Shown here: piece by piece, positions 1 through 53,713 of the stretch
Layout: every line of letters starts with the position of its first letter
Position numbering within the stretch: the stretch's first letter is position 1
NCBI GenBank assembly: GCA_017477125.1
Contig: JAFUXN010000042.1
Coordinates: 1 to 53,713 of the forward strand
DNA: 53,713 bases
Direction of reading: 5' to 3'
Origin: Selenomonadaceae bacterium
GTDB taxonomy: Bacteria > Bacillota > Negativicutes > Selenomonadales > Selenomonadaceae
Notes under the pieces: generated by a model
Database searches by the model: none
Told to the model about the DNA's origin: nothing
Seen by the model: only the letters and a program-made list of their open reading frames with translations
Made by a program: the position numbers and the translations under genes

Positions 1-1069
1 ACGGTGACGGTGACGGCGGCGATTGACGCATCATGAATGCGATGGCGATGATCGCGACGCAGAACGCCGTTCGAACGACAAACCATGAATCGATCGAGAA
101 GAGCGTCGAGCTCAAGCCGCAGGTCAGTCGCCATAACGCGAGCGATGTCCAAAACGTTTCGCCGACATGCAACAGGATCATCGCCCAAAACATTTTCAAG
201 CGCGCGGCGCTCAACGCGGGCAGCGCCAACAGATAAAACTCGTTGAAATACGTATACGACCAGAAGGCGGACGCCATGCACGGCGCCCAATTTTTTTGTC
301 TCAACGCCCAAATGAAGGCGACGCCCGCCGCCATGCTCAACATCATTGCGGTCGACGACGAATCGCACAGCAGAGTGAACAGCCCCGAGAATTGCGAGCC
401 GCCTCCGATGTTGGCGCCGAAGAACTCTTTGAGCAGCTCGACGGGAGTTCGCTCGACGATCCGCGCGGAGCCGATCCACGCGCCGAGATCGATCATTGCC
501 GCCGTCAACAGCACTTTGAATCGACGTTGGAAGGCGAACAGCACACAGAATGCCAATGCCGTTTGCGGCTTGACCATCGCGAGGCTCAACAGCACTCCCG
601 TCAGGATCGGTCGTCGATCGCATGTGAGCAGGCAGAGGAGCAGCAGGCAACAGACAAGTCCTCCGGCGTTCCCCGTGACGGTTGAGATGATCAAACTGGC
701 GGGGCATGCGAACAGGATCAGCGCCCATGCGTTTCGATCGGTCGCGACGTACCATGCTCGAGCGGTGAGCGCCAACAGGATCAGATTGAGCGCGACGAAA
801 AATATTTTTGCGAGCGGCAACGGGAGAAATCCGAAGTAGAACGCATTGCCGAGGAGCAATCCCCATGGCGATGTGCCCCAACCTTTGGGGATCGGACCGA
901 TGCTCTCAACGGGCGCGGGCTCGACGCCGATGATCGGATAGGGATCGATCGATTGGAGAGTGTAAGCGCACAGTCGCCATTGCCCGTTGAAGTCGTCGAA
1001 GAAAATTCCTCTGTCGAGCAGCAGCCCGATCGAGATCACATTGAGCGCGACGACGAGCGCCGCCGCCAA
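1..1069 (-). CDS. GT-C-like polytopic membrane protein, C-terminus beyond the window
   Basis: The frame is open without a stop from about 1069 down to base 1, so the 3' end lies outside the window. The protein begins with a hydrophobic helix, then a loop with FFDDFN and a Tyr-Pro-rich stretch, then GTSPWGLLLGN and several membrane segments. This pattern resembles DUF2029/GT87-type glycosyltransferases that use lipid-linked donors, but I see no decisive catalytic motif. It is a tandem paralogue of the neighbouring gene (shared GTSPWGL-LGN block and shared LAAAL start region). The start is uncertain: TTG at 1069 is chosen because the residues after it match the neighbour's N-terminus, but its ribosome-binding site is weak and upstream in-frame TTGs exist. 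Confidence 0.6.
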   Translation of the reverse strand, partial: MAAALVVALNVISIGLLLDRGIFFDDFNGQWRLCAYTLQSIDPYPIIGVEPAPVESIGPIPKGWGTSPWGLLLGNAFYFGFLPLPLAKIFFVALNLILLALTARAWYVATDRNAWALILFACPASLIISTVTGNAGGLVCCLLLLCLLTCDRRPILTGVLLSLAMVKPQTALAFCVLFAFQRRFKVLLTAAMIDLGAWIGSARIVERTPVELLKEFFGANIGGGSQFSGLFTLLCDSSSTAMMLSMAAGVAFIWALRQKNWAPCMASAFWSYTYFNEFYLLALPALSAARLKMFWAMILLHVGETFWTSLALWRLTCGLSSTLFSIDSWFVVRTAFCVAIIAIAFMMRQSPPSPSP

Positions 1070-1076
1070 CCGTTCT

Positions 1077-1921
1077 CTACCGTCGAAGTGCGGCGAGCCG
1101 TCGGCTGATGCACAAAGACATCGCAATGAACACAAAGCAGAACCACACCCCCGTAATGCCGAACGCCGCCAGACACATCGATAGGAACGTATAATAGAAT
1201 TGAGTCGCCACGCCCGCCGTCAACCACATGAGCCGCCGTTCATCGCTCTCGAGCATGATGAGGAAGCAACACAGCGTCGGCAGTATCAACAGGAAGTGCT
1301 CATTGTTCATCGAGTACGACCAGAAGACCGCCGCCACCGCCGCAGGGTACATCGACAGGAAATTTTTTTGTGTCGATTGTCGATGGAGCCAAACGATGAA
1401 CACCACGCCGACCGCCATGCTCAACATCATCGCCTTCGATGGTTCGTCTTGGAAGAACGGCATCATCACTCCCGTAAATTGTCCGCCGCCCCCGACGTTC
1501 GCGTTGAGCATCTCGATCAACAGAGTGAGCGGGCTCGTGGCAGTCAACATCGATGCGCTCAACCAAGCAACGCATTCGACGCAACAGATCAGCAGCAGGC
1601 AACAGAGTATGCTCCCCGCATTGCCCCAGTACAACGAGATGATGAACGGCGCCGGCAGTATGAACAATGCGATCGAGAGCTTACCGAGGCGCGACGAAAA
1701 TTTTTTTGTCTCATTGAAAACGATGAAGGCAGTCACCGCGAGAGTGATCGCGCTCAACGCAAAGAGATAATACGCGGCGAGCTCGACGGGCAGGAACGCG
1801 GGATAAAAAATATTTCCGAGCACCAGCCCCCAAGGCGAGGTTCCAAAGTTTTGCGGTATGCTCCCGACGTCAGTCAGCAATGGGAAACGAGCGCCGCCGC
1901 CAACCGTTCAGCGTTGCTCAT
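1077..1921 (-). pseudogene. Tandem GT-C-like membrane protein with a deleted, frameshifted N-terminus
   Basis: An ATG at 1921, overlapping the end of the HAD gene, opens a frame reading MSNAERLAAAL, which matches the start region of the paralogue at 1-1069. It stops after 15 residues. The long frame resumes at a TTG at 1880 and runs 267 aa with many membrane segments, starting just before the shared GTSPWGL block. About 50 residues present in the paralogue (first membrane helix and the FFDDFN loop) are missing. The simplest reading is a deletion of roughly 150 bp plus a frameshift. The remaining 267-aa frame is undamaged, so a shortened protein made from TTG 1880 is possible, though I see no good ribosome-binding site for it. 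Confidence 0.6.
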
Positions 1922-2525
1922 CACTCAATCGAGCCTCAAACGCATGCACGTCGAGATAAGCCACGCCCGCCCGTCGAGCACATTCACCGTCCCGATCATC
2001 GCGGTCGCCCACATATAAAATCTCTCCGCGCTCCAATTGCAGCCGCTCGATCACATTGTTCAATCCGCGCGGATCGGGTTTCAAGCAATCGATCAACGGG
2101 TCGCCGCTCCAATATCCGCGGTCGACCGTCAAGCCCATCGCTTTCAACTTCTCCTCAACGGGGTAGTCGGAGTAAACGATCACCATGCCGCCCGCCCGTC
2201 GATGCTCCTCTATCGCCGCCAACATCTTCTCCCGTCGCCAACGTCGAACGCTCGGCAGCGCCCGCTCGATCATCCAATCGTTGATGACCGTCGACGGCTC
2301 GAGCCCGTATCGATCCCGCAGTCGAGCAAAGTTCTCCTGATCGGACAAAAAAAATTTCTCACGCGCTCGACGGTACTCTCGGATCAAAAATAATTCCTTC
2401 AACCGCCAAGGGTGAGAACCATAGTACATTAAAAGTTTCGCCGCCATCTCCAACCGCACCGGCGTCTGCCGATACAACGTGCCGTCGAGGTCGAAGAGCC
2501 ACACTCTATAATCGTTCAATCTCAT
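1908..2525 (-). CDS. HAD-superfamily hydrolase
   Basis: A 205-aa soluble protein with the full HAD signature: motif I FDLDGTLY near residue 10 (nucleophile Asp and acid/base Asp), a motif II Ser in IVYSDYP near the middle, a Lys in KPDP, and motif IV VGDRDDRD. These residues support phosphate-monoester hydrolysis. The substrate cannot be read from the sequence. The cap helices follow motif I, as in beta-phosphoglucomutase or phosphoglycolate phosphatase relatives. Its ATG overlaps the stop of the upstream 3D-domain gene (ATGA), so the two are translationally coupled. The next gene downstream also overlaps its stop. Confidence 0.85.
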   Translation of the reverse strand: MRLNDYRVWLFDLDGTLYRQTPVRLEMAAKLLMYYGSHPWRLKELFLIREYRRAREKFFLSDQENFARLRDRYGLEPSTVINDWMIERALPSVRRWRREKMLAAIEEHRRAGGMVIVYSDYPVEEKLKAMGLTVDRGYWSGDPLIDCLKPDPRGLNNVIERLQLERGEILYVGDRDDRDGECARRAGVAYLDVHAFEARLSDEQR

Positions 2526-3727
2526 CCGAGAATAAAAATCTCCAACATCTGACGCCCGAAGTAGATCGCCTCTTCGTGGCTGTCGAACGCGATATCGATC
2601 CGATTGCCGACGATCGCGCCGCCGGTGTCGTCAGCGATCGCCTCGCCGTAGCCGGGGATATAAACGCGCGTCCCCAACGGAATGACGCTCGGGTCGACCG
2701 CGATGATCCCATGCCTCAACAGCGTGCCGCGCGCCGTGTACGAGCCGTTGCCGGGATCATAAGCACTGTAAGCGGTCGCGTCGACGTAGATCGAACGGTT
2801 GCGGCGATAATTGCGCTCGTAATTGATCACGTCCTCCCACGTCGTGTCGGAAGTGTTATAAGCTGCGTCCTCGAGCGCCGAATAAGTCATGAGCCCGCAC
2901 ACACCATCGGCGGGAAGCCCCACGCTCGCTTGGAAATTTTTAATCGCCTCGACCGTTGCCGCACCACATACGCCGTCCGCCGTGCCCGTCAAAAATCCTT
3001 GCGCGATCAATTTCTTCTGAAGGTCGACCACACCGGCACCATGCATGCCAGGCTTGATCACACTGCCGATGCCGGCGTACTCACTGCTGAGAGTTTTCTC
3101 GCCGACATTTTTATCGCTCGACGGAGTTTCGTCGCTCGGCTTGACGCGCTCATCGCCCGATATGATCTCGATCGAGCCGTTGCCTTCCATGAAACTCGCC
3201 GCCGCCGCGTTCAATGCGTCGAGAGTTTTGGCGCCCGCCACGCCGTCCGCCGGAAGATCGACGCTCGCTTGGAAATTTTTAATGGCGTCGACAGTCGCTT
3301 GACCGCAAACGCCATCTGCATTGCCGTTCATAAATCCCATCGCGATCAACATGTTCTGAACGTCGGCAACGTCGTCGCCGCGCGAACCGAGCTTGATCAC
3401 GTAATCGTCCCGGTGAGAGGATTCATCGTTCGACTCGACAACGGGCTCAAAGTCGGCGCCCAAGAGCAACTCGAAAGTTTTGTCGCCGCACATGCCGTCG
3501 GCATCAAGCCCCATGCTCTCTTGAAACTTCCTGATCGCCTCAACGGTGTCGTTGCCGTAAAATCCATCGGCCGCTCCGTCGAGATATCCGCGCGCGATCA
3601 AAAGCTCCTGCACCTGCTCAACCTTGACGCCCGAGTCCCCCTGTTTCAAGACTGCCGCATGACCGTGCGGATTCAAGCAAAACATTCCGAGCGATACCAG
3701 CACCGCCAACGTTGTCAGTCTCCTCAT
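2522..3727 (-). CDS. Secreted protein with three peptidoglycan-binding domains and a C-terminal 3D domain
   Basis: The ATG at 3727 is chosen because GGGAGG lies about 9 nt upstream and a signal peptide follows at once (residues 1-24, ending HGHA). The 401-aa protein has three PG_binding_1 repeats (about 25-88, 110-173 and 223-287), each with the Gly-Tyr/Phe, DG and KNFQ pattern. A C-terminal 3D domain (about 310-401) carries Asp residues in DATAYSAYDPG, VDPSVIPLG, ADDTGG and NRIDIAF. 3D domains belong to the double-psi beta-barrel/MltA-like group and often cleave glycan strands lytically. It probably acts on the cell wall in the periplasm. The repeats contain unusual Cys residues (GVCG). Confidence 0.88.
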   Translation of the reverse strand: MRRLTTLAVLVSLGMFCLNPHGHAAVLKQGDSGVKVEQVQELLIARGYLDGAADGFYGNDTVEAIRKFQESMGLDADGMCGDKTFELLLGADFEPVVESNDESSHRDDYVIKLGSRGDDVADVQNMLIAMGFMNGNADGVCGQATVDAIKNFQASVDLPADGVAGAKTLDALNAAAASFMEGNGSIEIISGDERVKPSDETPSSDKNVGEKTLSSEYAGIGSVIKPGMHGAGVVDLQKKLIAQGFLTGTADGVCGAATVEAIKNFQASVGLPADGVCGLMTYSALEDAAYNTSDTTWEDVINYERNYRRNRSIYVDATAYSAYDPGNGSYTARGTLLRHGIIAVDPSVIPLGTRVYIPGYGEAIADDTGGAIVGNRIDIAFDSHEEAIYFGRQMLEIFILG

Positions 3728-3800
3728 CGATTCTGCCTCCCTGTGAATGATTGCTGAAAATATATCATCACGCGGTGAAATTTGCAGGGAAACAATCTGT

Positions 3801-3814
3801 ATTCCAGATGGAAT
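3801..3814. promoter_or_regulatory. Short perfect inverted repeat upstream of the 3D-domain gene
   Basis: ATTCCA-GA-TGGAAT is a perfect 6-bp inverted repeat in the gap between the shortened sensor gene and the 3D-domain gene. A TTGACA hexamer on the minus strand (3820-3815) lies next to it, but I find no convincing -10 at 16-18 bp. It could be an operator or part of a weak promoter; only the symmetry is certain. Confidence 0.3.
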
Positions 3815-3816
3815 TG

Positions 3817-4704
3817 TCAACGCTCGACGAGCAAATGATCCTGCGCCTCGACGTGATCGATCGCCGCTTGCACGTCTCCGGCATCGAGCATCGCAGAGAT
3901 CAATCGGTAATTGTGTCGTCGATCGTGGCGAAAGATTTCCAAGCGCCGTTGATGCTCCTGCATGATCAGATTGTAATTGCGGAGCTCCTCGAGCCGTCGA
4001 GCAATCCGTTCATTGTCATGCGCCCGACGATTCCGTTCATCGATCTGCCGCGTCGAGATGCTCATCGACCGATACATCAGGAAGAAGAACAACGGTATGA
4101 CCAATCGGGAGAACTGTTCGCGGAGCCCGTGCGGATACATTCCGTCCGCCATCAAAAACATTATGCCGATCACGATCGCCATGGGCATGCTTGCCGCATA
4201 CCAACTGAATTGATCTTCGAGCATGCTCTTCGCCGGCAAGATGTTCAAAAACAGTTTGCGCTCCAAACCGATCAACACAAAGAACATCGTCAGATATAAA
4301 ACGTTGTGGAGCACGAGTATGTCGATCGGCAACGGAACCTCCGCTTTCAACACAAAGTTATTGATGATGACGACGAGCGTGTGGAGCATTAACACCCAGA
4401 GGATTTGCATGCCGAGCGCAAACACATGCAGCTTGGGATCGACTTCGATCGTCTTGAGCGCGATCAGAAAGTACGGCAGCCAACCGAGTATCAGCGTCAT
4501 CTTGTAGAAAAATGCCTCGACGCCCAATCGATCGATGAGGAGACAATGGCCGACGAACGCGATCAAACTCCACGTCGTCAGTCGAGACCACAAGACTTTG
4601 ATCTCGTCGCGAGACATCGTCGGGCTAAACGGCAAGTATCGAAGCCATGCTCCGATCAGTTGAGTCGCCACGATATTGAGCGCCAAAAAAATTATTGCCA
4701 ACAT
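3817..4704 (-). CDS. GHKL-type sensor lacking its ATPase domain, phospho-acceptor His kept
   Basis: A 295-aa paralogue of the adjacent full-length kinase. About six membrane helices fill residues 1-195, followed by a basic helical region and a dimerisation/phospho-acceptor helix with FRHDRRHNY (His260), the usual form in AgrC-like kinases. The protein stops about 35 residues later, where the paralogue continues into a GHKL ATPase domain, so it cannot phosphorylate itself. Its ATG follows the upstream gene's stop directly (TAGATG), so the pair is co-translated. Loss of the ATPase may be decay or specialisation; the intact membrane part and intact H-box favour a retained role as partner of the neighbour. 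Confidence 0.8.
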   Translation of the reverse strand: MLAIIFLALNIVATQLIGAWLRYLPFSPTMSRDEIKVLWSRLTTWSLIAFVGHCLLIDRLGVEAFFYKMTLILGWLPYFLIALKTIEVDPKLHVFALGMQILWVLMLHTLVVIINNFVLKAEVPLPIDILVLHNVLYLTMFFVLIGLERKLFLNILPAKSMLEDQFSWYAASMPMAIVIGIMFLMADGMYPHGLREQFSRLVIPLFFFLMYRSMSISTRQIDERNRRAHDNERIARRLEELRNYNLIMQEHQRRLEIFRHDRRHNYRLISAMLDAGDVQAAIDHVEAQDHLLVER

Positions 4705-6033
4705 CTAATCTGCCAACCCCTCCTCCCAGTACATGGAGAACGTCACCCAGCCGTCGGACTGATCGAACATCGCTTGCGCCTTGTACTTCTCGACGAACGA
4801 TTGAACGGAGCTCATGCCGATGCCATGTCCCTCGCGCGTGGTCGTCGGCAAACCTTCCTCGTCGAGCACGAGCGTCCCGTCGAAACGATTGGCGATCTCC
4901 AATACGAATTGAGTGCCGCTGTGCTGAACGATGATCGACAGTTCCCGACGATCGATCGGTTGATGCTTGCTCGCATTCACCGCGTTCTCAAGTAAATTCG
5001 ACAGCAGGATCGCAAAATCGTTTTCGTCGGTCGCAAACGCCGGCGGCAAATTGATCTTGTGCCGACACTTTATGTTATGCCGCTCCGCCTGCCGAATGTA
5101 GATCGACACCGCCGCATTGATCAGCGGATCCCGACAAAATTTGATCATCTTCGTCGCGTCGAGCCGAGCCTCTTGCCGATCGATGTGCGCTCGTACTCCG
5201 TCGACGTCGCCCGCCCTCAACATCTCAAGGATCGATTGATAATCCTCATGCATATTGTTTTGCAGATCGATCAATTGCTTTTGGTTCGACAGCATTATTC
5301 GATTGTGCCGCTCGAGCGAACGCAACTGCTCCTGCGCCAATTGATTTTCGCGCATCGTCCTCTTGTGAGCAAAAAATGTTCGCGCTCCCATCAGCACATA
5401 TCGATAGAGGAAGAAGAAGATCAAAAGCAGGCTCAAGCGAGAGAAACGTTCCGCCCACGAGTGAATCAACCGCTCGTCCGCCCACAACATAAAATGCCCA
5501 AGCCCTATCACAATCGGCAGGAATGCGATATAATATCCTTGCGGTCGATTGTCGAAGAATTGGGCGTTGGGCAGCAGCGTCGTGAAGTAGCGCCGCTCGA
5601 TCGGGAGCAGCAATGCGAACAATGTCAAATACATGATCGAATGGACGATCAAGAGACGTTCCTCGGGCATGTCGATGAAGAAGAGCGCATCGAGCATCGC
5701 CGCCCAATTGTGCTGAAGCAGAGTCCACAACGCGTTCATGCCGACGATAAACACGTGTTGAAGTCCCATGCGTTTGACGGTGAGCACGGAGATCAAAACG
5801 AACGGCGCCCAACCGCTCATCAAAATTGCTTTGTATGAGGCGGCGTCGATGCCGAACTCGGCGAAGATTGAGAAGTAGAGAGGGACGGTGACGAGCGCCC
5901 AACCGCTCAATCCGATCCAAAGGCGGCGGGTCTCGACGGAAGTGATTTGATTTTTGAAGGGCAAGAAACGAAGATAAGAGTCGGCGAGCTGAATGCCCGA
6001 GACGAGCATCGCCGCCAAAAAAACTGCAGTCAT
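4705..6033 (-). CDS. GHKL-type sensor histidine kinase with an atypical H-box
   Basis: A 442-aa protein: about six membrane helices (1-200), a coiled linker, a dimerisation helix (about 245-290) and a GHKL ATPase domain with N-box LLSNLLENAVNAS and a Gly box GHGIGMSSV. This is the AgrC/NatK/CitA-like class that pairs with LytTR regulators, and the only LytTR regulator here is at 23413-24150. In ungapped alignment with the paralogue, the canonical phospho-acceptor His is replaced by Asn (LQNN, about residue 259). Another His (262) lies three residues later. The ATPase thus looks intact while the usual acceptor is missing. AGGAGC precedes the ATG. Confidence 0.85.
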   Translation of the reverse strand: MTAVFLAAMLVSGIQLADSYLRFLPFKNQITSVETRRLWIGLSGWALVTVPLYFSIFAEFGIDAASYKAILMSGWAPFVLISVLTVKRMGLQHVFIVGMNALWTLLQHNWAAMLDALFFIDMPEERLLIVHSIMYLTLFALLLPIERRYFTTLLPNAQFFDNRPQGYYIAFLPIVIGLGHFMLWADERLIHSWAERFSRLSLLLIFFFLYRYVLMGARTFFAHKRTMRENQLAQEQLRSLERHNRIMLSNQKQLIDLQNNMHEDYQSILEMLRAGDVDGVRAHIDRQEARLDATKMIKFCRDPLINAAVSIYIRQAERHNIKCRHKINLPPAFATDENDFAILLSNLLENAVNASKHQPIDRRELSIIVQHSGTQFVLEIANRFDGTLVLDEEGLPTTTREGHGIGMSSVQSFVEKYKAQAMFDQSDGWVTFSMYWEEGLAD

Positions 6034-6065
6034 TTCGAGCTCCTAACGATTTATTGTGCATTGAC

Positions 6066-6093
6066 TTTATCATAAACGCCGCTCGAATGTCAA
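6066..6093 (-). promoter_or_regulatory. Candidate promoter for the sensor-kinase pair
   Basis: On the minus strand TTGACA (6093-6088) is followed after 16 bp by GATAAA (6071-6066), about 33 bp before the kinase ATG. The -35 is perfect and the -10 is weak. The 144-bp region between the kinase and the divergent RiPP operon (start 6202) must also hold the operon promoter, which I could not identify. Confidence 0.35.
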
Positions 6094-6201
6094 CGTCGCC
6101 AACGATGTTCGAAGTCAGAGCACAGTTTTTGAAGTCGATGTTGTATTTTCCCGACGATCGATCAAGAATAAAAAGCCATGTTGAGCATGGAGGCGATTGA
6201 A

Positions 6202-6705
6202 TTGAAACGCGCGACGTTGATGTTGATGCTGATGTTGTTGACGATATTCGGAACGGCGTCGGCGGAGGTGCCGCATTACCTCAACGATCGGGTGCTGATC
6301 TTGAGCGGCATGCATGGCGGAACGGCATGGTACCTCGATAAGAGCTCGGTGCTCGTCGAGATCGATGATCCTCCGGCGTACGTGATCACCTATCAACTGT
6401 TTCCCGCCCGATACGATTTGGAGACGGGAGAGATCATTCGAGTGTATGAGGCGCTGCAGGAAAAATATCTCTACAACGTCAAAGAGCATGAGATGCGCAA
6501 GTTTAACGGTACGGAGTGGGATTACATTCCGCCGGTCGGTCCCCTTGCCGAGACCGGTAACGAGTTCAGCGGAGAGATGGCGTTCTACATTGCTTTCGGC
6601 AAAAAATTTTACGGCGGTCGGCAATGGGTAGAGCACTCGACGGGTGAGATGCGCAATCCGAACTTCGGCGAGGAGATTTATGAGCGCGTCGACGATTCAT
6701 ATTGA
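6202..6705 (+). CDS. Secreted paralogue A of the RiPP locus, function unknown
   Basis: The start is TTG at 6202: GGAGG lies 8 nt upstream, and the resulting MKR start plus signal peptide matches the two paralogues at 7071 and 7642, whereas an upstream ATG (6178) would sit before the ribosome-binding site. 167 aa; signal peptide to about residue 22 (ASAEV). The mature part shares YLND-VLIL, AWYLDKSSV, FPARYD--TGE--RV, GEMA-YI and an EEIYERVD end with the paralogues. The fold may resemble small periplasmic or surface proteins of the Surface-adhesin E type, but I would not assign a function. Being inside the RiPP operon suggests a role in immunity, sensing or export; this is inference. Confidence 0.8.
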   Translation: MKRATLMLMLMLLTIFGTASAEVPHYLNDRVLILSGMHGGTAWYLDKSSVLVEIDDPPAYVITYQLFPARYDLETGEIIRVYEALQEKYLYNVKEHEMRKFNGTEWDYIPPVGPLAETGNEFSGEMAFYIAFGKKFYGGRQWVEHSTGEMRNPNFGEEIYERVDDSY

Positions 6706-6722
6706 GAGGCGGCGACGAATAA

Positions 6723-7055
6723 ATGAGTGCAACGGTAGAGTTCAAGGAGATCGAAAAGGGCGCGTGGCTGGTGTTGCAGGCGATCGGTCGTATCGATACG
6801 ACGACGGCGAAGTCGGCAGAGACGGCGGGACTGGCGGCGCTCGCAAAGACGACGAAGCTGGCGCTGGACATGTCGAAGCTCGAATACATCTCGAGCGCGG
6901 GTTTGAGAGTGCTGTTGAGGCTCGGCAAAACGTCGAAGCGCGGCAAGAAAATGTTCGTGCTGTGCGGGGTGGCGGGCATGGTCAAAGAGATACTCGAGGA
7001 CTCGGGGACTGATACGCTGTTTCAAATCTACGGGTCGTATAACGAATTGCAGTAA
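6723..7055 (+). CDS. STAS-domain anti-sigma-factor-antagonist-like protein
   Basis: A 110-aa single STAS domain of the SpoIIAA/RsbV size. The conserved phosphorylation region reads DMSKLEYISSAGLRVLL, with Ser57 and Ser58 at the site that an RsbW-type kinase phosphorylates. Family knowledge: the unphosphorylated form binds the kinase and releases its partner, and a SpoIIE/RsbU phosphatase resets it. Both other components are in this locus (kinase at 8120, phosphatase at 21678). It sits between two secreted paralogues, an unusual position for a partner-switch gene, and no sigma-factor gene is in the window, so the output is unknown. Confidence 0.92.
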   Translation: MSATVEFKEIEKGAWLVLQAIGRIDTTTAKSAETAGLAALAKTTKLALDMSKLEYISSAGLRVLLRLGKTSKRGKKMFVLCGVAGMVKEILEDSGTDTLFQIYGSYNELQ

Positions 7056-7070
7056 AGAAGGTGGTTTTAA

Positions 7071-7610
7071 ATGAAGCGTGTATTGATTGCAGTGTTGATG
7101 GTGTCGGCGCTGTTGCTTACGATCAGTCAGTCGGCGACGGCGAACGCGGAGGAAGTGATCCCCGAAGAATATCTCAACGGCGGCGTGCTGATCCTCGGCG
7201 AATACGGTGTCGGGCTGGCATGGTACCTCGATAGGAGCTCGGTGCGGATCGAGCAGGAAGGTCCGCCCCGGTATATCGTCTCGTTTCAAATGTTCCCGAC
7301 GCGGTACGACAGAAATACCGGTGAGACCACGCGCGTATTCGATGGGCACCGGGCGAAATGCATGTACGATGTCGAAAAAGATGCGATGTATTTTTTCAAT
7401 ACGGGATTTCAGCCTGTTGCGGATTGGGCGTATATCGATCCGGTCGGACCCGCCGGTGAGTCGCCGATCGATACCTTGGGCGAGATGGCGTGGTACATAC
7501 TCTATCAGAAACCGTTTTACGGCGGTCGCAAGTGGAGGGACGGCAACGGACAAATGCGTTGGTCGAATTACGGCGAAGAACTTTATCGGCGCATAGACAA
7601 TTCTTATTGA
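7071..7610 (+). CDS. Secreted paralogue B of the RiPP locus, function unknown
   Basis: 179 aa with an ATG preceded by GAAGGTGG. A signal peptide (MKR start, cleavage after about residue 26 in TANAEE) precedes a domain alignable over its whole length with the proteins at 6202 and 7642: LNGGVLILGEYG, AWYLDRSSVRIE, MFPTRYDRNTGETTRVF, DPVGPAGE, GEMAWYI, KPFYGGRKW and a final RIDNSY. No catalytic motif is visible. The three copies differ by many substitutions, so the duplications are not recent. Confidence 0.82.
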   Translation: MKRVLIAVLMVSALLLTISQSATANAEEVIPEEYLNGGVLILGEYGVGLAWYLDRSSVRIEQEGPPRYIVSFQMFPTRYDRNTGETTRVFDGHRAKCMYDVEKDAMYFFNTGFQPVADWAYIDPVGPAGESPIDTLGEMAWYILYQKPFYGGRKWRDGNGQMRWSNYGEELYRRIDNSY

Positions 7611-7641
7611 TTGGCAACAACATTCAAGGAGATCGATTAAC

Positions 7642-8130
7642 ATGAAGCGTGCAATTTTTGTTGCGATGTTGACAATGTTGATGATGGTCGGCTCGGTCGT
7701 GGCGTCGGCGGCGTATCCTCCGGAATATCTCAACGACGGAGATTTGATCCTGTGCGGGCATCTTAACGGTACGGCTTGGTACATCGACAAAAATTCGGTG
7801 CAGGTCGAGCAGGAAGAACCTCCGATGTACACCATCACCTACCAAGTTTTTGCGGCGCGGTATGATGTGAACACCGGCGAAGTCACTCGGGTTTTCGAGG
7901 CGATGCCTCACAGATGCAGGTACGATGTCGACAAAACAATGATGTTCGGCTTTAATTTCAATCGGGATTATTCGCAGTGGGCGCTTGTCAAACCGGACGA
8001 GCAGGGCGGTCCCATAGAGTACAGCGGCGAATTGGCGTGGTACATTGCTTACGGCACGAAATTCTACGGCAACGGTTATCCGTCATATTTCAAAGATGAG
8101 ATTTATGTGCGCGTCGACAATGCTCATTGA
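7642..8130 (+). CDS. Secreted paralogue C of the RiPP locus, function unknown
   Basis: 162 aa; AAGGAG lies about 10 nt before the ATG. A signal peptide ending near ASAAYP precedes the same domain as in the two upstream paralogues: LNDGDLILCG, AWYIDKNSVQVE, RYDVNTGEVTRVFE, GELAWYIAYG, KFYG and a final RVDNAH. This copy is the most diverged near the C-terminus, lacking the GGR-W segment. Its stop overlaps the start of the RsbW-like kinase by 11 nt, so a secreted protein is coupled to a cytoplasmic regulator. Confidence 0.82.
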   Translation: MKRAIFVAMLTMLMMVGSVVASAAYPPEYLNDGDLILCGHLNGTAWYIDKNSVQVEQEEPPMYTITYQVFAARYDVNTGEVTRVFEAMPHRCRYDVDKTMMFGFNFNRDYSQWALVKPDEQGGPIEYSGELAWYIAYGTKFYGNGYPSYFKDEIYVRVDNAH

Positions 8131-8599
8131 AAGTCAAGAGCTCATGCAGGCAAACGGTCGGATCGATTTGACTGACAACGATTGGAAAAAATTCCGCGCG
8201 GAGGAGGACGAATACGCCAACATTCGAGATTACATCATGGCTCGTGCGGAAGATGCGGGCATCGATCCGAAAAATCAATTGCGATTGGAGCTGGGCGTTG
8301 AGGAAGTCGTCATCAACGTGATGCACTACGCCTATGAGGACGGCGGCGATCTCTACGTTCGTACTTCGATCGACGACGGCAAATTTACGATTGAGCTCGT
8401 CGACCATGGGATTCCGTTCAATCCGTTGGAGAAGCATGACGAGCGTGCGGTCGACACGTCCGACATAGAGGATCGGAAGCTCGGCGGGTTCGGGATCGAG
8501 TTCATGCGCAAGAAATTTTCCAAGGTCGAATACAGCGATGAGCCGTTCATGGGCAAGCGCGCCAATCGATTGTCGATGACGTTTGAGCCGAAAGGCTGA
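8120..8599 (+). CDS. RsbW/SpoIIAB-like anti-sigma-factor serine kinase
   Basis: About 159 aa with a GHKL ATPase fold: N-box LELGVEEVVINVMHYAY, G1-type DHGIPFNP and a Gly-rich GGFGIEFMRK. Length and motifs match RsbW-family kinases, which phosphorylate STAS proteins and otherwise hold a partner inactive. The ATG at 8120 overlaps the previous stop. An ATG at 8144 preceded by AAGAG is an equally possible start, because neither has a strong ribosome-binding site. It lies immediately before the precursor peptide genes. Confidence 0.88.
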   Translation: MLIESQELMQANGRIDLTDNDWKKFRAEEDEYANIRDYIMARAEDAGIDPKNQLRLELGVEEVVINVMHYAYEDGGDLYVRTSIDDGKFTIELVDHGIPFNPLEKHDERAVDTSDIEDRKLGGFGIEFMRKKFSKVEYSDEPFMGKRANRLSMTFEPKG

Positions 8600-8631
8600 A
8601 CGATATAGAATTATTGATGAGGTGATTGTTA

Positions 8632-8958
8632 ATGACTGATGAAAGAGCCGAGAAAGTTAAAGCGCTCCTTGCCGACAAAAATTTCATGGCGAGCGCGCTT
8701 GAGCTTGAGACGCCCGAAGAAGTGCAAGAACTGTTTGCGTCGAAAGGCGTCGAGCTCTCCATCGAAGATGTCAAGGCACTGCGCGCGGCGATCCTGGCGA
8801 GGCTCGGCGGCGATGACGAGATGGACGAGGATCAGCTTGAGCAGGTTGCCGGCGGTGCCGGTTGGGACGCCGATGGCTTTTTTACCAATGTGAGTTACAA
8901 CGTTGATAACGCGGTCAATAACATTCGCGACGTGTTCACCAGCCGTCGTCGTTGGTAA
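8632..8958 (+). CDS. Nif11-type RiPP precursor peptide 1
   Basis: 108 aa; GAGGTG 9 nt upstream of the ATG decides the start. The first ~72 residues are a charged helical leader of the Nif11-like type (LADKNFMASAL, TPEEVQELFASKGVELS) ending in EMDEDQLEQVAGG, a double-glycine cleavage site for the C39 transporter at 13697. The predicted core is 34-35 residues starting AGWDADGF and ending SRRRW. It has no Cys, several Asn/Asp, two Trp and a C-terminal Arg-Arg-Arg-Trp. The leader end is nearly identical to that of precursor 2 while the cores differ, typical of a shared processing pathway. Confidence 0.92.
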   Translation: MTDERAEKVKALLADKNFMASALELETPEEVQELFASKGVELSIEDVKALRAAILARLGGDDEMDEDQLEQVAGGAGWDADGFFTNVSYNVDNAVNNIRDVFTSRRRW

Positions 8959-8987
8959 TAAATTTTTATAAGAGGAGGCTCATTTTC

Positions 8988-9323
8988 ATGAATGAGAATC
9001 AGAAGAAGTTTATGGCGTTGATGGAGGACGATGAGAAAATCCGCGAGCTGTTCAGCCAAGAAGACGCGGCGGCAGCTCAGAAGTGGCTTGCGGCGCAGGG
9101 CATCGAGCTCAGCATTGAGGAGCTCAACACATTCCGCGCAAAACTGCTCGCGAAGATGGAAGACAACGAGGAGATGGACGAGGATCAGCTCGAGCAGGTA
9201 GCCGGCGGTTCGGTTGAGAGCTGGCTCGACCAACACAATTTCGACGGTCCGCTTGCGAGAGCTTGGAAGTGGAAGAACGAGCACATCACCAAGCCGATTC
9301 ACAACTTCTTCCGTCGCTGGTAA
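8988..9323 (+). CDS. Nif11-type RiPP precursor peptide 2
   Basis: 111 aa from the ATG at 8988, preceded by a perfect AGAGGAGG at 9-nt spacing. The Nif11-like leader (QKKFMALMEDDEKIRELFS, then AAQGIELSIEELNTF) ends EEMDEDQLEQVAGG, the same junction as precursor 1. The 37-residue core begins SVESWLDQ, includes ARAWKWKN and ends FFRRW. There is no Cys, so lanthionine or sactionine rings are impossible. WKN fits the W-x-N motif of triceptide-type cyclophanes, but it is not shared by the other two cores; the shared element is the terminal R-x-W. Confidence 0.92.
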   Translation: MNENQKKFMALMEDDEKIRELFSQEDAAAAQKWLAAQGIELSIEELNTFRAKLLAKMEDNEEMDEDQLEQVAGGSVESWLDQHNFDGPLARAWKWKNEHITKPIHNFFRRW

Positions 9324-9358
9324 TCACTCAATCGAGATTCAAAGAATATGCAGGCAGG

Positions 9359-9408
9359 ATGCCCGCTCCGCTCCGGCTCAACGGCGAGTGAACGGAAGCG
9401 GGCATTTT
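9359..9408 (+). terminator. Hairpin with a short T run between the second and third precursor genes
   Basis: ATGCCCGCTCCG pairs with CGGAAGCGGGCAT (one bulge) around a nested CTCCG/CGGCGAG stem, followed by TTTTG. The T run is short, so partial termination or an mRNA-stabilising processing hairpin is likely. It would keep transcripts of the first two precursors more abundant than those of the enzymes and transporters downstream. Confidence 0.65.
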
Positions 9409-9442
9409 GTCGGCGGTCGATGAATGATCGGAGGTAAATGCG

Positions 9443-9592
9443 ATGAACGAAAAGCTGCAGAAGAAGTTCGCGGCGCAATCCGAGGACGGCGAGATGGACG
9501 ACGATCAGCTTGAGATGGTCGCGGGCGGCAGAAATATCTTCCAGAAGATCAACGATTTCTTGAATGATCCGTGGCGCGGGCGCACTTGGTGA
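9443..9592 (+). CDS. Small RiPP precursor peptide 3 (49 aa)
   Basis: A short gene with GGAGG 8 nt before the ATG. The 29-residue leader lacks the Nif11 body but keeps the junction MDDDQLEMVAGG, nearly the same as EMDEDQLEQVAGG in the two larger precursors. The 20-residue core begins RNIFQKIND and ends DPWRGRTW. It has no Cys and two Trp, and shares the terminal Arg-x-Trp with the other cores. It ends 15 nt before the radical SAM gene, past the hairpin, so it is probably made at the level of the enzymes. The minimal leader makes it useful for defining what the machinery recognises. Confidence 0.9.
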   Translation: MNEKLQKKFAAQSEDGEMDDDQLEMVAGGRNIFQKINDFLNDPWRGRTW

Positions 9593-9607
9593 TAAACAGT
9601 TCAGGTC

Positions 9608-11479
9608 ATGTCGACGGTCAAAGATTATATCCGATACCTCAGGCGCAATGATTATCCCGCGTTGTTCGACGATGAATGTCAACGTCAGCTGAACAATGTG
9701 ATCAAGCAGTACGGCGAGCTCGAGACGCACGAGACGATCCTTGAAATCGATCTGTCGAACGCGGCTCGAGCCGTCGACTACTCGATCCGTCTCAACCGTC
9801 CGACGGAGTTTGGCAAAGAATTTTGGTTGGAACTCGATTATGAGTTGCTCCGCGCGGAACCCGTTCGCCCGTGCTGTTTTTTTGATGCGATCGGATTGAA
9901 GGACGAGGCGGGCGTTGAGAGATTTTGCGGCGAATTGTTGACCGAGGTCGCAACCGTTGAGACGATCGAAGCGGTCAAGCCTATGTTGAGTCGAGTGTTG
10001 AGAGCGGGCGGCGTGCTGTATCAGATCGGATCGATGGCGGGACGAGATCAATTCGACAGCTTGAGAGTGTTCATCGACGACGCCCGACGCTCCGATGTGA
10101 TCGAGTGCCTTCGTCAGATGAATTGGAGCGGCGATCTCGATCGGTTGAATGAGATCATGGCGGAGCTCGAGCCGCTCGTCGAGCACAGGAATTTCATCGT
10201 CGACTTCGATGTGTTTGACGATCATATCTCTGACAAGCTCGGGCTCAACTTCGGCAGTCGGAACAAGACGACCGCCGCGATCGATCGTCTGCTCGAGCTG
10301 TTGAAGTCGAAAGGGCTGTGCGTCGAAGGCAAGCGCGCCGACGTGTTGAGATTTATAAATGCGTTCCCGACATTCGAGCCTTACATGCAGAACGACATAT
10401 CGCATTTCAAGTTGGCGTTCGAGGGCGGGCGCGTGACGAAGGCGAAGGCGTATCTTCGGCAGGGCGACGTGCGCTATCAACATGACTTCAGAGCTTATGC
10501 CGACCCGCTGTTGATGAATCTCGAGCTCACGACCAAATGCCCGTTGCATTGCCCGCAGTGTTATTGTGATCTGTCGACGGGGCTCGACATGGATCGTGAG
10601 GTCGCGCTGTATTGGATCAATGAGGCGGCGCGCAATCGTGTTAAGGTGGTCAATCTGTCGGGAGGCGAGACGCTGATCTATCCTCATCTGATTGATCTGC
10701 TCGACGAATGCCGACGGTTGGGGCTTGAGGCGAATGTGGCGATCTCGGGAATCCGCGCGGATCGATCGACATTGAAAGCGCTGATCGATCATGGCGTCGC
10801 CGATATTTGTGTGTCGCTCAACGGCAGCACCGAGGAGATCAATCGCAAGAGCCGCGACGGCTATCGGTTGGCGATAGAGGCTCTGAACACTCTGCAGGAG
10901 CTCGGCTATAATCGAACGGTGATCAATTGGGTGATGCACTCGTTCAATGCCGACGACTTTGAAAACATGATCGAGCTGGCGGAGCGCTTTGACGTTCGAG
11001 CGATCGCGGTGATGATGTTCAAACCCGATAAGGATCATCAACTGCCGAGTGTGCCGACGCGAGCTCAACTGTTGAATCTCAATCGGATCATTCGACGATA
11101 CGACGGCAAGGTTGCGATCGAGATCGAAGAATGCTTTTCGCAGTTGAGGGCGCTGGTCGGCGAACGCTTCTTCATCAATCACAACGTCGGGATCACGCGC
11201 GGTTGCGGAGCGGGGCGCGACGGTTTCAGTGTCAGCGTCGACGGTTGGTTGACGCCATGCCGACATCTCTATCGACAGCGCGAGCAGTATGATCGGCTCG
11301 ACGAGTATTGGTTGAAGTCTCCGATCCTCAATCAACTTCGGACGGTCGAAGATCGGATCGGGGCGCCGTGTGTCGAATGCAAGTACAGAAATAATTGCCT
11401 GCCATGCCTTTCGGTCATTTGGGAACGGCAAAGGGATTTCAAAATGAGCGACGAACAATGTCCCTTGGGAGGTGGTTAA
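9608..11479 (+). CDS. SPASM-domain radical SAM RiPP maturase with a large N-terminal domain
   Basis: 623 aa. Residues 1-295 form a domain I cannot assign (it contains LGLNFG near residue 218). The radical SAM core starts at 300 with the cluster motif CPLHCPQC (Cys311, 315, 318) and an SAM-binding SGGE. The SPASM domain is complete: Cys533 starts a C-x12-G-x4-C element, followed by CVEC, x5, CLPC and a last Cys in DEQCPL, enough for two auxiliary Fe-S clusters. Such enzymes install thioether, C-C or C-N links or other radical changes on leader-guided peptides. With no Cys in the cores, a thioether is excluded. PoyD/OspD-type epimerases lack a full SPASM domain, so a crosslink to Trp or Arg is more likely than epimerisation. 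Confidence 0.92.
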   Translation: MSTVKDYIRYLRRNDYPALFDDECQRQLNNVIKQYGELETHETILEIDLSNAARAVDYSIRLNRPTEFGKEFWLELDYELLRAEPVRPCCFFDAIGLKDEAGVERFCGELLTEVATVETIEAVKPMLSRVLRAGGVLYQIGSMAGRDQFDSLRVFIDDARRSDVIECLRQMNWSGDLDRLNEIMAELEPLVEHRNFIVDFDVFDDHISDKLGLNFGSRNKTTAAIDRLLELLKSKGLCVEGKRADVLRFINAFPTFEPYMQNDISHFKLAFEGGRVTKAKAYLRQGDVRYQHDFRAYADPLLMNLELTTKCPLHCPQCYCDLSTGLDMDREVALYWINEAARNRVKVVNLSGGETLIYPHLIDLLDECRRLGLEANVAISGIRADRSTLKALIDHGVADICVSLNGSTEEINRKSRDGYRLAIEALNTLQELGYNRTVINWVMHSFNADDFENMIELAERFDVRAIAVMMFKPDKDHQLPSVPTRAQLLNLNRIIRRYDGKVAIEIEECFSQLRALVGERFFINHNVGITRGCGAGRDGFSVSVDGWLTPCRHLYRQREQYDRLDEYWLKSPILNQLRTVEDRIGAPCVECKYRNNCLPCLSVIWERQRDFKMSDEQCPLGGG

Positions 11480-11482
11480 TCC

Positions 11483-12730
11483 TTGAAGAGATATTTTTTT
11501 GCGGGCTTGACGATGGTGCTGATCATCGTGGTCGGGATCATCTTGTACGGCGCTTGGCTCAATCGGGCGGGCGAGAATAAGATCACCGAACGCATGGCGG
11601 AACGAATGATCCCGTTGCAGGGCGCGGAAGCGAAGGTGCGCGAGATCAATCCGACGGTCAAGCTCGACACGGTCAATCTGTACTCGAACGAAATGACCGA
11701 TGCGATCGCGCTCATCGACGGCAGGATCACTTCGGTCAACGTGCAGAAGAATGATCAGGTGGCGCGCGGTCAAGTGCTGTTCAATCTCACCAATGAGCAG
11801 TATCCGTTGAAGATACGTCAGGCGGAGATCGACATTATGAAAGCCGAAAGCGAGATACTCAAAGCCGAGAATGATATCGTCAAGGCGGAGACGTACCTGG
11901 CGCGGGCGAAAAATGATTTCGGTCGTTACTCCCGATTGAGGGAGCACGATGCAACGACCGCCGAGCGCTACGATGAAGCGGAGGCGGCTTACAAAGAGGC
12001 GCAGGTCAATCTCAAAGTTGCGCACGTTCAGAGGGATCAGATGATCGCTCAAAAGGAATCGCTCAACGCTCAACGGGATCAGTTGATGCTCGAGAGCGCA
12101 CACAGTGAAGTCGCCGCCCCCATCGACGGCGAAATTTTAATTTTGTACAGGCAGATCGGATCGTACGTCACCGCCGGCACGCCGCTTGCACTCATAGGAG
12201 ATTTCCATCATTTATTCTTCTCGATGCCCGTCGACGACGAAGTGGCGCGTCGGTTCTCAACGGGCAATTCTGTTTCGCTCAACTTCAATCGGCGTGAGCT
12301 CACGAAGGTCTACGATACCGAATACGAGGCGGGCAACGCGGGAGCCAATCAAGAGTTCTCCGCGCGGATCGTCGACGTGTCTCCGTCGCTCGACGAGAAG
12401 GCAGCGATCCGAACGATCCTCTGGGAGGTCAACAACAGCGCGGGACTGCTCGAGCCTCAAACATATAACGGCGTGAAACTGCAATCGACATTGGCGCAAA
12501 AATGTTTGACGGTGCCGCTGACGGCGATGATCGATCCGTCCAACTCATCTGTGTTCGTGCTCAAGGACGACAACACTCTCGAGCGTCGAGCGATCGTGAC
12601 GGGCGTCGACGACGGCAATTATATCGAAGTGCGCTCGGGCTTGAGAGCGGGCGATGTGGTCGTTACGTCGGGCATGAGCGGACTCGACGAGGGCATGAAG
12701 GCGTCGGTCAAAGTAGAGGAGGGCGACTGA
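11483..12730 (+). CDS. Membrane fusion protein (HlyD/RND-type adaptor)
   Basis: 415 aa, starting at TTG 11483 with GGAGGTGG 8 nt upstream. One N-terminal membrane helix (residues 5-24), a split lipoyl domain (GRITSVNVQKNDQVARGQVL, then SEVAAPIDGEIL), a long alpha-hairpin coiled coil (about 115-215) and a beta-barrel/membrane-proximal region ending in GLRAGDVVVTSGMSGL. This adaptor bridges an inner-membrane transporter and a TolC-type channel (here at 19346). A second, different adaptor follows directly, so each ABC transporter may have its own. Confidence 0.9.
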   Translation: MKRYFFAGLTMVLIIVVGIILYGAWLNRAGENKITERMAERMIPLQGAEAKVREINPTVKLDTVNLYSNEMTDAIALIDGRITSVNVQKNDQVARGQVLFNLTNEQYPLKIRQAEIDIMKAESEILKAENDIVKAETYLARAKNDFGRYSRLREHDATTAERYDEAEAAYKEAQVNLKVAHVQRDQMIAQKESLNAQRDQLMLESAHSEVAAPIDGEILILYRQIGSYVTAGTPLALIGDFHHLFFSMPVDDEVARRFSTGNSVSLNFNRRELTKVYDTEYEAGNAGANQEFSARIVDVSPSLDEKAAIRTILWEVNNSAGLLEPQTYNGVKLQSTLAQKCLTVPLTAMIDPSNSSVFVLKDDNTLERRAIVTGVDDGNYIEVRSGLRAGDVVVTSGMSGLDEGMKASVKVEEGD

Positions 12731-13692
12731 TGGCAGCAGACAACTCCGAGATATTCAGCAAGGAAGCGCTCGACAAACTCCGTTCGCCCGAACGCCTCGA
12801 CATGATGTTACCAATCACAACACCAATCGGCTGGATCAGTCTGGCAGCGATTGGCGTTTTGTTATTTTCAATCCTGTTGTGGTCGATCTTCGGGGCGTTC
12901 ACGGTCAAAGCGGACGGCATGGGGTTGATACTCGACAGCGCGGGCGTGGTGAACATCTCGCACATCTCGAGCGGCAAGGTCGATAAGATTTTCGTCAAGA
13001 CGGGTTCGCATGTCCGACGCGGCGATCTGATCGCGCAGATCGAGCAAGCGGATCAATCGGCTGATACGCGCATGGCGAAATTCGGCATGGGCTTGGCGCA
13101 AAACGATCGCGATGCCATGGAGCGCGTCTATCAGTACGGCGCGAAGAAGCAGCAACAGAACGTGGCGGAGGATATTTACAGCGATTATGACGGGATCATC
13201 GACGAGGTGCTGGTTGAGCGCGGGAGCATTATATCGAACGGCATGCCGATCTGCACGATCCGCTTGACGCAGAACCGCGACGAGCTCACGGGCGTGCTTT
13301 ACGTTCCCGTCGACAAGGGCAAGAGGATCGAGCCGGGCATGAGCATTCAGCTGGCGCCAAACGGCGTCGACACCTCTCAATCGGGAAGTCTGATCGGCGT
13401 GGTGCGATCGGTGTCGCAATATCCCGTGTCGGCTCAAGTGATCGAACGCGGGCTCGGCAATGCTCAACTCGCTCAATGGATTCAGCAATCGCAAAACTCC
13501 GCGCTGATGGAAGTCAAATTTGATCTGGTCAAGGACGAGACGTCGGAGTCGGGTTACCTGTGGACTTCCGTCGTCGGCGAGCACAAACCGATCACCGCCG
13601 GCAGTTTTTGCACGGGATCGATCATCATCGATCGCACGCCGCCCATCGAGCGCGTCTTCTACAAAGTCAGTCAATGGTTGAGAAGCAGGTGA
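12730..13692 (+). CDS. NHLM-type secretion adaptor (HlyD family)
   Basis: 320 aa; ATG at 12730 overlaps the previous stop (TGATG). A short cytosolic N-terminus with KLRSPERLDMMLPITTPIGW precedes one membrane helix ending LLWSIFGAF, then a lipoyl half-motif (GKVDKIFVKTGSHVRRGDLI) and a barrel. This N-terminal pattern is typical of the secretion protein of NHLM (NHLP/Nif11 leader microcin) export systems. It lacks the long coiled coil of the adaptor upstream, so it probably cannot reach an outer-membrane channel by itself; I infer that it works with the C39 transporter. Confidence 0.9.
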   Translation: MAADNSEIFSKEALDKLRSPERLDMMLPITTPIGWISLAAIGVLLFSILLWSIFGAFTVKADGMGLILDSAGVVNISHISSGKVDKIFVKTGSHVRRGDLIAQIEQADQSADTRMAKFGMGLAQNDRDAMERVYQYGAKKQQQNVAEDIYSDYDGIIDEVLVERGSIISNGMPICTIRLTQNRDELTGVLYVPVDKGKRIEPGMSIQLAPNGVDTSQSGSLIGVVRSVSQYPVSAQVIERGLGNAQLAQWIQQSQNSALMEVKFDLVKDETSESGYLWTSVVGEHKPITAGSFCTGSIIIDRTPPIERVFYKVSQWLRSR

Positions 13693-13696
13693 TCGA

Positions 13697-15931
13697 ATGA
13701 GTGTTATCGACAAGATCAAAGCGCTGCTCAATCGAAACAAATGCCGCGTGAAGGTGCCGACGATCCTGCAGATGGAGGCGACGGAGTGCGGGGCGGCGTC
13801 GCTGGCGATGGTGCTGGCGCACTTCGGTCAATGGATACCGCTCGAGAAGATGCGGCAGGAGTGCGGCGTCAATCGCGACGGGTCGAAAGCTAACTGCGTA
13901 CTCAAAGCCGCGCGGAACAGATTTTGCGAGGCGAAGGGCTATCGATGGAACGCCGACAAGCTCTTGACGAAAACCGTTGAGGACTTCCCGCTGATCATAC
14001 ATTGGGAGTTCAATCATTTCGTGGTGCTCGAGGGGATCGAGAACGGCATTGCTTATCTCAACGATCCCGCGATGGGTCGTCGGCAGGTGCCGTGGGAGGA
14101 GTTCCGCACCTCATACACCGGCGTTTCGTTGCGCGTGAAGCCGACGGATCAATTTAAGCCCGAGGGACATCGATACAGCATCGTTCGAGCGATCGCCGCC
14201 AAGCTCATGCAGGACAAGTGGGCGATGATCTTCGTCATGCTGATCGGATTCGGCATGATCTTCCCGGGGCTGGCGTCTCCCGTCTTCAATCAAATCTTCC
14301 TCGACGATATATTGACCGGCAAGCATGCCGATTGGATGACGAAACTTTGTATCGCGATGAGCGTGTCGCTGGTGCTGAGCGGCGTGATGACATGGATGAG
14401 ATCGGTCGTGCTGACGCGTTGGCAGGAGAAGTTGACGCTCGCCGACTCATCGAGTTTCTTCTGGCATGTGTTGAGACTGCCGATCCAATTCTTTCAACAG
14501 AGGTTCGCGGCGGAGATCGCCTCGCGCATCACGTTCAACGAAGCGGTCGCGGGAGTGCTGTCGAGCTCGGCGGCGACCGCAGTTCTCGACTTCTTCATCG
14601 CGCTGTTCTATCTGCTGCTGCTCCTCCAATACAGCGTGACGTTGACGATCATCGGCGTGGGGTTCAGCCTGATCGATCTGGCGGTGTTCGCGCTGATGCG
14701 TCGCAAGCTCACCGACATGAACATGAAGATTCAACAGGATCAGGGCAAAGAGTACGGCACGGCGATGAACGGCTTGATGATGATCGAAACGATCAAAGCC
14801 AACGGCAACGAGACGGATTTCTTCAGCAAGTGGGCGGGCTATCGCGCGAAGGTATTGATCAGCACGCAGGAGGTTCAGATGTGGTCGCTGACGGCATCGA
14901 TCCTGCCGACGTTGATGAGCGGAATGAACTCGGCGATCATCATGACGGTCGGCGGCTTTTCGATCATGGAAGGCGTGATGACCGCCGGCATTTTCATGGC
15001 GTTTCAAAATCTGATGGGGTCGTTCCAAGAGCCGTTCAACAAACTGATCGGTTTGGGCTCGACGCTGCAATCGACGGAAATGCAGATGCAGAGGCTCGAT
15101 GATGTCAAGCGCTACGACATCGATCGATTGAATTACCCCGGCGATGATCAACGGACGACGTTTGAAGGCGATCGGTTGTCGGGCGAGCTCGAGTTCCGCG
15201 ATATCAATTTCGGTTACAGTCCGCTTGAGCCGCCCTTGCTTGAGAATTTTAATATGCATCTGCAGCCCGGGCGTTGGGTGGCGGTGGTCGGGTTCAGCGG
15301 CTCGGGGAAGTCGACGCTGGCAAAAATATTGACGGGGCTTTATGAGGAGTGGTCGGGCGAAGTGTTGTTCGACGGCGTGCCGCGCAAACAGATTCCGCAC
15401 TCGGTGATCGTCAACTCGATCGCGTCGGTCGACCAAGACATCTTTCAGATCACCGGCACGGTTCGAGAGAATATCTCGCTGTTCGATGAATCAATCCGTC
15501 GGGGCGATATCATACAGGCGGCGAAGGACGCTTGCATTCATGAGGACATCCTTCGGCTCGACGGAGGTTACGAGGCGCAAGTTGCGGAGGGCGGCTTGAA
15601 TTTCAGCGGCGGTCAACGTCAGCGGCTTGAGATCGCTCGGGCATTGGCGGCAAATCCTTCGCTGTTGATCCTCGACGAGGCGACGAGTGCGCTCGATCCC
15701 ATGACCGAACAGATCGTGCTCGAGAACATACGTCGGCGCGGGTGCTCGTGTTTCATCGTGGCGCATCGATTGTCGACGATCAGAGACGCCGACGAGATCA
15801 TCGTATTGGATCGCGGCAAGGTGGTCGAGCGCGGCACGCATCGGGAGATGATGCAGCACGACGGACCTTATCATCGATTGATCGCCGAGAGCAACAAGGA
15901 CAGCGAAAACGAAGAATCCCTCAACGATTAG
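13697..15931 (+). CDS. NHLM-type ABC transporter with C39 peptidase domain
   Basis: 744 aa with the PCAT architecture. The C39 peptidase (1-145) has the catalytic Cys31 in TECGAAS, His107 in NHFVVL and Asp123 in NDP. The membrane domain (about 165-455) follows, then the ATPase: Walker A GFSGSGKST, signature FSGGQRQRLE, Walker B LLILDEATSA and the His-loop VAHRLST. It should cleave the precursors after VAGG and export the cores across the inner membrane. It follows the adaptor gene by 4 nt. The first of the paired transporters usual in NHLM loci. Confidence 0.95.
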   Translation: MSVIDKIKALLNRNKCRVKVPTILQMEATECGAASLAMVLAHFGQWIPLEKMRQECGVNRDGSKANCVLKAARNRFCEAKGYRWNADKLLTKTVEDFPLIIHWEFNHFVVLEGIENGIAYLNDPAMGRRQVPWEEFRTSYTGVSLRVKPTDQFKPEGHRYSIVRAIAAKLMQDKWAMIFVMLIGFGMIFPGLASPVFNQIFLDDILTGKHADWMTKLCIAMSVSLVLSGVMTWMRSVVLTRWQEKLTLADSSSFFWHVLRLPIQFFQQRFAAEIASRITFNEAVAGVLSSSAATAVLDFFIALFYLLLLLQYSVTLTIIGVGFSLIDLAVFALMRRKLTDMNMKIQQDQGKEYGTAMNGLMMIETIKANGNETDFFSKWAGYRAKVLISTQEVQMWSLTASILPTLMSGMNSAIIMTVGGFSIMEGVMTAGIFMAFQNLMGSFQEPFNKLIGLGSTLQSTEMQMQRLDDVKRYDIDRLNYPGDDQRTTFEGDRLSGELEFRDINFGYSPLEPPLLENFNMHLQPGRWVAVVGFSGSGKSTLAKILTGLYEEWSGEVLFDGVPRKQIPHSVIVNSIASVDQDIFQITGTVRENISLFDESIRRGDIIQAAKDACIHEDILRLDGGYEAQVAEGGLNFSGGQRQRLEIARALAANPSLLILDEATSALDPMTEQIVLENIRRRGCSCFIVAHRLSTIRDADEIIVLDRGKVVERGTHREMMQHDGPYHRLIAESNKDSENEESLND

Positions 15932-15944
15932 AGGTGAACCGAAT

Positions 15945-18623
15945 TTGAGATTGACAGCAGGACAGCGATATCGATTGACGGAGCCGGACTCGTTTGCGCT
16001 GATCAGGAGCGGCAAGCTCGAGGCGTACGCCGTCACTCAACGCAAAGCCTCGTTCCGACAAATATTTTTGATGACGCTCGAGCAGAACACCGCCGCATAT
16101 CCTTCGATGGACGAGTTCGGGCAGATCGATGTGATGCTCTACGCGGTCGAGGACTCGGAGATCGAAATGCTTGATTTCTCCGCGCTCGACCCTCAACAAA
16201 ATTATCAACTCATGAGCCGTTGGTTCGCCGAGCTGATCAAATTGCCGTGGCTGCGTCTGCTTGCCGACAAGGGCGACGACGTACTTCAAACTTGGGTCGA
16301 CGGCTCCGCGCTGAGTGATTCTCTCGACGACAACGATGCCTTGACGTTCGACTTTGAAGACAATCAATCGACGTTCTCGATGCTGTTGGGCATTCGTTTC
16401 CAAGCGGAGGACAAGAAACTTTCAAAGCGTCTCGCCGTCCGCAATCAACATCAGAAGCATTTGATCTCGACGGCGATCGACAGTCTGCTCGGGCGCGACA
16501 GTCCGATCGGCTCGGGCGTCGGCGAAGAGGGCAGCAGCCTCGAGCACACCGCATTCATCGTGAGCGTGGCGGCAAAGGCGCTCGGCATGCCGACCAACAA
16601 CATCAAACTCTCGGCGGAGATCGTTCGCAAGCTCGATCAGATCGGGATCATACGTCGGCTGGTGCAGAAGGCGAACATGCAATTGCGCTTGATCACTCTC
16701 GTGCCCGATTGGTTCACCAAGGACAGCGGCGTGATGCTCGGCTACTACGGCGAGAAGAAGGAGCTCGCGGCGATCGTTCCCGCCGACGTTGATCGATACA
16801 AACTGATCACCGCCAAGCAACCCGAAGGCATTGTCGTCGATGCCGCCGTCGCCGCGCAGATCGACAACAGCGCATTCGTGTGTTATGCCGGCTTCCCCGC
16901 GCGCAAGCTCGGCGTCATGGACTTATTAAAATTCATGTTCAATCAATGTTGGCGCGTCGACTATCGAACGATCGTGTTCGCGAGTTTCGTCGCGGGGCTC
17001 ATACCGCTCATCACGCCGATCATCACCGAATCGATCTTCGCCGACATCATTCCGATACTCGATCGGCAAGGGCTGGCGACGGTCACGCAGGTCTCGATCG
17101 TTTCGAGCTTTACGTTGGCGGCGATCTCGATCGTGCGATCGGTGGCGGTGTTGAGGATCACCACGCACCTCGACATGGCGACGGAGGCGGCGTTGTGGAG
17201 TCGGCTGTTGACCTTGCCGACCAAATTCTTCCGTCGTTTTCAATCGGGCGAACTGGCTCAACGCATGGGCGGCTTGCAAGCGATCAAAGAGCTCATCAGC
17301 GGCGAGTTCGTCTCGACGGTCTTCAACATCCTGTTCTCGTTCTGGAGCCTGATGCTGATGTGCTGGTACAGCATGAAGTTGACGGCGACGGCGTTCGCGA
17401 TCTGGTTTGTCTATTGCGCGATCATGATTCTGATCTACCGTCGGGTTGTCGGCTTCCAAACGAATTTGATCGAGGCGAAGAACAAGACGGCGGGCATCGT
17501 GCAACAGATATTCACGGGGCTGCCGAAGTTTCGTATCCAAGGGGCGGAGGAGCAGGCATATTACCTTTGGGCGAAGGCGTTCGGCGACGAATGGAAATGG
17601 AATAAGCGGCTGCGTTGGCAAAACAATTACAGCTCGATCATCAGCGGCATGCAACCGATGCTGTTGACGATGATCCTCTACTATGTGGCATTCAGCTCGA
17701 CGCAAGACCCGAGCGGCGGCGGGATCGGTTACGCGCAGTTCATCGCGTTCAGCGCGGCGTTCACGAGTTTCAATGCGACGGTCAACTCGTTCATACCGTT
17801 GATCGGACAGATCTTTTCGATCAAGCCGCACATTGAAAACCTTCGACCGATCCTTGAGGCTGAGCCCGAGGTCGCCGAGGATCGGATCGATGCCGACGTG
17901 TTGAGCGGAGCGATTGAAGTCAATCACATCACGTTCGCCTACAACGAGAACCTGCCCGACGTCCTTCACGACGTGAGCTTTCGGATAGCGGCGGGCGAGA
18001 ATGTGGCGATCGTCGGCAAGAGCGGTTGCGGCAAGTCGACGCTGATCAGATTGCTGTTGGGATTCGAGGAGCCAAAGCAAGGCGCGGTGTACTATGACGG
18101 GCAAGACCTTGCGGAGTTGAGCTTGCCGTCGGTGCGATCGCAAATGGGCGTGGTACTTCAGAACGGGCAGTTGATGAGCGGCGACATCTTTACGAACATC
18201 GTTGGGACAACGGCGTTGACGATGCAGGACGCATGGGACGCGGCAGAGGCAGCGGGCATCGCCGACGACATTCGCAAGATGCCGATGGGCATGCAGACTG
18301 TGATCAGTGAAGGGTCGTCGAACATAAGCGGCGGGCAGCGACAGAGGATATTGATCGCTCGAGCGTTGGCGGCGAAGCCGAGCATTTTGATCTTCGACGA
18401 GGCGACGAGTGCGCTCGACAATCGGACGCAAGCGATCGTCACGGAGAGTTTAAACAAGCGGCACGTCACGAGGATCGTGGTGGCGCATCGACTGTCGACG
18501 ATCAAGGATTGCGATCGGATATTGGTGATGGATCGCGGACGGCTGGTCGAGAGCGGCAGCTTTGATGAGCTCGTCGAGCAGGGCGGGCTGTTCGCGGGAT
18601 TGGTGAAAAGGCAGGTGGCTTGA
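15945..18623 (+). CDS. NHLM-type ABC transporter permease/ATPase, second subunit
   Basis: 892 aa from TTG 15945 (GAGGTG 8 nt upstream). The N-terminal ~320 residues contain no C39 peptidase but a regulatory-looking region that begins LTEPDSFALIRSGKLEAYAV, a cyclic-nucleotide-binding-like beta-roll start. Membrane domain about 330-600; ATPase domain with Walker A GKSGCGKST, signature ISGGQRQRIL and Walker B ILIFDEATSA. This is the peptidase-free partner found beside the C39 transporter in NHLM systems. The two may form a heterodimer or export different substrates. Confidence 0.93.
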   Translation: MRLTAGQRYRLTEPDSFALIRSGKLEAYAVTQRKASFRQIFLMTLEQNTAAYPSMDEFGQIDVMLYAVEDSEIEMLDFSALDPQQNYQLMSRWFAELIKLPWLRLLADKGDDVLQTWVDGSALSDSLDDNDALTFDFEDNQSTFSMLLGIRFQAEDKKLSKRLAVRNQHQKHLISTAIDSLLGRDSPIGSGVGEEGSSLEHTAFIVSVAAKALGMPTNNIKLSAEIVRKLDQIGIIRRLVQKANMQLRLITLVPDWFTKDSGVMLGYYGEKKELAAIVPADVDRYKLITAKQPEGIVVDAAVAAQIDNSAFVCYAGFPARKLGVMDLLKFMFNQCWRVDYRTIVFASFVAGLIPLITPIITESIFADIIPILDRQGLATVTQVSIVSSFTLAAISIVRSVAVLRITTHLDMATEAALWSRLLTLPTKFFRRFQSGELAQRMGGLQAIKELISGEFVSTVFNILFSFWSLMLMCWYSMKLTATAFAIWFVYCAIMILIYRRVVGFQTNLIEAKNKTAGIVQQIFTGLPKFRIQGAEEQAYYLWAKAFGDEWKWNKRLRWQNNYSSIISGMQPMLLTMILYYVAFSSTQDPSGGGIGYAQFIAFSAAFTSFNATVNSFIPLIGQIFSIKPHIENLRPILEAEPEVAEDRIDADVLSGAIEVNHITFAYNENLPDVLHDVSFRIAAGENVAIVGKSGCGKSTLIRLLLGFEEPKQGAVYYDGQDLAELSLPSVRSQMGVVLQNGQLMSGDIFTNIVGTTALTMQDAWDAAEAAGIADDIRKMPMGMQTVISEGSSNISGGQRQRILIARALAAKPSILIFDEATSALDNRTQAIVTESLNKRHVTRIVVAHRLSTIKDCDRILVMDRGRLVESGSFDELVEQGGLFAGLVKRQVA

Positions 18624-18624
18624 C

Positions 18625-19356
18625 ATGGATTTCTTGAAACATCATTACGAATTGCCGTCGGCGCTCCCGACATTGCCCATGCCCGATGAGCCCTCTGCCG
18701 ACTTCACTCAGCTGAAAGATTTTTTGGGCGACGCGGTCAAAGTGTCGTCGGCGGCGACGTTGGGCGGACGCATCTCCGTTATCGAGACGTTCGACCACAA
18801 TGATTTTCTGATCGCCGACATGATTTTGAGCGGGCGCGACGAGATCAGGCAATTGCCGTTGACGGTCAACGCGTTCACCATCGCCAAAAAACGTTATCGG
18901 GTGATCCTCATAAATCGAGCGCCTTACAGCAATGTGCCCGCGTCGCGCATGGGCTTGAACGATGATGAGTGGCTCGAGAAGTCTCGCGTGATCCGATTGC
19001 ATCACGAGTGCGCGCATTACGAGACGTTGAGGATATTCGGCGGCATGAAGAATCACCCGCTCGATGAGATACTCGCCGACGCCGCAGGACAGCTCGCCGC
19101 CTTCGGGGACTTCCGCGCGGATCGTCAACGGATATTTTTCGGATTGAAGGGAGATCAATGCGACGGTCGGTTGAGCTTCCATTGCAAGCAGTTGACGACG
19201 GACGAGCAGAGGGAAGTTTATAAAGCGGTCGACGAGGCGCTTGACCTTCTCGAGGCTCCGATCAATGCGGCGCCCGATCATTTTGCTCGGCTGAAGTTGA
19301 TAGCATGTCGAAGCATCGAAGACGTGTTGGGAGGGAGGCATCAACGTGCGGATTAG
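18625..19356 (+). CDS. HExxH protein, putative zinc peptidase of the RiPP locus
   Basis: 243 aa, no signal peptide or membrane segment. The central motif is HHECAHY: His127-Glu128-x-x-His131 is a zincin signature. Seventeen residues after His131 comes DE (Asp147-Glu148) in LDEILAD, a plausible third metal ligand as in gluzincins. The combination HHEC-HY...N-LDE-IAD feels like a recurring small family near peptide exporters, but I cannot name it. The C39 domain already removes the leader, so this protein could trim the core or degrade leaders, or it may be a non-peptidase metal protein. It is tightly packed between transporter and channel genes. Confidence 0.72.
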   Translation: MDFLKHHYELPSALPTLPMPDEPSADFTQLKDFLGDAVKVSSAATLGGRISVIETFDHNDFLIADMILSGRDEIRQLPLTVNAFTIAKKRYRVILINRAPYSNVPASRMGLNDDEWLEKSRVIRLHHECAHYETLRIFGGMKNHPLDEILADAAGQLAAFGDFRADRQRIFFGLKGDQCDGRLSFHCKQLTTDEQREVYKAVDEALDLLEAPINAAPDHFARLKLIACRSIEDVLGGRHQRAD

Positions 19357-20797
19357 AAAATTGTCGGCGCTGATCGTCGGCGGGCTGTTGAGCATGTCGT
19401 TGATGGGATCGCCGACGGCGGACGCGATGGAAACCGTTCAGATCGATCTGCGTCGAAGCATCGAGCTCGCTCTTCAAAACAATCGGGACATCGAGCAGTC
19501 GGCATATGATCGGGAGTCGGCGCGTTGGGCGCACTCTCAAGCGCGTCGAACGATGGGACCGCGGCTGACGTGGAGCTCGTCGGCGATGCACATAGGCGGG
19601 CGCGACTATGCGAGCTACCGCGAATATCATGACGTGTTCGGCGACGCTTATCCCTCGTATGACAACGAATTTACGAACGCGATCGGGATCGAGATGCCGC
19701 TCTATACCGGCGGCAATCAGGAACATCAGATCGACTCGACGCGATATCGGATCAACGCGGCGGACCTCACGCTCGAGAACACGCGGCAGGAGATCAAATA
19801 TCGAACGACGGCGGCTTATTACCAACTTCTTCAACGTCGAGCGCTGATCACTGTCGAGCAGGAGGCGGTCAACACTCTGCAGAAGCATCTCGAGCACGTG
19901 CAGATCAATTATGAGACGGGGACGGTCGCAAAGTCTGACGTGTTGGCATCGAAGGTGCAGCTTGCCGATCGACAACAGGCGCTCGTGACTGCCGAGGGCG
20001 ATTACAGCAATGCGATGGCTGATCTCAACAATCTGATCGGGTTGCCGGTCACGACGTTGCTGTTGGTCGATGACGAGTTGCGTTATGAGCATTATGATCT
20101 GACTGCCGACGAGTGCATTGAGTATGCGATGAGGAATCGCCCCGACGGGATCGCGGCGGAGTATGCGATCAAGCAATCGGAGCACACGATGAAGGCGGCG
20201 AAGTCGGGATATCGTCCGAGCGTCAATGCGGTCGTCAACAAAAATATTGCGGGCGAGGGCTCCTTCAATCAGGATCACAGCGGCTCGTGGAACGCGGGCT
20301 TGCAGATGTCGTGGTCGGTGTTCGACAACGGAGTGACGTCGGCGCAGGTGCACGAGGCTCAATCCGAACTCGAGCGCGTTCAATCGCAAGCGGCTCAACT
20401 CAAGGAGCGCATTCAGCTCGAGGTGTGCAAGGCTTATACCGATCTGATCGCTGCCGAGAAGAACATCTCGACGACCGCCGCCGCGGTTGAGCTTGCCGCG
20501 GAGGATTACTTCATCGCTCAATTGAGGTACGTTGAGGGCGTCGACACCAACCTTGCGGTGATGGACGCGCAGGAGAAGCTCACCGAGGCGAAGACCAATT
20601 ACTATAACTCTCTGTACAACTACAATATCGCGAAGGCGGCGCTCGATAAGGCGATGGGCATTCCCGTCAATCTCAACGTGCCTGTGTACGTTCGATCGGA
20701 GCAGGCAGGCAAGTCGTCGGCGCGGGCGTTGGAAGATGCGGCGCTCGAGCTCGACAGCGAAATCGTATTGGATCAACCGTTTGAGGAGGGCGAATGA
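19346..20797 (+). CDS. TolC-type outer-membrane efflux protein
   Basis: 483 aa from GTG 19346, preceded by GGGAGGGAGG. Signal peptide to about residue 27 (ADAME). Two repeated OEP halves: the first starts DLRRSIELALQNNRDIEQS, the second TADECIEYAMRNRPDGIAAEYA, each with long amphipathic helices rich in Ala, Gln and Glu (coiled-coil barrel). It provides the outer-membrane exit for the exporters upstream and confirms a diderm cell. The start overlaps the HExxH gene by 11 nt, so it is part of the operon rather than a housekeeping copy. Confidence 0.93.
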   Translation: MRIRKLSALIVGGLLSMSLMGSPTADAMETVQIDLRRSIELALQNNRDIEQSAYDRESARWAHSQARRTMGPRLTWSSSAMHIGGRDYASYREYHDVFGDAYPSYDNEFTNAIGIEMPLYTGGNQEHQIDSTRYRINAADLTLENTRQEIKYRTTAAYYQLLQRRALITVEQEAVNTLQKHLEHVQINYETGTVAKSDVLASKVQLADRQQALVTAEGDYSNAMADLNNLIGLPVTTLLLVDDELRYEHYDLTADECIEYAMRNRPDGIAAEYAIKQSEHTMKAAKSGYRPSVNAVVNKNIAGEGSFNQDHSGSWNAGLQMSWSVFDNGVTSAQVHEAQSELERVQSQAAQLKERIQLEVCKAYTDLIAAEKNISTTAAAVELAAEDYFIAQLRYVEGVDTNLAVMDAQEKLTEAKTNYYNSLYNYNIAKAALDKAMGIPVNLNVPVYVRSEQAGKSSARALEDAALELDSEIVLDQPFEEGE

Positions 20798-21666
20798 TGA
20801 TCCCGACCATGCTCATCGACGAGCACAACGAAGCATTCTATGCATGGCGATTGTTCATCGATCAAAAATTTATTGAGCCGACGGGGAATTATCTGCTGCA
20901 CATCGATCACCACGACGACATGGAGTGCGGCGGCTACGATTGGGATTTTAATAAGCCGATCGCTTCTCTCGACTCCGCGCGGAACTTCCTCGACAGATGT
21001 TTGGGGATCGCGGACTTCATCACGCCGGCGTTGTGGTATCAGACGTTCTCGACCGTCCACATCATAAAAAATTTGGTGCCGAAGGCATTGAACGTTGAGC
21101 GGCGGTTCGTTCGGCTCGACGGCGATCAAGTGCTGCTGTTCGGGCTTTACATTCCGTTCATCCATGCGCCCGAGAAGGACAATCCCGACAGTCGATATCA
21201 CTTCTTCGATCGGATCGACGGCGGGCTCAACGATGATGATCAATTTCCGTCCGAGGGCGTGGTGCTCGATATCGATCTCGATTACTTCTGTTGGGATAAC
21301 TCGTTGAAGAGCGCGCCGCCCAAACGCATGGAGATCACTCGAGAGGCGTTCGACGAATACATGTCCGATCGCAATCACCCGTTTCGGATCGTGCCGCGGA
21401 AATTTTTCGTGCCGCGGGAGCTCGACGGTCGATATTGGCTCGTGTACGAAGAGCACTCGGAGCGAAACAAGTTGCCGACGGAGGATCGGATCATCAAGCG
21501 CATCGATCGATTGATCAAATACCTGCTCGACTGCTCGATCAAACCGAAGGCGATCGATATCTGCCGCTCATCGTACTCGGGATATCTTCCGAAGGAGCGC
21601 GCGGCGTTCGTTGAGAAAAATTTTGTGTCGAGGCTCGCCGCCGCCTTCGAATTAAAATTCATCTGA
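20794..21666 (+). CDS. UPF0489 family protein, probable peptide arginase
   Basis: 290 aa. The metal-binding signatures of the arginase/deacetylase-like UPF0489 family are clear: HIDHHDDM (His36 to Met43) and LDIDLDYF (Asp159, Asp161, Asp163), plus a C-terminal ICRSSYSGYLP. Characterised members in RiPP clusters (OspR type) hydrolyse Arg side chains to ornithine with release of urea, using Mn2+. Every predicted core here carries Arg near a C-terminal Trp, so Arg to Orn conversion there is a direct hypothesis. Its start overlaps the TolC stop by 4 nt (ATGA), tying it to the operon. Family assignment is strong; activity on these peptides is inferred. Confidence 0.85.
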   Translation: MMIPTMLIDEHNEAFYAWRLFIDQKFIEPTGNYLLHIDHHDDMECGGYDWDFNKPIASLDSARNFLDRCLGIADFITPALWYQTFSTVHIIKNLVPKALNVERRFVRLDGDQVLLFGLYIPFIHAPEKDNPDSRYHFFDRIDGGLNDDDQFPSEGVVLDIDLDYFCWDNSLKSAPPKRMEITREAFDEYMSDRNHPFRIVPRKFFVPRELDGRYWLVYEEHSERNKLPTEDRIIKRIDRLIKYLLDCSIKPKAIDICRSSYSGYLPKERAAFVEKNFVSRLAAAFELKFI

Positions 21667-21677
21667 GGAGATTGACT

Positions 21678-23408
21678 GTGAAACTTTTGTTGAGACATAC
21701 CGGCATCGCCGCATTTTGTTTTGCCGCGGGACTTATCATCTTCCAATACGTTTTCGGGCTGCAGAATACCAACGTCAGAATGTCATCGTTCCTCGCGCCG
21801 CTGTTCGGGATCATGTGGGGGCTGTCGGGCTCGATCGGAGTGGGCGTCGGCAATTTCGTTTCCGATCTGTTCAATCCGAATTTCGAATGGGATGCCATCA
21901 CGATCATCTTCTACGTCTTCGGCTCGATCGGAAATTTTTTGATGGCTTACGGCACTTATCGATTGTGGCACTCGTTCATGCTCGGGCGCGATGAAAATCC
22001 GTTCGCCATCAGCCTCAAAAACATGATTCGATACATCGTGATCCAATTCGGCGTGGTGCTCACCACCGGCATTTATTTCACGGTCGTTCCCGTCGTGATG
22101 TTCCCCGACGCTCATTTGACGTTGAGCCGCTTCTCGACGATCGTCATCAACAACTTCGATGTCAACGTGCTGTTCGGTCTGCCGATCCTGTTGATGATGA
22201 TGAGCAGCGGTTTCGAGTTCGAGCAATCGAAGGCGATCCATTGGCAGGACGAGAATGCCCTCCGTAAACCGATCTATTATCGGATCACGCAAGGCTTCTG
22301 CATCTTCATGCTCCTGCTCACGCTGATCATGTCGGTGTACGCTTTCGCGACGGTCGAGGGCGATTACTCGTCGAACGCGATCTGGTTGAGCTTCTACGAG
22401 AACACCTTCTTGGTCTTGCATTTCACCTTGACGATCCAATTGATTTTGATTTGGTACATCGAACAGAACGTGATCCGACCGTTGAGCGACATAACCAAGA
22501 CGGCGACCAAGCTCACGCATTCCGATCTCGAGCGCGAAAAAATTTCGTTCGAGGTCGTGCGCTCGGGCGACGAGATCGAATTGCTGTCGCAAACTCTTCA
22601 TAAGATGCTCGACAGCATTTATAAGTACATCGACAACCTGCGTCAAACGCTGTCGGAGAGGGCGCGCACCCAAACGCAATTGGAGATCGCAAAGAACATT
22701 CAAGCGGCGCTGTTGCCTTCGCCCGACATCATCAACGACGAGACAGATCGGATATCGGTTGAAGCGATCATGCAACCGGCGCTGATGATCGGCGGAGACT
22801 TCTACGATCTCAAGATGCTCGACGAGGATCACGTGGTGCTGGTGGTGTCCGACATATCGGATAAGGGAATCCCCGCGTCGCTGTTCATGACGATCACGCA
22901 CACGTTGATCCACCACAAGATCAGCAGCGCCGACATATCATTGACGCAAATCTTTGCGGAGACGAACAATCAGCTTTGCGAGAACAACGATACCGAGATG
23001 TTCGCGACGGCGGTGGCGGTGCTCTACGAGATATCGACGGGGCGAATGACGTACGTCAATGCGGGACATACCAGCCCGTTGATCGTTCACCGCGACGGCT
23101 CGTTCGAATACCTCAAGAAGCGCTCGGGAGCGATGCTCGGCTCGATGGAGGATATTCCCTATAAAAAACTTGAGACGCAATTGACGGTCGGCGACATCTT
23201 GATCCTCTACTCGGACGGAGTGACGGAGGCGTTAAACGAGCAGGAAGATTTTTATTTGGAAGCTCGATTGGCGGCGCTGGTATCTCGATTGGCGATCGAA
23301 GGGCAAAAAAATATCGCCGACGCGATCCTTCATGATATCAAGGAGTTCGCGGGCGCGCATGATCAATCGGACGACATAACGATCGTTACGATGATGGTGA
23401 AGGAGTGA
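21678..23408 (+). CDS. Membrane-bound SpoIIE/RsbU-type PP2C phosphatase
   Basis: 576 aa; GTG 21678 chosen because AGGAG lies 7 nt upstream. Residues 1-270 hold about seven membrane segments, an unassigned sensor region resembling small-molecule uptake S-components. A HAMP-like linker (IRPLSDITKTATKL) and a coiled coil (about 300-340) follow, then the PPM phosphatase: AKNIQAALLPS, GGDFYD, VSDISDKGIPASL, YVNAGHTSPL, YSDGVTEA and DDITIV with the metal-binding Asp residues. It should dephosphorylate the STAS protein at 6723 and so counteract the kinase at 8120, giving membrane-sensed control. Confidence 0.92.
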   Translation: MKLLLRHTGIAAFCFAAGLIIFQYVFGLQNTNVRMSSFLAPLFGIMWGLSGSIGVGVGNFVSDLFNPNFEWDAITIIFYVFGSIGNFLMAYGTYRLWHSFMLGRDENPFAISLKNMIRYIVIQFGVVLTTGIYFTVVPVVMFPDAHLTLSRFSTIVINNFDVNVLFGLPILLMMMSSGFEFEQSKAIHWQDENALRKPIYYRITQGFCIFMLLLTLIMSVYAFATVEGDYSSNAIWLSFYENTFLVLHFTLTIQLILIWYIEQNVIRPLSDITKTATKLTHSDLEREKISFEVVRSGDEIELLSQTLHKMLDSIYKYIDNLRQTLSERARTQTQLEIAKNIQAALLPSPDIINDETDRISVEAIMQPALMIGGDFYDLKMLDEDHVVLVVSDISDKGIPASLFMTITHTLIHHKISSADISLTQIFAETNNQLCENNDTEMFATAVAVLYEISTGRMTYVNAGHTSPLIVHRDGSFEYLKKRSGAMLGSMEDIPYKKLETQLTVGDILILYSDGVTEALNEQEDFYLEARLAALVSRLAIEGQKNIADAILHDIKEFAGAHDQSDDITIVTMMVKE

Positions 23409-23412
23409 TGGC

Positions 23413-24150
23413 ATGCGGTTGGCATTTGTTGACGATGTTGAATCGGATTTATGCAATGCGGCGTCGTTCGTGACGCACTATATTGAGGAGAATCACGTTG
23501 AGCTGTCGAATAACCTGGAGGTGACGAAGTACCTCAGCCCGTTGAAATTTGTGGAGGAATTTGCCGCCGATCGGTTTGATATGATCGTGCTCGACATCTT
23601 CATGAAAGAAATGAACGGTGTGCAGGTGGCTCAACACATTCGTTCGCTCGATCGGGATTGCATCATCATCTTCCTGACGAGCACCGATGCATTTCTGCTC
23701 GAGGGTTATCTGGTGTTTGCGTCGGGATATTTCATCAAGCCGATCGGTGAGCACGAGAAGGATTTTCGGAAGACGTTTGACTTCATACTGCCGAGGCTGT
23801 TGAAGACGCAGCAATCGATCGTGTTTCCGGTACTGAAGTCGAACGATATTGAAGTGCCGTACGAAAACATATTGTACTTGGACATCAACGAGAAGCACAG
23901 GGTGCGGGTGGTGACGCGGTCGCAGGAAATCATCTCGACGATGAGCTATGAGGAGTTTGCGCGTCGGCTGTTGACAGACAAGAGATTTTTGGAGTGCCAC
24001 TATCGGATCATCGTCAACATGGATCGGATTGTGGACATGCTTGATGAAGATTTTGTAGTGGAGGGCGGGCTGAAGGTGCCGATGAGCCACCGCAAGCGCA
24101 AGGAGGCTAAATGGAAATATATGCAATACCTTGCGCATCGCGACGATTGA
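23413..24150 (+). CDS. LytTR-family response regulator
   Basis: 245 aa. A receiver domain (1-125) with the acidic pair in FVDDVE, phospho-acceptor Asp in IVLDIFMKEMNG, switch Thr in FLTST and Lys in FIKPIG. A LytTR DNA-binding domain (about 135-235) follows with ILYLDINEKHRV and RIIVNMDRIVDM. LytTR regulators pair with GHKL kinases, and the only such kinases here (4705 and 3817) lie at the other end of the RiPP locus on the opposite strand. It is the last gene before the hairpin array. I infer that it controls the RiPP operon; I did not find a clear pair of LytTR-type direct repeats in 6034-6200. Confidence 0.92.
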   Translation: MRLAFVDDVESDLCNAASFVTHYIEENHVELSNNLEVTKYLSPLKFVEEFAADRFDMIVLDIFMKEMNGVQVAQHIRSLDRDCIIIFLTSTDAFLLEGYLVFASGYFIKPIGEHEKDFRKTFDFILPRLLKTQQSIVFPVLKSNDIEVPYENILYLDINEKHRVRVVTRSQEIISTMSYEEFARRLLTDKRFLECHYRIIVNMDRIVDMLDEDFVVEGGLKVPMSHRKRKEAKWKYMQYLAHRDD

Positions 24151-24246
24151 TTGAGATCAAAAAATGCGCGTCGCCGCCGGTTCGCGAGGCGGACGCCGCG
24201 CACATCGTCCCGCGCTCTCGAAAATATTTTTAGCCGACCAAAAAGG

Positions 24247-25508
24247 GAGGGGCGAGCCGCCCCCTTCGAGAGGCGGGCGACCGTCCTTCACCATCGTCTT
24301 CAACGCTTGTGTGGTCGGTAAAAAATAATGGGGCACCGCCCGCTCAGTAGGCGGGCGCCCCATTCTCCTCCGCCTCAAAACTTTATTTGGAGCTCAAACT
24401 GTTTGGCAGACCAAAGAGGATAGGGCGAGCCGCCCCATTCGAGAGGCGGTCGCCCGTTTTTTCCTCGGCGCCCTAAACTGTTGAGCTTCGATTGAAAAGA
24501 AATGTGTCGCCGCCCCGTCCTTCGGCGGCCGCCCCATTTTCCTTCTCTCCGTAAACTTTATTCGGCGCTCAAACTGTTTGGCAGACCAAAGAGGATAGGG
24601 CGAGCCGCCGGCATCGAGAGGCGGGCGCCCTTACTTTCACCACCGCCTTCAACGATTGTGTGGTCGGTAAAAAATAATGGGGCACCGCCCGCACCTTCGG
24701 CGGACGCCCCATTCTCCTCCGCCCCGTAAACTTCACTCTAATCCAAAACTGTTTAGCAGATGAAAGAGAATAGGGCGAGCCGCCCCCTTCGAGAGGCGGT
24801 CGCCCGTTCTTCACCATCGTCTTCAACGCTCGTGTGGTCGGTAAAAAATAATGGGGCACCGCCCGCTAAGTAGGCGGACGCCCCATTCCCCTCCACACAT
24901 AAACTTTATTGGCGCCCAAACTGTTTGGCAGACCAAAGAGGATAGGGCGAGCCGCCCCCTTCGAGAGGCGGTCGCCCGACCCTTTCAACGTCGCCCCAAC
25001 CGTTGCGCTTTGATTGAAGAGAAATGGGGTCGCCGCCCGCTCAGTAGGCGGACGCCCCATTCTTCTCCGCCTCTAAACTTTGTTTGGAGCTCAAACTGTT
25101 TGACAGACCAAAGAGAATGGGGCAAGCCGCCGGCATCGGAGGCGGTCGCCCGTACTTTTGCCATCGCCTTCAACGATTGTGCTGTCGGTAAAAAATAATG
25201 TGTCGCCGCCCGTTCCTTCGGCGGACGCCCCATTTTCCTTCTCTCCGTAAACTTTATTCGGCGCTCAAACTGTTTGGCAGACCAAAGAGGATAGGGCGAG
25301 CCGCCCCGAGCGGGAGGCGGTCGCCCGTCTTTAACCTCCACCCTTAACCGTTGAACTACTGAACACGGACAAGGGCGAGCCGCCGACATCGAAGGCGGGC
25401 GCCCTTTCTTTAACCGTTCGTCTTTCATCGCCGCCCCAACCATTGATCGCCGCTCCAAAAAATATCGAGCGATCCGCCACGCGAGTAGGCGGGCGCTCGT
25501 TTTTTTAT
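24247..25508. repeat. Tandem hairpin array 1, 174-bp period
   Basis: No gene is credible in 24151-25512. About 15 hairpins alternate between two types. Type A (near 24249, 24422, 24597, 24772, 24945, 25119, 25292) has outer stem AGGGCGA/TCGCCC. Type B (24328, 24502, 24677, 24851, 25024, 25198) has ATGGGGC/GCCCCAT or a variant. Two further hairpins sit at 25371 and 25465. All share the core CCGCC, loop of 8-10, GGCGG, with an unpaired purine beside it. Steps are about 80 bp (A to B) and 95 bp (B to A). Spacer sequences are conserved within the array, so it is not CRISPR. It lies between two genes that converge, so a bidirectional terminator role is possible, but 15 copies is far more than termination needs. 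Confidence 0.92.
25465..25508 (+). terminator. Last hairpin of array 1, followed by a T run
   Basis: CGAGCG pairs with CGCTCG around the CCGCC/GGCGG core, followed by seven T on the plus strand: a classical intrinsic terminator shape. It ends five bases before the stop of the converging CobT-like gene. It shows that this element family can carry terminator properties, although most other copies lack a T run. Confidence 0.65.
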
Positions 25509-25512
25509 ACTC

Positions 25513-27483
25513 TCAATCGAGCTGACGGAAGTTCCCGATCCCATCAATCGCCGTCCGCACTCCCGTCTCTGCGAACGTTTTCATTTCGACCGCCGCATTC
25601 AACGCCGCCTGCACCACCTCCAACGCAATGCAGATCGCTTCGCCGTCGAGCGCATCTTCGATCCCGTCCGCCGACGGCACCATCAGCTTCGACGCATGCA
25701 AGATGTACGGTCGCACGCCCGGGCATAACTCCTCCACGTACCGCGCTATCAGATCAACCGCGCCCATGTCCACAATCACCAGGCTCGAATTGTGCGTCGC
25801 CGCCACCAACGCCCCGATCACCGCGCTCACCAGGCTTCGACTTTCCTTCGGCACGTGCTTCAGAAATTCGTCCGCGCCATACTTCAACGACCCGTCCGAC
25901 GTCAACAGCGCTTCGCTCAAATCCTCCCCCAAATCCTCATACGCCGCCACATCATTCAGCACCGTCAATCCGATTATCGGCGTCTTGAAACTGATATCCT
26001 CCGCCGCCGCTCGACCAAAATCAAACGCCGCCGTCGGGTCCGAGCCGTCGCTCAATACCGCTATCGTCAACGGCACATCAAAATCCTCTATCGTGTCGCT
26101 CAACGCCGTCAACGGATTCAATTCCCCGTTCCAATCACCATTCTCAAAGTTCTCGTCAAACTCCTCCGCATCGAACTCCTTGTCCGTCAGACACATGATG
26201 TTCCGACCCAAATACACATTCGGAACGTCCTCGCCGCTTATGCCAGCTATCTGCATCACAATTTCTTCGAGCACCCCAAGACTCCTGCACGGCTTCGACA
26301 GATTGTCCAATCGATTGCGGCTTCGCTCCATCGCCCCGCGGTCGAGCACCGGCATCGTGTTCAGATAAAAGTTAAACGTCCGATCCGTCACCGCTATGTT
26401 CTCGTCGCTCATCTTCTTCACTTCAATCGAAAACCCGTCCGTCCTGTCCGCATTGAACCGAACGTCCATGCCCGTCCCGTCGAAGATGCTGAACTCCATG
26501 TCGAAACCGTCATCGTCGCCGTCAAACTCGCCTTCGATCTCAACATCGTCGGGCGGAGGAGGAGCAACGTCGTCTTCGGCGTCGACGCTCTCATTGAATG
26601 TAAATCTGTCGAGCACGCGCGAGAGTATACTCGACCCGATCGCCTCGCCCAACGCCAGATCAAGTTTGAGCATCGGATCGAGTTCAAGCGCATCGAGCAC
26701 CGCCTTATGACCGATCTCCCGCCCGACGTGCGACGCGATCAAACAATCCCGACAATCCCAATCGATCTGACACGCTATCAACGCCGCCACCGCCGTGTTG
26801 AACCCGTCGAGGATCACCAACGCGTCATGTCGATACGCGCCCAAAATGATCCCCGCCATGCAACCCAGTTCGAAGCCGCCGACCTTGGCGAGCACCGCGA
26901 TCGGATCGCGCGCCTTCTTGGTTTTGATCCGATTGACCTTGATCGCTTGACGGACTGTCTCGAGCTTATGCGCAAATCTCTCATCAGATATGTTTGTGCC
27001 GCGCCCCGTCACACGCTCGGGATCAACGCGCAACAGCACCGCCGCCACCGCCGCACTCGCCGTTGTATTGCCGATGCCCATCTCGCCCGGCAGAAAACAA
27101 TTGTACCCGCCTTCGACCGCCGTCTCGACCAGCTCAATCCCAATGTTGATCGCTCGATCCGCCTGCTCGTAAGTCATCGCCGGTCCCTTCGCTATGTTGT
27201 TCGTCCCGTCGGCTATCTTCCGATTGACCAGCTCGGGCAGATCACTCATGTCGGCAGCGATCCCCACGTCGACCACCAACAGTTCGGAGCGCGCAAACTT
27301 CGAAAACACATTCGCCGCCGCGCCACGCGACACCAGATAATTCCTCACCATCTGCGCGGTCGTCTCTTGAGGATAGGCGCTCACATTCTCCGCCGCCACC
27401 CCATGATCGGCGCAACAGATTATCGTGCACTTCTTGACCGTCTCGAGCTCGGCGTATTGATCGGTTACCGCCATCAAATCCAA
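25513..27483 (-). CDS. Fused double CobT-type (ArsAB-like) phosphoribosyltransferase, permuted
   Basis: 656 aa. Residues 1-310 match CobT from its CADHGV motif on (CADHGVAAENVSAYP, GEMGIGNTTASAAV, GRGTNISDERFAHK, VGGFELGCMAGIILGA, LDGFNTAVAAL, ASHVGREIGHK, LGEAIGSS) but lack the CobT N-terminal ~50 residues. A linker with an acidic/Pro tract follows. From about 385, DRGAMERSRNRLDNLSKP and GVLEEIVMQIAGI form exactly the missing CobT N-terminal segment, leading into a degenerate second CobT half. CobT activates the lower ligand of cobamides. Sporomusa ArsA and ArsB are separate CobT homologues acting together on phenolic ligands; a single-chain version is my reading. GEAIGSS differs from the usual GEGTGAA around the catalytic Glu. 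Confidence 0.82.
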   Translation of the reverse strand: MDLMAVTDQYAELETVKKCTIICCADHGVAAENVSAYPQETTAQMVRNYLVSRGAAANVFSKFARSELLVVDVGIAADMSDLPELVNRKIADGTNNIAKGPAMTYEQADRAINIGIELVETAVEGGYNCFLPGEMGIGNTTASAAVAAVLLRVDPERVTGRGTNISDERFAHKLETVRQAIKVNRIKTKKARDPIAVLAKVGGFELGCMAGIILGAYRHDALVILDGFNTAVAALIACQIDWDCRDCLIASHVGREIGHKAVLDALELDPMLKLDLALGEAIGSSILSRVLDRFTFNESVDAEDDVAPPPPDDVEIEGEFDGDDDGFDMEFSIFDGTGMDVRFNADRTDGFSIEVKKMSDENIAVTDRTFNFYLNTMPVLDRGAMERSRNRLDNLSKPCRSLGVLEEIVMQIAGISGEDVPNVYLGRNIMCLTDKEFDAEEFDENFENGDWNGELNPLTALSDTIEDFDVPLTIAVLSDGSDPTAAFDFGRAAAEDISFKTPIIGLTVLNDVAAYEDLGEDLSEALLTSDGSLKYGADEFLKHVPKESRSLVSAVIGALVAATHNSSLVIVDMGAVDLIARYVEELCPGVRPYILHASKLMVPSADGIEDALDGEAICIALEVVQAALNAAVEMKTFAETGVRTAIDGIGNFRQLD

Positions 27484-27495
27484 ATGAATCCCACC

Positions 27496-28038
27496 TCAAT
27501 ACATCAAATAACTGTTGACCACGTCCTGCCACAAGCCCTGCGCCTTCAATATGAACTCAATCACCTCGCGCACCGCTCCGCGTCCGCCGTTGAGATCGCT
27601 CACCACGCACGAATAATTTTTGACCTCGCTCGGAGCGTCGGCGACGGTGGCGGGGAAGCCGACTTGCGCCATGATCGGAAGGTCGATCAGATCATCGCCG
27701 ACGTAAGCAATCTCCTCGTCCGTCAATCCAAACTTCTGCTTGATGTCGTCGTACGCCATTCGCTTATCGATCTTGCCCTGCCACACCTCGTTGATGCCCA
27801 GTTCCTTGGCGCGGATTGCCAATTGCGGGGACTTCCTGCCTGTTATGATTGCAAATTTGAAGCCGAGACGCAGAGCAATGTTGATGCCCAGCCCGTCGCG
27901 CACGTGGAAGGGCTTGAACAGTTCGCCGGTCTCGCCGATGTACACTCCTCCGTCGGTCAACACGCCGTCGACGTCGAGAACGATCAGCTTGACCTTCTTG
28001 GCGCGCTCGAATGATTCTCGTCTCATCAGATTTATCAT
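27496..28038 (-). CDS. kdsC: 3-deoxy-D-manno-octulosonate-8-phosphate phosphatase KdsC
   Basis: 180 aa, the usual size for this tetrameric C0-type HAD phosphatase, which lacks a cap. Motif I VLDVDGVLTDG, KPFHVRDGLG, motif II ITGRKS, and motif IV YVGDDLIDLPIM with VADA are all characteristic of KdsC. It produces free Kdo for LPS inner core. AAGGAGG lies 7 nt before the ATG. It precedes the CobT-like gene by 12 nt, an unrelated pathway, so the shared transcript may be only positional. Confidence 0.93.
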   Translation of the reverse strand: MINLMRRESFERAKKVKLIVLDVDGVLTDGGVYIGETGELFKPFHVRDGLGINIALRLGFKFAIITGRKSPQLAIRAKELGINEVWQGKIDKRMAYDDIKQKFGLTDEEIAYVGDDLIDLPIMAQVGFPATVADAPSEVKNYSCVVSDLNGGRGAVREVIEFILKAQGLWQDVVNSYLMY

Positions 28039-28082
28039 CGCGATCCCTCCTTGCCGATGATGTTTTCGAGTATTATAGCATG

Positions 28083-28118
28083 AAAAAAGCCCGCCGCAGG
28101 GAAAAATCTGCCGCGGGC
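28083..28118 (-). terminator. Intrinsic terminator of the aldolase gene
   Basis: On the minus strand GCCCGC and GCGGGC ends enclose an imperfect inner stem (CGGCAG/CTGCGG) with an A/T-rich loop, followed by six T. It lies 60 bp after the fba stop and 45 bp before the kdsC start. Confidence 0.85.
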
Positions 28119-28178
28119 AAAAATTTTATTGCGTCAACGATTGATTGTTGATTATCGACCGTTTTGAGTTTTGTCGGA

Positions 28179-29177
28179 TCAGAGGGTCTTTGCGAGCTCC
28201 ATGATTGCGGGAGCGCTGCCGTCGGAACCGAGAACTTCTTTGATCTTGTGCTCGACGAGCTCTTGGATATAAGCGCGAGCCGGAGCAAGATACTGACGCG
28301 GATCGAAATGATCCGGATGCTGGTTGAAGTGCTCGCGAATGCCGGCGGTCATGGCAAGACGGAGGTCGGAGTCGACATTGATCTTGCAGACAGCAGACTT
28401 GGCGGCTTTACGGAGCTGAGCCTCGGGAATGCCGACAGCGTCTTTGAGTTTGCCGCCGTTGTCATTGATGATCTTGACGTACTTGGGAATGACCGACGAT
28501 GCGCCGTGCAGCACGATCGGGAAGCCCGGAATCTGTTTCTCGATTTCCGCAAGGATGTCGAAGCGGAGCTCGGGCGGCTCGAGAACGCCGGTCTCGGGAT
28601 TGCGGGTGCACTGCTCCGGAGTGAATTTGAATGCGCCGTGGCTGGTGCCGATAGCAATTGCCAAGGAGTCGCAGCCGGTCTTGGAAACGAACTCGACGAC
28701 CTCTTCGGGTTTGGTGTAGTGAGCTTTGTCGGCGTCGACGCTGACATCGTCCTCAACACCCGCGAGCTGTCCGAGCTCAGCCTCGACCATTACGCCGTGA
28801 GCATGCGCATACTCGACAACTTCCTTCGTCTTTGCAATGTTCTCTTCGAACGGATAGTGCGAGCCGTCGAACATGACAGAGGTAAAGCCGCCGTCGATGC
28901 AGGACTTGCAGGTTGCGAAATCCGGACCGTGATCGAGATGCAGAGCGATAGGAATATCATTGACCTCGAGAGCTGCTTTGACGAGATGGACGAGGTACTG
29001 ATGGTTAGCATATTTGCGGGCGCCGGCGGAGCACTGGAGGATGACGGGCGAGTTGAGCGCAGCGGCTGCACTCGTAATTCCCTGGACGATCTCCATGTTG
29101 TTGACGTTGAAAGCGCCGATTGCGAACTGACCCTCGTGAGCCTTCTTGAACATCGCTTTGGTCGTAATCAATGGCAT
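28179..29177 (-). CDS. fba: Class II fructose-bisphosphate aldolase
   Basis: 332 aa from the second of two close ATGs; GGAGGT is 8 nt from it and only 2 nt from the first. Class II signatures: ALHLDHG (catalytic Asp and Zn-binding His), SVMFDGSHYPFEENI, VEAELGQLAGVEDD, AIGTSHGAFKF, VLHGASS and INVDSDLR. Cleaves fructose-1,6-bisphosphate to DHAP and glyceraldehyde-3-phosphate in glycolysis. It has its own promoter and terminator. Codon use is less biased to TCG/GAT than that of its neighbours and includes more CTC/GAG, as expected of a highly expressed gene. Confidence 0.95.
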   Translation of the reverse strand: MPLITTKAMFKKAHEGQFAIGAFNVNNMEIVQGITSAAAALNSPVILQCSAGARKYANHQYLVHLVKAALEVNDIPIALHLDHGPDFATCKSCIDGGFTSVMFDGSHYPFEENIAKTKEVVEYAHAHGVMVEAELGQLAGVEDDVSVDADKAHYTKPEEVVEFVSKTGCDSLAIAIGTSHGAFKFTPEQCTRNPETGVLEPPELRFDILAEIEKQIPGFPIVLHGASSVIPKYVKIINDNGGKLKDAVGIPEAQLRKAAKSAVCKINVDSDLRLAMTAGIREHFNQHPDHFDPRQYLAPARAYIQELVEHKIKEVLGSDGSAPAIMELAKTL

Positions 29178-29251
29178 GTGCATTACCTCCTAAAATAAAT
29201 TTAACATAGTGCCTCGGGAGCCTTGCGACCCCCAATCGAACTTACGATGGT

Positions 29252-29281
29252 ATTGTATCACAGGCGCTTGGCAAAATGCAA
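29252..29281 (-). promoter_or_regulatory. Promoter of the aldolase gene
   Basis: On the minus strand TTGCAT (29281-29276), an 18-bp spacer and TACAAT (29257-29252), about 75 bp before the ATG. Good sigma-A-type match. Confidence 0.7.
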
Positions 29282-29300
29282 TCGTTTCGCGAAAAATTTT

Positions 29301-29328
29301 TTGACAATTGGCGGGCGCATGGTATGAT
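29301..29328 (+). promoter_or_regulatory. Strong sigma-A-type promoter for the 29349 operon
   Basis: TTGACA (29301-29306), a 16-bp spacer and TATGAT (29323-29328), with AGAGGTG and the ATG at 29349 following closely. The 5' leader would be only about 14 bases. Confidence 0.8.
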
Positions 29329-29348
29329 CGACTGAAGAGGTGATCGCA

Positions 29349-29657
29349 ATGGAAGAGACAACTCAAGAGGTCGTGTCGGAAGGAATCTTCTCGCCGGCGG
29401 TGGCGGACACGATCCTCATCGCGTTGATGGTGATGTTCGTGATGATGTTCGTGGCGGTGGCTTACCTTCTCTCTCGTCGCACGCTCGACAGTCAAACCGT
29501 CAACTATCTGGCGGAGGAAGTAAAGAGGCTGTCGAAGAAGGTGCGCAACATGGAGCTCGAGGCGAAGGTGACGGCGGGACCGCCCAAGGTCGACACGGTG
29601 CCCGACGCCGAGCCCTTCGGTCGTTCCGTCAACAAGGATCAGGAGGCTCAACCATGA
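29349..29657 (+). CDS. Small single-pass membrane protein, unknown
   Basis: 102 aa; AGAGGTG lies 8 nt before the ATG. A short N-terminus, one strong membrane helix (about 20-42, Met/Val-rich) and a cytoplasmic coiled-coil-like tail (NYLAEEVKRLSKKVRNMELEAKV) with a Pro-rich end. I recognise no family. The stop overlaps the start of the hexosaminidase gene by 4 nt (ATGA), so the two are co-translated; a scaffold or localisation role is possible but unsupported. Confidence 0.75.
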   Translation: MEETTQEVVSEGIFSPAVADTILIALMVMFVMMFVAVAYLLSRRTLDSQTVNYLAEEVKRLSKKVRNMELEAKVTAGPPKVDTVPDAEPFGRSVNKDQEAQP

Positions 29658-30787
29658 GGAAATTATTTTCGACGCTACTGTTTTTCGTTATGACGTTCCT
29701 GTCGCTCGGTTGCAGTTCGGAACCCGAGCCCGCGCCCGCCTGCTCCAATCAGACTGCCGCGCGTCCCGATCCGATCGACGAGATCATAAAGTCGATGTCG
29801 TTGACCGAGAAGGTCGGGCAGATGGTGATGATCGGCATTCACGGTACCGACGTCGACGAGGACTCGCTCTATATGCTTCATCAGTTTCATTTCGGCGGCG
29901 TGATCCTGTTCGCGCGCAATATCAATTCGATTGAACAGACCGCGCAATTGGTCAATCACATTCAAACTCAAGCCGACGAGAAGGTGCCGTTGTTCATTGC
30001 AATCGACGAGGAGGGCGGGCGCGTCACTCGTCTCGGGCATGTGATCGACGCCGCGCCTTCTCAACAATCGATCGGTCAAAGCGGCTCGATCGAGGACGAT
30101 AAGAAATGGGTCGATTACACTTGCGGCAATTTGAGATCGATCGGCGTGAACGTGAACTTTGCGCCCGTCGCCGACGTTCAGGACGATATCCGTTCGTTCG
30201 GCACCGATCCTCAACTCGTCGCCGATTTTGTTGACGCCTCCGCGCGGAGCTATGAGGACAACGGGATCATCTGTTGCTTGAAACATTTCCCCGGGATCGG
30301 CAGGGGCGTGGTCGATTCGCACGTTGAGATTTCGTCGATCGATGCGTCGCTCAAGGAGCTCGACGAAATTGATCTGGTGCCGTTCAAGCGCGTCATCGAC
30401 AATCACCCGCACGATCGGTTCATGGTGATGGCGACGCACATCAATTATCCCGCAATCGATCCCGACAACTCGGCAAGCCTGTCGTCTGAAGTGTTGACGG
30501 GGCTGTTGAGGAAGAAGTTGGGCTTCAACGGGATCATCATCACCGACGACCTTGAGATGGGCGCGGCGGCGAATCATAATTTGTTCCGCGAGGTCGGGGT
30601 GAAGGCGATCCAAGCGGGCGCGGACATCGCGTTGGTGTGTCATGAGTATGCGCACGAGCAAGATGTATATATGGGGATACTCGATGCGGTCAAGCGCGGG
30701 GAGTTGAGCGAGGAGCGGATCGATCAATCGGTGCGGCGGATATTGCGCGCGAAGCTCAACAATGCGGCGATCGACGGGGCTGATTGA
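29654..30787 (+). CDS. nagZ: GH3 beta-N-acetylhexosaminidase (NagZ-like) lipoprotein
   Basis: 377 aa. A lipoprotein signal with lipobox LGCSS (Cys near residue 20). The GH3 barrel contains IDEEGGRVTRLG, NVNFAPVADV, KHFPGIGRG with the DSH dyad (Asp-His acid/base of NagZ-type enzymes), MVMATHI and the nucleophile Asp in ITDDLEMGA. It removes N-acetylglucosamine from muropeptides; as a lipoprotein it acts outside the cytoplasm, as in Firmicutes rather than E. coli. The usual GHG after KHFP reads GIG, an uncommon change outside the dyad. Confidence 0.92.
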   Translation: MRKLFSTLLFFVMTFLSLGCSSEPEPAPACSNQTAARPDPIDEIIKSMSLTEKVGQMVMIGIHGTDVDEDSLYMLHQFHFGGVILFARNINSIEQTAQLVNHIQTQADEKVPLFIAIDEEGGRVTRLGHVIDAAPSQQSIGQSGSIEDDKKWVDYTCGNLRSIGVNVNFAPVADVQDDIRSFGTDPQLVADFVDASARSYEDNGIICCLKHFPGIGRGVVDSHVEISSIDASLKELDEIDLVPFKRVIDNHPHDRFMVMATHINYPAIDPDNSASLSSEVLTGLLRKKLGFNGIIITDDLEMGAAANHNLFREVGVKAIQAGADIALVCHEYAHEQDVYMGILDAVKRGELSEERIDQSVRRILRAKLNNAAIDGAD

Positions 30788-30788
30788 T

Positions 30789-31544
30789 ATGAGAGTGTCG
30801 ATGATACAGTTCAAGCCGACGCTTGGAGATGTCGACGGGAATTTTGATCGAGCGGAAGAACTGATCGAGCGGGCGTTGTCGGATCAGACGGATGTGATCG
30901 TTTTGCCCGAACTGTGGTCGACGGGATATTATCCGACGCCGTTGGAGAAGTTTGCCGATGTCGACGGTCAACGGTCGAAAAAATTCCTGACGTACATGGC
31001 GCAGAGCAATAAGGTGAATGTGGCGGGCGGGACGGTGGCGGTTGCCGACGGCGGGAAGTTTTATAACAGGTCGTATGCGATCGATCGATCGGGAATGATC
31101 CGCGCGGAGTATGATAAGGCGCATTTGTTTTCGCCGGCGGGCGAGGAGAAAATATTTGAGGCGGGCGATCGGTTGGCGACGTACACATTCGACGGAGTGA
31201 AGTGCTCGACGGTGGTGTGTTATGATATTCGGTTCCCCGAATCGATCAGACGGTTGGCGCTCGGCGGCGTTGAATTGATGTTTGTGGTGGCGGCGTGGCC
31301 GACAAAACGATTGGAGCATTGGAGGATACTGAATCGGGCGCGGGCGATCGAGAATCAGATGTACGTGGCGGCGGTCAACAGCGGCGGGCATTCGATGGCG
31401 ATCGATCCGTGGGGTGAGATTATAATCGAGGGAGCGATCGGCGACGAGATTTTGACGGTTGAGATTGATCTCGAGCAGCGCGCAACAATACGTTCGACGA
31501 TGAATGTGTTCTCCGATCGCAACTTCATCATCGATCACGTTTGA
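30789..31544 (+). CDS. Nitrilase-superfamily amidase (omega-amidase/YafV-like)
   Basis: 251 aa from the ATG one base after the previous stop. The Glu-Lys-Cys triad is visible: Glu in VLPELWSTGY, Lys in EYDKAHLF and Cys in VVCYDIRFPE. The architecture (EST-GYxP after the Glu, VVAAWP after the Cys, DPWGEI near the end) fits carbon-nitrogen hydrolases of the omega-amidase group that hydrolyse small amides such as 2-oxoglutaramate. The exact substrate cannot be told. Last gene before hairpin array 2. Confidence 0.9.
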   Translation: MRVSMIQFKPTLGDVDGNFDRAEELIERALSDQTDVIVLPELWSTGYYPTPLEKFADVDGQRSKKFLTYMAQSNKVNVAGGTVAVADGGKFYNRSYAIDRSGMIRAEYDKAHLFSPAGEEKIFEAGDRLATYTFDGVKCSTVVCYDIRFPESIRRLALGGVELMFVVAAWPTKRLEHWRILNRARAIENQMYVAAVNSGGHSMAIDPWGEIIIEGAIGDEILTVEIDLEQRATIRSTMNVFSDRNFIIDHV

Positions 31545-31561
31545 GGAAGATGAATAAAAAT

Positions 31562-32117
31562 AGGGCGTCGCCGCTTTCGAAGTGAGCGGACGACGCCTTC
31601 TCTTCGATCGACCATAAAGTTTTTGAGTCTCGTATAAAAATAAAAAAGGGCGTCGCCGCCGACTCATGTGGCGGACGACGCCCCTTCAGTAGAACTCTAT
31701 AATATTTTTTGTTGCACGGCGAAGGAACGGGAGCTAGCAGACACGCGTGAGAGGCGGTAGCTCCCAACTTTTACTTCCGCACCCACAGATTTTAGTAGCA
31801 CCTAAAAAAGGCGTCGCCGCCCGTTCGCGTGGCGGACGACGCTTTATTTTTCCGTCGACCTATATAATATTTTTGAACCCATCTAACGTTGCACGGCGAA
31901 GGAAAGGGAGCGAGCCGCCCCCATCGGTAGGCGGTCGCTCCCAACTTTTACTTCCGCACCCAAAGATTTTAGCACCACCTAAAAAGGCGTCGCCGCCTGT
32001 TCGAGTGGCGGACGACGCTTTATTTTTTCATCGGTTCCTATAGTATTTTTGAGCCCAGCTAATATTGATCACGAAGGAAAGGGAGCGAGCCGCCACGCGT
32101 GAGAGGCGGTCGCTCCT
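31562..32117. repeat. Tandem hairpin array 2, 175-bp period
   Basis: Seven hairpins at 31562, 31647, 31729, 31808, 31905, 31984 and 32080 fill the space between two converging genes; no gene is credible here. Type C has outer stem GGCGTCG/CGACGCC, type D GGGAGCGA/TCGCTCCC, both around the same CCGCC-loop-GGCGG core as array 1. Steps alternate 79 bp (D to C) and 96 bp (C to D), virtually the geometry of array 1, although outer stems and spacers have different sequences. The stem arms change together (covariation), so structure and not sequence is maintained. The copy at 31729 has a damaged inner core (CTAGCAGAC). Confidence 0.9.
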
Positions 32118-32134
32118 TCTTCTTTTATCAACGT

Positions 32135-34129
32135 TTATTCCTCGGTGAGCGCGGGCAAATGCGTCCCGTTCGTCAGCAGCCACCACGACAGCGTTCGCAT
32201 CATCGTCACCACATGCTTGGCGTTGTCCCTCTCCTCCGACATGTTTATCTTCGGCAGTTCCTTCGACGCCAGATGCGGCAACAACTCTACCGTATCATTG
32301 TCCACCTTCCCAATCGTCGAGTTCGTTATGTACACGTCTCGATTGAACCCCGCACCATTGCCCTTCGTCAGCGGCGGCGCGATCGAGCGATACTCAAAGT
32401 CCTTCGGCGCTATCAATTCGATCAGCGTCGGCACGATCGACGTGTGACCTCCCGGCACGTCCGTCGGCAATATTTTTTTGTCGATCCCTTGCCCAAACAG
32501 CACGAACGGCACACTCTGATGCTCAAACAATGTCGGTCGCGCCGACGGATCACACCTCACCGCATGATCTCCCGTGATCACAAACACGCTGCTCGGAAAC
32601 TTCTCGCTCACGTTCTTGACGAATTGCGTCGTCACCATGTCCATGTACCAGTAATGCCCCAGCTCCGTCGCCAACTGCTGCGCATTGTACATGTTCGGCA
32701 ACTTCGACAGCTCTTCGCGCTTCTTGGTCGTGTCGTAACCCTCCGCCGTCAAGTTCAGATTATACGGCGGGTGATTCGTCGTCGTCATGATCAGGTGCAC
32801 CGTCGGAGGCTCCTCCTCCAAATGATCCGCTATCGCATTGAATAAATTTTTATCCGTCGTCCCCCACGTGTTCTGCTTCTTCGCATGAAAATCGGGATAA
32901 CCGTAGAAGTGATCAAAGCCCTGCGCCAACGCCAGCTTGTTGATGTTGTCCCACGACGGCACCCCGCCATACCAGAAATCGACCTGATAACCCAACCGCT
33001 TGAACGGTTCAGCCATCGCCGTGATGTACGGCTCCTCGTAGGTGCGCGGCTGATAATTGACTTTGATGTTGACGTCCGACAGCCCCGTCACCAGCCCCGT
33101 GATCGCCACCGACGTAAAATCTCCGTTCGGCAGGAAGTTCCGACTGTAATAGCAGTTGTCCATCGCAATCAGCGACTTGAGCCCGTCGGCAACGTGCAAC
33201 TCCTCATACTTGCCCAGCATCGGCCACTGCATCCACGTTTCGCCGAGTATGATGAAGATGTGTTGCGGCTTCTCGATCCGATTGCCGCTCGTCTTGCGCT
33301 CGAGGTACACCCTCAGATCGTCCGACTCGAGCTTGCCGCGCCCCGCGATCTCTCGCGCATACGTCCAAATGCCGTCGCGATCCACGCCCGAGATGTCTCC
33401 GATCTCCATGCGTTTGTGCATCGCTCGCGCTCGATACAACGCTTGCACGTCGTCGAGTATGCATTCGTTCAAGAAGTAATCGCTCGTCACGCCCGCGTTC
33501 TCCCAATTCACTCCGCTCGCGTACGTAAACGAGCCACCGAACCGCGCGAACAATCCGATCAAAAATATCCCGCAGACCAGCGCCGAAACGAATCCGACTT
33601 TGCGTCCCATCGTCGGCAACGGCGGCAGGCTGATCGTTTTGATCAACATCAATCGACTCAGGATCGCCAGACAGAGGATCGTCAACACGAGCGCCAACAA
33701 CACGCGCCACACCATGCCATATCCCTCAACGAACATCGATAGGATCGTCGAGAAATCTTCGTCGACGCCATGGATCACCTCGAGCCCGAACGTCGATTGG
33801 AACGCCTGATAATATGGGAAGCGCGCTTGGAATAAGATCGACAGGATCAGTGAAGACACCGCTCCAATCGCCAGCCGACATTTGTACCCGAGCCCGATGA
33901 TCGTCGAGAACAACAACGATACGAGCGTGAAGGCGCCCGCCGTCTTCATGCTCAAGCGCAGACCCGTCCACAACGCTTTGCCGACTTCTTCAGACGTACT
34001 TTCGGGCGCCATGTACGCCGACATCATCATGATGAATACGAATCGATAGACCTCGATGAGCAGCAGCAGGAAGACAAACAATCGGAAATCGCGTTGCAGC
34101 CCGTCAAAAAATCGCTTCAAGTAGTCCAC
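32135..34129 (-). CDS. LTA-synthase-like membrane sulfatase-fold transferase
   Basis: 664 aa: five membrane segments in residues 1-220, then an extracytoplasmic sulfatase-fold domain (about 290-610) with HIFIILGETWMQW (metal-binding Glu), nucleophile Thr in GDFTSVAITGL, WYGGVPSWDN, TTTNHPPY and VITGDHA. The family transfers phosphoglycerol or phosphoethanolamine headgroups from phospholipids. In a diderm Firmicute with LPS and no obvious teichoic-acid genes nearby, decoration of LPS or another envelope glycan is more likely than lipoteichoic acid. Last gene of the LPS operon. Confidence 0.88.
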   Translation of the reverse strand: MDYLKRFFDGLQRDFRLFVFLLLLIEVYRFVFIMMMSAYMAPESTSEEVGKALWTGLRLSMKTAGAFTLVSLLFSTIIGLGYKCRLAIGAVSSLILSILFQARFPYYQAFQSTFGLEVIHGVDEDFSTILSMFVEGYGMVWRVLLALVLTILCLAILSRLMLIKTISLPPLPTMGRKVGFVSALVCGIFLIGLFARFGGSFTYASGVNWENAGVTSDYFLNECILDDVQALYRARAMHKRMEIGDISGVDRDGIWTYAREIAGRGKLESDDLRVYLERKTSGNRIEKPQHIFIILGETWMQWPMLGKYEELHVADGLKSLIAMDNCYYSRNFLPNGDFTSVAITGLVTGLSDVNIKVNYQPRTYEEPYITAMAEPFKRLGYQVDFWYGGVPSWDNINKLALAQGFDHFYGYPDFHAKKQNTWGTTDKNLFNAIADHLEEEPPTVHLIMTTTNHPPYNLNLTAEGYDTTKKREELSKLPNMYNAQQLATELGHYWYMDMVTTQFVKNVSEKFPSSVFVITGDHAVRCDPSARPTLFEHQSVPFVLFGQGIDKKILPTDVPGGHTSIVPTLIELIAPKDFEYRSIAPPLTKGNGAGFNRDVYITNSTIGKVDNDTVELLPHLASKELPKINMSEERDNAKHVVTMMRTLSWWLLTNGTHLPALTEE

Positions 34130-34153
34130 TTCAACAGTTCCTCATCTCCAAAA

Positions 34154-35239
34154 TCATTTTGATCTGAACAAAATCCTCTGCACGGTCGGCGCCACCGAAA
34201 ATATTTTTACGATCACGCTCGCCAACGCCACGACCGTTATCAACCAACAGCATGTCTTGGCGCTCCGCCCCAACGTCGAGAACACATCGAACTTGACCGG
34301 CAGGATCAGCAACGGCGCGTGAAGAAGGTAGATGCCGAATGATCCTCTCGACAGCACATCGATCAAAGCGTTCGACACCGCCGCTCGTCTCAATGCGATG
34401 AACAGTCCCGCGGCGGCAATCGGCAATAGGCAGAAGTCATACCAGATCATGAACGCGTCGCCGACCCGATAAAATTCCAATTGGACGGCGGCGATGATTG
34501 CGATCAATCCGATCGTCGAGACGAGCAGCGCGATGTTGTTGACCGTTCGATCGATCGTCGGCTCGAATCTTTTGAGCAGATATCCGATCACGACGTAAAA
34601 CCCATAGAGCCCGCCCGAGAAGCTCAGATCGATCCACAACTTCAGATCGACGTCGAACAATCGATCGACCGTCGGCAACACGAAATAATATGCGAAAGCG
34701 ATCGAGCTCAATGCCAACAGTTGATTGTCGGTGATGGTCGGCAGCACCCGCGCGACGAACGGAATGAACAGATAGATGCCCAGGATTACGCCGATATACC
34801 ACACGTGCATCATGCCGACCGCCTCGACGAAGATCATCTCTCGAATCAGCGCGTCGAATTGAAACTCGTGCAGGTCGATGATGAATGCCGTCTCGTCGTT
34901 GAGCGTCATGCCGTCGAGCGCGGCGATGAACAGATTATAGAGGACGATCCATAACTCCCACGTCGCCAACAGCGTTAACCAATTGCGCCGATAGAATTTC
35001 TCCGTCGATTGTTGATCGAATCCGCGCGGAAGCAGGAGGTAACCGCTCAAGAAGAAGAACAACGGGACGCCGCAACGGGCGAGAGTGAAGGCGAGGAGCG
35101 CGAACCATTGAGCGCCTTCCGACATGCGGTTGACGACCTCGGCGACGTGGAGCCCGCAAACGATCTCGACGGTGTGATTTAGAACGACCAGCACGATCGC
35201 CGTCGCCCTGATCAGATCGAGCCCCGCTATCCTGTTCAT
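34154..35239 (-). CDS. Acyltransferase-3 family membrane protein
   Basis: 361 aa with about ten membrane helices. The N-terminus GLDLIRATAIVLVVLNHT is the family signature (Arg, and His in NHT), followed by PLFFFLSGYLLL. OafA/WecH-like proteins transfer acetyl or other acyl groups to surface glycans across the membrane. The start overlaps the stop of the heptosyltransferase gene by 4 nt. This is the core-only form without an SGNH domain. Substrate presumably LPS sugar, by context. Confidence 0.9.
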   Translation of the reverse strand: MNRIAGLDLIRATAIVLVVLNHTVEIVCGLHVAEVVNRMSEGAQWFALLAFTLARCGVPLFFFLSGYLLLPRGFDQQSTEKFYRRNWLTLLATWELWIVLYNLFIAALDGMTLNDETAFIIDLHEFQFDALIREMIFVEAVGMMHVWYIGVILGIYLFIPFVARVLPTITDNQLLALSSIAFAYYFVLPTVDRLFDVDLKLWIDLSFSGGLYGFYVVIGYLLKRFEPTIDRTVNNIALLVSTIGLIAIIAAVQLEFYRVGDAFMIWYDFCLLPIAAAGLFIALRRAAVSNALIDVLSRGSFGIYLLHAPLLILPVKFDVFSTLGRSAKTCCWLITVVALASVIVKIFSVAPTVQRILFRSK

Positions 35240-36273
35240 TTCATCGACAGTATTTTGCGCTCGACCTGCTTGACCGTGATCCTCTCAAGGCAGTCGTCGC
35301 CCTTCGGACATACCCGCTTCCAACAGAATTTGCATGTCCGATCGACCTCGAGAGCATTCTTGAGCTGACCGTAAGGACCGTTGCGATTGGCGTCGGTCGG
35401 TCCCATCAACATCACCGTCCGCGTCCCGAGCCCCGCCGCCAGATGCACCACGCCCGTATCGCCGCCCACCACCAGCCGCGCGTTCTTGACGATGTGCGCC
35501 AACTGTTTCCAATTGGTTTTGCCGACCAGATCGATCGGAGGGATTTCAGCCTGCTTGGTGATCGCTTGCGCCCGTTGCTCGTCGACCACCCCCGCGCCCA
35601 CCATGATCGGAATGACCTCGATGCTGTAAAACCAATCGACAAGCTCCGCAAAATATTCCTCGCGCCAACGCTTGTTCACCCAATTGGCTCCGATCGCCAG
35701 CACCACAAACGGATTTTTGAATTGAGCTCCCGCATGCGCCACAATCGATTCGGCGCGTTGAGCCTCGTCGTCGGGGATCACGAGCGGAAACACAACCTTA
35801 TCGACCCGACAACCGATCGCGCGCGCCGTGTCAAGATACCGCTCGACGATGTGACCGTTGAAGTGCTTGCCGACCACCGGCTTGCTCACTCGATCCGACA
35901 TCTCGCGCATATTGCAGATGCCCAACTTTATGTTCGAGCGCGCAAAGAAAGCGATCGCCGCCGATTTAAATAATCCTTGCAGGTCGAGCACCGCATCATA
36001 AGTTTGCGATTGCAGTTCGCGACGGAAGGGGAAGAACTTGCGCGCGAAGCCCCGAAACGATTTGAATTCCTTCTTGTGGAACGTGATGATGTTGTCGACG
36101 CACGGATTCATCGACAGCAGATCATACGACGGCGGTTCGACCACCCATGTCAGCTTGGCGTTCGGGAACGTCTCCTTGATCGCGTACGACACCGGCAGCG
36201 CGTGAATGACGTCGCCGATCGCGCTCAACTTGATGATCAATACGTTGTTGAGATCGTGCTCCAAGCTCTTCAC
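35236..36273 (-). CDS. GT9 LPS heptosyltransferase
   Basis: 345 aa, cytoplasmic GT-B protein. LIIKLSAIGDVIHALPV is the N-terminal GT9 signature (catalytic Asp in IGDV). C-terminal nucleotide-sugar site: AIGANWVNKRW, VGKTNWKQLAHIVKNARL, GGDTGVVHLAAGLGT and MGPTDANRNGPYG. Adds heptose to the LPS inner core; I cannot separate WaaC from WaaF roles with confidence. A C-terminal Cys cluster (CKFCWKRVC, DDC) is also common in Negativicute members. The start overlaps the downstream end of the rfaE2-type gene by 4 nt. Confidence 0.93.
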   Translation of the reverse strand: MKSLEHDLNNVLIIKLSAIGDVIHALPVSYAIKETFPNAKLTWVVEPPSYDLLSMNPCVDNIITFHKKEFKSFRGFARKFFPFRRELQSQTYDAVLDLQGLFKSAAIAFFARSNIKLGICNMREMSDRVSKPVVGKHFNGHIVERYLDTARAIGCRVDKVVFPLVIPDDEAQRAESIVAHAGAQFKNPFVVLAIGANWVNKRWREEYFAELVDWFYSIEVIPIMVGAGVVDEQRAQAITKQAEIPPIDLVGKTNWKQLAHIVKNARLVVGGDTGVVHLAAGLGTRTVMLMGPTDANRNGPYGQLKNALEVDRTCKFCWKRVCPKGDDCLERITVKQVERKILSMK

Positions 36274-36734
36274 TCCGATCTCAACCGATTGATGATGTTG
36301 GTCGTCGAACGCCCCTCGACCAGCTTGATGAACTCGACGCGCCCGCCGTACGATTGAACCACCTTCGCCTCGGGCAACGTGCTCAGATCATAATCGCCGC
36401 CCTTGACATAGACATTCGGCTTGACCTCGGCGATCACCGCCTTCGCCGTCCGCTCGTCGAAGATCACCACGTCATCGACCGCTCGCAAGCCCGACAACAC
36501 TTCGGCTCGATCGCATTGGGGATTGACGGGACGAGACTCGCCCTTGAGCATCTTGACCGACGCATCGGAATTGAGCCCCACGATCAGATGATCGCCGAAC
36601 TCTCGCGCCGCATTGAGATATCTGACGTGCCCCGCGTGAAGAATGTCGAAGCAGCCGTTGGTGAACACAATCTTTTTGCCTGCCGCCCGCAATCGATCGC
36701 AATGAGCGGCAATTTCATTCCTGTCTATCAACAT
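36270..36734 (-). CDS. rfaE2: D-glycero-beta-D-manno-heptose 1-phosphate adenylyltransferase
   Basis: 154 aa; ATG 36734 chosen for GAGG 8 nt upstream. It has a nucleotidylyl-transferase fold with TNGCFDILHAGHVRYL (HxGH-type site), VGLNSDASVK, and YVKGGDYDLSTLPEAK typical of the RfaE C-terminal domain. It makes ADP-heptose from heptose 1-phosphate. Separate from the kinase, unlike the E. coli HldE fusion. A 104-bp gap with only a small 7-bp hairpin (36799-36815) separates it from the kinase gene. Confidence 0.94.
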   Translation of the reverse strand: MLIDRNEIAAHCDRLRAAGKKIVFTNGCFDILHAGHVRYLNAAREFGDHLIVGLNSDASVKMLKGESRPVNPQCDRAEVLSGLRAVDDVVIFDERTAKAVIAEVKPNVYVKGGDYDLSTLPEAKVVQSYGGRVEFIKLVEGRSTTNIINRLRSE

Positions 36735-36838
36735 ATCATAAGCCTCAAAAATTTTATGCTCCCGTCCGCCCTTCGCTCCTTCGGAACCGATCAATGGTTG
36801 AAGGTGAAACCTTCATGGGGTGGGTGGGCGGGATCAAA

Positions 36839-37825
36839 TTATTTATTGACGACGCGCTCAAGCTCCTCGTAGCTCACCGTTGACGTCCCGGGCTTGCGCA
36901 CCGCGATGCCCGCCGCATAATTCGAGATCCGCGCGGAGTTGATCGGATTGACTTTGCCCGTCAGCGCCAAGATGAACGCCGCCACGCACGTATCGCCCGC
37001 GCCCGACACGTCAAACACCTCGCTCTTGTCCGACACGGGAATGTGATGCACCGCTCCCGAACGCTCGAACAAACTCATGCCCTTCTCGCCGCGCGTGATC
37101 AGTACCGCCGACGCATTTGTTCGTCTCAACAGTTCGGAACCGCCTTCGATCAGCGCGCCCATACTGTTAATCTCATGTCCGATAAACGCCGCCAGTTCAG
37201 TATCGCTCTGCTTGACGTACTTGACGCCGCCGAACCTCCCGACATCGTAACGCGAATCGACTATCGACGGGATTTTGTTTTTGTTGGCATAATTGATCAG
37301 CCACTTCTTGACGTCCTCGGTGATCGTCCCCGACCCGTAATCGCTCAACACTATGCCTTCGATCTGCGGCAACACCGCGTCGAGCCTTGCGATCAGTTGC
37401 GCTTCGATCTTCTTCGACAGCGGTTCTTTGCTCTCTCGATCGATACGCACCACCTGCTGGCTCACCGTCGCACGACCGCCCGCTATCACTCTCACCTTTG
37501 AGATCGTCGGACGCGAAGGATCGGTCACCAATCCCTCAACGTGCACTCCAAGCTGATCAAGCAGTCCTCTCAACTGATCCGAATAAGCGTCCTCGCCGAC
37601 CACGCCCACCGCAAACACTTCGCCCCCGAGCGTTGCGACGTTCGCCACGACGTTTGCTGCGCCGCCCGGCACCACTCTTTCATCGACCTGTTGAAGGATC
37701 AAGACGGGCGCCTCTCGGGATATTCTTCCGATCTGTCCGTTGAGATAAACGTCCGCCACCATATCGCCGATCACCAAGATTTTTCGTCCCTGCATTTTTT
37801 TGATCGACGTCACTAACTTCTGCAA
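36839..37825 (-). CDS. rfaE1: D-glycero-beta-D-manno-heptose-7-phosphate kinase
   Basis: 328 aa, PfkB/ribokinase fold. Begins at TTG 37825 with GAAGGTG upstream. Signatures: VIGDMVADVYLNGQIGRISREAPV, VPGGAANVVANVATLGG, VLSDYGSGT, ITRGEKGMSLF and catalytic GAGDTCVAAFILAL. First step of ADP-heptose synthesis after sedoheptulose-7-phosphate isomerisation. Together with the adenylyltransferase and the GT9 enzyme it forms the heptose block of this operon. Confidence 0.95.
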   Translation of the reverse strand: MQKLVTSIKKMQGRKILVIGDMVADVYLNGQIGRISREAPVLILQQVDERVVPGGAANVVANVATLGGEVFAVGVVGEDAYSDQLRGLLDQLGVHVEGLVTDPSRPTISKVRVIAGGRATVSQQVVRIDRESKEPLSKKIEAQLIARLDAVLPQIEGIVLSDYGSGTITEDVKKWLINYANKNKIPSIVDSRYDVGRFGGVKYVKQSDTELAAFIGHEINSMGALIEGGSELLRRTNASAVLITRGEKGMSLFERSGAVHHIPVSDKSEVFDVSGAGDTCVAAFILALTGKVNPINSARISNYAAGIAVRKPGTSTVSYEELERVVNK

Positions 37826-37848
37826 TGCGTCACCTTCTCAAAAATTTA

Positions 37849-39366
37849 TTACCACGGCGTGAATTGCCAATGCGCCTCCAATTTATCACGCCGATCCCTC
37901 CAACGCAATATCACTTGCGAACAGTGAAGATCATGATACCAATAATAATCGACGTCCTGCACCGCCGACCGATCCGCATCAAAACTCAGCCCCACCACAA
38001 ACCGATTGCGATGATCCATTCGCCAGCTCAAGCCCATCGATATCTTCTTGGCATAATCGTCGTTCTCGAAATCGAACAGAGAGTTCTTTTTGGTGTTCTT
38101 CGTGTAATGGTAGCCCGTGAACGCCGCAAACCGATCATCGAACTCCTTGAGCAGCACCGCCCCGTAATTGATGCCGTGCACCGTCGAATCGTCGGAGCTC
38201 TCCTTTGTGATCGTGTAACTGGTGCCGAGCGTCAGCATCCAATTGTGGTAGATGATCGGGTCGCGCGCCAAACCCACCTCATACTTCTGGTGAGTACTCG
38301 ACACCGAATTGGATTTCCAATGTCCGATCTCGTAATTGAATCCGTAACTCGCAGGCAGATGATCGAAATGCCGACCGTAATGCAAGATCAACGACGGCTC
38401 TTTCTGCACCCAAACATTATCGCCGTCGCTGTAAAATCCGTAAGCCACTCGCGCGCTCGAGTCCCGATTGTCGTAAACGATTTCGGTATTGCTTCGAACG
38501 CCGCGCTTGGTCTCGAGATGCGCCTTCGTCACGCTCTTAAAGTGATCGGTGATCGGACGTTCGATCCTCTGCTCGATGTACGCGCCATAATCTTTATTGT
38601 ATCCGATGCGCGGGAAGTCGAGCCGCTCTTCGCCGCCGAATTTCCGTTCGTCATATTCCTTCGTGCCGACGACGTTACCCTTGATCCGAAATTTAATCTT
38701 ATACATCTTGATAACACGTTCGGGCCAGATTTCCATCTTCTCGGCGCTCACGGTGTAATCGGGTTGCGCGGCGCCGCATTTGGTCTGAGTGGCGTCGAAG
38801 GCGACGATGTGATCGGGATAAAACTCGAAACGCTTGCCCGTTATATAATACTCGCCCGCCTTGCCCCGCGCGGAGCCCATCGTTCCGATCGATGTGCCGT
38901 AATTGTAGAAGGTTCGATAACCGTCGAGAGTGACGCGCGGCGAGCCGTCGACGACCTGAAGGACATGCGCGCGCCCCTGAATGCTGACGGTCTTTTCGAT
39001 GACGTTGCCGGTTGCCTTATCGGTTTGGAAGCGTCGCCCCTCGAGCTGAAGGATATCGACCTTGCCCTGCGCAATGAACTCGCCGGTCTCGGTGTGGTAG
39101 ACAAGATTATCGCCTTCGAACACGGCGGGCACCTGTTCGGTCTCGAGATCGGGGTGAGGCAATTGCTCCTTGGCGGTCTCAACGTCCTCGAGCAATTTGA
39201 CTTGTTCGGGCGTCAATTGTTTATCGCGAGCTTCGCGCCGTCGGTTCTCGATGTAATCAAAGACTTCGACATCGGTATCGGAATGGGAAGTGTATTCGGC
39301 GCCGACGGTTGAGGGCGCGAACATCAACGCGAGCATCAACGGCACGAAAAATTTCTTATCGATCAA
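37849..39366 (-). CDS. LptD/OstA-like outer-membrane LPS assembly protein
   Basis: 505 aa with a signal peptide (MIDKKFF start at TTG 39366, cleavage near VGAEY). An N-terminal OstA-like domain (about 85-200: VFEGDNLVYHTETGEFIAQGKVDI, YYITGKRFEFYPD, SAEKMEIWPE) precedes a beta-barrel-like part rich in alternating aromatic residues, ending in WQFTPW. LptD forms the pore that inserts LPS into the outer leaflet. It is shorter than proteobacterial LptD (about 780 aa), as expected for small-barrel Negativicute forms. The upstream stop overlaps the start (TTGA). Confidence 0.85.
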   Translation of the reverse strand: MIDKKFFVPLMLALMFAPSTVGAEYTSHSDTDVEVFDYIENRRREARDKQLTPEQVKLLEDVETAKEQLPHPDLETEQVPAVFEGDNLVYHTETGEFIAQGKVDILQLEGRRFQTDKATGNVIEKTVSIQGRAHVLQVVDGSPRVTLDGYRTFYNYGTSIGTMGSARGKAGEYYITGKRFEFYPDHIVAFDATQTKCGAAQPDYTVSAEKMEIWPERVIKMYKIKFRIKGNVVGTKEYDERKFGGEERLDFPRIGYNKDYGAYIEQRIERPITDHFKSVTKAHLETKRGVRSNTEIVYDNRDSSARVAYGFYSDGDNVWVQKEPSLILHYGRHFDHLPASYGFNYEIGHWKSNSVSSTHQKYEVGLARDPIIYHNWMLTLGTSYTITKESSDDSTVHGINYGAVLLKEFDDRFAAFTGYHYTKNTKKNSLFDFENDDYAKKISMGLSWRMDHRNRFVVGLSFDADRSAVQDVDYYWYHDLHCSQVILRWRDRRDKLEAHWQFTPW

Positions 39367-39740
39367 GGGAGGTCACCACCATGCATGATGTAATTGATGA
39401 GCTCGGACATTTCGGAGTTGGGAGCGTAAGCGCGAAAATCCCTCGGGGCGTCGCGTGAGTCGAGAACGTTTTGAGTATCGTACTCGACGGTTTTCGACGA
39501 GACGATCTGATAAGTGCGCTCGACATGATTGAAGCGGACGTCGTAGAGGAATTTTCGATTGGCGTCGGCTTTTACGACGGCGATGGTGGCGAAAATGATC
39601 GAGCCGCTTTCGGTCTCGACGGAGTCCATGTCGACGTAGTAGCCGGTTAGCCCGCTCGAATCGACGAACTGAAAGTCCTGAGCGCGGCAGGGAGTGATGA
39701 TCGACAGAACAAGGGCGAGGCTTACAAAAAATCTAAACAC
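39363..39740 (-). CDS. Small secreted protein, unknown
   Basis: 125 aa; GTG 39740 chosen because AGGAGG is 6 nt upstream and a signal peptide follows (MFRFFVSLALVL, ending CRAQ). The mature part has YYVDMDSVETESGSIIFATIAVVKAD and FLYDVRFN, recalling AWYLDKSSV...TITYQVF and YDV in the three secreted paralogues of the RiPP locus. It may belong to the same broad fold (Surface-adhesin E-like); the similarity is weak. First gene of the LPS operon, overlapping lptD. Confidence 0.78.
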   Translation of the reverse strand: MFRFFVSLALVLSIITPCRAQDFQFVDSSGLTGYYVDMDSVETESGSIIFATIAVVKADANRKFLYDVRFNHVERTYQIVSSKTVEYDTQNVLDSRDAPRDFRAYAPNSEMSELINYIMHGGDLP

Positions 39741-39855
39741 ATCGAACCTCCTCTCGTTTGATATGATTGTACTCTTAAGACGGGCATTAGACAAGCAAAA
39801 AAAATTTCGGGAGCAAATCGGAGCGAATGGTTGATGAAACAATAATGAATTCCTG

Positions 39856-39885
39856 TTGCGAAGCTGAAAAGTGATGTGGTAGAAT
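39856..39885 (+). promoter_or_regulatory. Candidate promoter of the Crh-like gene
   Basis: TTGCGA (39856-39861), an 18-bp spacer and TAGAAT (39880-39885), about 70 bp before the ATG at 39956. Moderate match; divergent from the LPS operon. Confidence 0.5.
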
Positions 39886-39955
39886 ACGATTGTCGACAGG
39901 GAAGTCGTCAGATGAAGTTGAATCACGGCAAGGCAAACGGAAGGAGAAATTCAAA

Positions 39956-40348
39956 ATGGCATTCGCATACAAAGTTATCGACAACAGAAATTACGATGAG
40001 TCGGTCGCGGTTGATAAGATCGAAGCGATGGACATCGATAAATACATTGACAGTGACGCCGAGCTTGAGAAGTACGGCGCGGTGGTGTCGTTCATCCTGG
40101 TGGCGAAGGGCGTCTTGGGATTGAGGGAGTGCTCGCACCTGGTGAGCATCGCGGAGGAGACGGGCTGCCTGATCCGATTGATCTCGGGCAAGCGTAGCGG
40201 CTCGACGAAGAGCATCCTGTCGTTGGCGAACCTGGGGATCACGAAGGGCAAGAGTCTGGTGCTGTCGATCCACGGTGCGCGGAGCAAAGAGGCGTTCCGC
40301 GAGGCGGTCAAGGTTATCAACGGCGAAACCGATTCCAACGACGCGTAA
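39956..40348 (+). CDS. Crh-like HPr-domain protein without the phospho-acceptor His
   Basis: 130 aa; AAGGAG 9 nt upstream of the ATG. Residues 42-128 form an HPr fold: VAKGVLGLRECSHLVSIA aligns with the GLHARPA region of HPr, and RSGSTKSILSLANLGITKG with the Ser46 region. The His15 position is Arg57, so it cannot work in PTS phosphotransfer, while the regulatory Ser (Ser86) is kept. This is the pattern of Crh, which HPr kinase phosphorylates to co-activate CcpA. It also carries a ~40-residue N-terminal extension absent from Crh and HPr. The name is withheld because orthology is unproven. Confidence 0.82.
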   Translation: MAFAYKVIDNRNYDESVAVDKIEAMDIDKYIDSDAELEKYGAVVSFILVAKGVLGLRECSHLVSIAEETGCLIRLISGKRSGSTKSILSLANLGITKGKSLVLSIHGARSKEAFREAVKVINGETDSNDA

Positions 40349-40378
40349 TCCGATCGTAATTGATTCGAAACATACAGC

Positions 40379-40403
40379 AGCTCTCCTATGGGAGGGCTTT
40401 TTT
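40379..40403 (+). terminator. Intrinsic terminator after the Crh-like gene
   Basis: AGCTCTCC and GGAGGGCT form an 8-bp stem (one T-G pair) with a short loop, followed by six T. It separates the Crh-like gene from the glycosyltransferase fusion. Confidence 0.85.
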
Positions 40404-40477
40404 ATTGACAATGGTCGGATTCACAGATACAATGAACTGTCTATGTTTATCATAACATATTTGAAGAGGGATTGTGG

Positions 40478-43186
40478 ATGGATTCTATACAGCTCATTAT
40501 GTTTTGCAAGGGCGCCGATAAAATTCAACGTCTGATAGAGAGTACTCAGATGTTGAAAATCCCCGAGCAGCATAAGTTAGAGGTCTTGTTCGTTCAGGGT
40601 AACAGTCTTGCCGCAGCTTATCAAGATGGTCTGCAGAAAACAAATGCAAGATATAAAATTTATCTGAAGGACTCTGCTCGGATTCTTAACCCCAACATAC
40701 TCTTGGACGTCTTAAAAATTTTCGAGTCAGATCGCGACATCGGAATGATTGGTTGTTTGGGGAGTGAGCGTATTCCGACCAACGGAGTCAGTCAAATTTC
40801 GCCGCTTCGTTTCGGTAAGGTTGTTGTCGGCAATCAAACTCTAAATTTCGGTTCGATCGACGGATTATGCCGAGAAGTGATGGCGATTGATGATGTCTTC
40901 ATCGCGACGCAATACGATATCCCGTGGCGTTCCGATCTGTTCAAGCAAGAAGGCTTTGTCGCTCCCTCTCAGAGTATTGAGTTTAAACGCAAGCACTATA
41001 AAGTAGTCGTTGCCTCTCAGCAATCGCCCTGGGTTCAGTTCGACAACATTAACACCGCCTTTGATGAGCGCGAGCGCAATGTCTTTCTCGATGAGTACTC
41101 AAAAGATATTTTTCCGTTGGTGTCGATCATTATCCCGACGTTTCAACGCCCGCACTTCTTCAAGATCGCGCTCGAGAGTGTCATCAACCAGACGTACCGC
41201 AATCTGGACATCTTCATCACCGATAACAGTCACAACGATGAGACTGCCAAGCTCATGCAGCCGTACCTTGCGAAGGACAAGCGCATCACCTACGAGTGGC
41301 ATGACGAGTTCGATGCGGGAGACAATTGGACGAATGCGCGTCGTCATTTGCATCCCGACGCTGAATACATCAATTGGCTGATGGACGACGATGTGTTCAT
41401 GCTCGACAAGATCGAGAAGATGGTCAACTACTTCCTCTTCGACGACAGTCTGGCAATTGTCACCTCCGTTCGCCAACCTATTGATGAAACAGGGAATACT
41501 TTCCCCATGCCTCCAAAATTTCCTGAAACAGTAAAGCTCGACGGAATTATGGCAGGTAACATTATGCTAAAAACTGTCGACAATTACATAGGTGAACCGA
41601 CCACGTGCCTATTTAAAAAATCATTGTTGAGAGGTGTGAGCGGATATTTCGGCAGCACCACTCGAGAGTATACTATCAGCGATTTTCCGTTGTGGCTGAA
41701 CTTGTTATCCAAAGGCAACTTGGTTTATATGGTCGAACCTCTGAGTCAATTCAGAATGCACGCCGGACAGCAACAAAAGCAGCCGAGCACATACTTGGCT
41801 TGCATGATCCGTTGGGCATTGGAAATTCAATACGCGTGGATGAATAAAACCTTCCTCTCGACCGAACAGGATATCCACATGACGTTGTTAAACCTCAATG
41901 TCTCGAGTTCTATTCTTCTTCGAAGAGCTCTCAATGAGAATTATACCGGTGAAGTTGCACTTGTTATGCAGGACATTCTCTCCAATTCGATGAAGGCTCT
42001 GTCGAACGGTTACAGCTTTGACTTCGACATCAACTCGATCATTGGGACCCAACGAAATAAACTCAACCCCCCACCAGTCATGGTCACGCGCGCGTTCCTG
42101 CCGCCAATGGAAGAATACGTCGAGGAGGTGCGCGACCTCTGGCAGTCCCATTGGATCACCAACATGGGCGTCAAGCACAAAACTCTGCAACGAGAACTCC
42201 AAGATTACCTGCACGTCGATAACATCGAACTGCTCACCAACGGACATATGGCGCTCGAACTGTCATTGCAGGCAATGGAACTGCCAATGAACGGCGAGGT
42301 CATCACCACTCCGTTCACCTTCGCATCGACCACTCACGCCATCGTTCGCAACTTCCTCAAGCCCGTCTTCTGCGACATCGATCCCGAGACCTTCACCATC
42401 GATGTCAATAAGCTCGAGAGCTTGATAACCGATAAGACTTGCGCAATCGTCCCCGTTCACGTCTACGGCTATATCTGCGACGTCGACGCCATCGAGGAGA
42501 TCGCTCGCCGACACAATCTCAAAGTCATTTACGATGCCGCTCATACCTTCGGCGAGATGTATAAGGGCAAGGGCATCGGCACGTTCGGTGATGCATCATG
42601 TTTCAGTTTCCACGCCACGAAAGTGTTCAATTCGATCGAGGGTGGCGCGGTCAGTTTCAAGAAGGGCACTGAAAACTTCGGTCGACGTCTCTATCATCTC
42701 AAAAATTTTGGTATCAGCAATCAGGAAGATGTTGATTACGTCGGCGCCAACGCCAAGATGAATGAGTTCTGCGCGGCGATGGGGCTGTGCAACCTCAAGT
42801 ATATCGACCGCGAGATCGGCAGTCGGAGGGCGATCGTCGAGAGGTACAGAGAACGGCTCGGGGGCATCGACGGGTTGAGAGTTTCGACCGAGCAGAAGGA
42901 CGTCCGATCAAATTATTCCTACTTCCCGCTCGTGATCGATGAGCAGAAGTTTGGAGCGGATCGCAACGACGTATTCAAGGCATTGGCGGAGCAGAACATA
43001 CATGCTCGAAAGTATTTCTATCCGTTGACGAGCGCATTCAATTGCTTCAAAGGACAATTCGATCCGACATTGACGCCGATCGCATTGCAGATCAGCAATC
43101 GCGTGCTGACCTTGCCGCTGTACTCGTCGCTGTCGATGAGCGACGTGGATCGGATCAGTGACGTCATCATTAAATGCAAGCGCTGA
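40478..43186 (+). CDS. Fusion of GT2 glycosyltransferase and DegT/DnrJ/EryC1 aminotransferase
   Basis: 902 aa; ATG 40478 with GAGGG upstream. Residues 1-200 look like a degenerate GT2-like or adaptor domain. From 212 (PLVSIIIPTFQRPHFF) a GT-A domain runs to about 450, with DDD in NWLMDDDVFM and a late DFPLWL. Residues 545-902 are a DegT-type PLP enzyme: ELLTNGHMALELSLQAM, TTPFTFASTTHAI, PVHVYGYICDVDAI, YDAAHTFGE and the PLP Lys715 in FHATKVFNS. DegT enzymes make 3- or 4-amino sugars, so a single chain may make and transfer an amino sugar. The first half is richer in A+T than the second, suggesting joining of unlike parts. It converges on the glycan cassette. Confidence 0.88.
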   Translation: MDSIQLIMFCKGADKIQRLIESTQMLKIPEQHKLEVLFVQGNSLAAAYQDGLQKTNARYKIYLKDSARILNPNILLDVLKIFESDRDIGMIGCLGSERIPTNGVSQISPLRFGKVVVGNQTLNFGSIDGLCREVMAIDDVFIATQYDIPWRSDLFKQEGFVAPSQSIEFKRKHYKVVVASQQSPWVQFDNINTAFDERERNVFLDEYSKDIFPLVSIIIPTFQRPHFFKIALESVINQTYRNLDIFITDNSHNDETAKLMQPYLAKDKRITYEWHDEFDAGDNWTNARRHLHPDAEYINWLMDDDVFMLDKIEKMVNYFLFDDSLAIVTSVRQPIDETGNTFPMPPKFPETVKLDGIMAGNIMLKTVDNYIGEPTTCLFKKSLLRGVSGYFGSTTREYTISDFPLWLNLLSKGNLVYMVEPLSQFRMHAGQQQKQPSTYLACMIRWALEIQYAWMNKTFLSTEQDIHMTLLNLNVSSSILLRRALNENYTGEVALVMQDILSNSMKALSNGYSFDFDINSIIGTQRNKLNPPPVMVTRAFLPPMEEYVEEVRDLWQSHWITNMGVKHKTLQRELQDYLHVDNIELLTNGHMALELSLQAMELPMNGEVITTPFTFASTTHAIVRNFLKPVFCDIDPETFTIDVNKLESLITDKTCAIVPVHVYGYICDVDAIEEIARRHNLKVIYDAAHTFGEMYKGKGIGTFGDASCFSFHATKVFNSIEGGAVSFKKGTENFGRRLYHLKNFGISNQEDVDYVGANAKMNEFCAAMGLCNLKYIDREIGSRRAIVERYRERLGGIDGLRVSTEQKDVRSNYSYFPLVIDEQKFGADRNDVFKALAEQNIHARKYFYPLTSAFNCFKGQFDPTLTPIALQISNRVLTLPLYSSLSMSDVDRISDVIIKCKR

Positions 43187-43210
43187 GCGTTGAGCGATGA
43201 TAGACGATTG

Positions 43211-43237
43211 AGCCGTCGAGAGATCGGCGGCTTTTTT
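43211..43237 (+). terminator. Intrinsic terminator of the GT2-DegT fusion gene
   Basis: AGCCGTCGA and TCGGCGGCT form a 9-bp stem (one T-G pair) closed by GAGA, followed by six T. Confidence 0.9.
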
Positions 43238-43250
43238 GTTTGAGCGACGC

Positions 43251-43275
43251 AAAAAAATAACCCGCATCTGCGGGT
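43251..43275 (-). terminator. Intrinsic terminator of the glycan cassette
   Basis: On the minus strand CCCGCA and TGCGGG pair around a 2-base loop, followed by TTATTTTTTT. It lies 20 bp past the stop of the SDR gene. Confidence 0.88.
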
Positions 43276-43295
43276 CGTAAGTCGGTATCGTCAGT

Positions 43296-44063
43296 TCAAG
43301 CGAAGGCGCCCTTCAATGCACCGCCGTCAAGCACGAAATCTTCTCCGGTGATCCATTTGGCTCGATTGCTCAACAGGAACAATACCATACCGCTCACGTC
43401 GTCAGGCTCTCCCGTGCCGAGCAGATGGTGTTCAATCAATCTGTCGTGCTTGCCCTCATCGAACAGTGCCTTATCGGTCATATTGGTATTGACCCAACCG
43501 GGGCTGATCGTGTTGACCCGATGCCTCCGCTCACTCAAGTCGTGGCAGAACGATCGCATCGCCGCCATCAATGCTGACTTCGATGCCGCGTAGAATGCCA
43601 GCCCCTTGTCGCAGGCAGCCCCCGCCGTCGACGAGAACAGCACATACGATGAGCCCTCCGCCGCAAATTTCTTCCTCGACATGATCTGCAGGCTCTTCAC
43701 TGCGCCCCAAAAGTTTACGTCCATGAGTTTCTTGGCTTCCGATTCATAGTAGAATTTCAACGGAACCGTCAGCGTCACTCCCGAAGTATATACCTCGCCG
43801 TTGAGTTTGCCGTGCGCCTTGACGAACTCGCCGACCACTTGATCCCAATCCTCGTCCGTCGCGGTCGTCACGTCCAACTGCTTGTAATCGATCAGCTCGG
43901 GATATTGATCCTTGACCGCCTTCAGCCTTTCCTCGTTGCGCGCGATTGCCAATACATGCGCGCCCGCTTCCGCCAGTTCCAACGCGATCTGCCGCCCCAT
44001 GCCCGACGACGCTCCGACCACCGCGAAGTTCTTGCCGCTGAAGTTAAACGTCACTTCACTCAT
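43296..44063 (-). CDS. SDR-family oxidoreductase (FabG-like) of the glycan cassette
   Basis: 255 aa; ATG 44063, GGAG about 10 nt upstream, overlapping the KAS III stop by 8 nt. Rossmann motif VVGASSGMGRQIA, active site Ser in LFSSTAGA, YAASK (Tyr and Lys), and a C-terminal GEDFVLDGGALKG. These are classical SDR features with NADP(H) preference suggested by the Arg after the second strand (IARNEER). Next to an ACP and a KAS III it could reduce 3-oxoacyl-ACP, for example acetoacetyl to 3-hydroxybutyryl. Sugar-ketone reduction is the alternative. Confidence 0.9.
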   Translation of the reverse strand: MSEVTFNFSGKNFAVVGASSGMGRQIALELAEAGAHVLAIARNEERLKAVKDQYPELIDYKQLDVTTATDEDWDQVVGEFVKAHGKLNGEVYTSGVTLTVPLKFYYESEAKKLMDVNFWGAVKSLQIMSRKKFAAEGSSYVLFSSTAGAACDKGLAFYAASKSALMAAMRSFCHDLSERRHRVNTISPGWVNTNMTDKALFDEGKHDRLIEHHLLGTGEPDDVSGMVLFLLSNRAKWITGEDFVLDGGALKGAFA

Positions 44064-45105
44064 ATTGCAACGTCTCCAATACATTCGTCTCGCTCAAATC
44101 CAGCACCGCCGACGACACCGCCAGCCCGACTCCATATCCCGAGATCAACGCAGTCTTGAACGAGCCAAACTCGCCTCTGCTCTTGAGCTCCGTCATGCAG
44201 ATCGGGATCGATGCTGAAGTCGTATTGCCGATGTCCTCACATTTGAACGGCGCCTTCTCTCGCTCAATCTTGAGCTTATCCGCCAATGCCTCAACGATCA
44301 TTCGATTCGCCTGATGGAACAACGATATGTCGATGTCCGCCTTGGTGATGCCCGCGTACTCGATCAGCTTCTCAATGTTGTCGGGCGCCTCTTTGAGAGA
44401 GAAATCCATGATCGCCATGCCGTCCATGACCTCGTAATTGCTACGCTCGGTCTCGATCAAATTTCCTTCGAGATCGGTGATCTTGTTTGCCCTCGAGCCT
44501 CCGCGCCGAGTGATCAGCGCGTCGTATCGTTCGCCGTAGCTGTCGATGTTATAGAAGGCATTCACCCCCCCCCCCTCTGTCTTCTCAACGATTGCGACCG
44601 CTCCTCCGTCGCCGAACAGCGGCAGCATCGAGGTATCGTCCTTCCATCTGTCGCGGCTCGACGTTCCGCCAAAACACATCATCACCTTACGCTCCATGTT
44701 CGACAGCAGCATCGACGCGAGATAAATTCCGTAGGCGAAGCCCGGACACCCAAGGTTGATGTCGAGCGCGATGATGTCATGCGGCAAGCCCAATCGTCCC
44801 TGCAATATGAACGCGGTTGCCGGCACAGGATAGTCGGGGTACTCCGATATGAACAGGAGCGCCCCAATCTCCTCGCGCTTGACCAATCCCCGATCAAACA
44901 ACTCGGTAGCCGCTCGATAACATAAATCCGACGTGCAGACTTCCGACGGCGCGATACTCAACCGCTTGAATCCGGTGCCGCGCGCCAGCCTTGCCGCCTG
45001 CTTGGGCGTGAGCAAATGCGCGCACCGCTCCTCTATCGACATTCGATTTTTTGAAACGATCGACGCTACATGCGACAGTTTGATACCGCTGACGACGCCC
45101 AACAT
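44056..45105 (-). CDS. KAS III (FabH-like) condensing enzyme of the glycan cassette
   Basis: 349 aa with the KAS III triad: Cys120 in NLGCPGF, His in LFHQANRMIV and Asn in GNTTSASIP. It is not in a fatty-acid operon; it lies between an ACP and an SDR in a glycan cassette, so it probably makes a short 3-oxoacyl-ACP for an amide on a sugar. Codons 177-180 are built on a run of 11 G (44565-44575). The frame is intact here, and a slip of one base would truncate the enzyme shortly after. The ATG overlaps the ACP stop (TAATG). Confidence 0.9.
   Translation of the reverse strand: MLGVVSGIKLSHVASIVSKNRMSIEERCAHLLTPKQAARLARGTGFKRLSIAPSEVCTSDLCYRAATELFDRGLVKREEIGALLFISEYPDYPVPATAFILQGRLGLPHDIIALDINLGCPGFAYGIYLASMLLSNMERKVMMCFGGTSSRDRWKDDTSMLPLFGDGGAVAIVEKTEGGGVNAFYNIDSYGERYDALITRRGGSRANKITDLEGNLIETERSNYEVMDGMAIMDFSLKEAPDNIEKLIEYAGITKADIDISLFHQANRMIVEALADKLKIEREKAPFKCEDIGNTTSASIPICMTELKSRGEFGSFKTALISGYGVGLAVSSAVLDLSETNVLETLQYE
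44565..44575 (-). repeat. G11 tract inside the KAS III gene, putative phase-variation site
   Basis: Eleven consecutive C on the plus strand (G on the coding strand), encoding part of EGGGVN. The tract is in frame in this sequence, so the gene is ON. Homopolymers of this length change by slipped-strand mispairing. Confidence 0.85.
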
Positions 45106-45326
45106 TATTTGACACCCGTAAACATCACGTAGAGATCGCGAACAGTCTGAGCTGCCTTGACGTTCCGCGGCTCCACATATCGATCATTGGCTCGACACAT
45201 CGCCAGGAACCCCACCAAGCTGAGAGAATCCCACTCGGGCAAATTGAGAAGGTTGGTATCCATATCGATCTCCTCCTCCGTGTCCATGAGTTGCACCATC
45301 TTATTAACAAAGTCCTTCTCGCTCAC
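45105..45326 (-). CDS. Acyl-carrier-protein-like protein
   Basis: 73 aa from GTG 45326, 11 nt after GGAGG; a TTG at 45344 is the alternative start. Acidic, helical, with the phosphopantetheine attachment Ser in LPEWDSLSLVGFLAM, as in ACPs (DSL). Dedicated ACPs of this type feed acyl groups to glycan-modifying enzymes. It overlaps the KAS III start downstream and the aminotransferase stop upstream, which fits a functional unit. Sequence similarity outside the DSL region is low. Confidence 0.82.
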   Translation of the reverse strand: MSEKDFVNKMVQLMDTEEEIDMDTNLLNLPEWDSLSLVGFLAMCRANDRYVEPRNVKAAQTVRDLYVMFTGVK

Positions 45327-45330
45327 TAAA

Positions 45331-46275
45331 TCAGTAACCTCCAATCAATGACTTCACACTGTCAATGAGATAATTCATATCGTCACCGTCGTAGCGTTGG
45401 TCGACGGGCAACGGCAAAATGTTATCTGCAAGTCGATGCTCCCGACAATCAGTCGGAACGCCCGACCACAGCTTTGGAATATAAATCTTCTGCTCGATCA
45501 ATTTGCGTCGAATCTCGGCGCCGTTGTCGAGCATCAACGGATAAGCAAAGGCTCCGCGCGGAACCGTCAGCGTCAGTTGATTGACTACCTCAAACGCCTC
45601 GTGCAATCGCTCAAAGTTCTCGGTTCGACAGTCGGCAACGAATTTGTAATCGATGCCATGCAAAAGATTTTGCGTCAGCTTCGACATGCGCTTGACAGGC
45701 TCATCGGCGAACGCGGCATTGTTCGCAACGTACTCGCCGTAGAACTCGTTCGCCGTCCTCTCGAAACGCCCCAACAGAAATCCCATGCGCTCAAACGATT
45801 CATCGAGCGGCAGCTCCTCATCGAGCTCGGCGTCGGTGTAAAGAATTGCGCCGTCGGCAACCCCGAAGAATTTTCGACACGTGTAGATCGTATCGACGCC
45901 ATCAACGGGCTCAGCAAAATAATTCTGCGCCTCGTCAATTATCAATCGATCGTACCGTTGTTTCAACTCGACAACGTATGCTCGATCCAATTGTCCGTAG
46001 TAGTCGACGACGTAGAGCCACTCATCATCATCGAGCCGAACGTCCTCGGGCTTCCGGTCGTTGTCGATGTGGGCGTAACGGATCGATACATGCTCCTGCT
46101 CGCATGCTTCTCCGACCGTCTCACAGCAAAAGTACGGCAGGACGATCCGCTTGATGCCGCGCGCTCGAATCAAGTACTTCAAACAAGCGCGCCCGCAATT
46201 GAGCAACACACCGTCGGAGTGGAGCATCTCACCGCGATATCGATCAAGCTCGATGTATCCGCCGATCTCACGCAT
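45331..46275 (-). CDS. DegT-like PLP-fold protein of the glycan cassette
   Basis: 314 aa; ATG 46275 with AGGTGG 6-7 nt upstream, overlapping the GNAT stop. The fold order fits a type I PLP enzyme: NCGRACLKYLI (phosphate-binding turn), VLPYFCCETV, VVDYYGQ, IIDEAQNYF (Asp for the PLP ring N) and CRKFFGVADGAIL, where the Lys occupies the internal-aldimine position. It is shorter than standard DegT (about 370 aa). Probably a sugar aminotransferase, but the divergence leaves activity unproven. Confidence 0.75.
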   Translation of the reverse strand: MREIGGYIELDRYRGEMLHSDGVLLNCGRACLKYLIRARGIKRIVLPYFCCETVGEACEQEHVSIRYAHIDNDRKPEDVRLDDDEWLYVVDYYGQLDRAYVVELKQRYDRLIIDEAQNYFAEPVDGVDTIYTCRKFFGVADGAILYTDAELDEELPLDESFERMGFLLGRFERTANEFYGEYVANNAAFADEPVKRMSKLTQNLLHGIDYKFVADCRTENFERLHEAFEVVNQLTLTVPRGAFAYPLMLDNGAEIRRKLIEQKIYIPKLWSGVPTDCREHRLADNILPLPVDQRYDGDDMNYLIDSVKSLIGGY

Positions 46276-46846
46276 TCGATTCCACCTGCTTGGCTCCAAC
46301 CAGCTCGGGACGGAACTTGGCATTGAACTCGTCGCGCAACGTCGAAGACACGATCAAATTTTTATAGACGCCGTTCTTGAATATCCTCTGCCTCAACACG
46401 CCTTCAACCTTACTTGGAATATGTCGACCGAGCTTTTGGGAGAAATGATTGTCTTCGAGAGTAAGCCCGTACATGCAGTTCATTCCCAACTCGTTAAACG
46501 CGTAATCCATCAGACCGATCAACGCATCGCGCGTGTCGCCCTTGATCCTGTCCTCGAACGGCGCAGAAACTTTGTAGCCCGAAGTTGCCGTGCGGTTCTT
46601 CCAATCGATATTATCGATGGACATCATGCCGATCGCCTTGCCGTTCTCCAATTCAATTACCAGCTTGACGCTATTCTCGCCATTCTTGAAGTTCCTCATG
46701 AACTCACGCTGTTGATACTCGCTGATGGGCCAATTCCAACCGATTATCATGTCTTCGATGTCGGGATCGTTGATCATCGAGAAGAGCAAATCGAAGTCCC
46801 GCTCCTCGATCGGTCGCAACGTTGCACAACCGTATCTTATAAGCAT
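46268..46846 (-). CDS. GNAT-family N-acetyltransferase
   Basis: 192 aa. RimJ/RimL-like GNAT: TLRPIEERDFDLLFSMIND at the start, VIELENGKAIGMMSIDNIDW (strands 2-4), a pyrophosphate loop around EDRIKGDTRDALIGLMDYAF, and NCMYGLTLEDNHFSQKL. It would N-acylate an amino sugar; with the ACP, KAS III and SDR beside it, the donor could be a hydroxyacyl rather than acetyl group. Follows WbqC by 12 nt. Confidence 0.87.
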   Translation of the reverse strand: MLIRYGCATLRPIEERDFDLLFSMINDPDIEDMIIGWNWPISEYQQREFMRNFKNGENSVKLVIELENGKAIGMMSIDNIDWKNRTATSGYKVSAPFEDRIKGDTRDALIGLMDYAFNELGMNCMYGLTLEDNHFSQKLGRHIPSKVEGVLRQRIFKNGVYKNLIVSSTLRDEFNAKFRPELVGAKQVESNA

Positions 46847-46858
46847 ATTGCTAGCCTC

Positions 46859-47566
46859 CTAACAAATTATTTCATAGTCGTTCAACATATTTTTTATTTC
46901 ATCGACGGAACAAAACATCATCACATCGATAATCGACAAATTCGATTCAAAGTGACCGATACGCTGAACGTACGGAACAACATTTGCTTGCAAAAACTCC
47001 AGTCGGATACCGCCGTTCTCGTATTTGGATCGATCGAAGAAACTCATTCCTCCGGGTGGATTTACGTACGTATCATATCCCAACACCTTGGTAATATTCA
47101 ACGCCCATTCGTCCGGCGCTCTAATCTCATTTAATCTTATAGTCGTCGACGAGAAAACCTTAAATTCCTTCGATATGCCGAGAAAATCACAGACATTCAT
47201 AGTGCTCGACATATTTAAAATCGACAACGAAGAATACTTTCTATCCAACACGTCATGCAGGAAGTCAATGACCTTACTGTAATTCGGCGCCTTCTTGTAG
47301 ACCGTCAATTGACCAAAAATCTTTTCTCGCCAATGGAGTCTTTCATCGATCACGATATCTTTTATCGCCGTTGAACGCGACGCCTTCAAATGAGGCACAG
47401 TCATATATCCGACTTCACCGTTTTGCTTCAGAATCCGATTGCGATTGATCCAACCATGATGTATGTACTGAGGTGTATCGAAGAAGATAAACGCGTCAAC
47501 ATAGTTGATCAAAGCAAAGTATCCAATGTACGGGAAGAAATACGGTTGCATGATTCCGAGCTTCAT
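46859..47566 (-). CDS. WbqC-family protein
   Basis: 235 aa beginning KLGIMQPYFFPYIGYFALINYVD, the WbqC family signature, with FFDTPQYIHHGWINRNRI and WREKIFGQ. WbqC proteins occur in O-antigen and flagellin-glycan loci and probably act in acyl- or amino-sugar modification; their chemistry is not settled. The gene is markedly A+T-rich compared with its neighbours, suggesting a foreign origin of this cassette. Confidence 0.9.
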   Translation of the reverse strand: MKLGIMQPYFFPYIGYFALINYVDAFIFFDTPQYIHHGWINRNRILKQNGEVGYMTVPHLKASRSTAIKDIVIDERLHWREKIFGQLTVYKKAPNYSKVIDFLHDVLDRKYSSLSILNMSSTMNVCDFLGISKEFKVFSSTTIRLNEIRAPDEWALNITKVLGYDTYVNPPGGMSFFDRSKYENGGIRLEFLQANVVPYVQRIGHFESNLSIIDVMMFCSVDEIKNMLNDYEIIC

Positions 47567-47600
47567 GCCGCCATCACTTCTTCAACGCGGCAGGCATGAA

Positions 47601-48845
47601 TCAGAAGATCATGCCACCCCCCCCCCCTATGTTTTGAATCGGCTCGACGATGACCTTAACGTATCTGCTCATGTTGTTCATCTTGTCGAGCATCTCATCT
47701 TGCGACGAGAATTTCAGGATCATCATGCCGAGCGTCCCGTTCGAGCCCACGAATGACGAAACTCTGTCGCCCTGAGCGTAATGCATATCAAACTCGACAA
47801 CGTTCTCCGCGCGGAACTTTTCATCGAGCTCGACGCCCTTGAGCACGCCCGAGCTCTGACTGTGCACGACGTAGCACGCCCAATATCCTTTCGGCTCGAC
47901 CATATGAAGATCGTCACACGAGACGCCCATCGCCGCCTTGATCGTGTACTCGACCATGTCAACGCCCGTCGCATACTTCGTCACCTGCGGGATCAGATTG
48001 CCTCCGTTGCGCGGTCCGATCTCCATCAGGTAAACATTTTCGTCGGCATCGATCCGAATGTCAAAGTTGTATGCCTGCGTCCCCATGTTCAACGCCGTCA
48101 ACAGCCGCTGGATTTCGTCGTGCACCTTTTGATGAGTACTCGGCGGCATTATGTAGGGGAAGCTCTCCCCGATCGGCACGTACGGATTGATCCCGCTCGT
48201 TTCGAAATGTTCATTAGCAAAACATCTGAACACCAGACGACCATCGACCGAAAAACCGTCGCCTGCTATCTGCGGACCGTACTTCTCAACGTACTCTTCG
48301 ATGATGAACCGTTTACAGCGAGAATACTTCATCGCACCGTCGACCGCATCTTTGAGCTCATCGACGCGCCCGATCTTCCTGACGCCCTTGCTCCCCGACG
48401 AATCCACAGGTTTGACCATCAACGGAAATTTAAACTGATTGATCTCCTCGAGCATACGATCAAACTCGTCATACGCATAGCCCTTCGCCCTCGGAGTGTT
48501 GAAACCGTTGGCGGCGAGGAACGCCCGAAACTTATCCTTGTTCGAGAGAATCTCAACGGATTTGTAAGGGCTCGTCGGAAATCCCATCGCCTCGCATACA
48601 TACGCCGCGGTCGTCGCCGCAGGATCGGACGCGTAGCACACAACGCCGTCGACATTCAATTGTTTGGCGAGCGCGAGCACCGCCTCCTTGTCGGTCGTGC
48701 TGACGTTGTGATATTCGTCGGCGTACTTGTGACCGGGATTGTCGGGCAGATAATCGCAGGTGATCGCGTAATAGCCCAAACGCTTCGCCGTTGTTATCGA
48801 CGGAATTTGGAAGTACGAGCCTCCCAACAATAAAACTTTCTGCAC
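47601..48845 (-). CDS. ATP-grasp ligase of the glycan cassette
   Basis: 414 aa; GTG 48845 chosen for AGAGGTG 9 nt upstream. A PurK/carbamoyl-phosphate-synthase-like ATP-grasp: VLLLGGSYFQIPSI, SNKDKFRAFLAANGF, PLMVKPVDSSGSKGV (Lys and Gly loop), IIEEYVE, and VYLMEIGPRNGGN (Glu, Asn metal ligands). It joins a carboxylate to an amine, perhaps adding an amino acid to a sugar. The last residues NIGGGGGMIF derive from a G11 run (47617-47627), so a slip would change only the C-terminal tail. Confidence 0.88.
   Translation of the reverse strand: MQKVLLLGGSYFQIPSITTAKRLGYYAITCDYLPDNPGHKYADEYHNVSTTDKEAVLALAKQLNVDGVVCYASDPAATTAAYVCEAMGFPTSPYKSVEILSNKDKFRAFLAANGFNTPRAKGYAYDEFDRMLEEINQFKFPLMVKPVDSSGSKGVRKIGRVDELKDAVDGAMKYSRCKRFIIEEYVEKYGPQIAGDGFSVDGRLVFRCFANEHFETSGINPYVPIGESFPYIMPPSTHQKVHDEIQRLLTALNMGTQAYNFDIRIDADENVYLMEIGPRNGGNLIPQVTKYATGVDMVEYTIKAAMGVSCDDLHMVEPKGYWACYVVHSQSSGVLKGVELDEKFRAENVVEFDMHYAQGDRVSSFVGSNGTLGMMILKFSSQDEMLDKMNNMSRYVKVIVEPIQNIGGGGGMIF
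47617..47627 (-). repeat. G11 tract at the 3' end of the ATP-grasp gene
   Basis: Eleven G on the coding strand, seven codons or so before the stop. Frame changes would replace the tail and could alter coupling to the WbqC gene 34 nt downstream. Confidence 0.8.
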
Positions 48846-48914
48846 TGAATGCCCCACCTCTCAACTTCTCAATCGAGCACGTGAGAAGCGCCGAGGGTGG
48901 GCTTGACGGCGCGA

Positions 48915-49562
48915 TCAGATTGGCATTGCGGGGTTGCCGAACACCTTCTGACCCTTCCTCACATGCTTGAACACAACACTTTTGACGCCAACGTACACCT
49001 CATCATCAACTTTACCATGAGGCAATACGAGAGCGCCCGTTCCGAAATAAACTTCATTGCCGACCCTGCCGAAGCCGGCAACGCCGCTGCCGCCCATGAA
49101 ACTGCAATAATCTCCGACGACGCCATCATGCCCAATGCCGCTGCCGCAATTAAACGTATTGAATTTGCCGATGACGACATGATCATTCAGGCTGACGTGA
49201 GGAGTTAAGACATTGCCCACGCCCATCTTCACAGTGCCATGGATTATCGCGGACTTATGAATCAGATTTGGGAAGAGCGCCTCACCCCCCCCCCATCTGC
49301 GATGAGCGAGTTCGATCAGTTTCTTCTTGACGGAGGGATCGGCGATCGCCAACACGAAGACATCATCGTCGACGGCATCATAAGTGTTGATGTCGCCGAG
49401 CACGGGAGCCGACAATTTTTCATACTCCTCCGGCGCCAACTTGACGTCGCCGTCCAAAAAGCCTTTGATGTTCCATTCATCGCCGTAACCGATCGAATCT
49501 TGTGCGTGCCAGTAAACTTCTCGAGCGAAGCCGCCGACCCCGATTATGATCAAATGTTTCAT
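48915..49562 (-). CDS. NeuD-like sugar O/N-acyltransferase (left-handed beta-helix)
   Basis: 215 aa. An N-terminal Rossmann-like PglD domain (KHLIIIGVGGFAREVYWHA, then VLAIADPSVKKKLIE) and C-terminal hexapeptide repeats (SAIIHGTVKMGVGNVLTPHVSL, FNCGSGIGHDGVVGDYCSF with catalytic His, KVDDEVYVGVKSVVF). Trimeric acetyltransferases of this type acetylate amino sugars or sialic-acid-like sugars. A G10 run (49285-49294) encodes WGGGE near residue 92; a slip there would remove the whole beta-helix. First gene of the cassette. Confidence 0.9.
   Translation of the reverse strand: MKHLIIIGVGGFAREVYWHAQDSIGYGDEWNIKGFLDGDVKLAPEEYEKLSAPVLGDINTYDAVDDDVFVLAIADPSVKKKLIELAHRRWGGGEALFPNLIHKSAIIHGTVKMGVGNVLTPHVSLNDHVVIGKFNTFNCGSGIGHDGVVGDYCSFMGGSGVAGFGRVGNEVYFGTGALVLPHGKVDDEVYVGVKSVVFKHVRKGQKVFGNPAMPI
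49285..49294 (-). repeat. G10 tract in the NeuD-like gene, putative phase-variation site
   Basis: Ten G on the coding strand within the first half of the gene, in frame in this sequence (ON). A gain or loss of one base would end translation before the catalytic domain. Confidence 0.82.
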
Positions 49563-49615
49563 TGGATTTAATTCACCTCATTTTATTATTGCCGAAAGAG
49601 CGTCATGATCAATGA

Positions 49616-51283
49616 TCATTCGGCGCGCGACGAAACGATGTGCGGACGAGATCGTTCGATCGATTCCTCCGCATCGCGCCCAACCAGTATGTCAGCCTCA
49701 AACATGCGCCCCCACGGAAATATCACTTTCATGTATTCCGAGCCCGCGAACGGCGGCAGATTCTGCTCAACAAATCGCTCCAATAACCGCGTCGTCCGAT
49801 CACTCACCGCGTCCCGCTTGTCGCCCAACTTGCCATAGTACCCGTCGCCGCGCAACCACGTCAGCTGCCGCGCCATGATGTTCCGCACGTTCGCTTGGTA
49901 CGCCCAATCGTCCAGGTACCTCGTCACCAGCAGATCATCTATCGCTCCGTCCGGCATCATCTTGCTCAACATCGCCGTCGATAACACAAACCCCGTCGTG
50001 TTCGTCGCCGTGTTCCAACCGCCGTACGCTTGCAGTTTGAACAGCAGATTTCGATTGCGCATCTCCTCCATCAGCGCATTGTCCGCGCCGTTTGAAAATG
50101 CTATGTCCGCCACCGCGACCTTGTAGCCCTTGCTGACGTAATCATTCACCGTATCAACAAAGTAATTCGTTCCCTCGCGAGCCTTGCCGTCGTTCAATAC
50201 AGCATTCATCGCCTCCGCCGTCTTGCCGTTCGGGTTCGTGCTCACCGCCAACACAAAATCCGCTCGCTCCGCCCGAGGCACCTTCACGCCTCCCGCCGCC
50301 GCGATCGCTTCATCTATCGAGTCCTCAATCGGAACGTCCGAATACGCCGGGATCGTCTGTCCGCCCTTGCCCCAATTGTATTTGACATAGACCAGCGGCA
50401 CATTGTTGACCCGCTCGTTGATCGCACGCGTCAACATCAACATCCCGATCTCGTCAATGCCCGACGTCGATTGGAACGTCTCCTTGCCCAAGCCCGAGCC
50501 GTACTTCGTCAGATATCGGCTCTCCAAATGCGTTTGACAGTATGGCGCATTGTCGTCGCGCCCCAACAATAAATATCGGAACGTCTTCTTCTTCGCCAGA
50601 TCGATCAGATGTTTGTTCGCATCGAAATTCTTCTTCCGACGCTCCATCCAATCACTCAACACCGTCCGCGGGATCAGCTTCTCAAGAAATGCAATCTCCT
50701 TCTTCTCTCGACGGTTGAGCCCCTCGAGCTCCTGCTTGTCGATCAATGCCGTGTATCGAAAGATGTCGGCGCCGTACGAACGATAATACTCCGGCTCCTC
50801 ATGTCCCGATGCGGCTCCCGAGCGCGGCGTCCTCATTATCGAACTGAATACGTAAAGCGGCAACTTCTTGTGATCCTTGTGAAATTCAAAGAACCGTTCC
50901 GCTCGAGCAGTCAGTTCAGCCTCATCGAGCTCATGCTTGCGACTGCCCACCAGACTGCCGTAGATCATAGAATCCGACGCGATCACCGCCGCACGTAAAT
51001 TTTTGAGATCGGCATTCTCCTCAAGCCACTGCCATAATCCGTCGGGATTGCCCGGGAAATCTCGATTGCCCAACAGTTCATCGGGCGGCACCACCATTTC
51101 ATAGCCGAGCTTTTCCGCCACCGCCACCGTCTGTTTCAATGAGATCGGTCGATTGTCAATCGGTATGTAAATGATCTTGCCCGGGTCGGCGTCGTATTTC
51201 TTTTTCGCCTCCGTCGAGCACGCCATCAACATCATCACGCACATCAGCGCGCATATTATCCTCAACGCTTTTATTTCAATCAC
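49616..51283 (-). CDS. DUF4127 family lipoprotein
   Basis: 555 aa from GTG 51283, inside the end of the permease gene. Lipoprotein signal with lipobox LMACS. The mature protein begins IIYIPIDNRPISLKQTV, the DUF4127 hallmark, with PPDELLGNRDFPGN, SDSMIYGSLVGSRKH, RYLLLGRDDNAPY, DEIGMLMLTRA and ADIAFSNGADNAL. The family occurs in Firmicutes; its biochemical role is unknown, though the conserved acidic and His residues suggest an enzyme, possibly on envelope glycans. The start is uncertain because the GAGGAG sits directly against the GTG. Confidence 0.88.
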   Translation of the reverse strand: MIEIKALRIICALMCVMMLMACSTEAKKKYDADPGKIIYIPIDNRPISLKQTVAVAEKLGYEMVVPPDELLGNRDFPGNPDGLWQWLEENADLKNLRAAVIASDSMIYGSLVGSRKHELDEAELTARAERFFEFHKDHKKLPLYVFSSIMRTPRSGAASGHEEPEYYRSYGADIFRYTALIDKQELEGLNRREKKEIAFLEKLIPRTVLSDWMERRKKNFDANKHLIDLAKKKTFRYLLLGRDDNAPYCQTHLESRYLTKYGSGLGKETFQSTSGIDEIGMLMLTRAINERVNNVPLVYVKYNWGKGGQTIPAYSDVPIEDSIDEAIAAAGGVKVPRAERADFVLAVSTNPNGKTAEAMNAVLNDGKAREGTNYFVDTVNDYVSKGYKVAVADIAFSNGADNALMEEMRNRNLLFKLQAYGGWNTATNTTGFVLSTAMLSKMMPDGAIDDLLVTRYLDDWAYQANVRNIMARQLTWLRGDGYYGKLGDKRDAVSDRTTRLLERFVEQNLPPFAGSEYMKVIFPWGRMFEADILVGRDAEESIERSRPHIVSSRAE

Positions 51284-52610
51284 TCCTCGTTTGAGATTGT
51301 CGATATCGGAAGCCCGCGCAGATGATCAAAATCCAGATCGGCAACACGATTACCGCCAACCTCATCTCGTCGAGCGTCGCCATCATCGCCACCACTCCGA
51401 TCATAAACGCCATGCACAGGTAGTTGGTGAACGGGTATGCGATCGAATGAAAGCGCGTCGGGTGCCCCGTCCGCTCGCAATGCCGTTTGAATTTCAAATG
51501 CGTCACCACGATGATGAACCAGCTGATCACCACCGCGCACGTCACCACCGACAGCAGATACATAAAAATTTGACCGGGGAAGAAGTAATTGAGCGCCACC
51601 ACCAACAGCGTGATGCCCGACGAGACCAAGATACCGTTGACAGGCACCTTCCGCGCGGAGAGTTTCGACAGGAAAGCGGGCGCGCCGCTCGTCTCGGCGA
51701 GGCTGAACAGCATGCGCGAGTTCGAGTAGATCGCCGAGTTGTAGACGCTCACCGCCGCCGTCAACACCACGAAGTTGAGGATATGAGCCGCCGCAGGGAT
51801 TCCCACGTTGTCAAAGATCTGAACGAACGGGCTCGCCTCCATGCCAACTTGGTTCCACGGCCATAACGCCATCAGCACCAGCATCGTGCCGACGTAGAAG
51901 ATCAGTATTCGATAGATGACCTGATTGATCGCGCGCGGGATCGACTTCTCGGGATTCTCCGCCTCGCCCGCCGTGATCCCTATCAGCTCGATGCCGCCGA
52001 ACGAGAACAGCACCGGGACGATCGCCACCACCATGCCCCACACTCCGTTGGGGAAGAAGCCGCCGTTGCTCCAAAGGTTGCTGAGATTGTCGGGGAAGGG
52101 GCGAACGTCGGTGAACAGCAGCGCCGCGCCCAATACGATCATGCTCACGATCGCCGACACTTTGATCAGCGACATCCAAAATTCGATCTCGCCGTACATA
52201 TTGACGTTGATCAGATTGATCGCGGTGATCACCAGCAAACACACGAGCGCCGCCACCCAATGAGGAAGGTCGGGCAGCCACCAGCTGACGTAGATCGATA
52301 CGGCGGTGAGCTCCGCCATCGACACGATGATATACAGGAACCAATAGTTCCAACCGGCGATGAAGCCCGCCAGCGGTCCCCAATACTTCGACGCGTAATG
52401 ACTGAACGATCCTGCAACGGGCTCGTCGACGCTCATCTCGCCGAGCATCCTCATGATGAAGAAGATGATTATACCGCCGATCAGATAACTGAGAATGACG
52501 GCAGGTCCCGCCATTGCGATCGTCGATGCCGAGCCGTAGAACAGTCCCGTCCCGATCGCGCCGCCCAACGCTATCATCTGCAGATGTCGATTCTTGAGCC
52601 CGCGATGCAT
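51276..52610 (-). CDS. APC-family amino-acid permease
   Basis: 444 aa with 12 membrane helices. The N-terminal signature GLKNRHLQMIALGGAIGTGLFYGS and the following IMRMLGEMSVDEPVAGSFSHYA are those of the AAT (GabP/AnsP/CycA/AroP) subfamily of amino acid:proton symporters. FSFGGIELIGITAGEAENPEKSIPRA lies in the conserved cytoplasmic loop. The exact amino acid cannot be read. AAGGA precedes the ATG. Downstream of smpB by 21 nt, overlapping the DUF4127 gene. Confidence 0.93.
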   Translation of the reverse strand: MHRGLKNRHLQMIALGGAIGTGLFYGSASTIAMAGPAVILSYLIGGIIIFFIMRMLGEMSVDEPVAGSFSHYASKYWGPLAGFIAGWNYWFLYIIVSMAELTAVSIYVSWWLPDLPHWVAALVCLLVITAINLINVNMYGEIEFWMSLIKVSAIVSMIVLGAALLFTDVRPFPDNLSNLWSNGGFFPNGVWGMVVAIVPVLFSFGGIELIGITAGEAENPEKSIPRAINQVIYRILIFYVGTMLVLMALWPWNQVGMEASPFVQIFDNVGIPAAAHILNFVVLTAAVSVYNSAIYSNSRMLFSLAETSGAPAFLSKLSARKVPVNGILVSSGITLLVVALNYFFPGQIFMYLLSVVTCAVVISWFIIVVTHLKFKRHCERTGHPTRFHSIAYPFTNYLCMAFMIGVVAMMATLDEMRLAVIVLPIWILIICAGFRYRQSQTRSD

Positions 52611-52631
52611 TTTATCCTTGTCTATGATCGT

Positions 52632-53105
52632 TCACTCCCCCTTGGGTTTCATCGCCCGCTCGATGTCTCGACGCGCCGCCTTCGCTTTCAAGTCCTCGCG
52701 CTTGTCGTAAGTGTGTTTGCCGCTCGCCAACGCCAGCTCGACTTTCGCCAGCCCGCGCTTGAAATATATTTTGAGCGGCACCAACGTAAAGCCCTTCTCG
52801 CGCGTCTTGCTGAAGAGCTTGACGATCTCCCGCTTGTGCATCAACAATTTCCTCGGACGCAACGGATCATGGTTGAAGATGTTCCCATGATCGTAAGGGC
52901 TGATGTGCAGGTGCTGAACAAATATCTCGCCGTTCTTCACCTCGGCATAACTGTCTTTGAGATTTGCACGACCCGCGCGAAGAGACTTGACCTCGGTGCC
53001 CTTGAGCTCGATGCCCGCCTCAAACGTCTCGTGTATAAAATAATCGTGTCGCGCCTTCCGATTCTCGCAAGCGATCTTCTGACCGCCCGCCGTCTTCTTC
53101 GCCAT
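52632..53105 (-). CDS. smpB: SsrA-binding protein SmpB
   Basis: 157 aa, normal length. ATG 53105, with CGGAGTG upstream. Conserved SmpB blocks: [41 protein letters not shown], the LHISPY and [12 protein letters not shown] region, [12 protein letters not shown], and a basic tail ([25 protein letters not shown]). Works with tmRNA in ribosome rescue. No tmRNA gene is recognisable next to it in this window. Confidence 0.96.
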
Positions 53106-53301
53106 CTGATCACTCCGTTCAATACAAAATCCCAAAGAATATATCACGAATCCCGCCGTTTGTCTATCACGACGAAAATTTTTCGCGCCGCAATCGATCG
53201 CCGACGCTTTTTAATGGAAATTTAACCTTAGCCTTTGACGCGTCTAATCATCGTGTTGTACACTTATAAAGAAATAATTAATGCAAAGGAGTTGTTGCCA
53301 C

Positions 53302-53713
53302 ATGAAATTTTCAAAGAAGCTCACAGCATTCATAACGGGTACATTTTTGGCGCTGACCACCTTCGCCTCAACCGTGCTCGCCGCTCCGGAGAACGGTGAT
53401 ATCGATTGGGAGAAGGGCGTGGTGCGCGCCACGGGCACCGGCATCAGCACAAAGGGCAATGTCGGGCAAGCCAGAGCCCTCGCTCGTCGAGCGGCGATCG
53501 TCGATGCTCAACGTAATCTCGCCGAGCAAGTCGCGGGAGTTCAGGTCACCGCCGAGACTTCCATGCGCGATCTCGAAATCGAGTATGATATCGTCAAGAC
53601 GAGAGTCGCGGCGATCATCAAGGGCATGCAGATGGTCGGCGAACCCAAATGGTATGAGGATGGCACTTGCGAAGTCACGCTCGAGATGCCGCTGTTCGGC
53701 AGCGTGAACTCCG
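53302..53713 (+). CDS. Secreted LPP20-like protein, 3' end beyond the window
   Basis: AAAGGAG lies 10 nt before the ATG and the frame is open to the end of the window (137 codons). A signal peptide (KFSKKLTAFITGTFLALTT, cleavage near VLAAPE) precedes a domain with ATGTGISTKGNVGQARALARRAAIVDAQRNLAEQVAGVQV, the pattern of LPP20/FlgP-type envelope proteins. Divergent from smpB with a 196-bp gap; a TTGACG (53235-53240) is present, but I find no good -10 at the right distance. Confidence 0.85.
   Translation, partial: MKFSKKLTAFITGTFLALTTFASTVLAAPENGDIDWEKGVVRATGTGISTKGNVGQARALARRAAIVDAQRNLAEQVAGVQVTAETSMRDLEIEYDIVKTRVAAIIKGMQMVGEPKWYEDGTCEVTLEMPLFGSVNS

Follow-up and report, generated by a model that had tools for sequence, protein, structure and literature searches.

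UPF0489 enzymes of the OspR type are peptide arginases that turn Arg residues of RiPPs into ornithine, and landornamide-type proteusins carry an NHLP leader. In the landornamide system (OspA/OspR/OspD), the precursor is modified by a radical SAM (rSAM) epimerase and a peptide arginase, and a lanthionine synthetase takes part (PMC10028609). Arginases accompanying Nif11-type (N11P) precursors have also been published (PMC12703449; reportedly Mordhorst 2020), and a review (PMC10373908) lists DeaR among the arginases verified in E. coli. For mycofactocin, PMC5682303 describes MftC as an enzyme that oxidatively decarboxylates the C-terminal Tyr of MftA. The locus described here resembles landornamide in combining a UPF0489 arginase with an rSAM on one precursor, and the N11P systems in combining Nif11-type precursors with an arginase; it differs from landornamide in having a SPASM rSAM and Trp-ended cores. 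The pairing of rSAM and arginase, and that of Nif11-type precursors with arginases, are thus already known, and the claim of the first-pass annotation that the enzyme combination was undescribed was too broad.

Gene content of the locus

The window, i.e., the whole stretch of DNA analysed, comprises 53,713 nucleotides (positions 1 to 53,713 of the forward strand of contig JAFUXN010000042.1) of a Selenomonadaceae bacterium (assembly GCA_017477125.1), which probably originates from the rumen. All RiPP genes previously listed as lying on one strand are present on the plus strand (Table 1). The overlaps of 4-11 nt reported between them were confirmed at the DUF7005/TolC (11 nt) and TolC/arginase (4 nt) junctions only; the remaining junctions within the operon range from a 1-nt overlap to a 119-nt gap. 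A second species of the genus (G025) has the identical gene order minus two of the three secreted paralogues, carries eight precursors, and also contains a divergent GHKL pair. The conservation of gene order in this species indicates that the gene set is not a chance assembly.

Table 1. Features of the locus, with coordinates in the window and the supporting model matches.
Feature	Position	Strand	Evidence
Second GHKL paralogue, shorter	3817-4704	-	without PF14501 match
GHKL sensor kinase, divergent	4705..6033	-	PF14501, E 7.5e-14
Secreted-looking protein, first of three paralogues	6178..6705	+	signal-like N-terminus (by eye); no family match
STAS anti-anti-sigma protein, regulator, co-directional	6723..7055	+	PF01740, E 1.1e-14
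Second secreted-looking paralogue	7071-7610	+	
Third secreted-looking paralogue	7642-8130	+	
RsbW-like HATPase, regulator	8144..8599 (start codon uncertain)	+	PF13581, E 3.7e-19
Precursor A1, Nif11-like leader, core AGWDADGFFTNVSYNVDNAVNNIRDVFTSRRRW	8632..8958	+	family leader model, 81.9 bits
Precursor A2, core end NFFRRW	8988..9323	+	family leader model, 73.1 bits
Precursor A3, short leader, core RNIFQKINDFLNDPWRGRTW	9443..9592	+	family leader model, 31.6 bits
SPASM radical SAM enzyme (rSAM)	9608..11479	+	PF04055, E 3.4e-20
RND-type periplasmic adaptor	11483..12730	+	TIGR01730, 160 bits (cut-off 94.9)
NHLM HlyD-type adaptor	12730..13692	+	TIGR03794, 231 bits (cut-off 156)
NHLM exporter 1 with C39 peptidase	13697..15931	+	TIGR03796, 978 bits (cut-off 853); PF03412, E 1e-28
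NHLM exporter 2	15945..18623	+	TIGR03797, 763 bits (cut-off 709)
DUF7005 protein, HECAH and DEILAD	18625..19356	+	PF22541, 105 bits (cut-off 27)
TolC outer-membrane channel	19346..20797	+	PF02321, E 3.3e-61
UPF0489 peptide arginase	20794..21666	+	PF12640, 37.0 bits (gathering cut-off 27)
SpoIIE/SiaA-like phosphatase, membrane, regulator	21672..23408	+	PF07228, E 1.1e-46; SiaA model, 70 bits (cut-off not reached)
LytTR response regulator	23413..24150	+	PF00072 and PF04397

The export genes were matched by their models as annotated before (C39 and second NHLM transporters, two adaptors, TolC). TIGR03796, TIGR03797, and TIGR03794 all scored above their cut-offs, as for an NHLM/C39 export system, and the earlier proposal of a RiPP exported from a diderm member of the Bacillota is supported.

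The three precursors are double-glycine peptides, as previously noted; each leader contains ...QLE(Q/M)VAGG. For A1 (ORF 8626-8958), the ATG at 8632 is the likelier start. The Nif11 leader model TIGR03798 (cut-off 32.3) gave 24.0 bits for A1 and 31.4 bits for A2 and did not match A3; four of the eight precursors of relatives exceeded it (39.2, 40.3, 44.1, and 37.7 bits). A landornamide-type proteusin was rejected for the window on two grounds: the NHLP model TIGR03793 reached 14.4 bits on A2 (cut-off 50.9; A1 and A3 not listed), and no lanthionine synthetase was found among the scanned window genes. The absence of Cys donors (0/3 window cores with Cys) likewise led us to discard a sactipeptide or ranthipeptide. 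The Cys-free description is therefore correct for the window, but it is not a family trait, since 15 of 64 Trp-ended cores contain Cys. The description of the cores as Arg-Trp-ended fits two of the three window precursors; the third ends in Arg-Thr-Trp.

The HExxH protein noted earlier is present as a DUF7005 member, and the H, E, and H of HExxH and the D, E, A, and D of DExxAD are invariant in 11 aligned DUF7005 sequences, including that of the window. Its place in the set was weakened. A first genome scan that included DUF7005 as a defining part gave no relatives. The DUF7005 family model detected the protein in 5 of 299 genomes sampled across the phylum, one of them being the genome of the window, and in 33 of 151 sampled within the family. 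In tblastn searches of 20 DUF7005 regions with the window proteins, several regions being cut by contig ends, an NHLM exporter or adaptor was not found in 16 and was found in four (L097, L099, and L105 clearly; L091 by one 32% ABC match). L089, L102, L103, and L107 have DUF7005 with TolC, regulators, or a sister-clade rSAM, without an exporter. Given the genome counts and the regions mostly without exporter, DUF7005 was not counted as system-specific; it is a putative accessory of the locus, and no mention of it was found in the literature searched. Among the neighbours in 15 regions, apart from DUF7005 and an antisense frame, one cluster occurred in three regions (L091, L093, and L095).

An alpha-ketoglutarate-dependent HExxH hydroxylase like ChlB, BpmH, or PflC would agree with the HExxH motif, and such enzymes occur beside rSAM RiPPs (PMC12636437). 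Nevertheless, we regard this assignment as very improbable: no HEXXH hydroxylase model matched in nine members at E<=1, the hosts are mostly anaerobes, in which an O2-dependent enzyme is unlikely, and the arrangement HExxH...DExxAD looks gluzincin-like.

The radical SAM enzyme and the C-terminal Trp

The rSAM contains the CX3CX2C motif (C311/C315/C318) followed by seven Cys residues (C533, C551, C588, C591, C597, C600, and C618) in a pattern that we take to be of the SPASM type, in agreement with the full SPASM domain annotated before. The Pfam SPASM model matched 10 of 15 family members and not the window rSAM. The catalytic part spans about residues 296-623, and structure matches cover mainly residues 256-621. 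The N-terminal domain of about 290 residues gave only chance-level matches in Pfam and PDB sequence searches, with no recognisable RRE (PqqD-like) match. A plasmid search with the rSAM returned 237 records, none covering 80%; the eight listed were PqqE.

A single scan yielded a family of 31 loci distributed over Bacillota, Spirochaetota, and Synergistota, with one assembly from Acidobacteriota. The close pairs L063/L065, L073/L082, and L059/L062 (by cores) were kept separate, and L075 and L083 belong to one assembly. No description of this Trp-ended family appeared among the literature titles and abstract beginnings listed, although its absence is not thereby proven. When precursors were chosen by the leader alone, Trp was the last residue in 59 of 63, leaving four with another end. 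Leader matches below 50 bits in the same loci ended in Trp in 5 of 21 cases. As a control, precursors adjoining rSAMs of the sister clade ended in Trp in 1 of 27 cases, a comparison that rests on weaker leader matches (17-41 bits). The Trp prediction was borne out in both precursors of a held-out genome (G651). The cores are hypervariable, often Gly-rich, and hydrophobic, and the shortest have 10-14 residues with Trp still last.

The sister NHLM RiPP loci come from the same bacteria and share exporters, adaptors, STAS/RsbW/SpoIIE genes, similar leaders, and an rSAM of about 30% identity. They differ in their short, mostly Cys-rich cores; no arginase was found by tblastn in those fetched. Trp thus follows the rSAM clade and not the exporter, which is mostly of the same families on both sides. 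This argues against an enzyme that, like EpeE or OspD, epimerises or alters core-internal residues while Trp serves as a recognition tag or as a feature for export or killing; nor was any motif shared inside the family cores seen that could be its target. We regard such an enzyme as rather unlikely, and we infer that the Trp is where the rSAM acts and not just a residue it needs for recognition.

Two reactions at the Trp were considered, and a -2 Da crosslink and C-terminal chemistry appear about as likely. A tentative reading is that the rSAM, like SuiB or PqqE, joins the Trp indole to an upstream side chain by a C-C bond, perhaps that of a neighbouring ornithine or Lys. However, a constant partner is missing: the residues at -2 to -4 of the Trp-ended cores include Gly, Pro, Ser, Thr, and Ala, and none of the positions upstream of the Trp is constant. 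A shared fold does not establish a reaction either, and other maturases score close behind. The rSAM was not classed as a streptide-type Lys-Trp cyclase, as the family precursors lack a fixed Lys-Trp spacing; SuiB has 17% identity to the window rSAM over the aligned part, and the window differs from streptide in its NHLM export and arginase. It is possible, if doubtful, that the rSAM oxidatively decarboxylates the C-terminal residue (-46 Da) to leave an indole-enamide. The Trp stays terminal while the rest of the core varies, even in the shortest cores, and the MftC reaction on MftA provides a precedent for a SPASM rSAM at an aromatic C-terminus. The TIGR03962 (MftC) and PqqE models do match the catalytic part, but far below their cut-offs (TIGR03962, 65.7 bits; cut-off 265), and a free C-terminus may instead serve binding or activity. 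We know of no arginase or export by a double-glycine leader in mycofactocin systems.

The arginase and the Arg near the Trp

The UPF0489 protein carries both DHHDD and LDIDLDYF as well as DEHNEAF, in which the first E of the published motif is D, consistent with the metal motifs noted previously. H11, D38, H40, D42, D159, D161, and D163 are invariant in 15 aligned arginases. The family profile matched the OspR structure 8brp over its full length (E 1.4e-75), the only PDB sequence matched at E 0.01. NF052474 (FlmR/OhkR) matched 15 of 15 aligned arginases; the window arginase, matched over its full length, was not assigned to it because its 173.5 bits lie below the cut-off of 350. The FlmR/OhkR systems also have a conserved C-terminal precursor motif, but their precursors end in DD(I/V)LF, in contrast to Arg-Trp in the window.

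A first rule, that cores lack Arg in the last six residues when the arginase is absent, failed on the held-out G651, which has no arginase and two cores, both with Arg within the last six residues; a rule for positions -2/-3 was therefore fixed afterwards, which makes the p-value of that rule descriptive only. Arg one or two residues before the Trp was found in 44/44 cores (16 loci) from assemblies with an arginase and in 1/17 cores (7 loci) from assemblies without, of which seven have Lys immediately before the Trp. L069, without arginase, has Arg near the end in two of six cores. The arginase-less state requires five changes on the rSAM tree, and as the assemblies are mostly MAGs, arginase absence is weak evidence. 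L062 (three cores, RRW or GRW) and L076 (PTRW), with no arginase seen in their assemblies, were left out of the counts because their contigs are cut; all four of their Trp-ended cores carry Arg among the six C-terminal residues. L061, a truncated 30-residue ORF without GG, was also left out. Trp-ended cores with low-scoring leaders were kept (L066, one of L070, L080, and window A3), and L059 and L054 were scored arginase-positive from a 33-residue fragment abutting a contig end and from a gene in another contig, respectively. With the three metal motifs, the OspR match, and the covariation of core Arg with the gene, the earlier suggestion that the arginase converts core Arg to ornithine is a well-supported prediction.

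The locus could instead be a plain multi-peptide bacteriocin operon with unmodified cores, the rSAM and arginase having other substrates, and the class IIb bacteriocin model did score above its cut-off in two of eight precursors. This is highly improbable, because the Arg of the cores varies together with the arginase, the Trp goes with the rSAM clade, and leaders are Arg-poor where the arginase is present.

The Desulforamulus aeronauticus record (L079) contains a single arginase, within the family's locus. The name DeaR suggests an origin in Desulfotomaculum aeronauticum, and DeaR may thus link that organism's arginase to this locus.

Proposed pathway and its implications

We consider it fairly probable that the locus encodes a RiPP defined by its C-terminus. 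Ribosomal precursors with a Nif11-type leader ending in GG, a variable core, and a constant final Trp would be recognised by the SPASM rSAM with its N-terminal domain, which would act at or beside the Trp by crosslinking or oxidative decarboxylation. The arginase, judging from its homologues and the covariation, would hydrolyse Arg near the Trp to ornithine and urea. As their families suggest, the C39 domain would cleave behind the GG, while TolC, the two adaptors, and the NHLM exporters would move the core across both membranes. Expression is probably governed by the LytTR/partner-switching module. The mature peptide is likely to be cationic, to resemble a bacteriocin, and to target membranes.

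More speculatively, the family may represent a widespread RiPP class with a radically altered C-terminal Trp beside a side-chain amine, mostly ornithine from Arg and in some arginase-less lineages Lys, in which the rSAM decarboxylates the Trp or joins it to its neighbour. To our knowledge, no such Trp/amine terminus occurs in other RiPPs. The record of a named strain, D. aeronauticus DSM 10349, contains one of the loci, so it may be feasible to grow the organism and to analyse it by mass spectrometry. The family is defined and testable by a two-letter C-terminal code, in which Trp tracks one rSAM clade and Arg tracks the arginase. An unknown SPASM reaction is thereby tied to one residue, natural pairs with and without the arginase are available, and new peptide arginases are offered for the installation of ornithine.

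The C-terminal Trp of the precursors

An alignment of five SPASM radical SAM enzymes (rSAMs) was used to search the named genome collection. The 31 loci recovered belonged to Selenomonadaceae, Lachnospiraceae, Syntrophomonadaceae, Sporomusaceae, Desulfotomaculum kin, Spirochaetaceae, Synergistaceae, others, and one Acidobacteria assembly. Precursors were selected by leader alone; the model was seeded on GG-cut leaders of the window and locus L055 and iterated on ORFs from the family loci. At leader scores of at least 50 bits, 59/63 precursors ended in Trp, and the four exceptions came from L056, L063, L065, and L067. Below 50 bits, where many matches were other precursor types in the same loci, 5/21 were Trp-ended. 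Trp occupied 38/2339 non-terminal core positions. As a control, the same model was run on a sister rSAM clade (~30% identity), represented by eleven loci. It yielded 27 leader matches in eight of the eleven (17-41 bits, one without a core), only one Trp-ended. The C-terminal Trp therefore tracks the family's rSAM clade.

The rSAM N-terminal domain is encoded as a separate gene in six loci (L072, L073, L074, L076, L081, and L082) and in genome G651, which suggests that it may be a precursor-binding partner. ORFs similar in size to the L073 and L079 genes in the table lie directly 5' of the rSAM catalytic gene in L074, L077, L081, and L084. A second precursor type, with a leader that is nitrile-hydratase-like by eye and cores containing Y-G-V or Y-A-V, accompanies a second rSAM in L073, L074, L079, L080, L082, and L084; the second rSAM of L073 carries a SPASM domain and TPR repeats. 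NUDIX genes occur in L061 and L071.

Arg in the cores and the arginase gene

The profile of 15 family arginases (UPF0489) had a single PDB match at E 0.01, the landornamide peptide arginase OspR (8brp; full length, E 1.4e-75). H11, D38, H40, D42, D159, D161, and D163 were invariant in 15/15. Such enzymes convert precursor Arg to ornithine by hydrolysis, according to PMC12703449, and we infer the same conversion in the window locus.

An iterated profile found the arginase in 19/31 loci. For 12 loci in which it was missing or the contig was truncated, the arginase was sought in the whole assembly. None was found in those of L064, L066, L067, L069, L074, and L080 (counted as without) or of L062, L068, and L076 (left out of the counts). 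It lay on a different contig in L054 and L075; in L059 the match was a 33-residue fragment at the edge of a contig.

With the C-terminal Trp counted as the last residue, Arg stood at -2 or -3 in 44/44 cores from 16 arginase-bearing loci versus 1/17 from seven arginase-less loci, the held-out G651 included. Arg within the last six residues was found in 44/44 versus 4/17, and Lys at -2 in 0/44 versus 7/17 (L064, two; L069, four; L074, one). Cores within a locus are not independent, so permutation was by locus (p 1e-5; 17 loci with arginase, L061 included, versus six without, G651 not yet found). The arginase-less label required five changes on the catalytic-domain tree (30 rows), and well-supported branches made at least four of them unavoidable; the branches leading to L066 and L080 were long. 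G+C was rejected as the cause because locus values were 0.42-0.61 in arginase-less versus 0.36-0.57 in arginase-bearing loci.

G651, a one-contig, 99% complete genome from a later phylum draw, had no arginase match. Both its precursors were Trp-ended, as predicted (2/2), and neither core had Arg at -2 or -3. Both cores did carry an Arg within the last six residues (at -4 and -6), which contradicted our first rule, that no Arg occurs in the last six residues without an arginase; the -2/-3 rule was adopted after this result.

The window operon and DUF7005

Product names in the window operon come from profile matches; the assembly comprises 2.9 Mb in 154 contigs. Regulators flank the operon on both sides.

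Features and their coordinates
Feature	Location	Observation
RiPP operon	window ~8632-21666 (+)	
STAS, RsbW-like kinase, SpoIIE/SiaA-like phosphatase	window 6723-8599, 21672-23408	partner-switching set around RiPP genes
Tandem array	window 24229-25336	directly 3' of LytTR gene; unit ~174 bp, 6.4 copies, 76% matches; no gene assigned
Genes of ~245-255 residues	L073:8986-9720; L079:9196-9960	between arginase and rSAM catalytic gene; no Pfam match
LPG_synthase_C (MprF-type) gene and MatE protein	L057:5255-7911 (Lachnospiraceae)	MatE with weak HATPase-like tail
ORF, 30-residue reading from Met	L061:5175 (+)	Nif11-type leader start fused to VKSRW, without GG; resembles internal deletion with both ends retained

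G025, of the same genus, keeps the window's gene order with one secreted protein versus three: sensor kinases, secreted protein, STAS, RsbW-like, eight precursors, rSAM, adaptors, exporters, DUF7005, TolC, arginase, SpoIIE phosphatase, and LytTR. Percentages against the window were 59% (rSAM), 69% and 88% (adaptors), 86% and 78% (exporters), 47% (DUF7005), 70% (TolC), and 58% (arginase). In G239, of another genus in the family, the genes from precursors through arginase follow the same order, except that DUF7005 is absent at that position and present elsewhere in the genome. In other loci of this bacterial family (G268 and G277), the partner-switching set recurs close to a different rSAM.

DUF7005, possibly a metallohydrolase, occurs in 10/31 family loci and at other sites without RiPP genes nearby. 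Its HECAH and DEILAD motifs are parts of a conserved HExxH...DExxAD signature. Nine members had no hydroxylase or peptidase model match above chance level; one M91 hit had E 0.083. Directly 5' of DUF7005 in L072, L073, L079, L081, L082, and L084 is a small ORF that ends in LD(L/M)VAGG followed by a few polar residues; in L073 this ORF is directly 3' of an ECF sigma factor gene.

Relation to known systems

No description of the Trp-ended family or its two-gene co-variation was found in the open-access literature searched, whose coverage was incomplete. An rSAM together with an arginase (landornamide), arginases with Nif11-type precursors, and NHLM export are already known.
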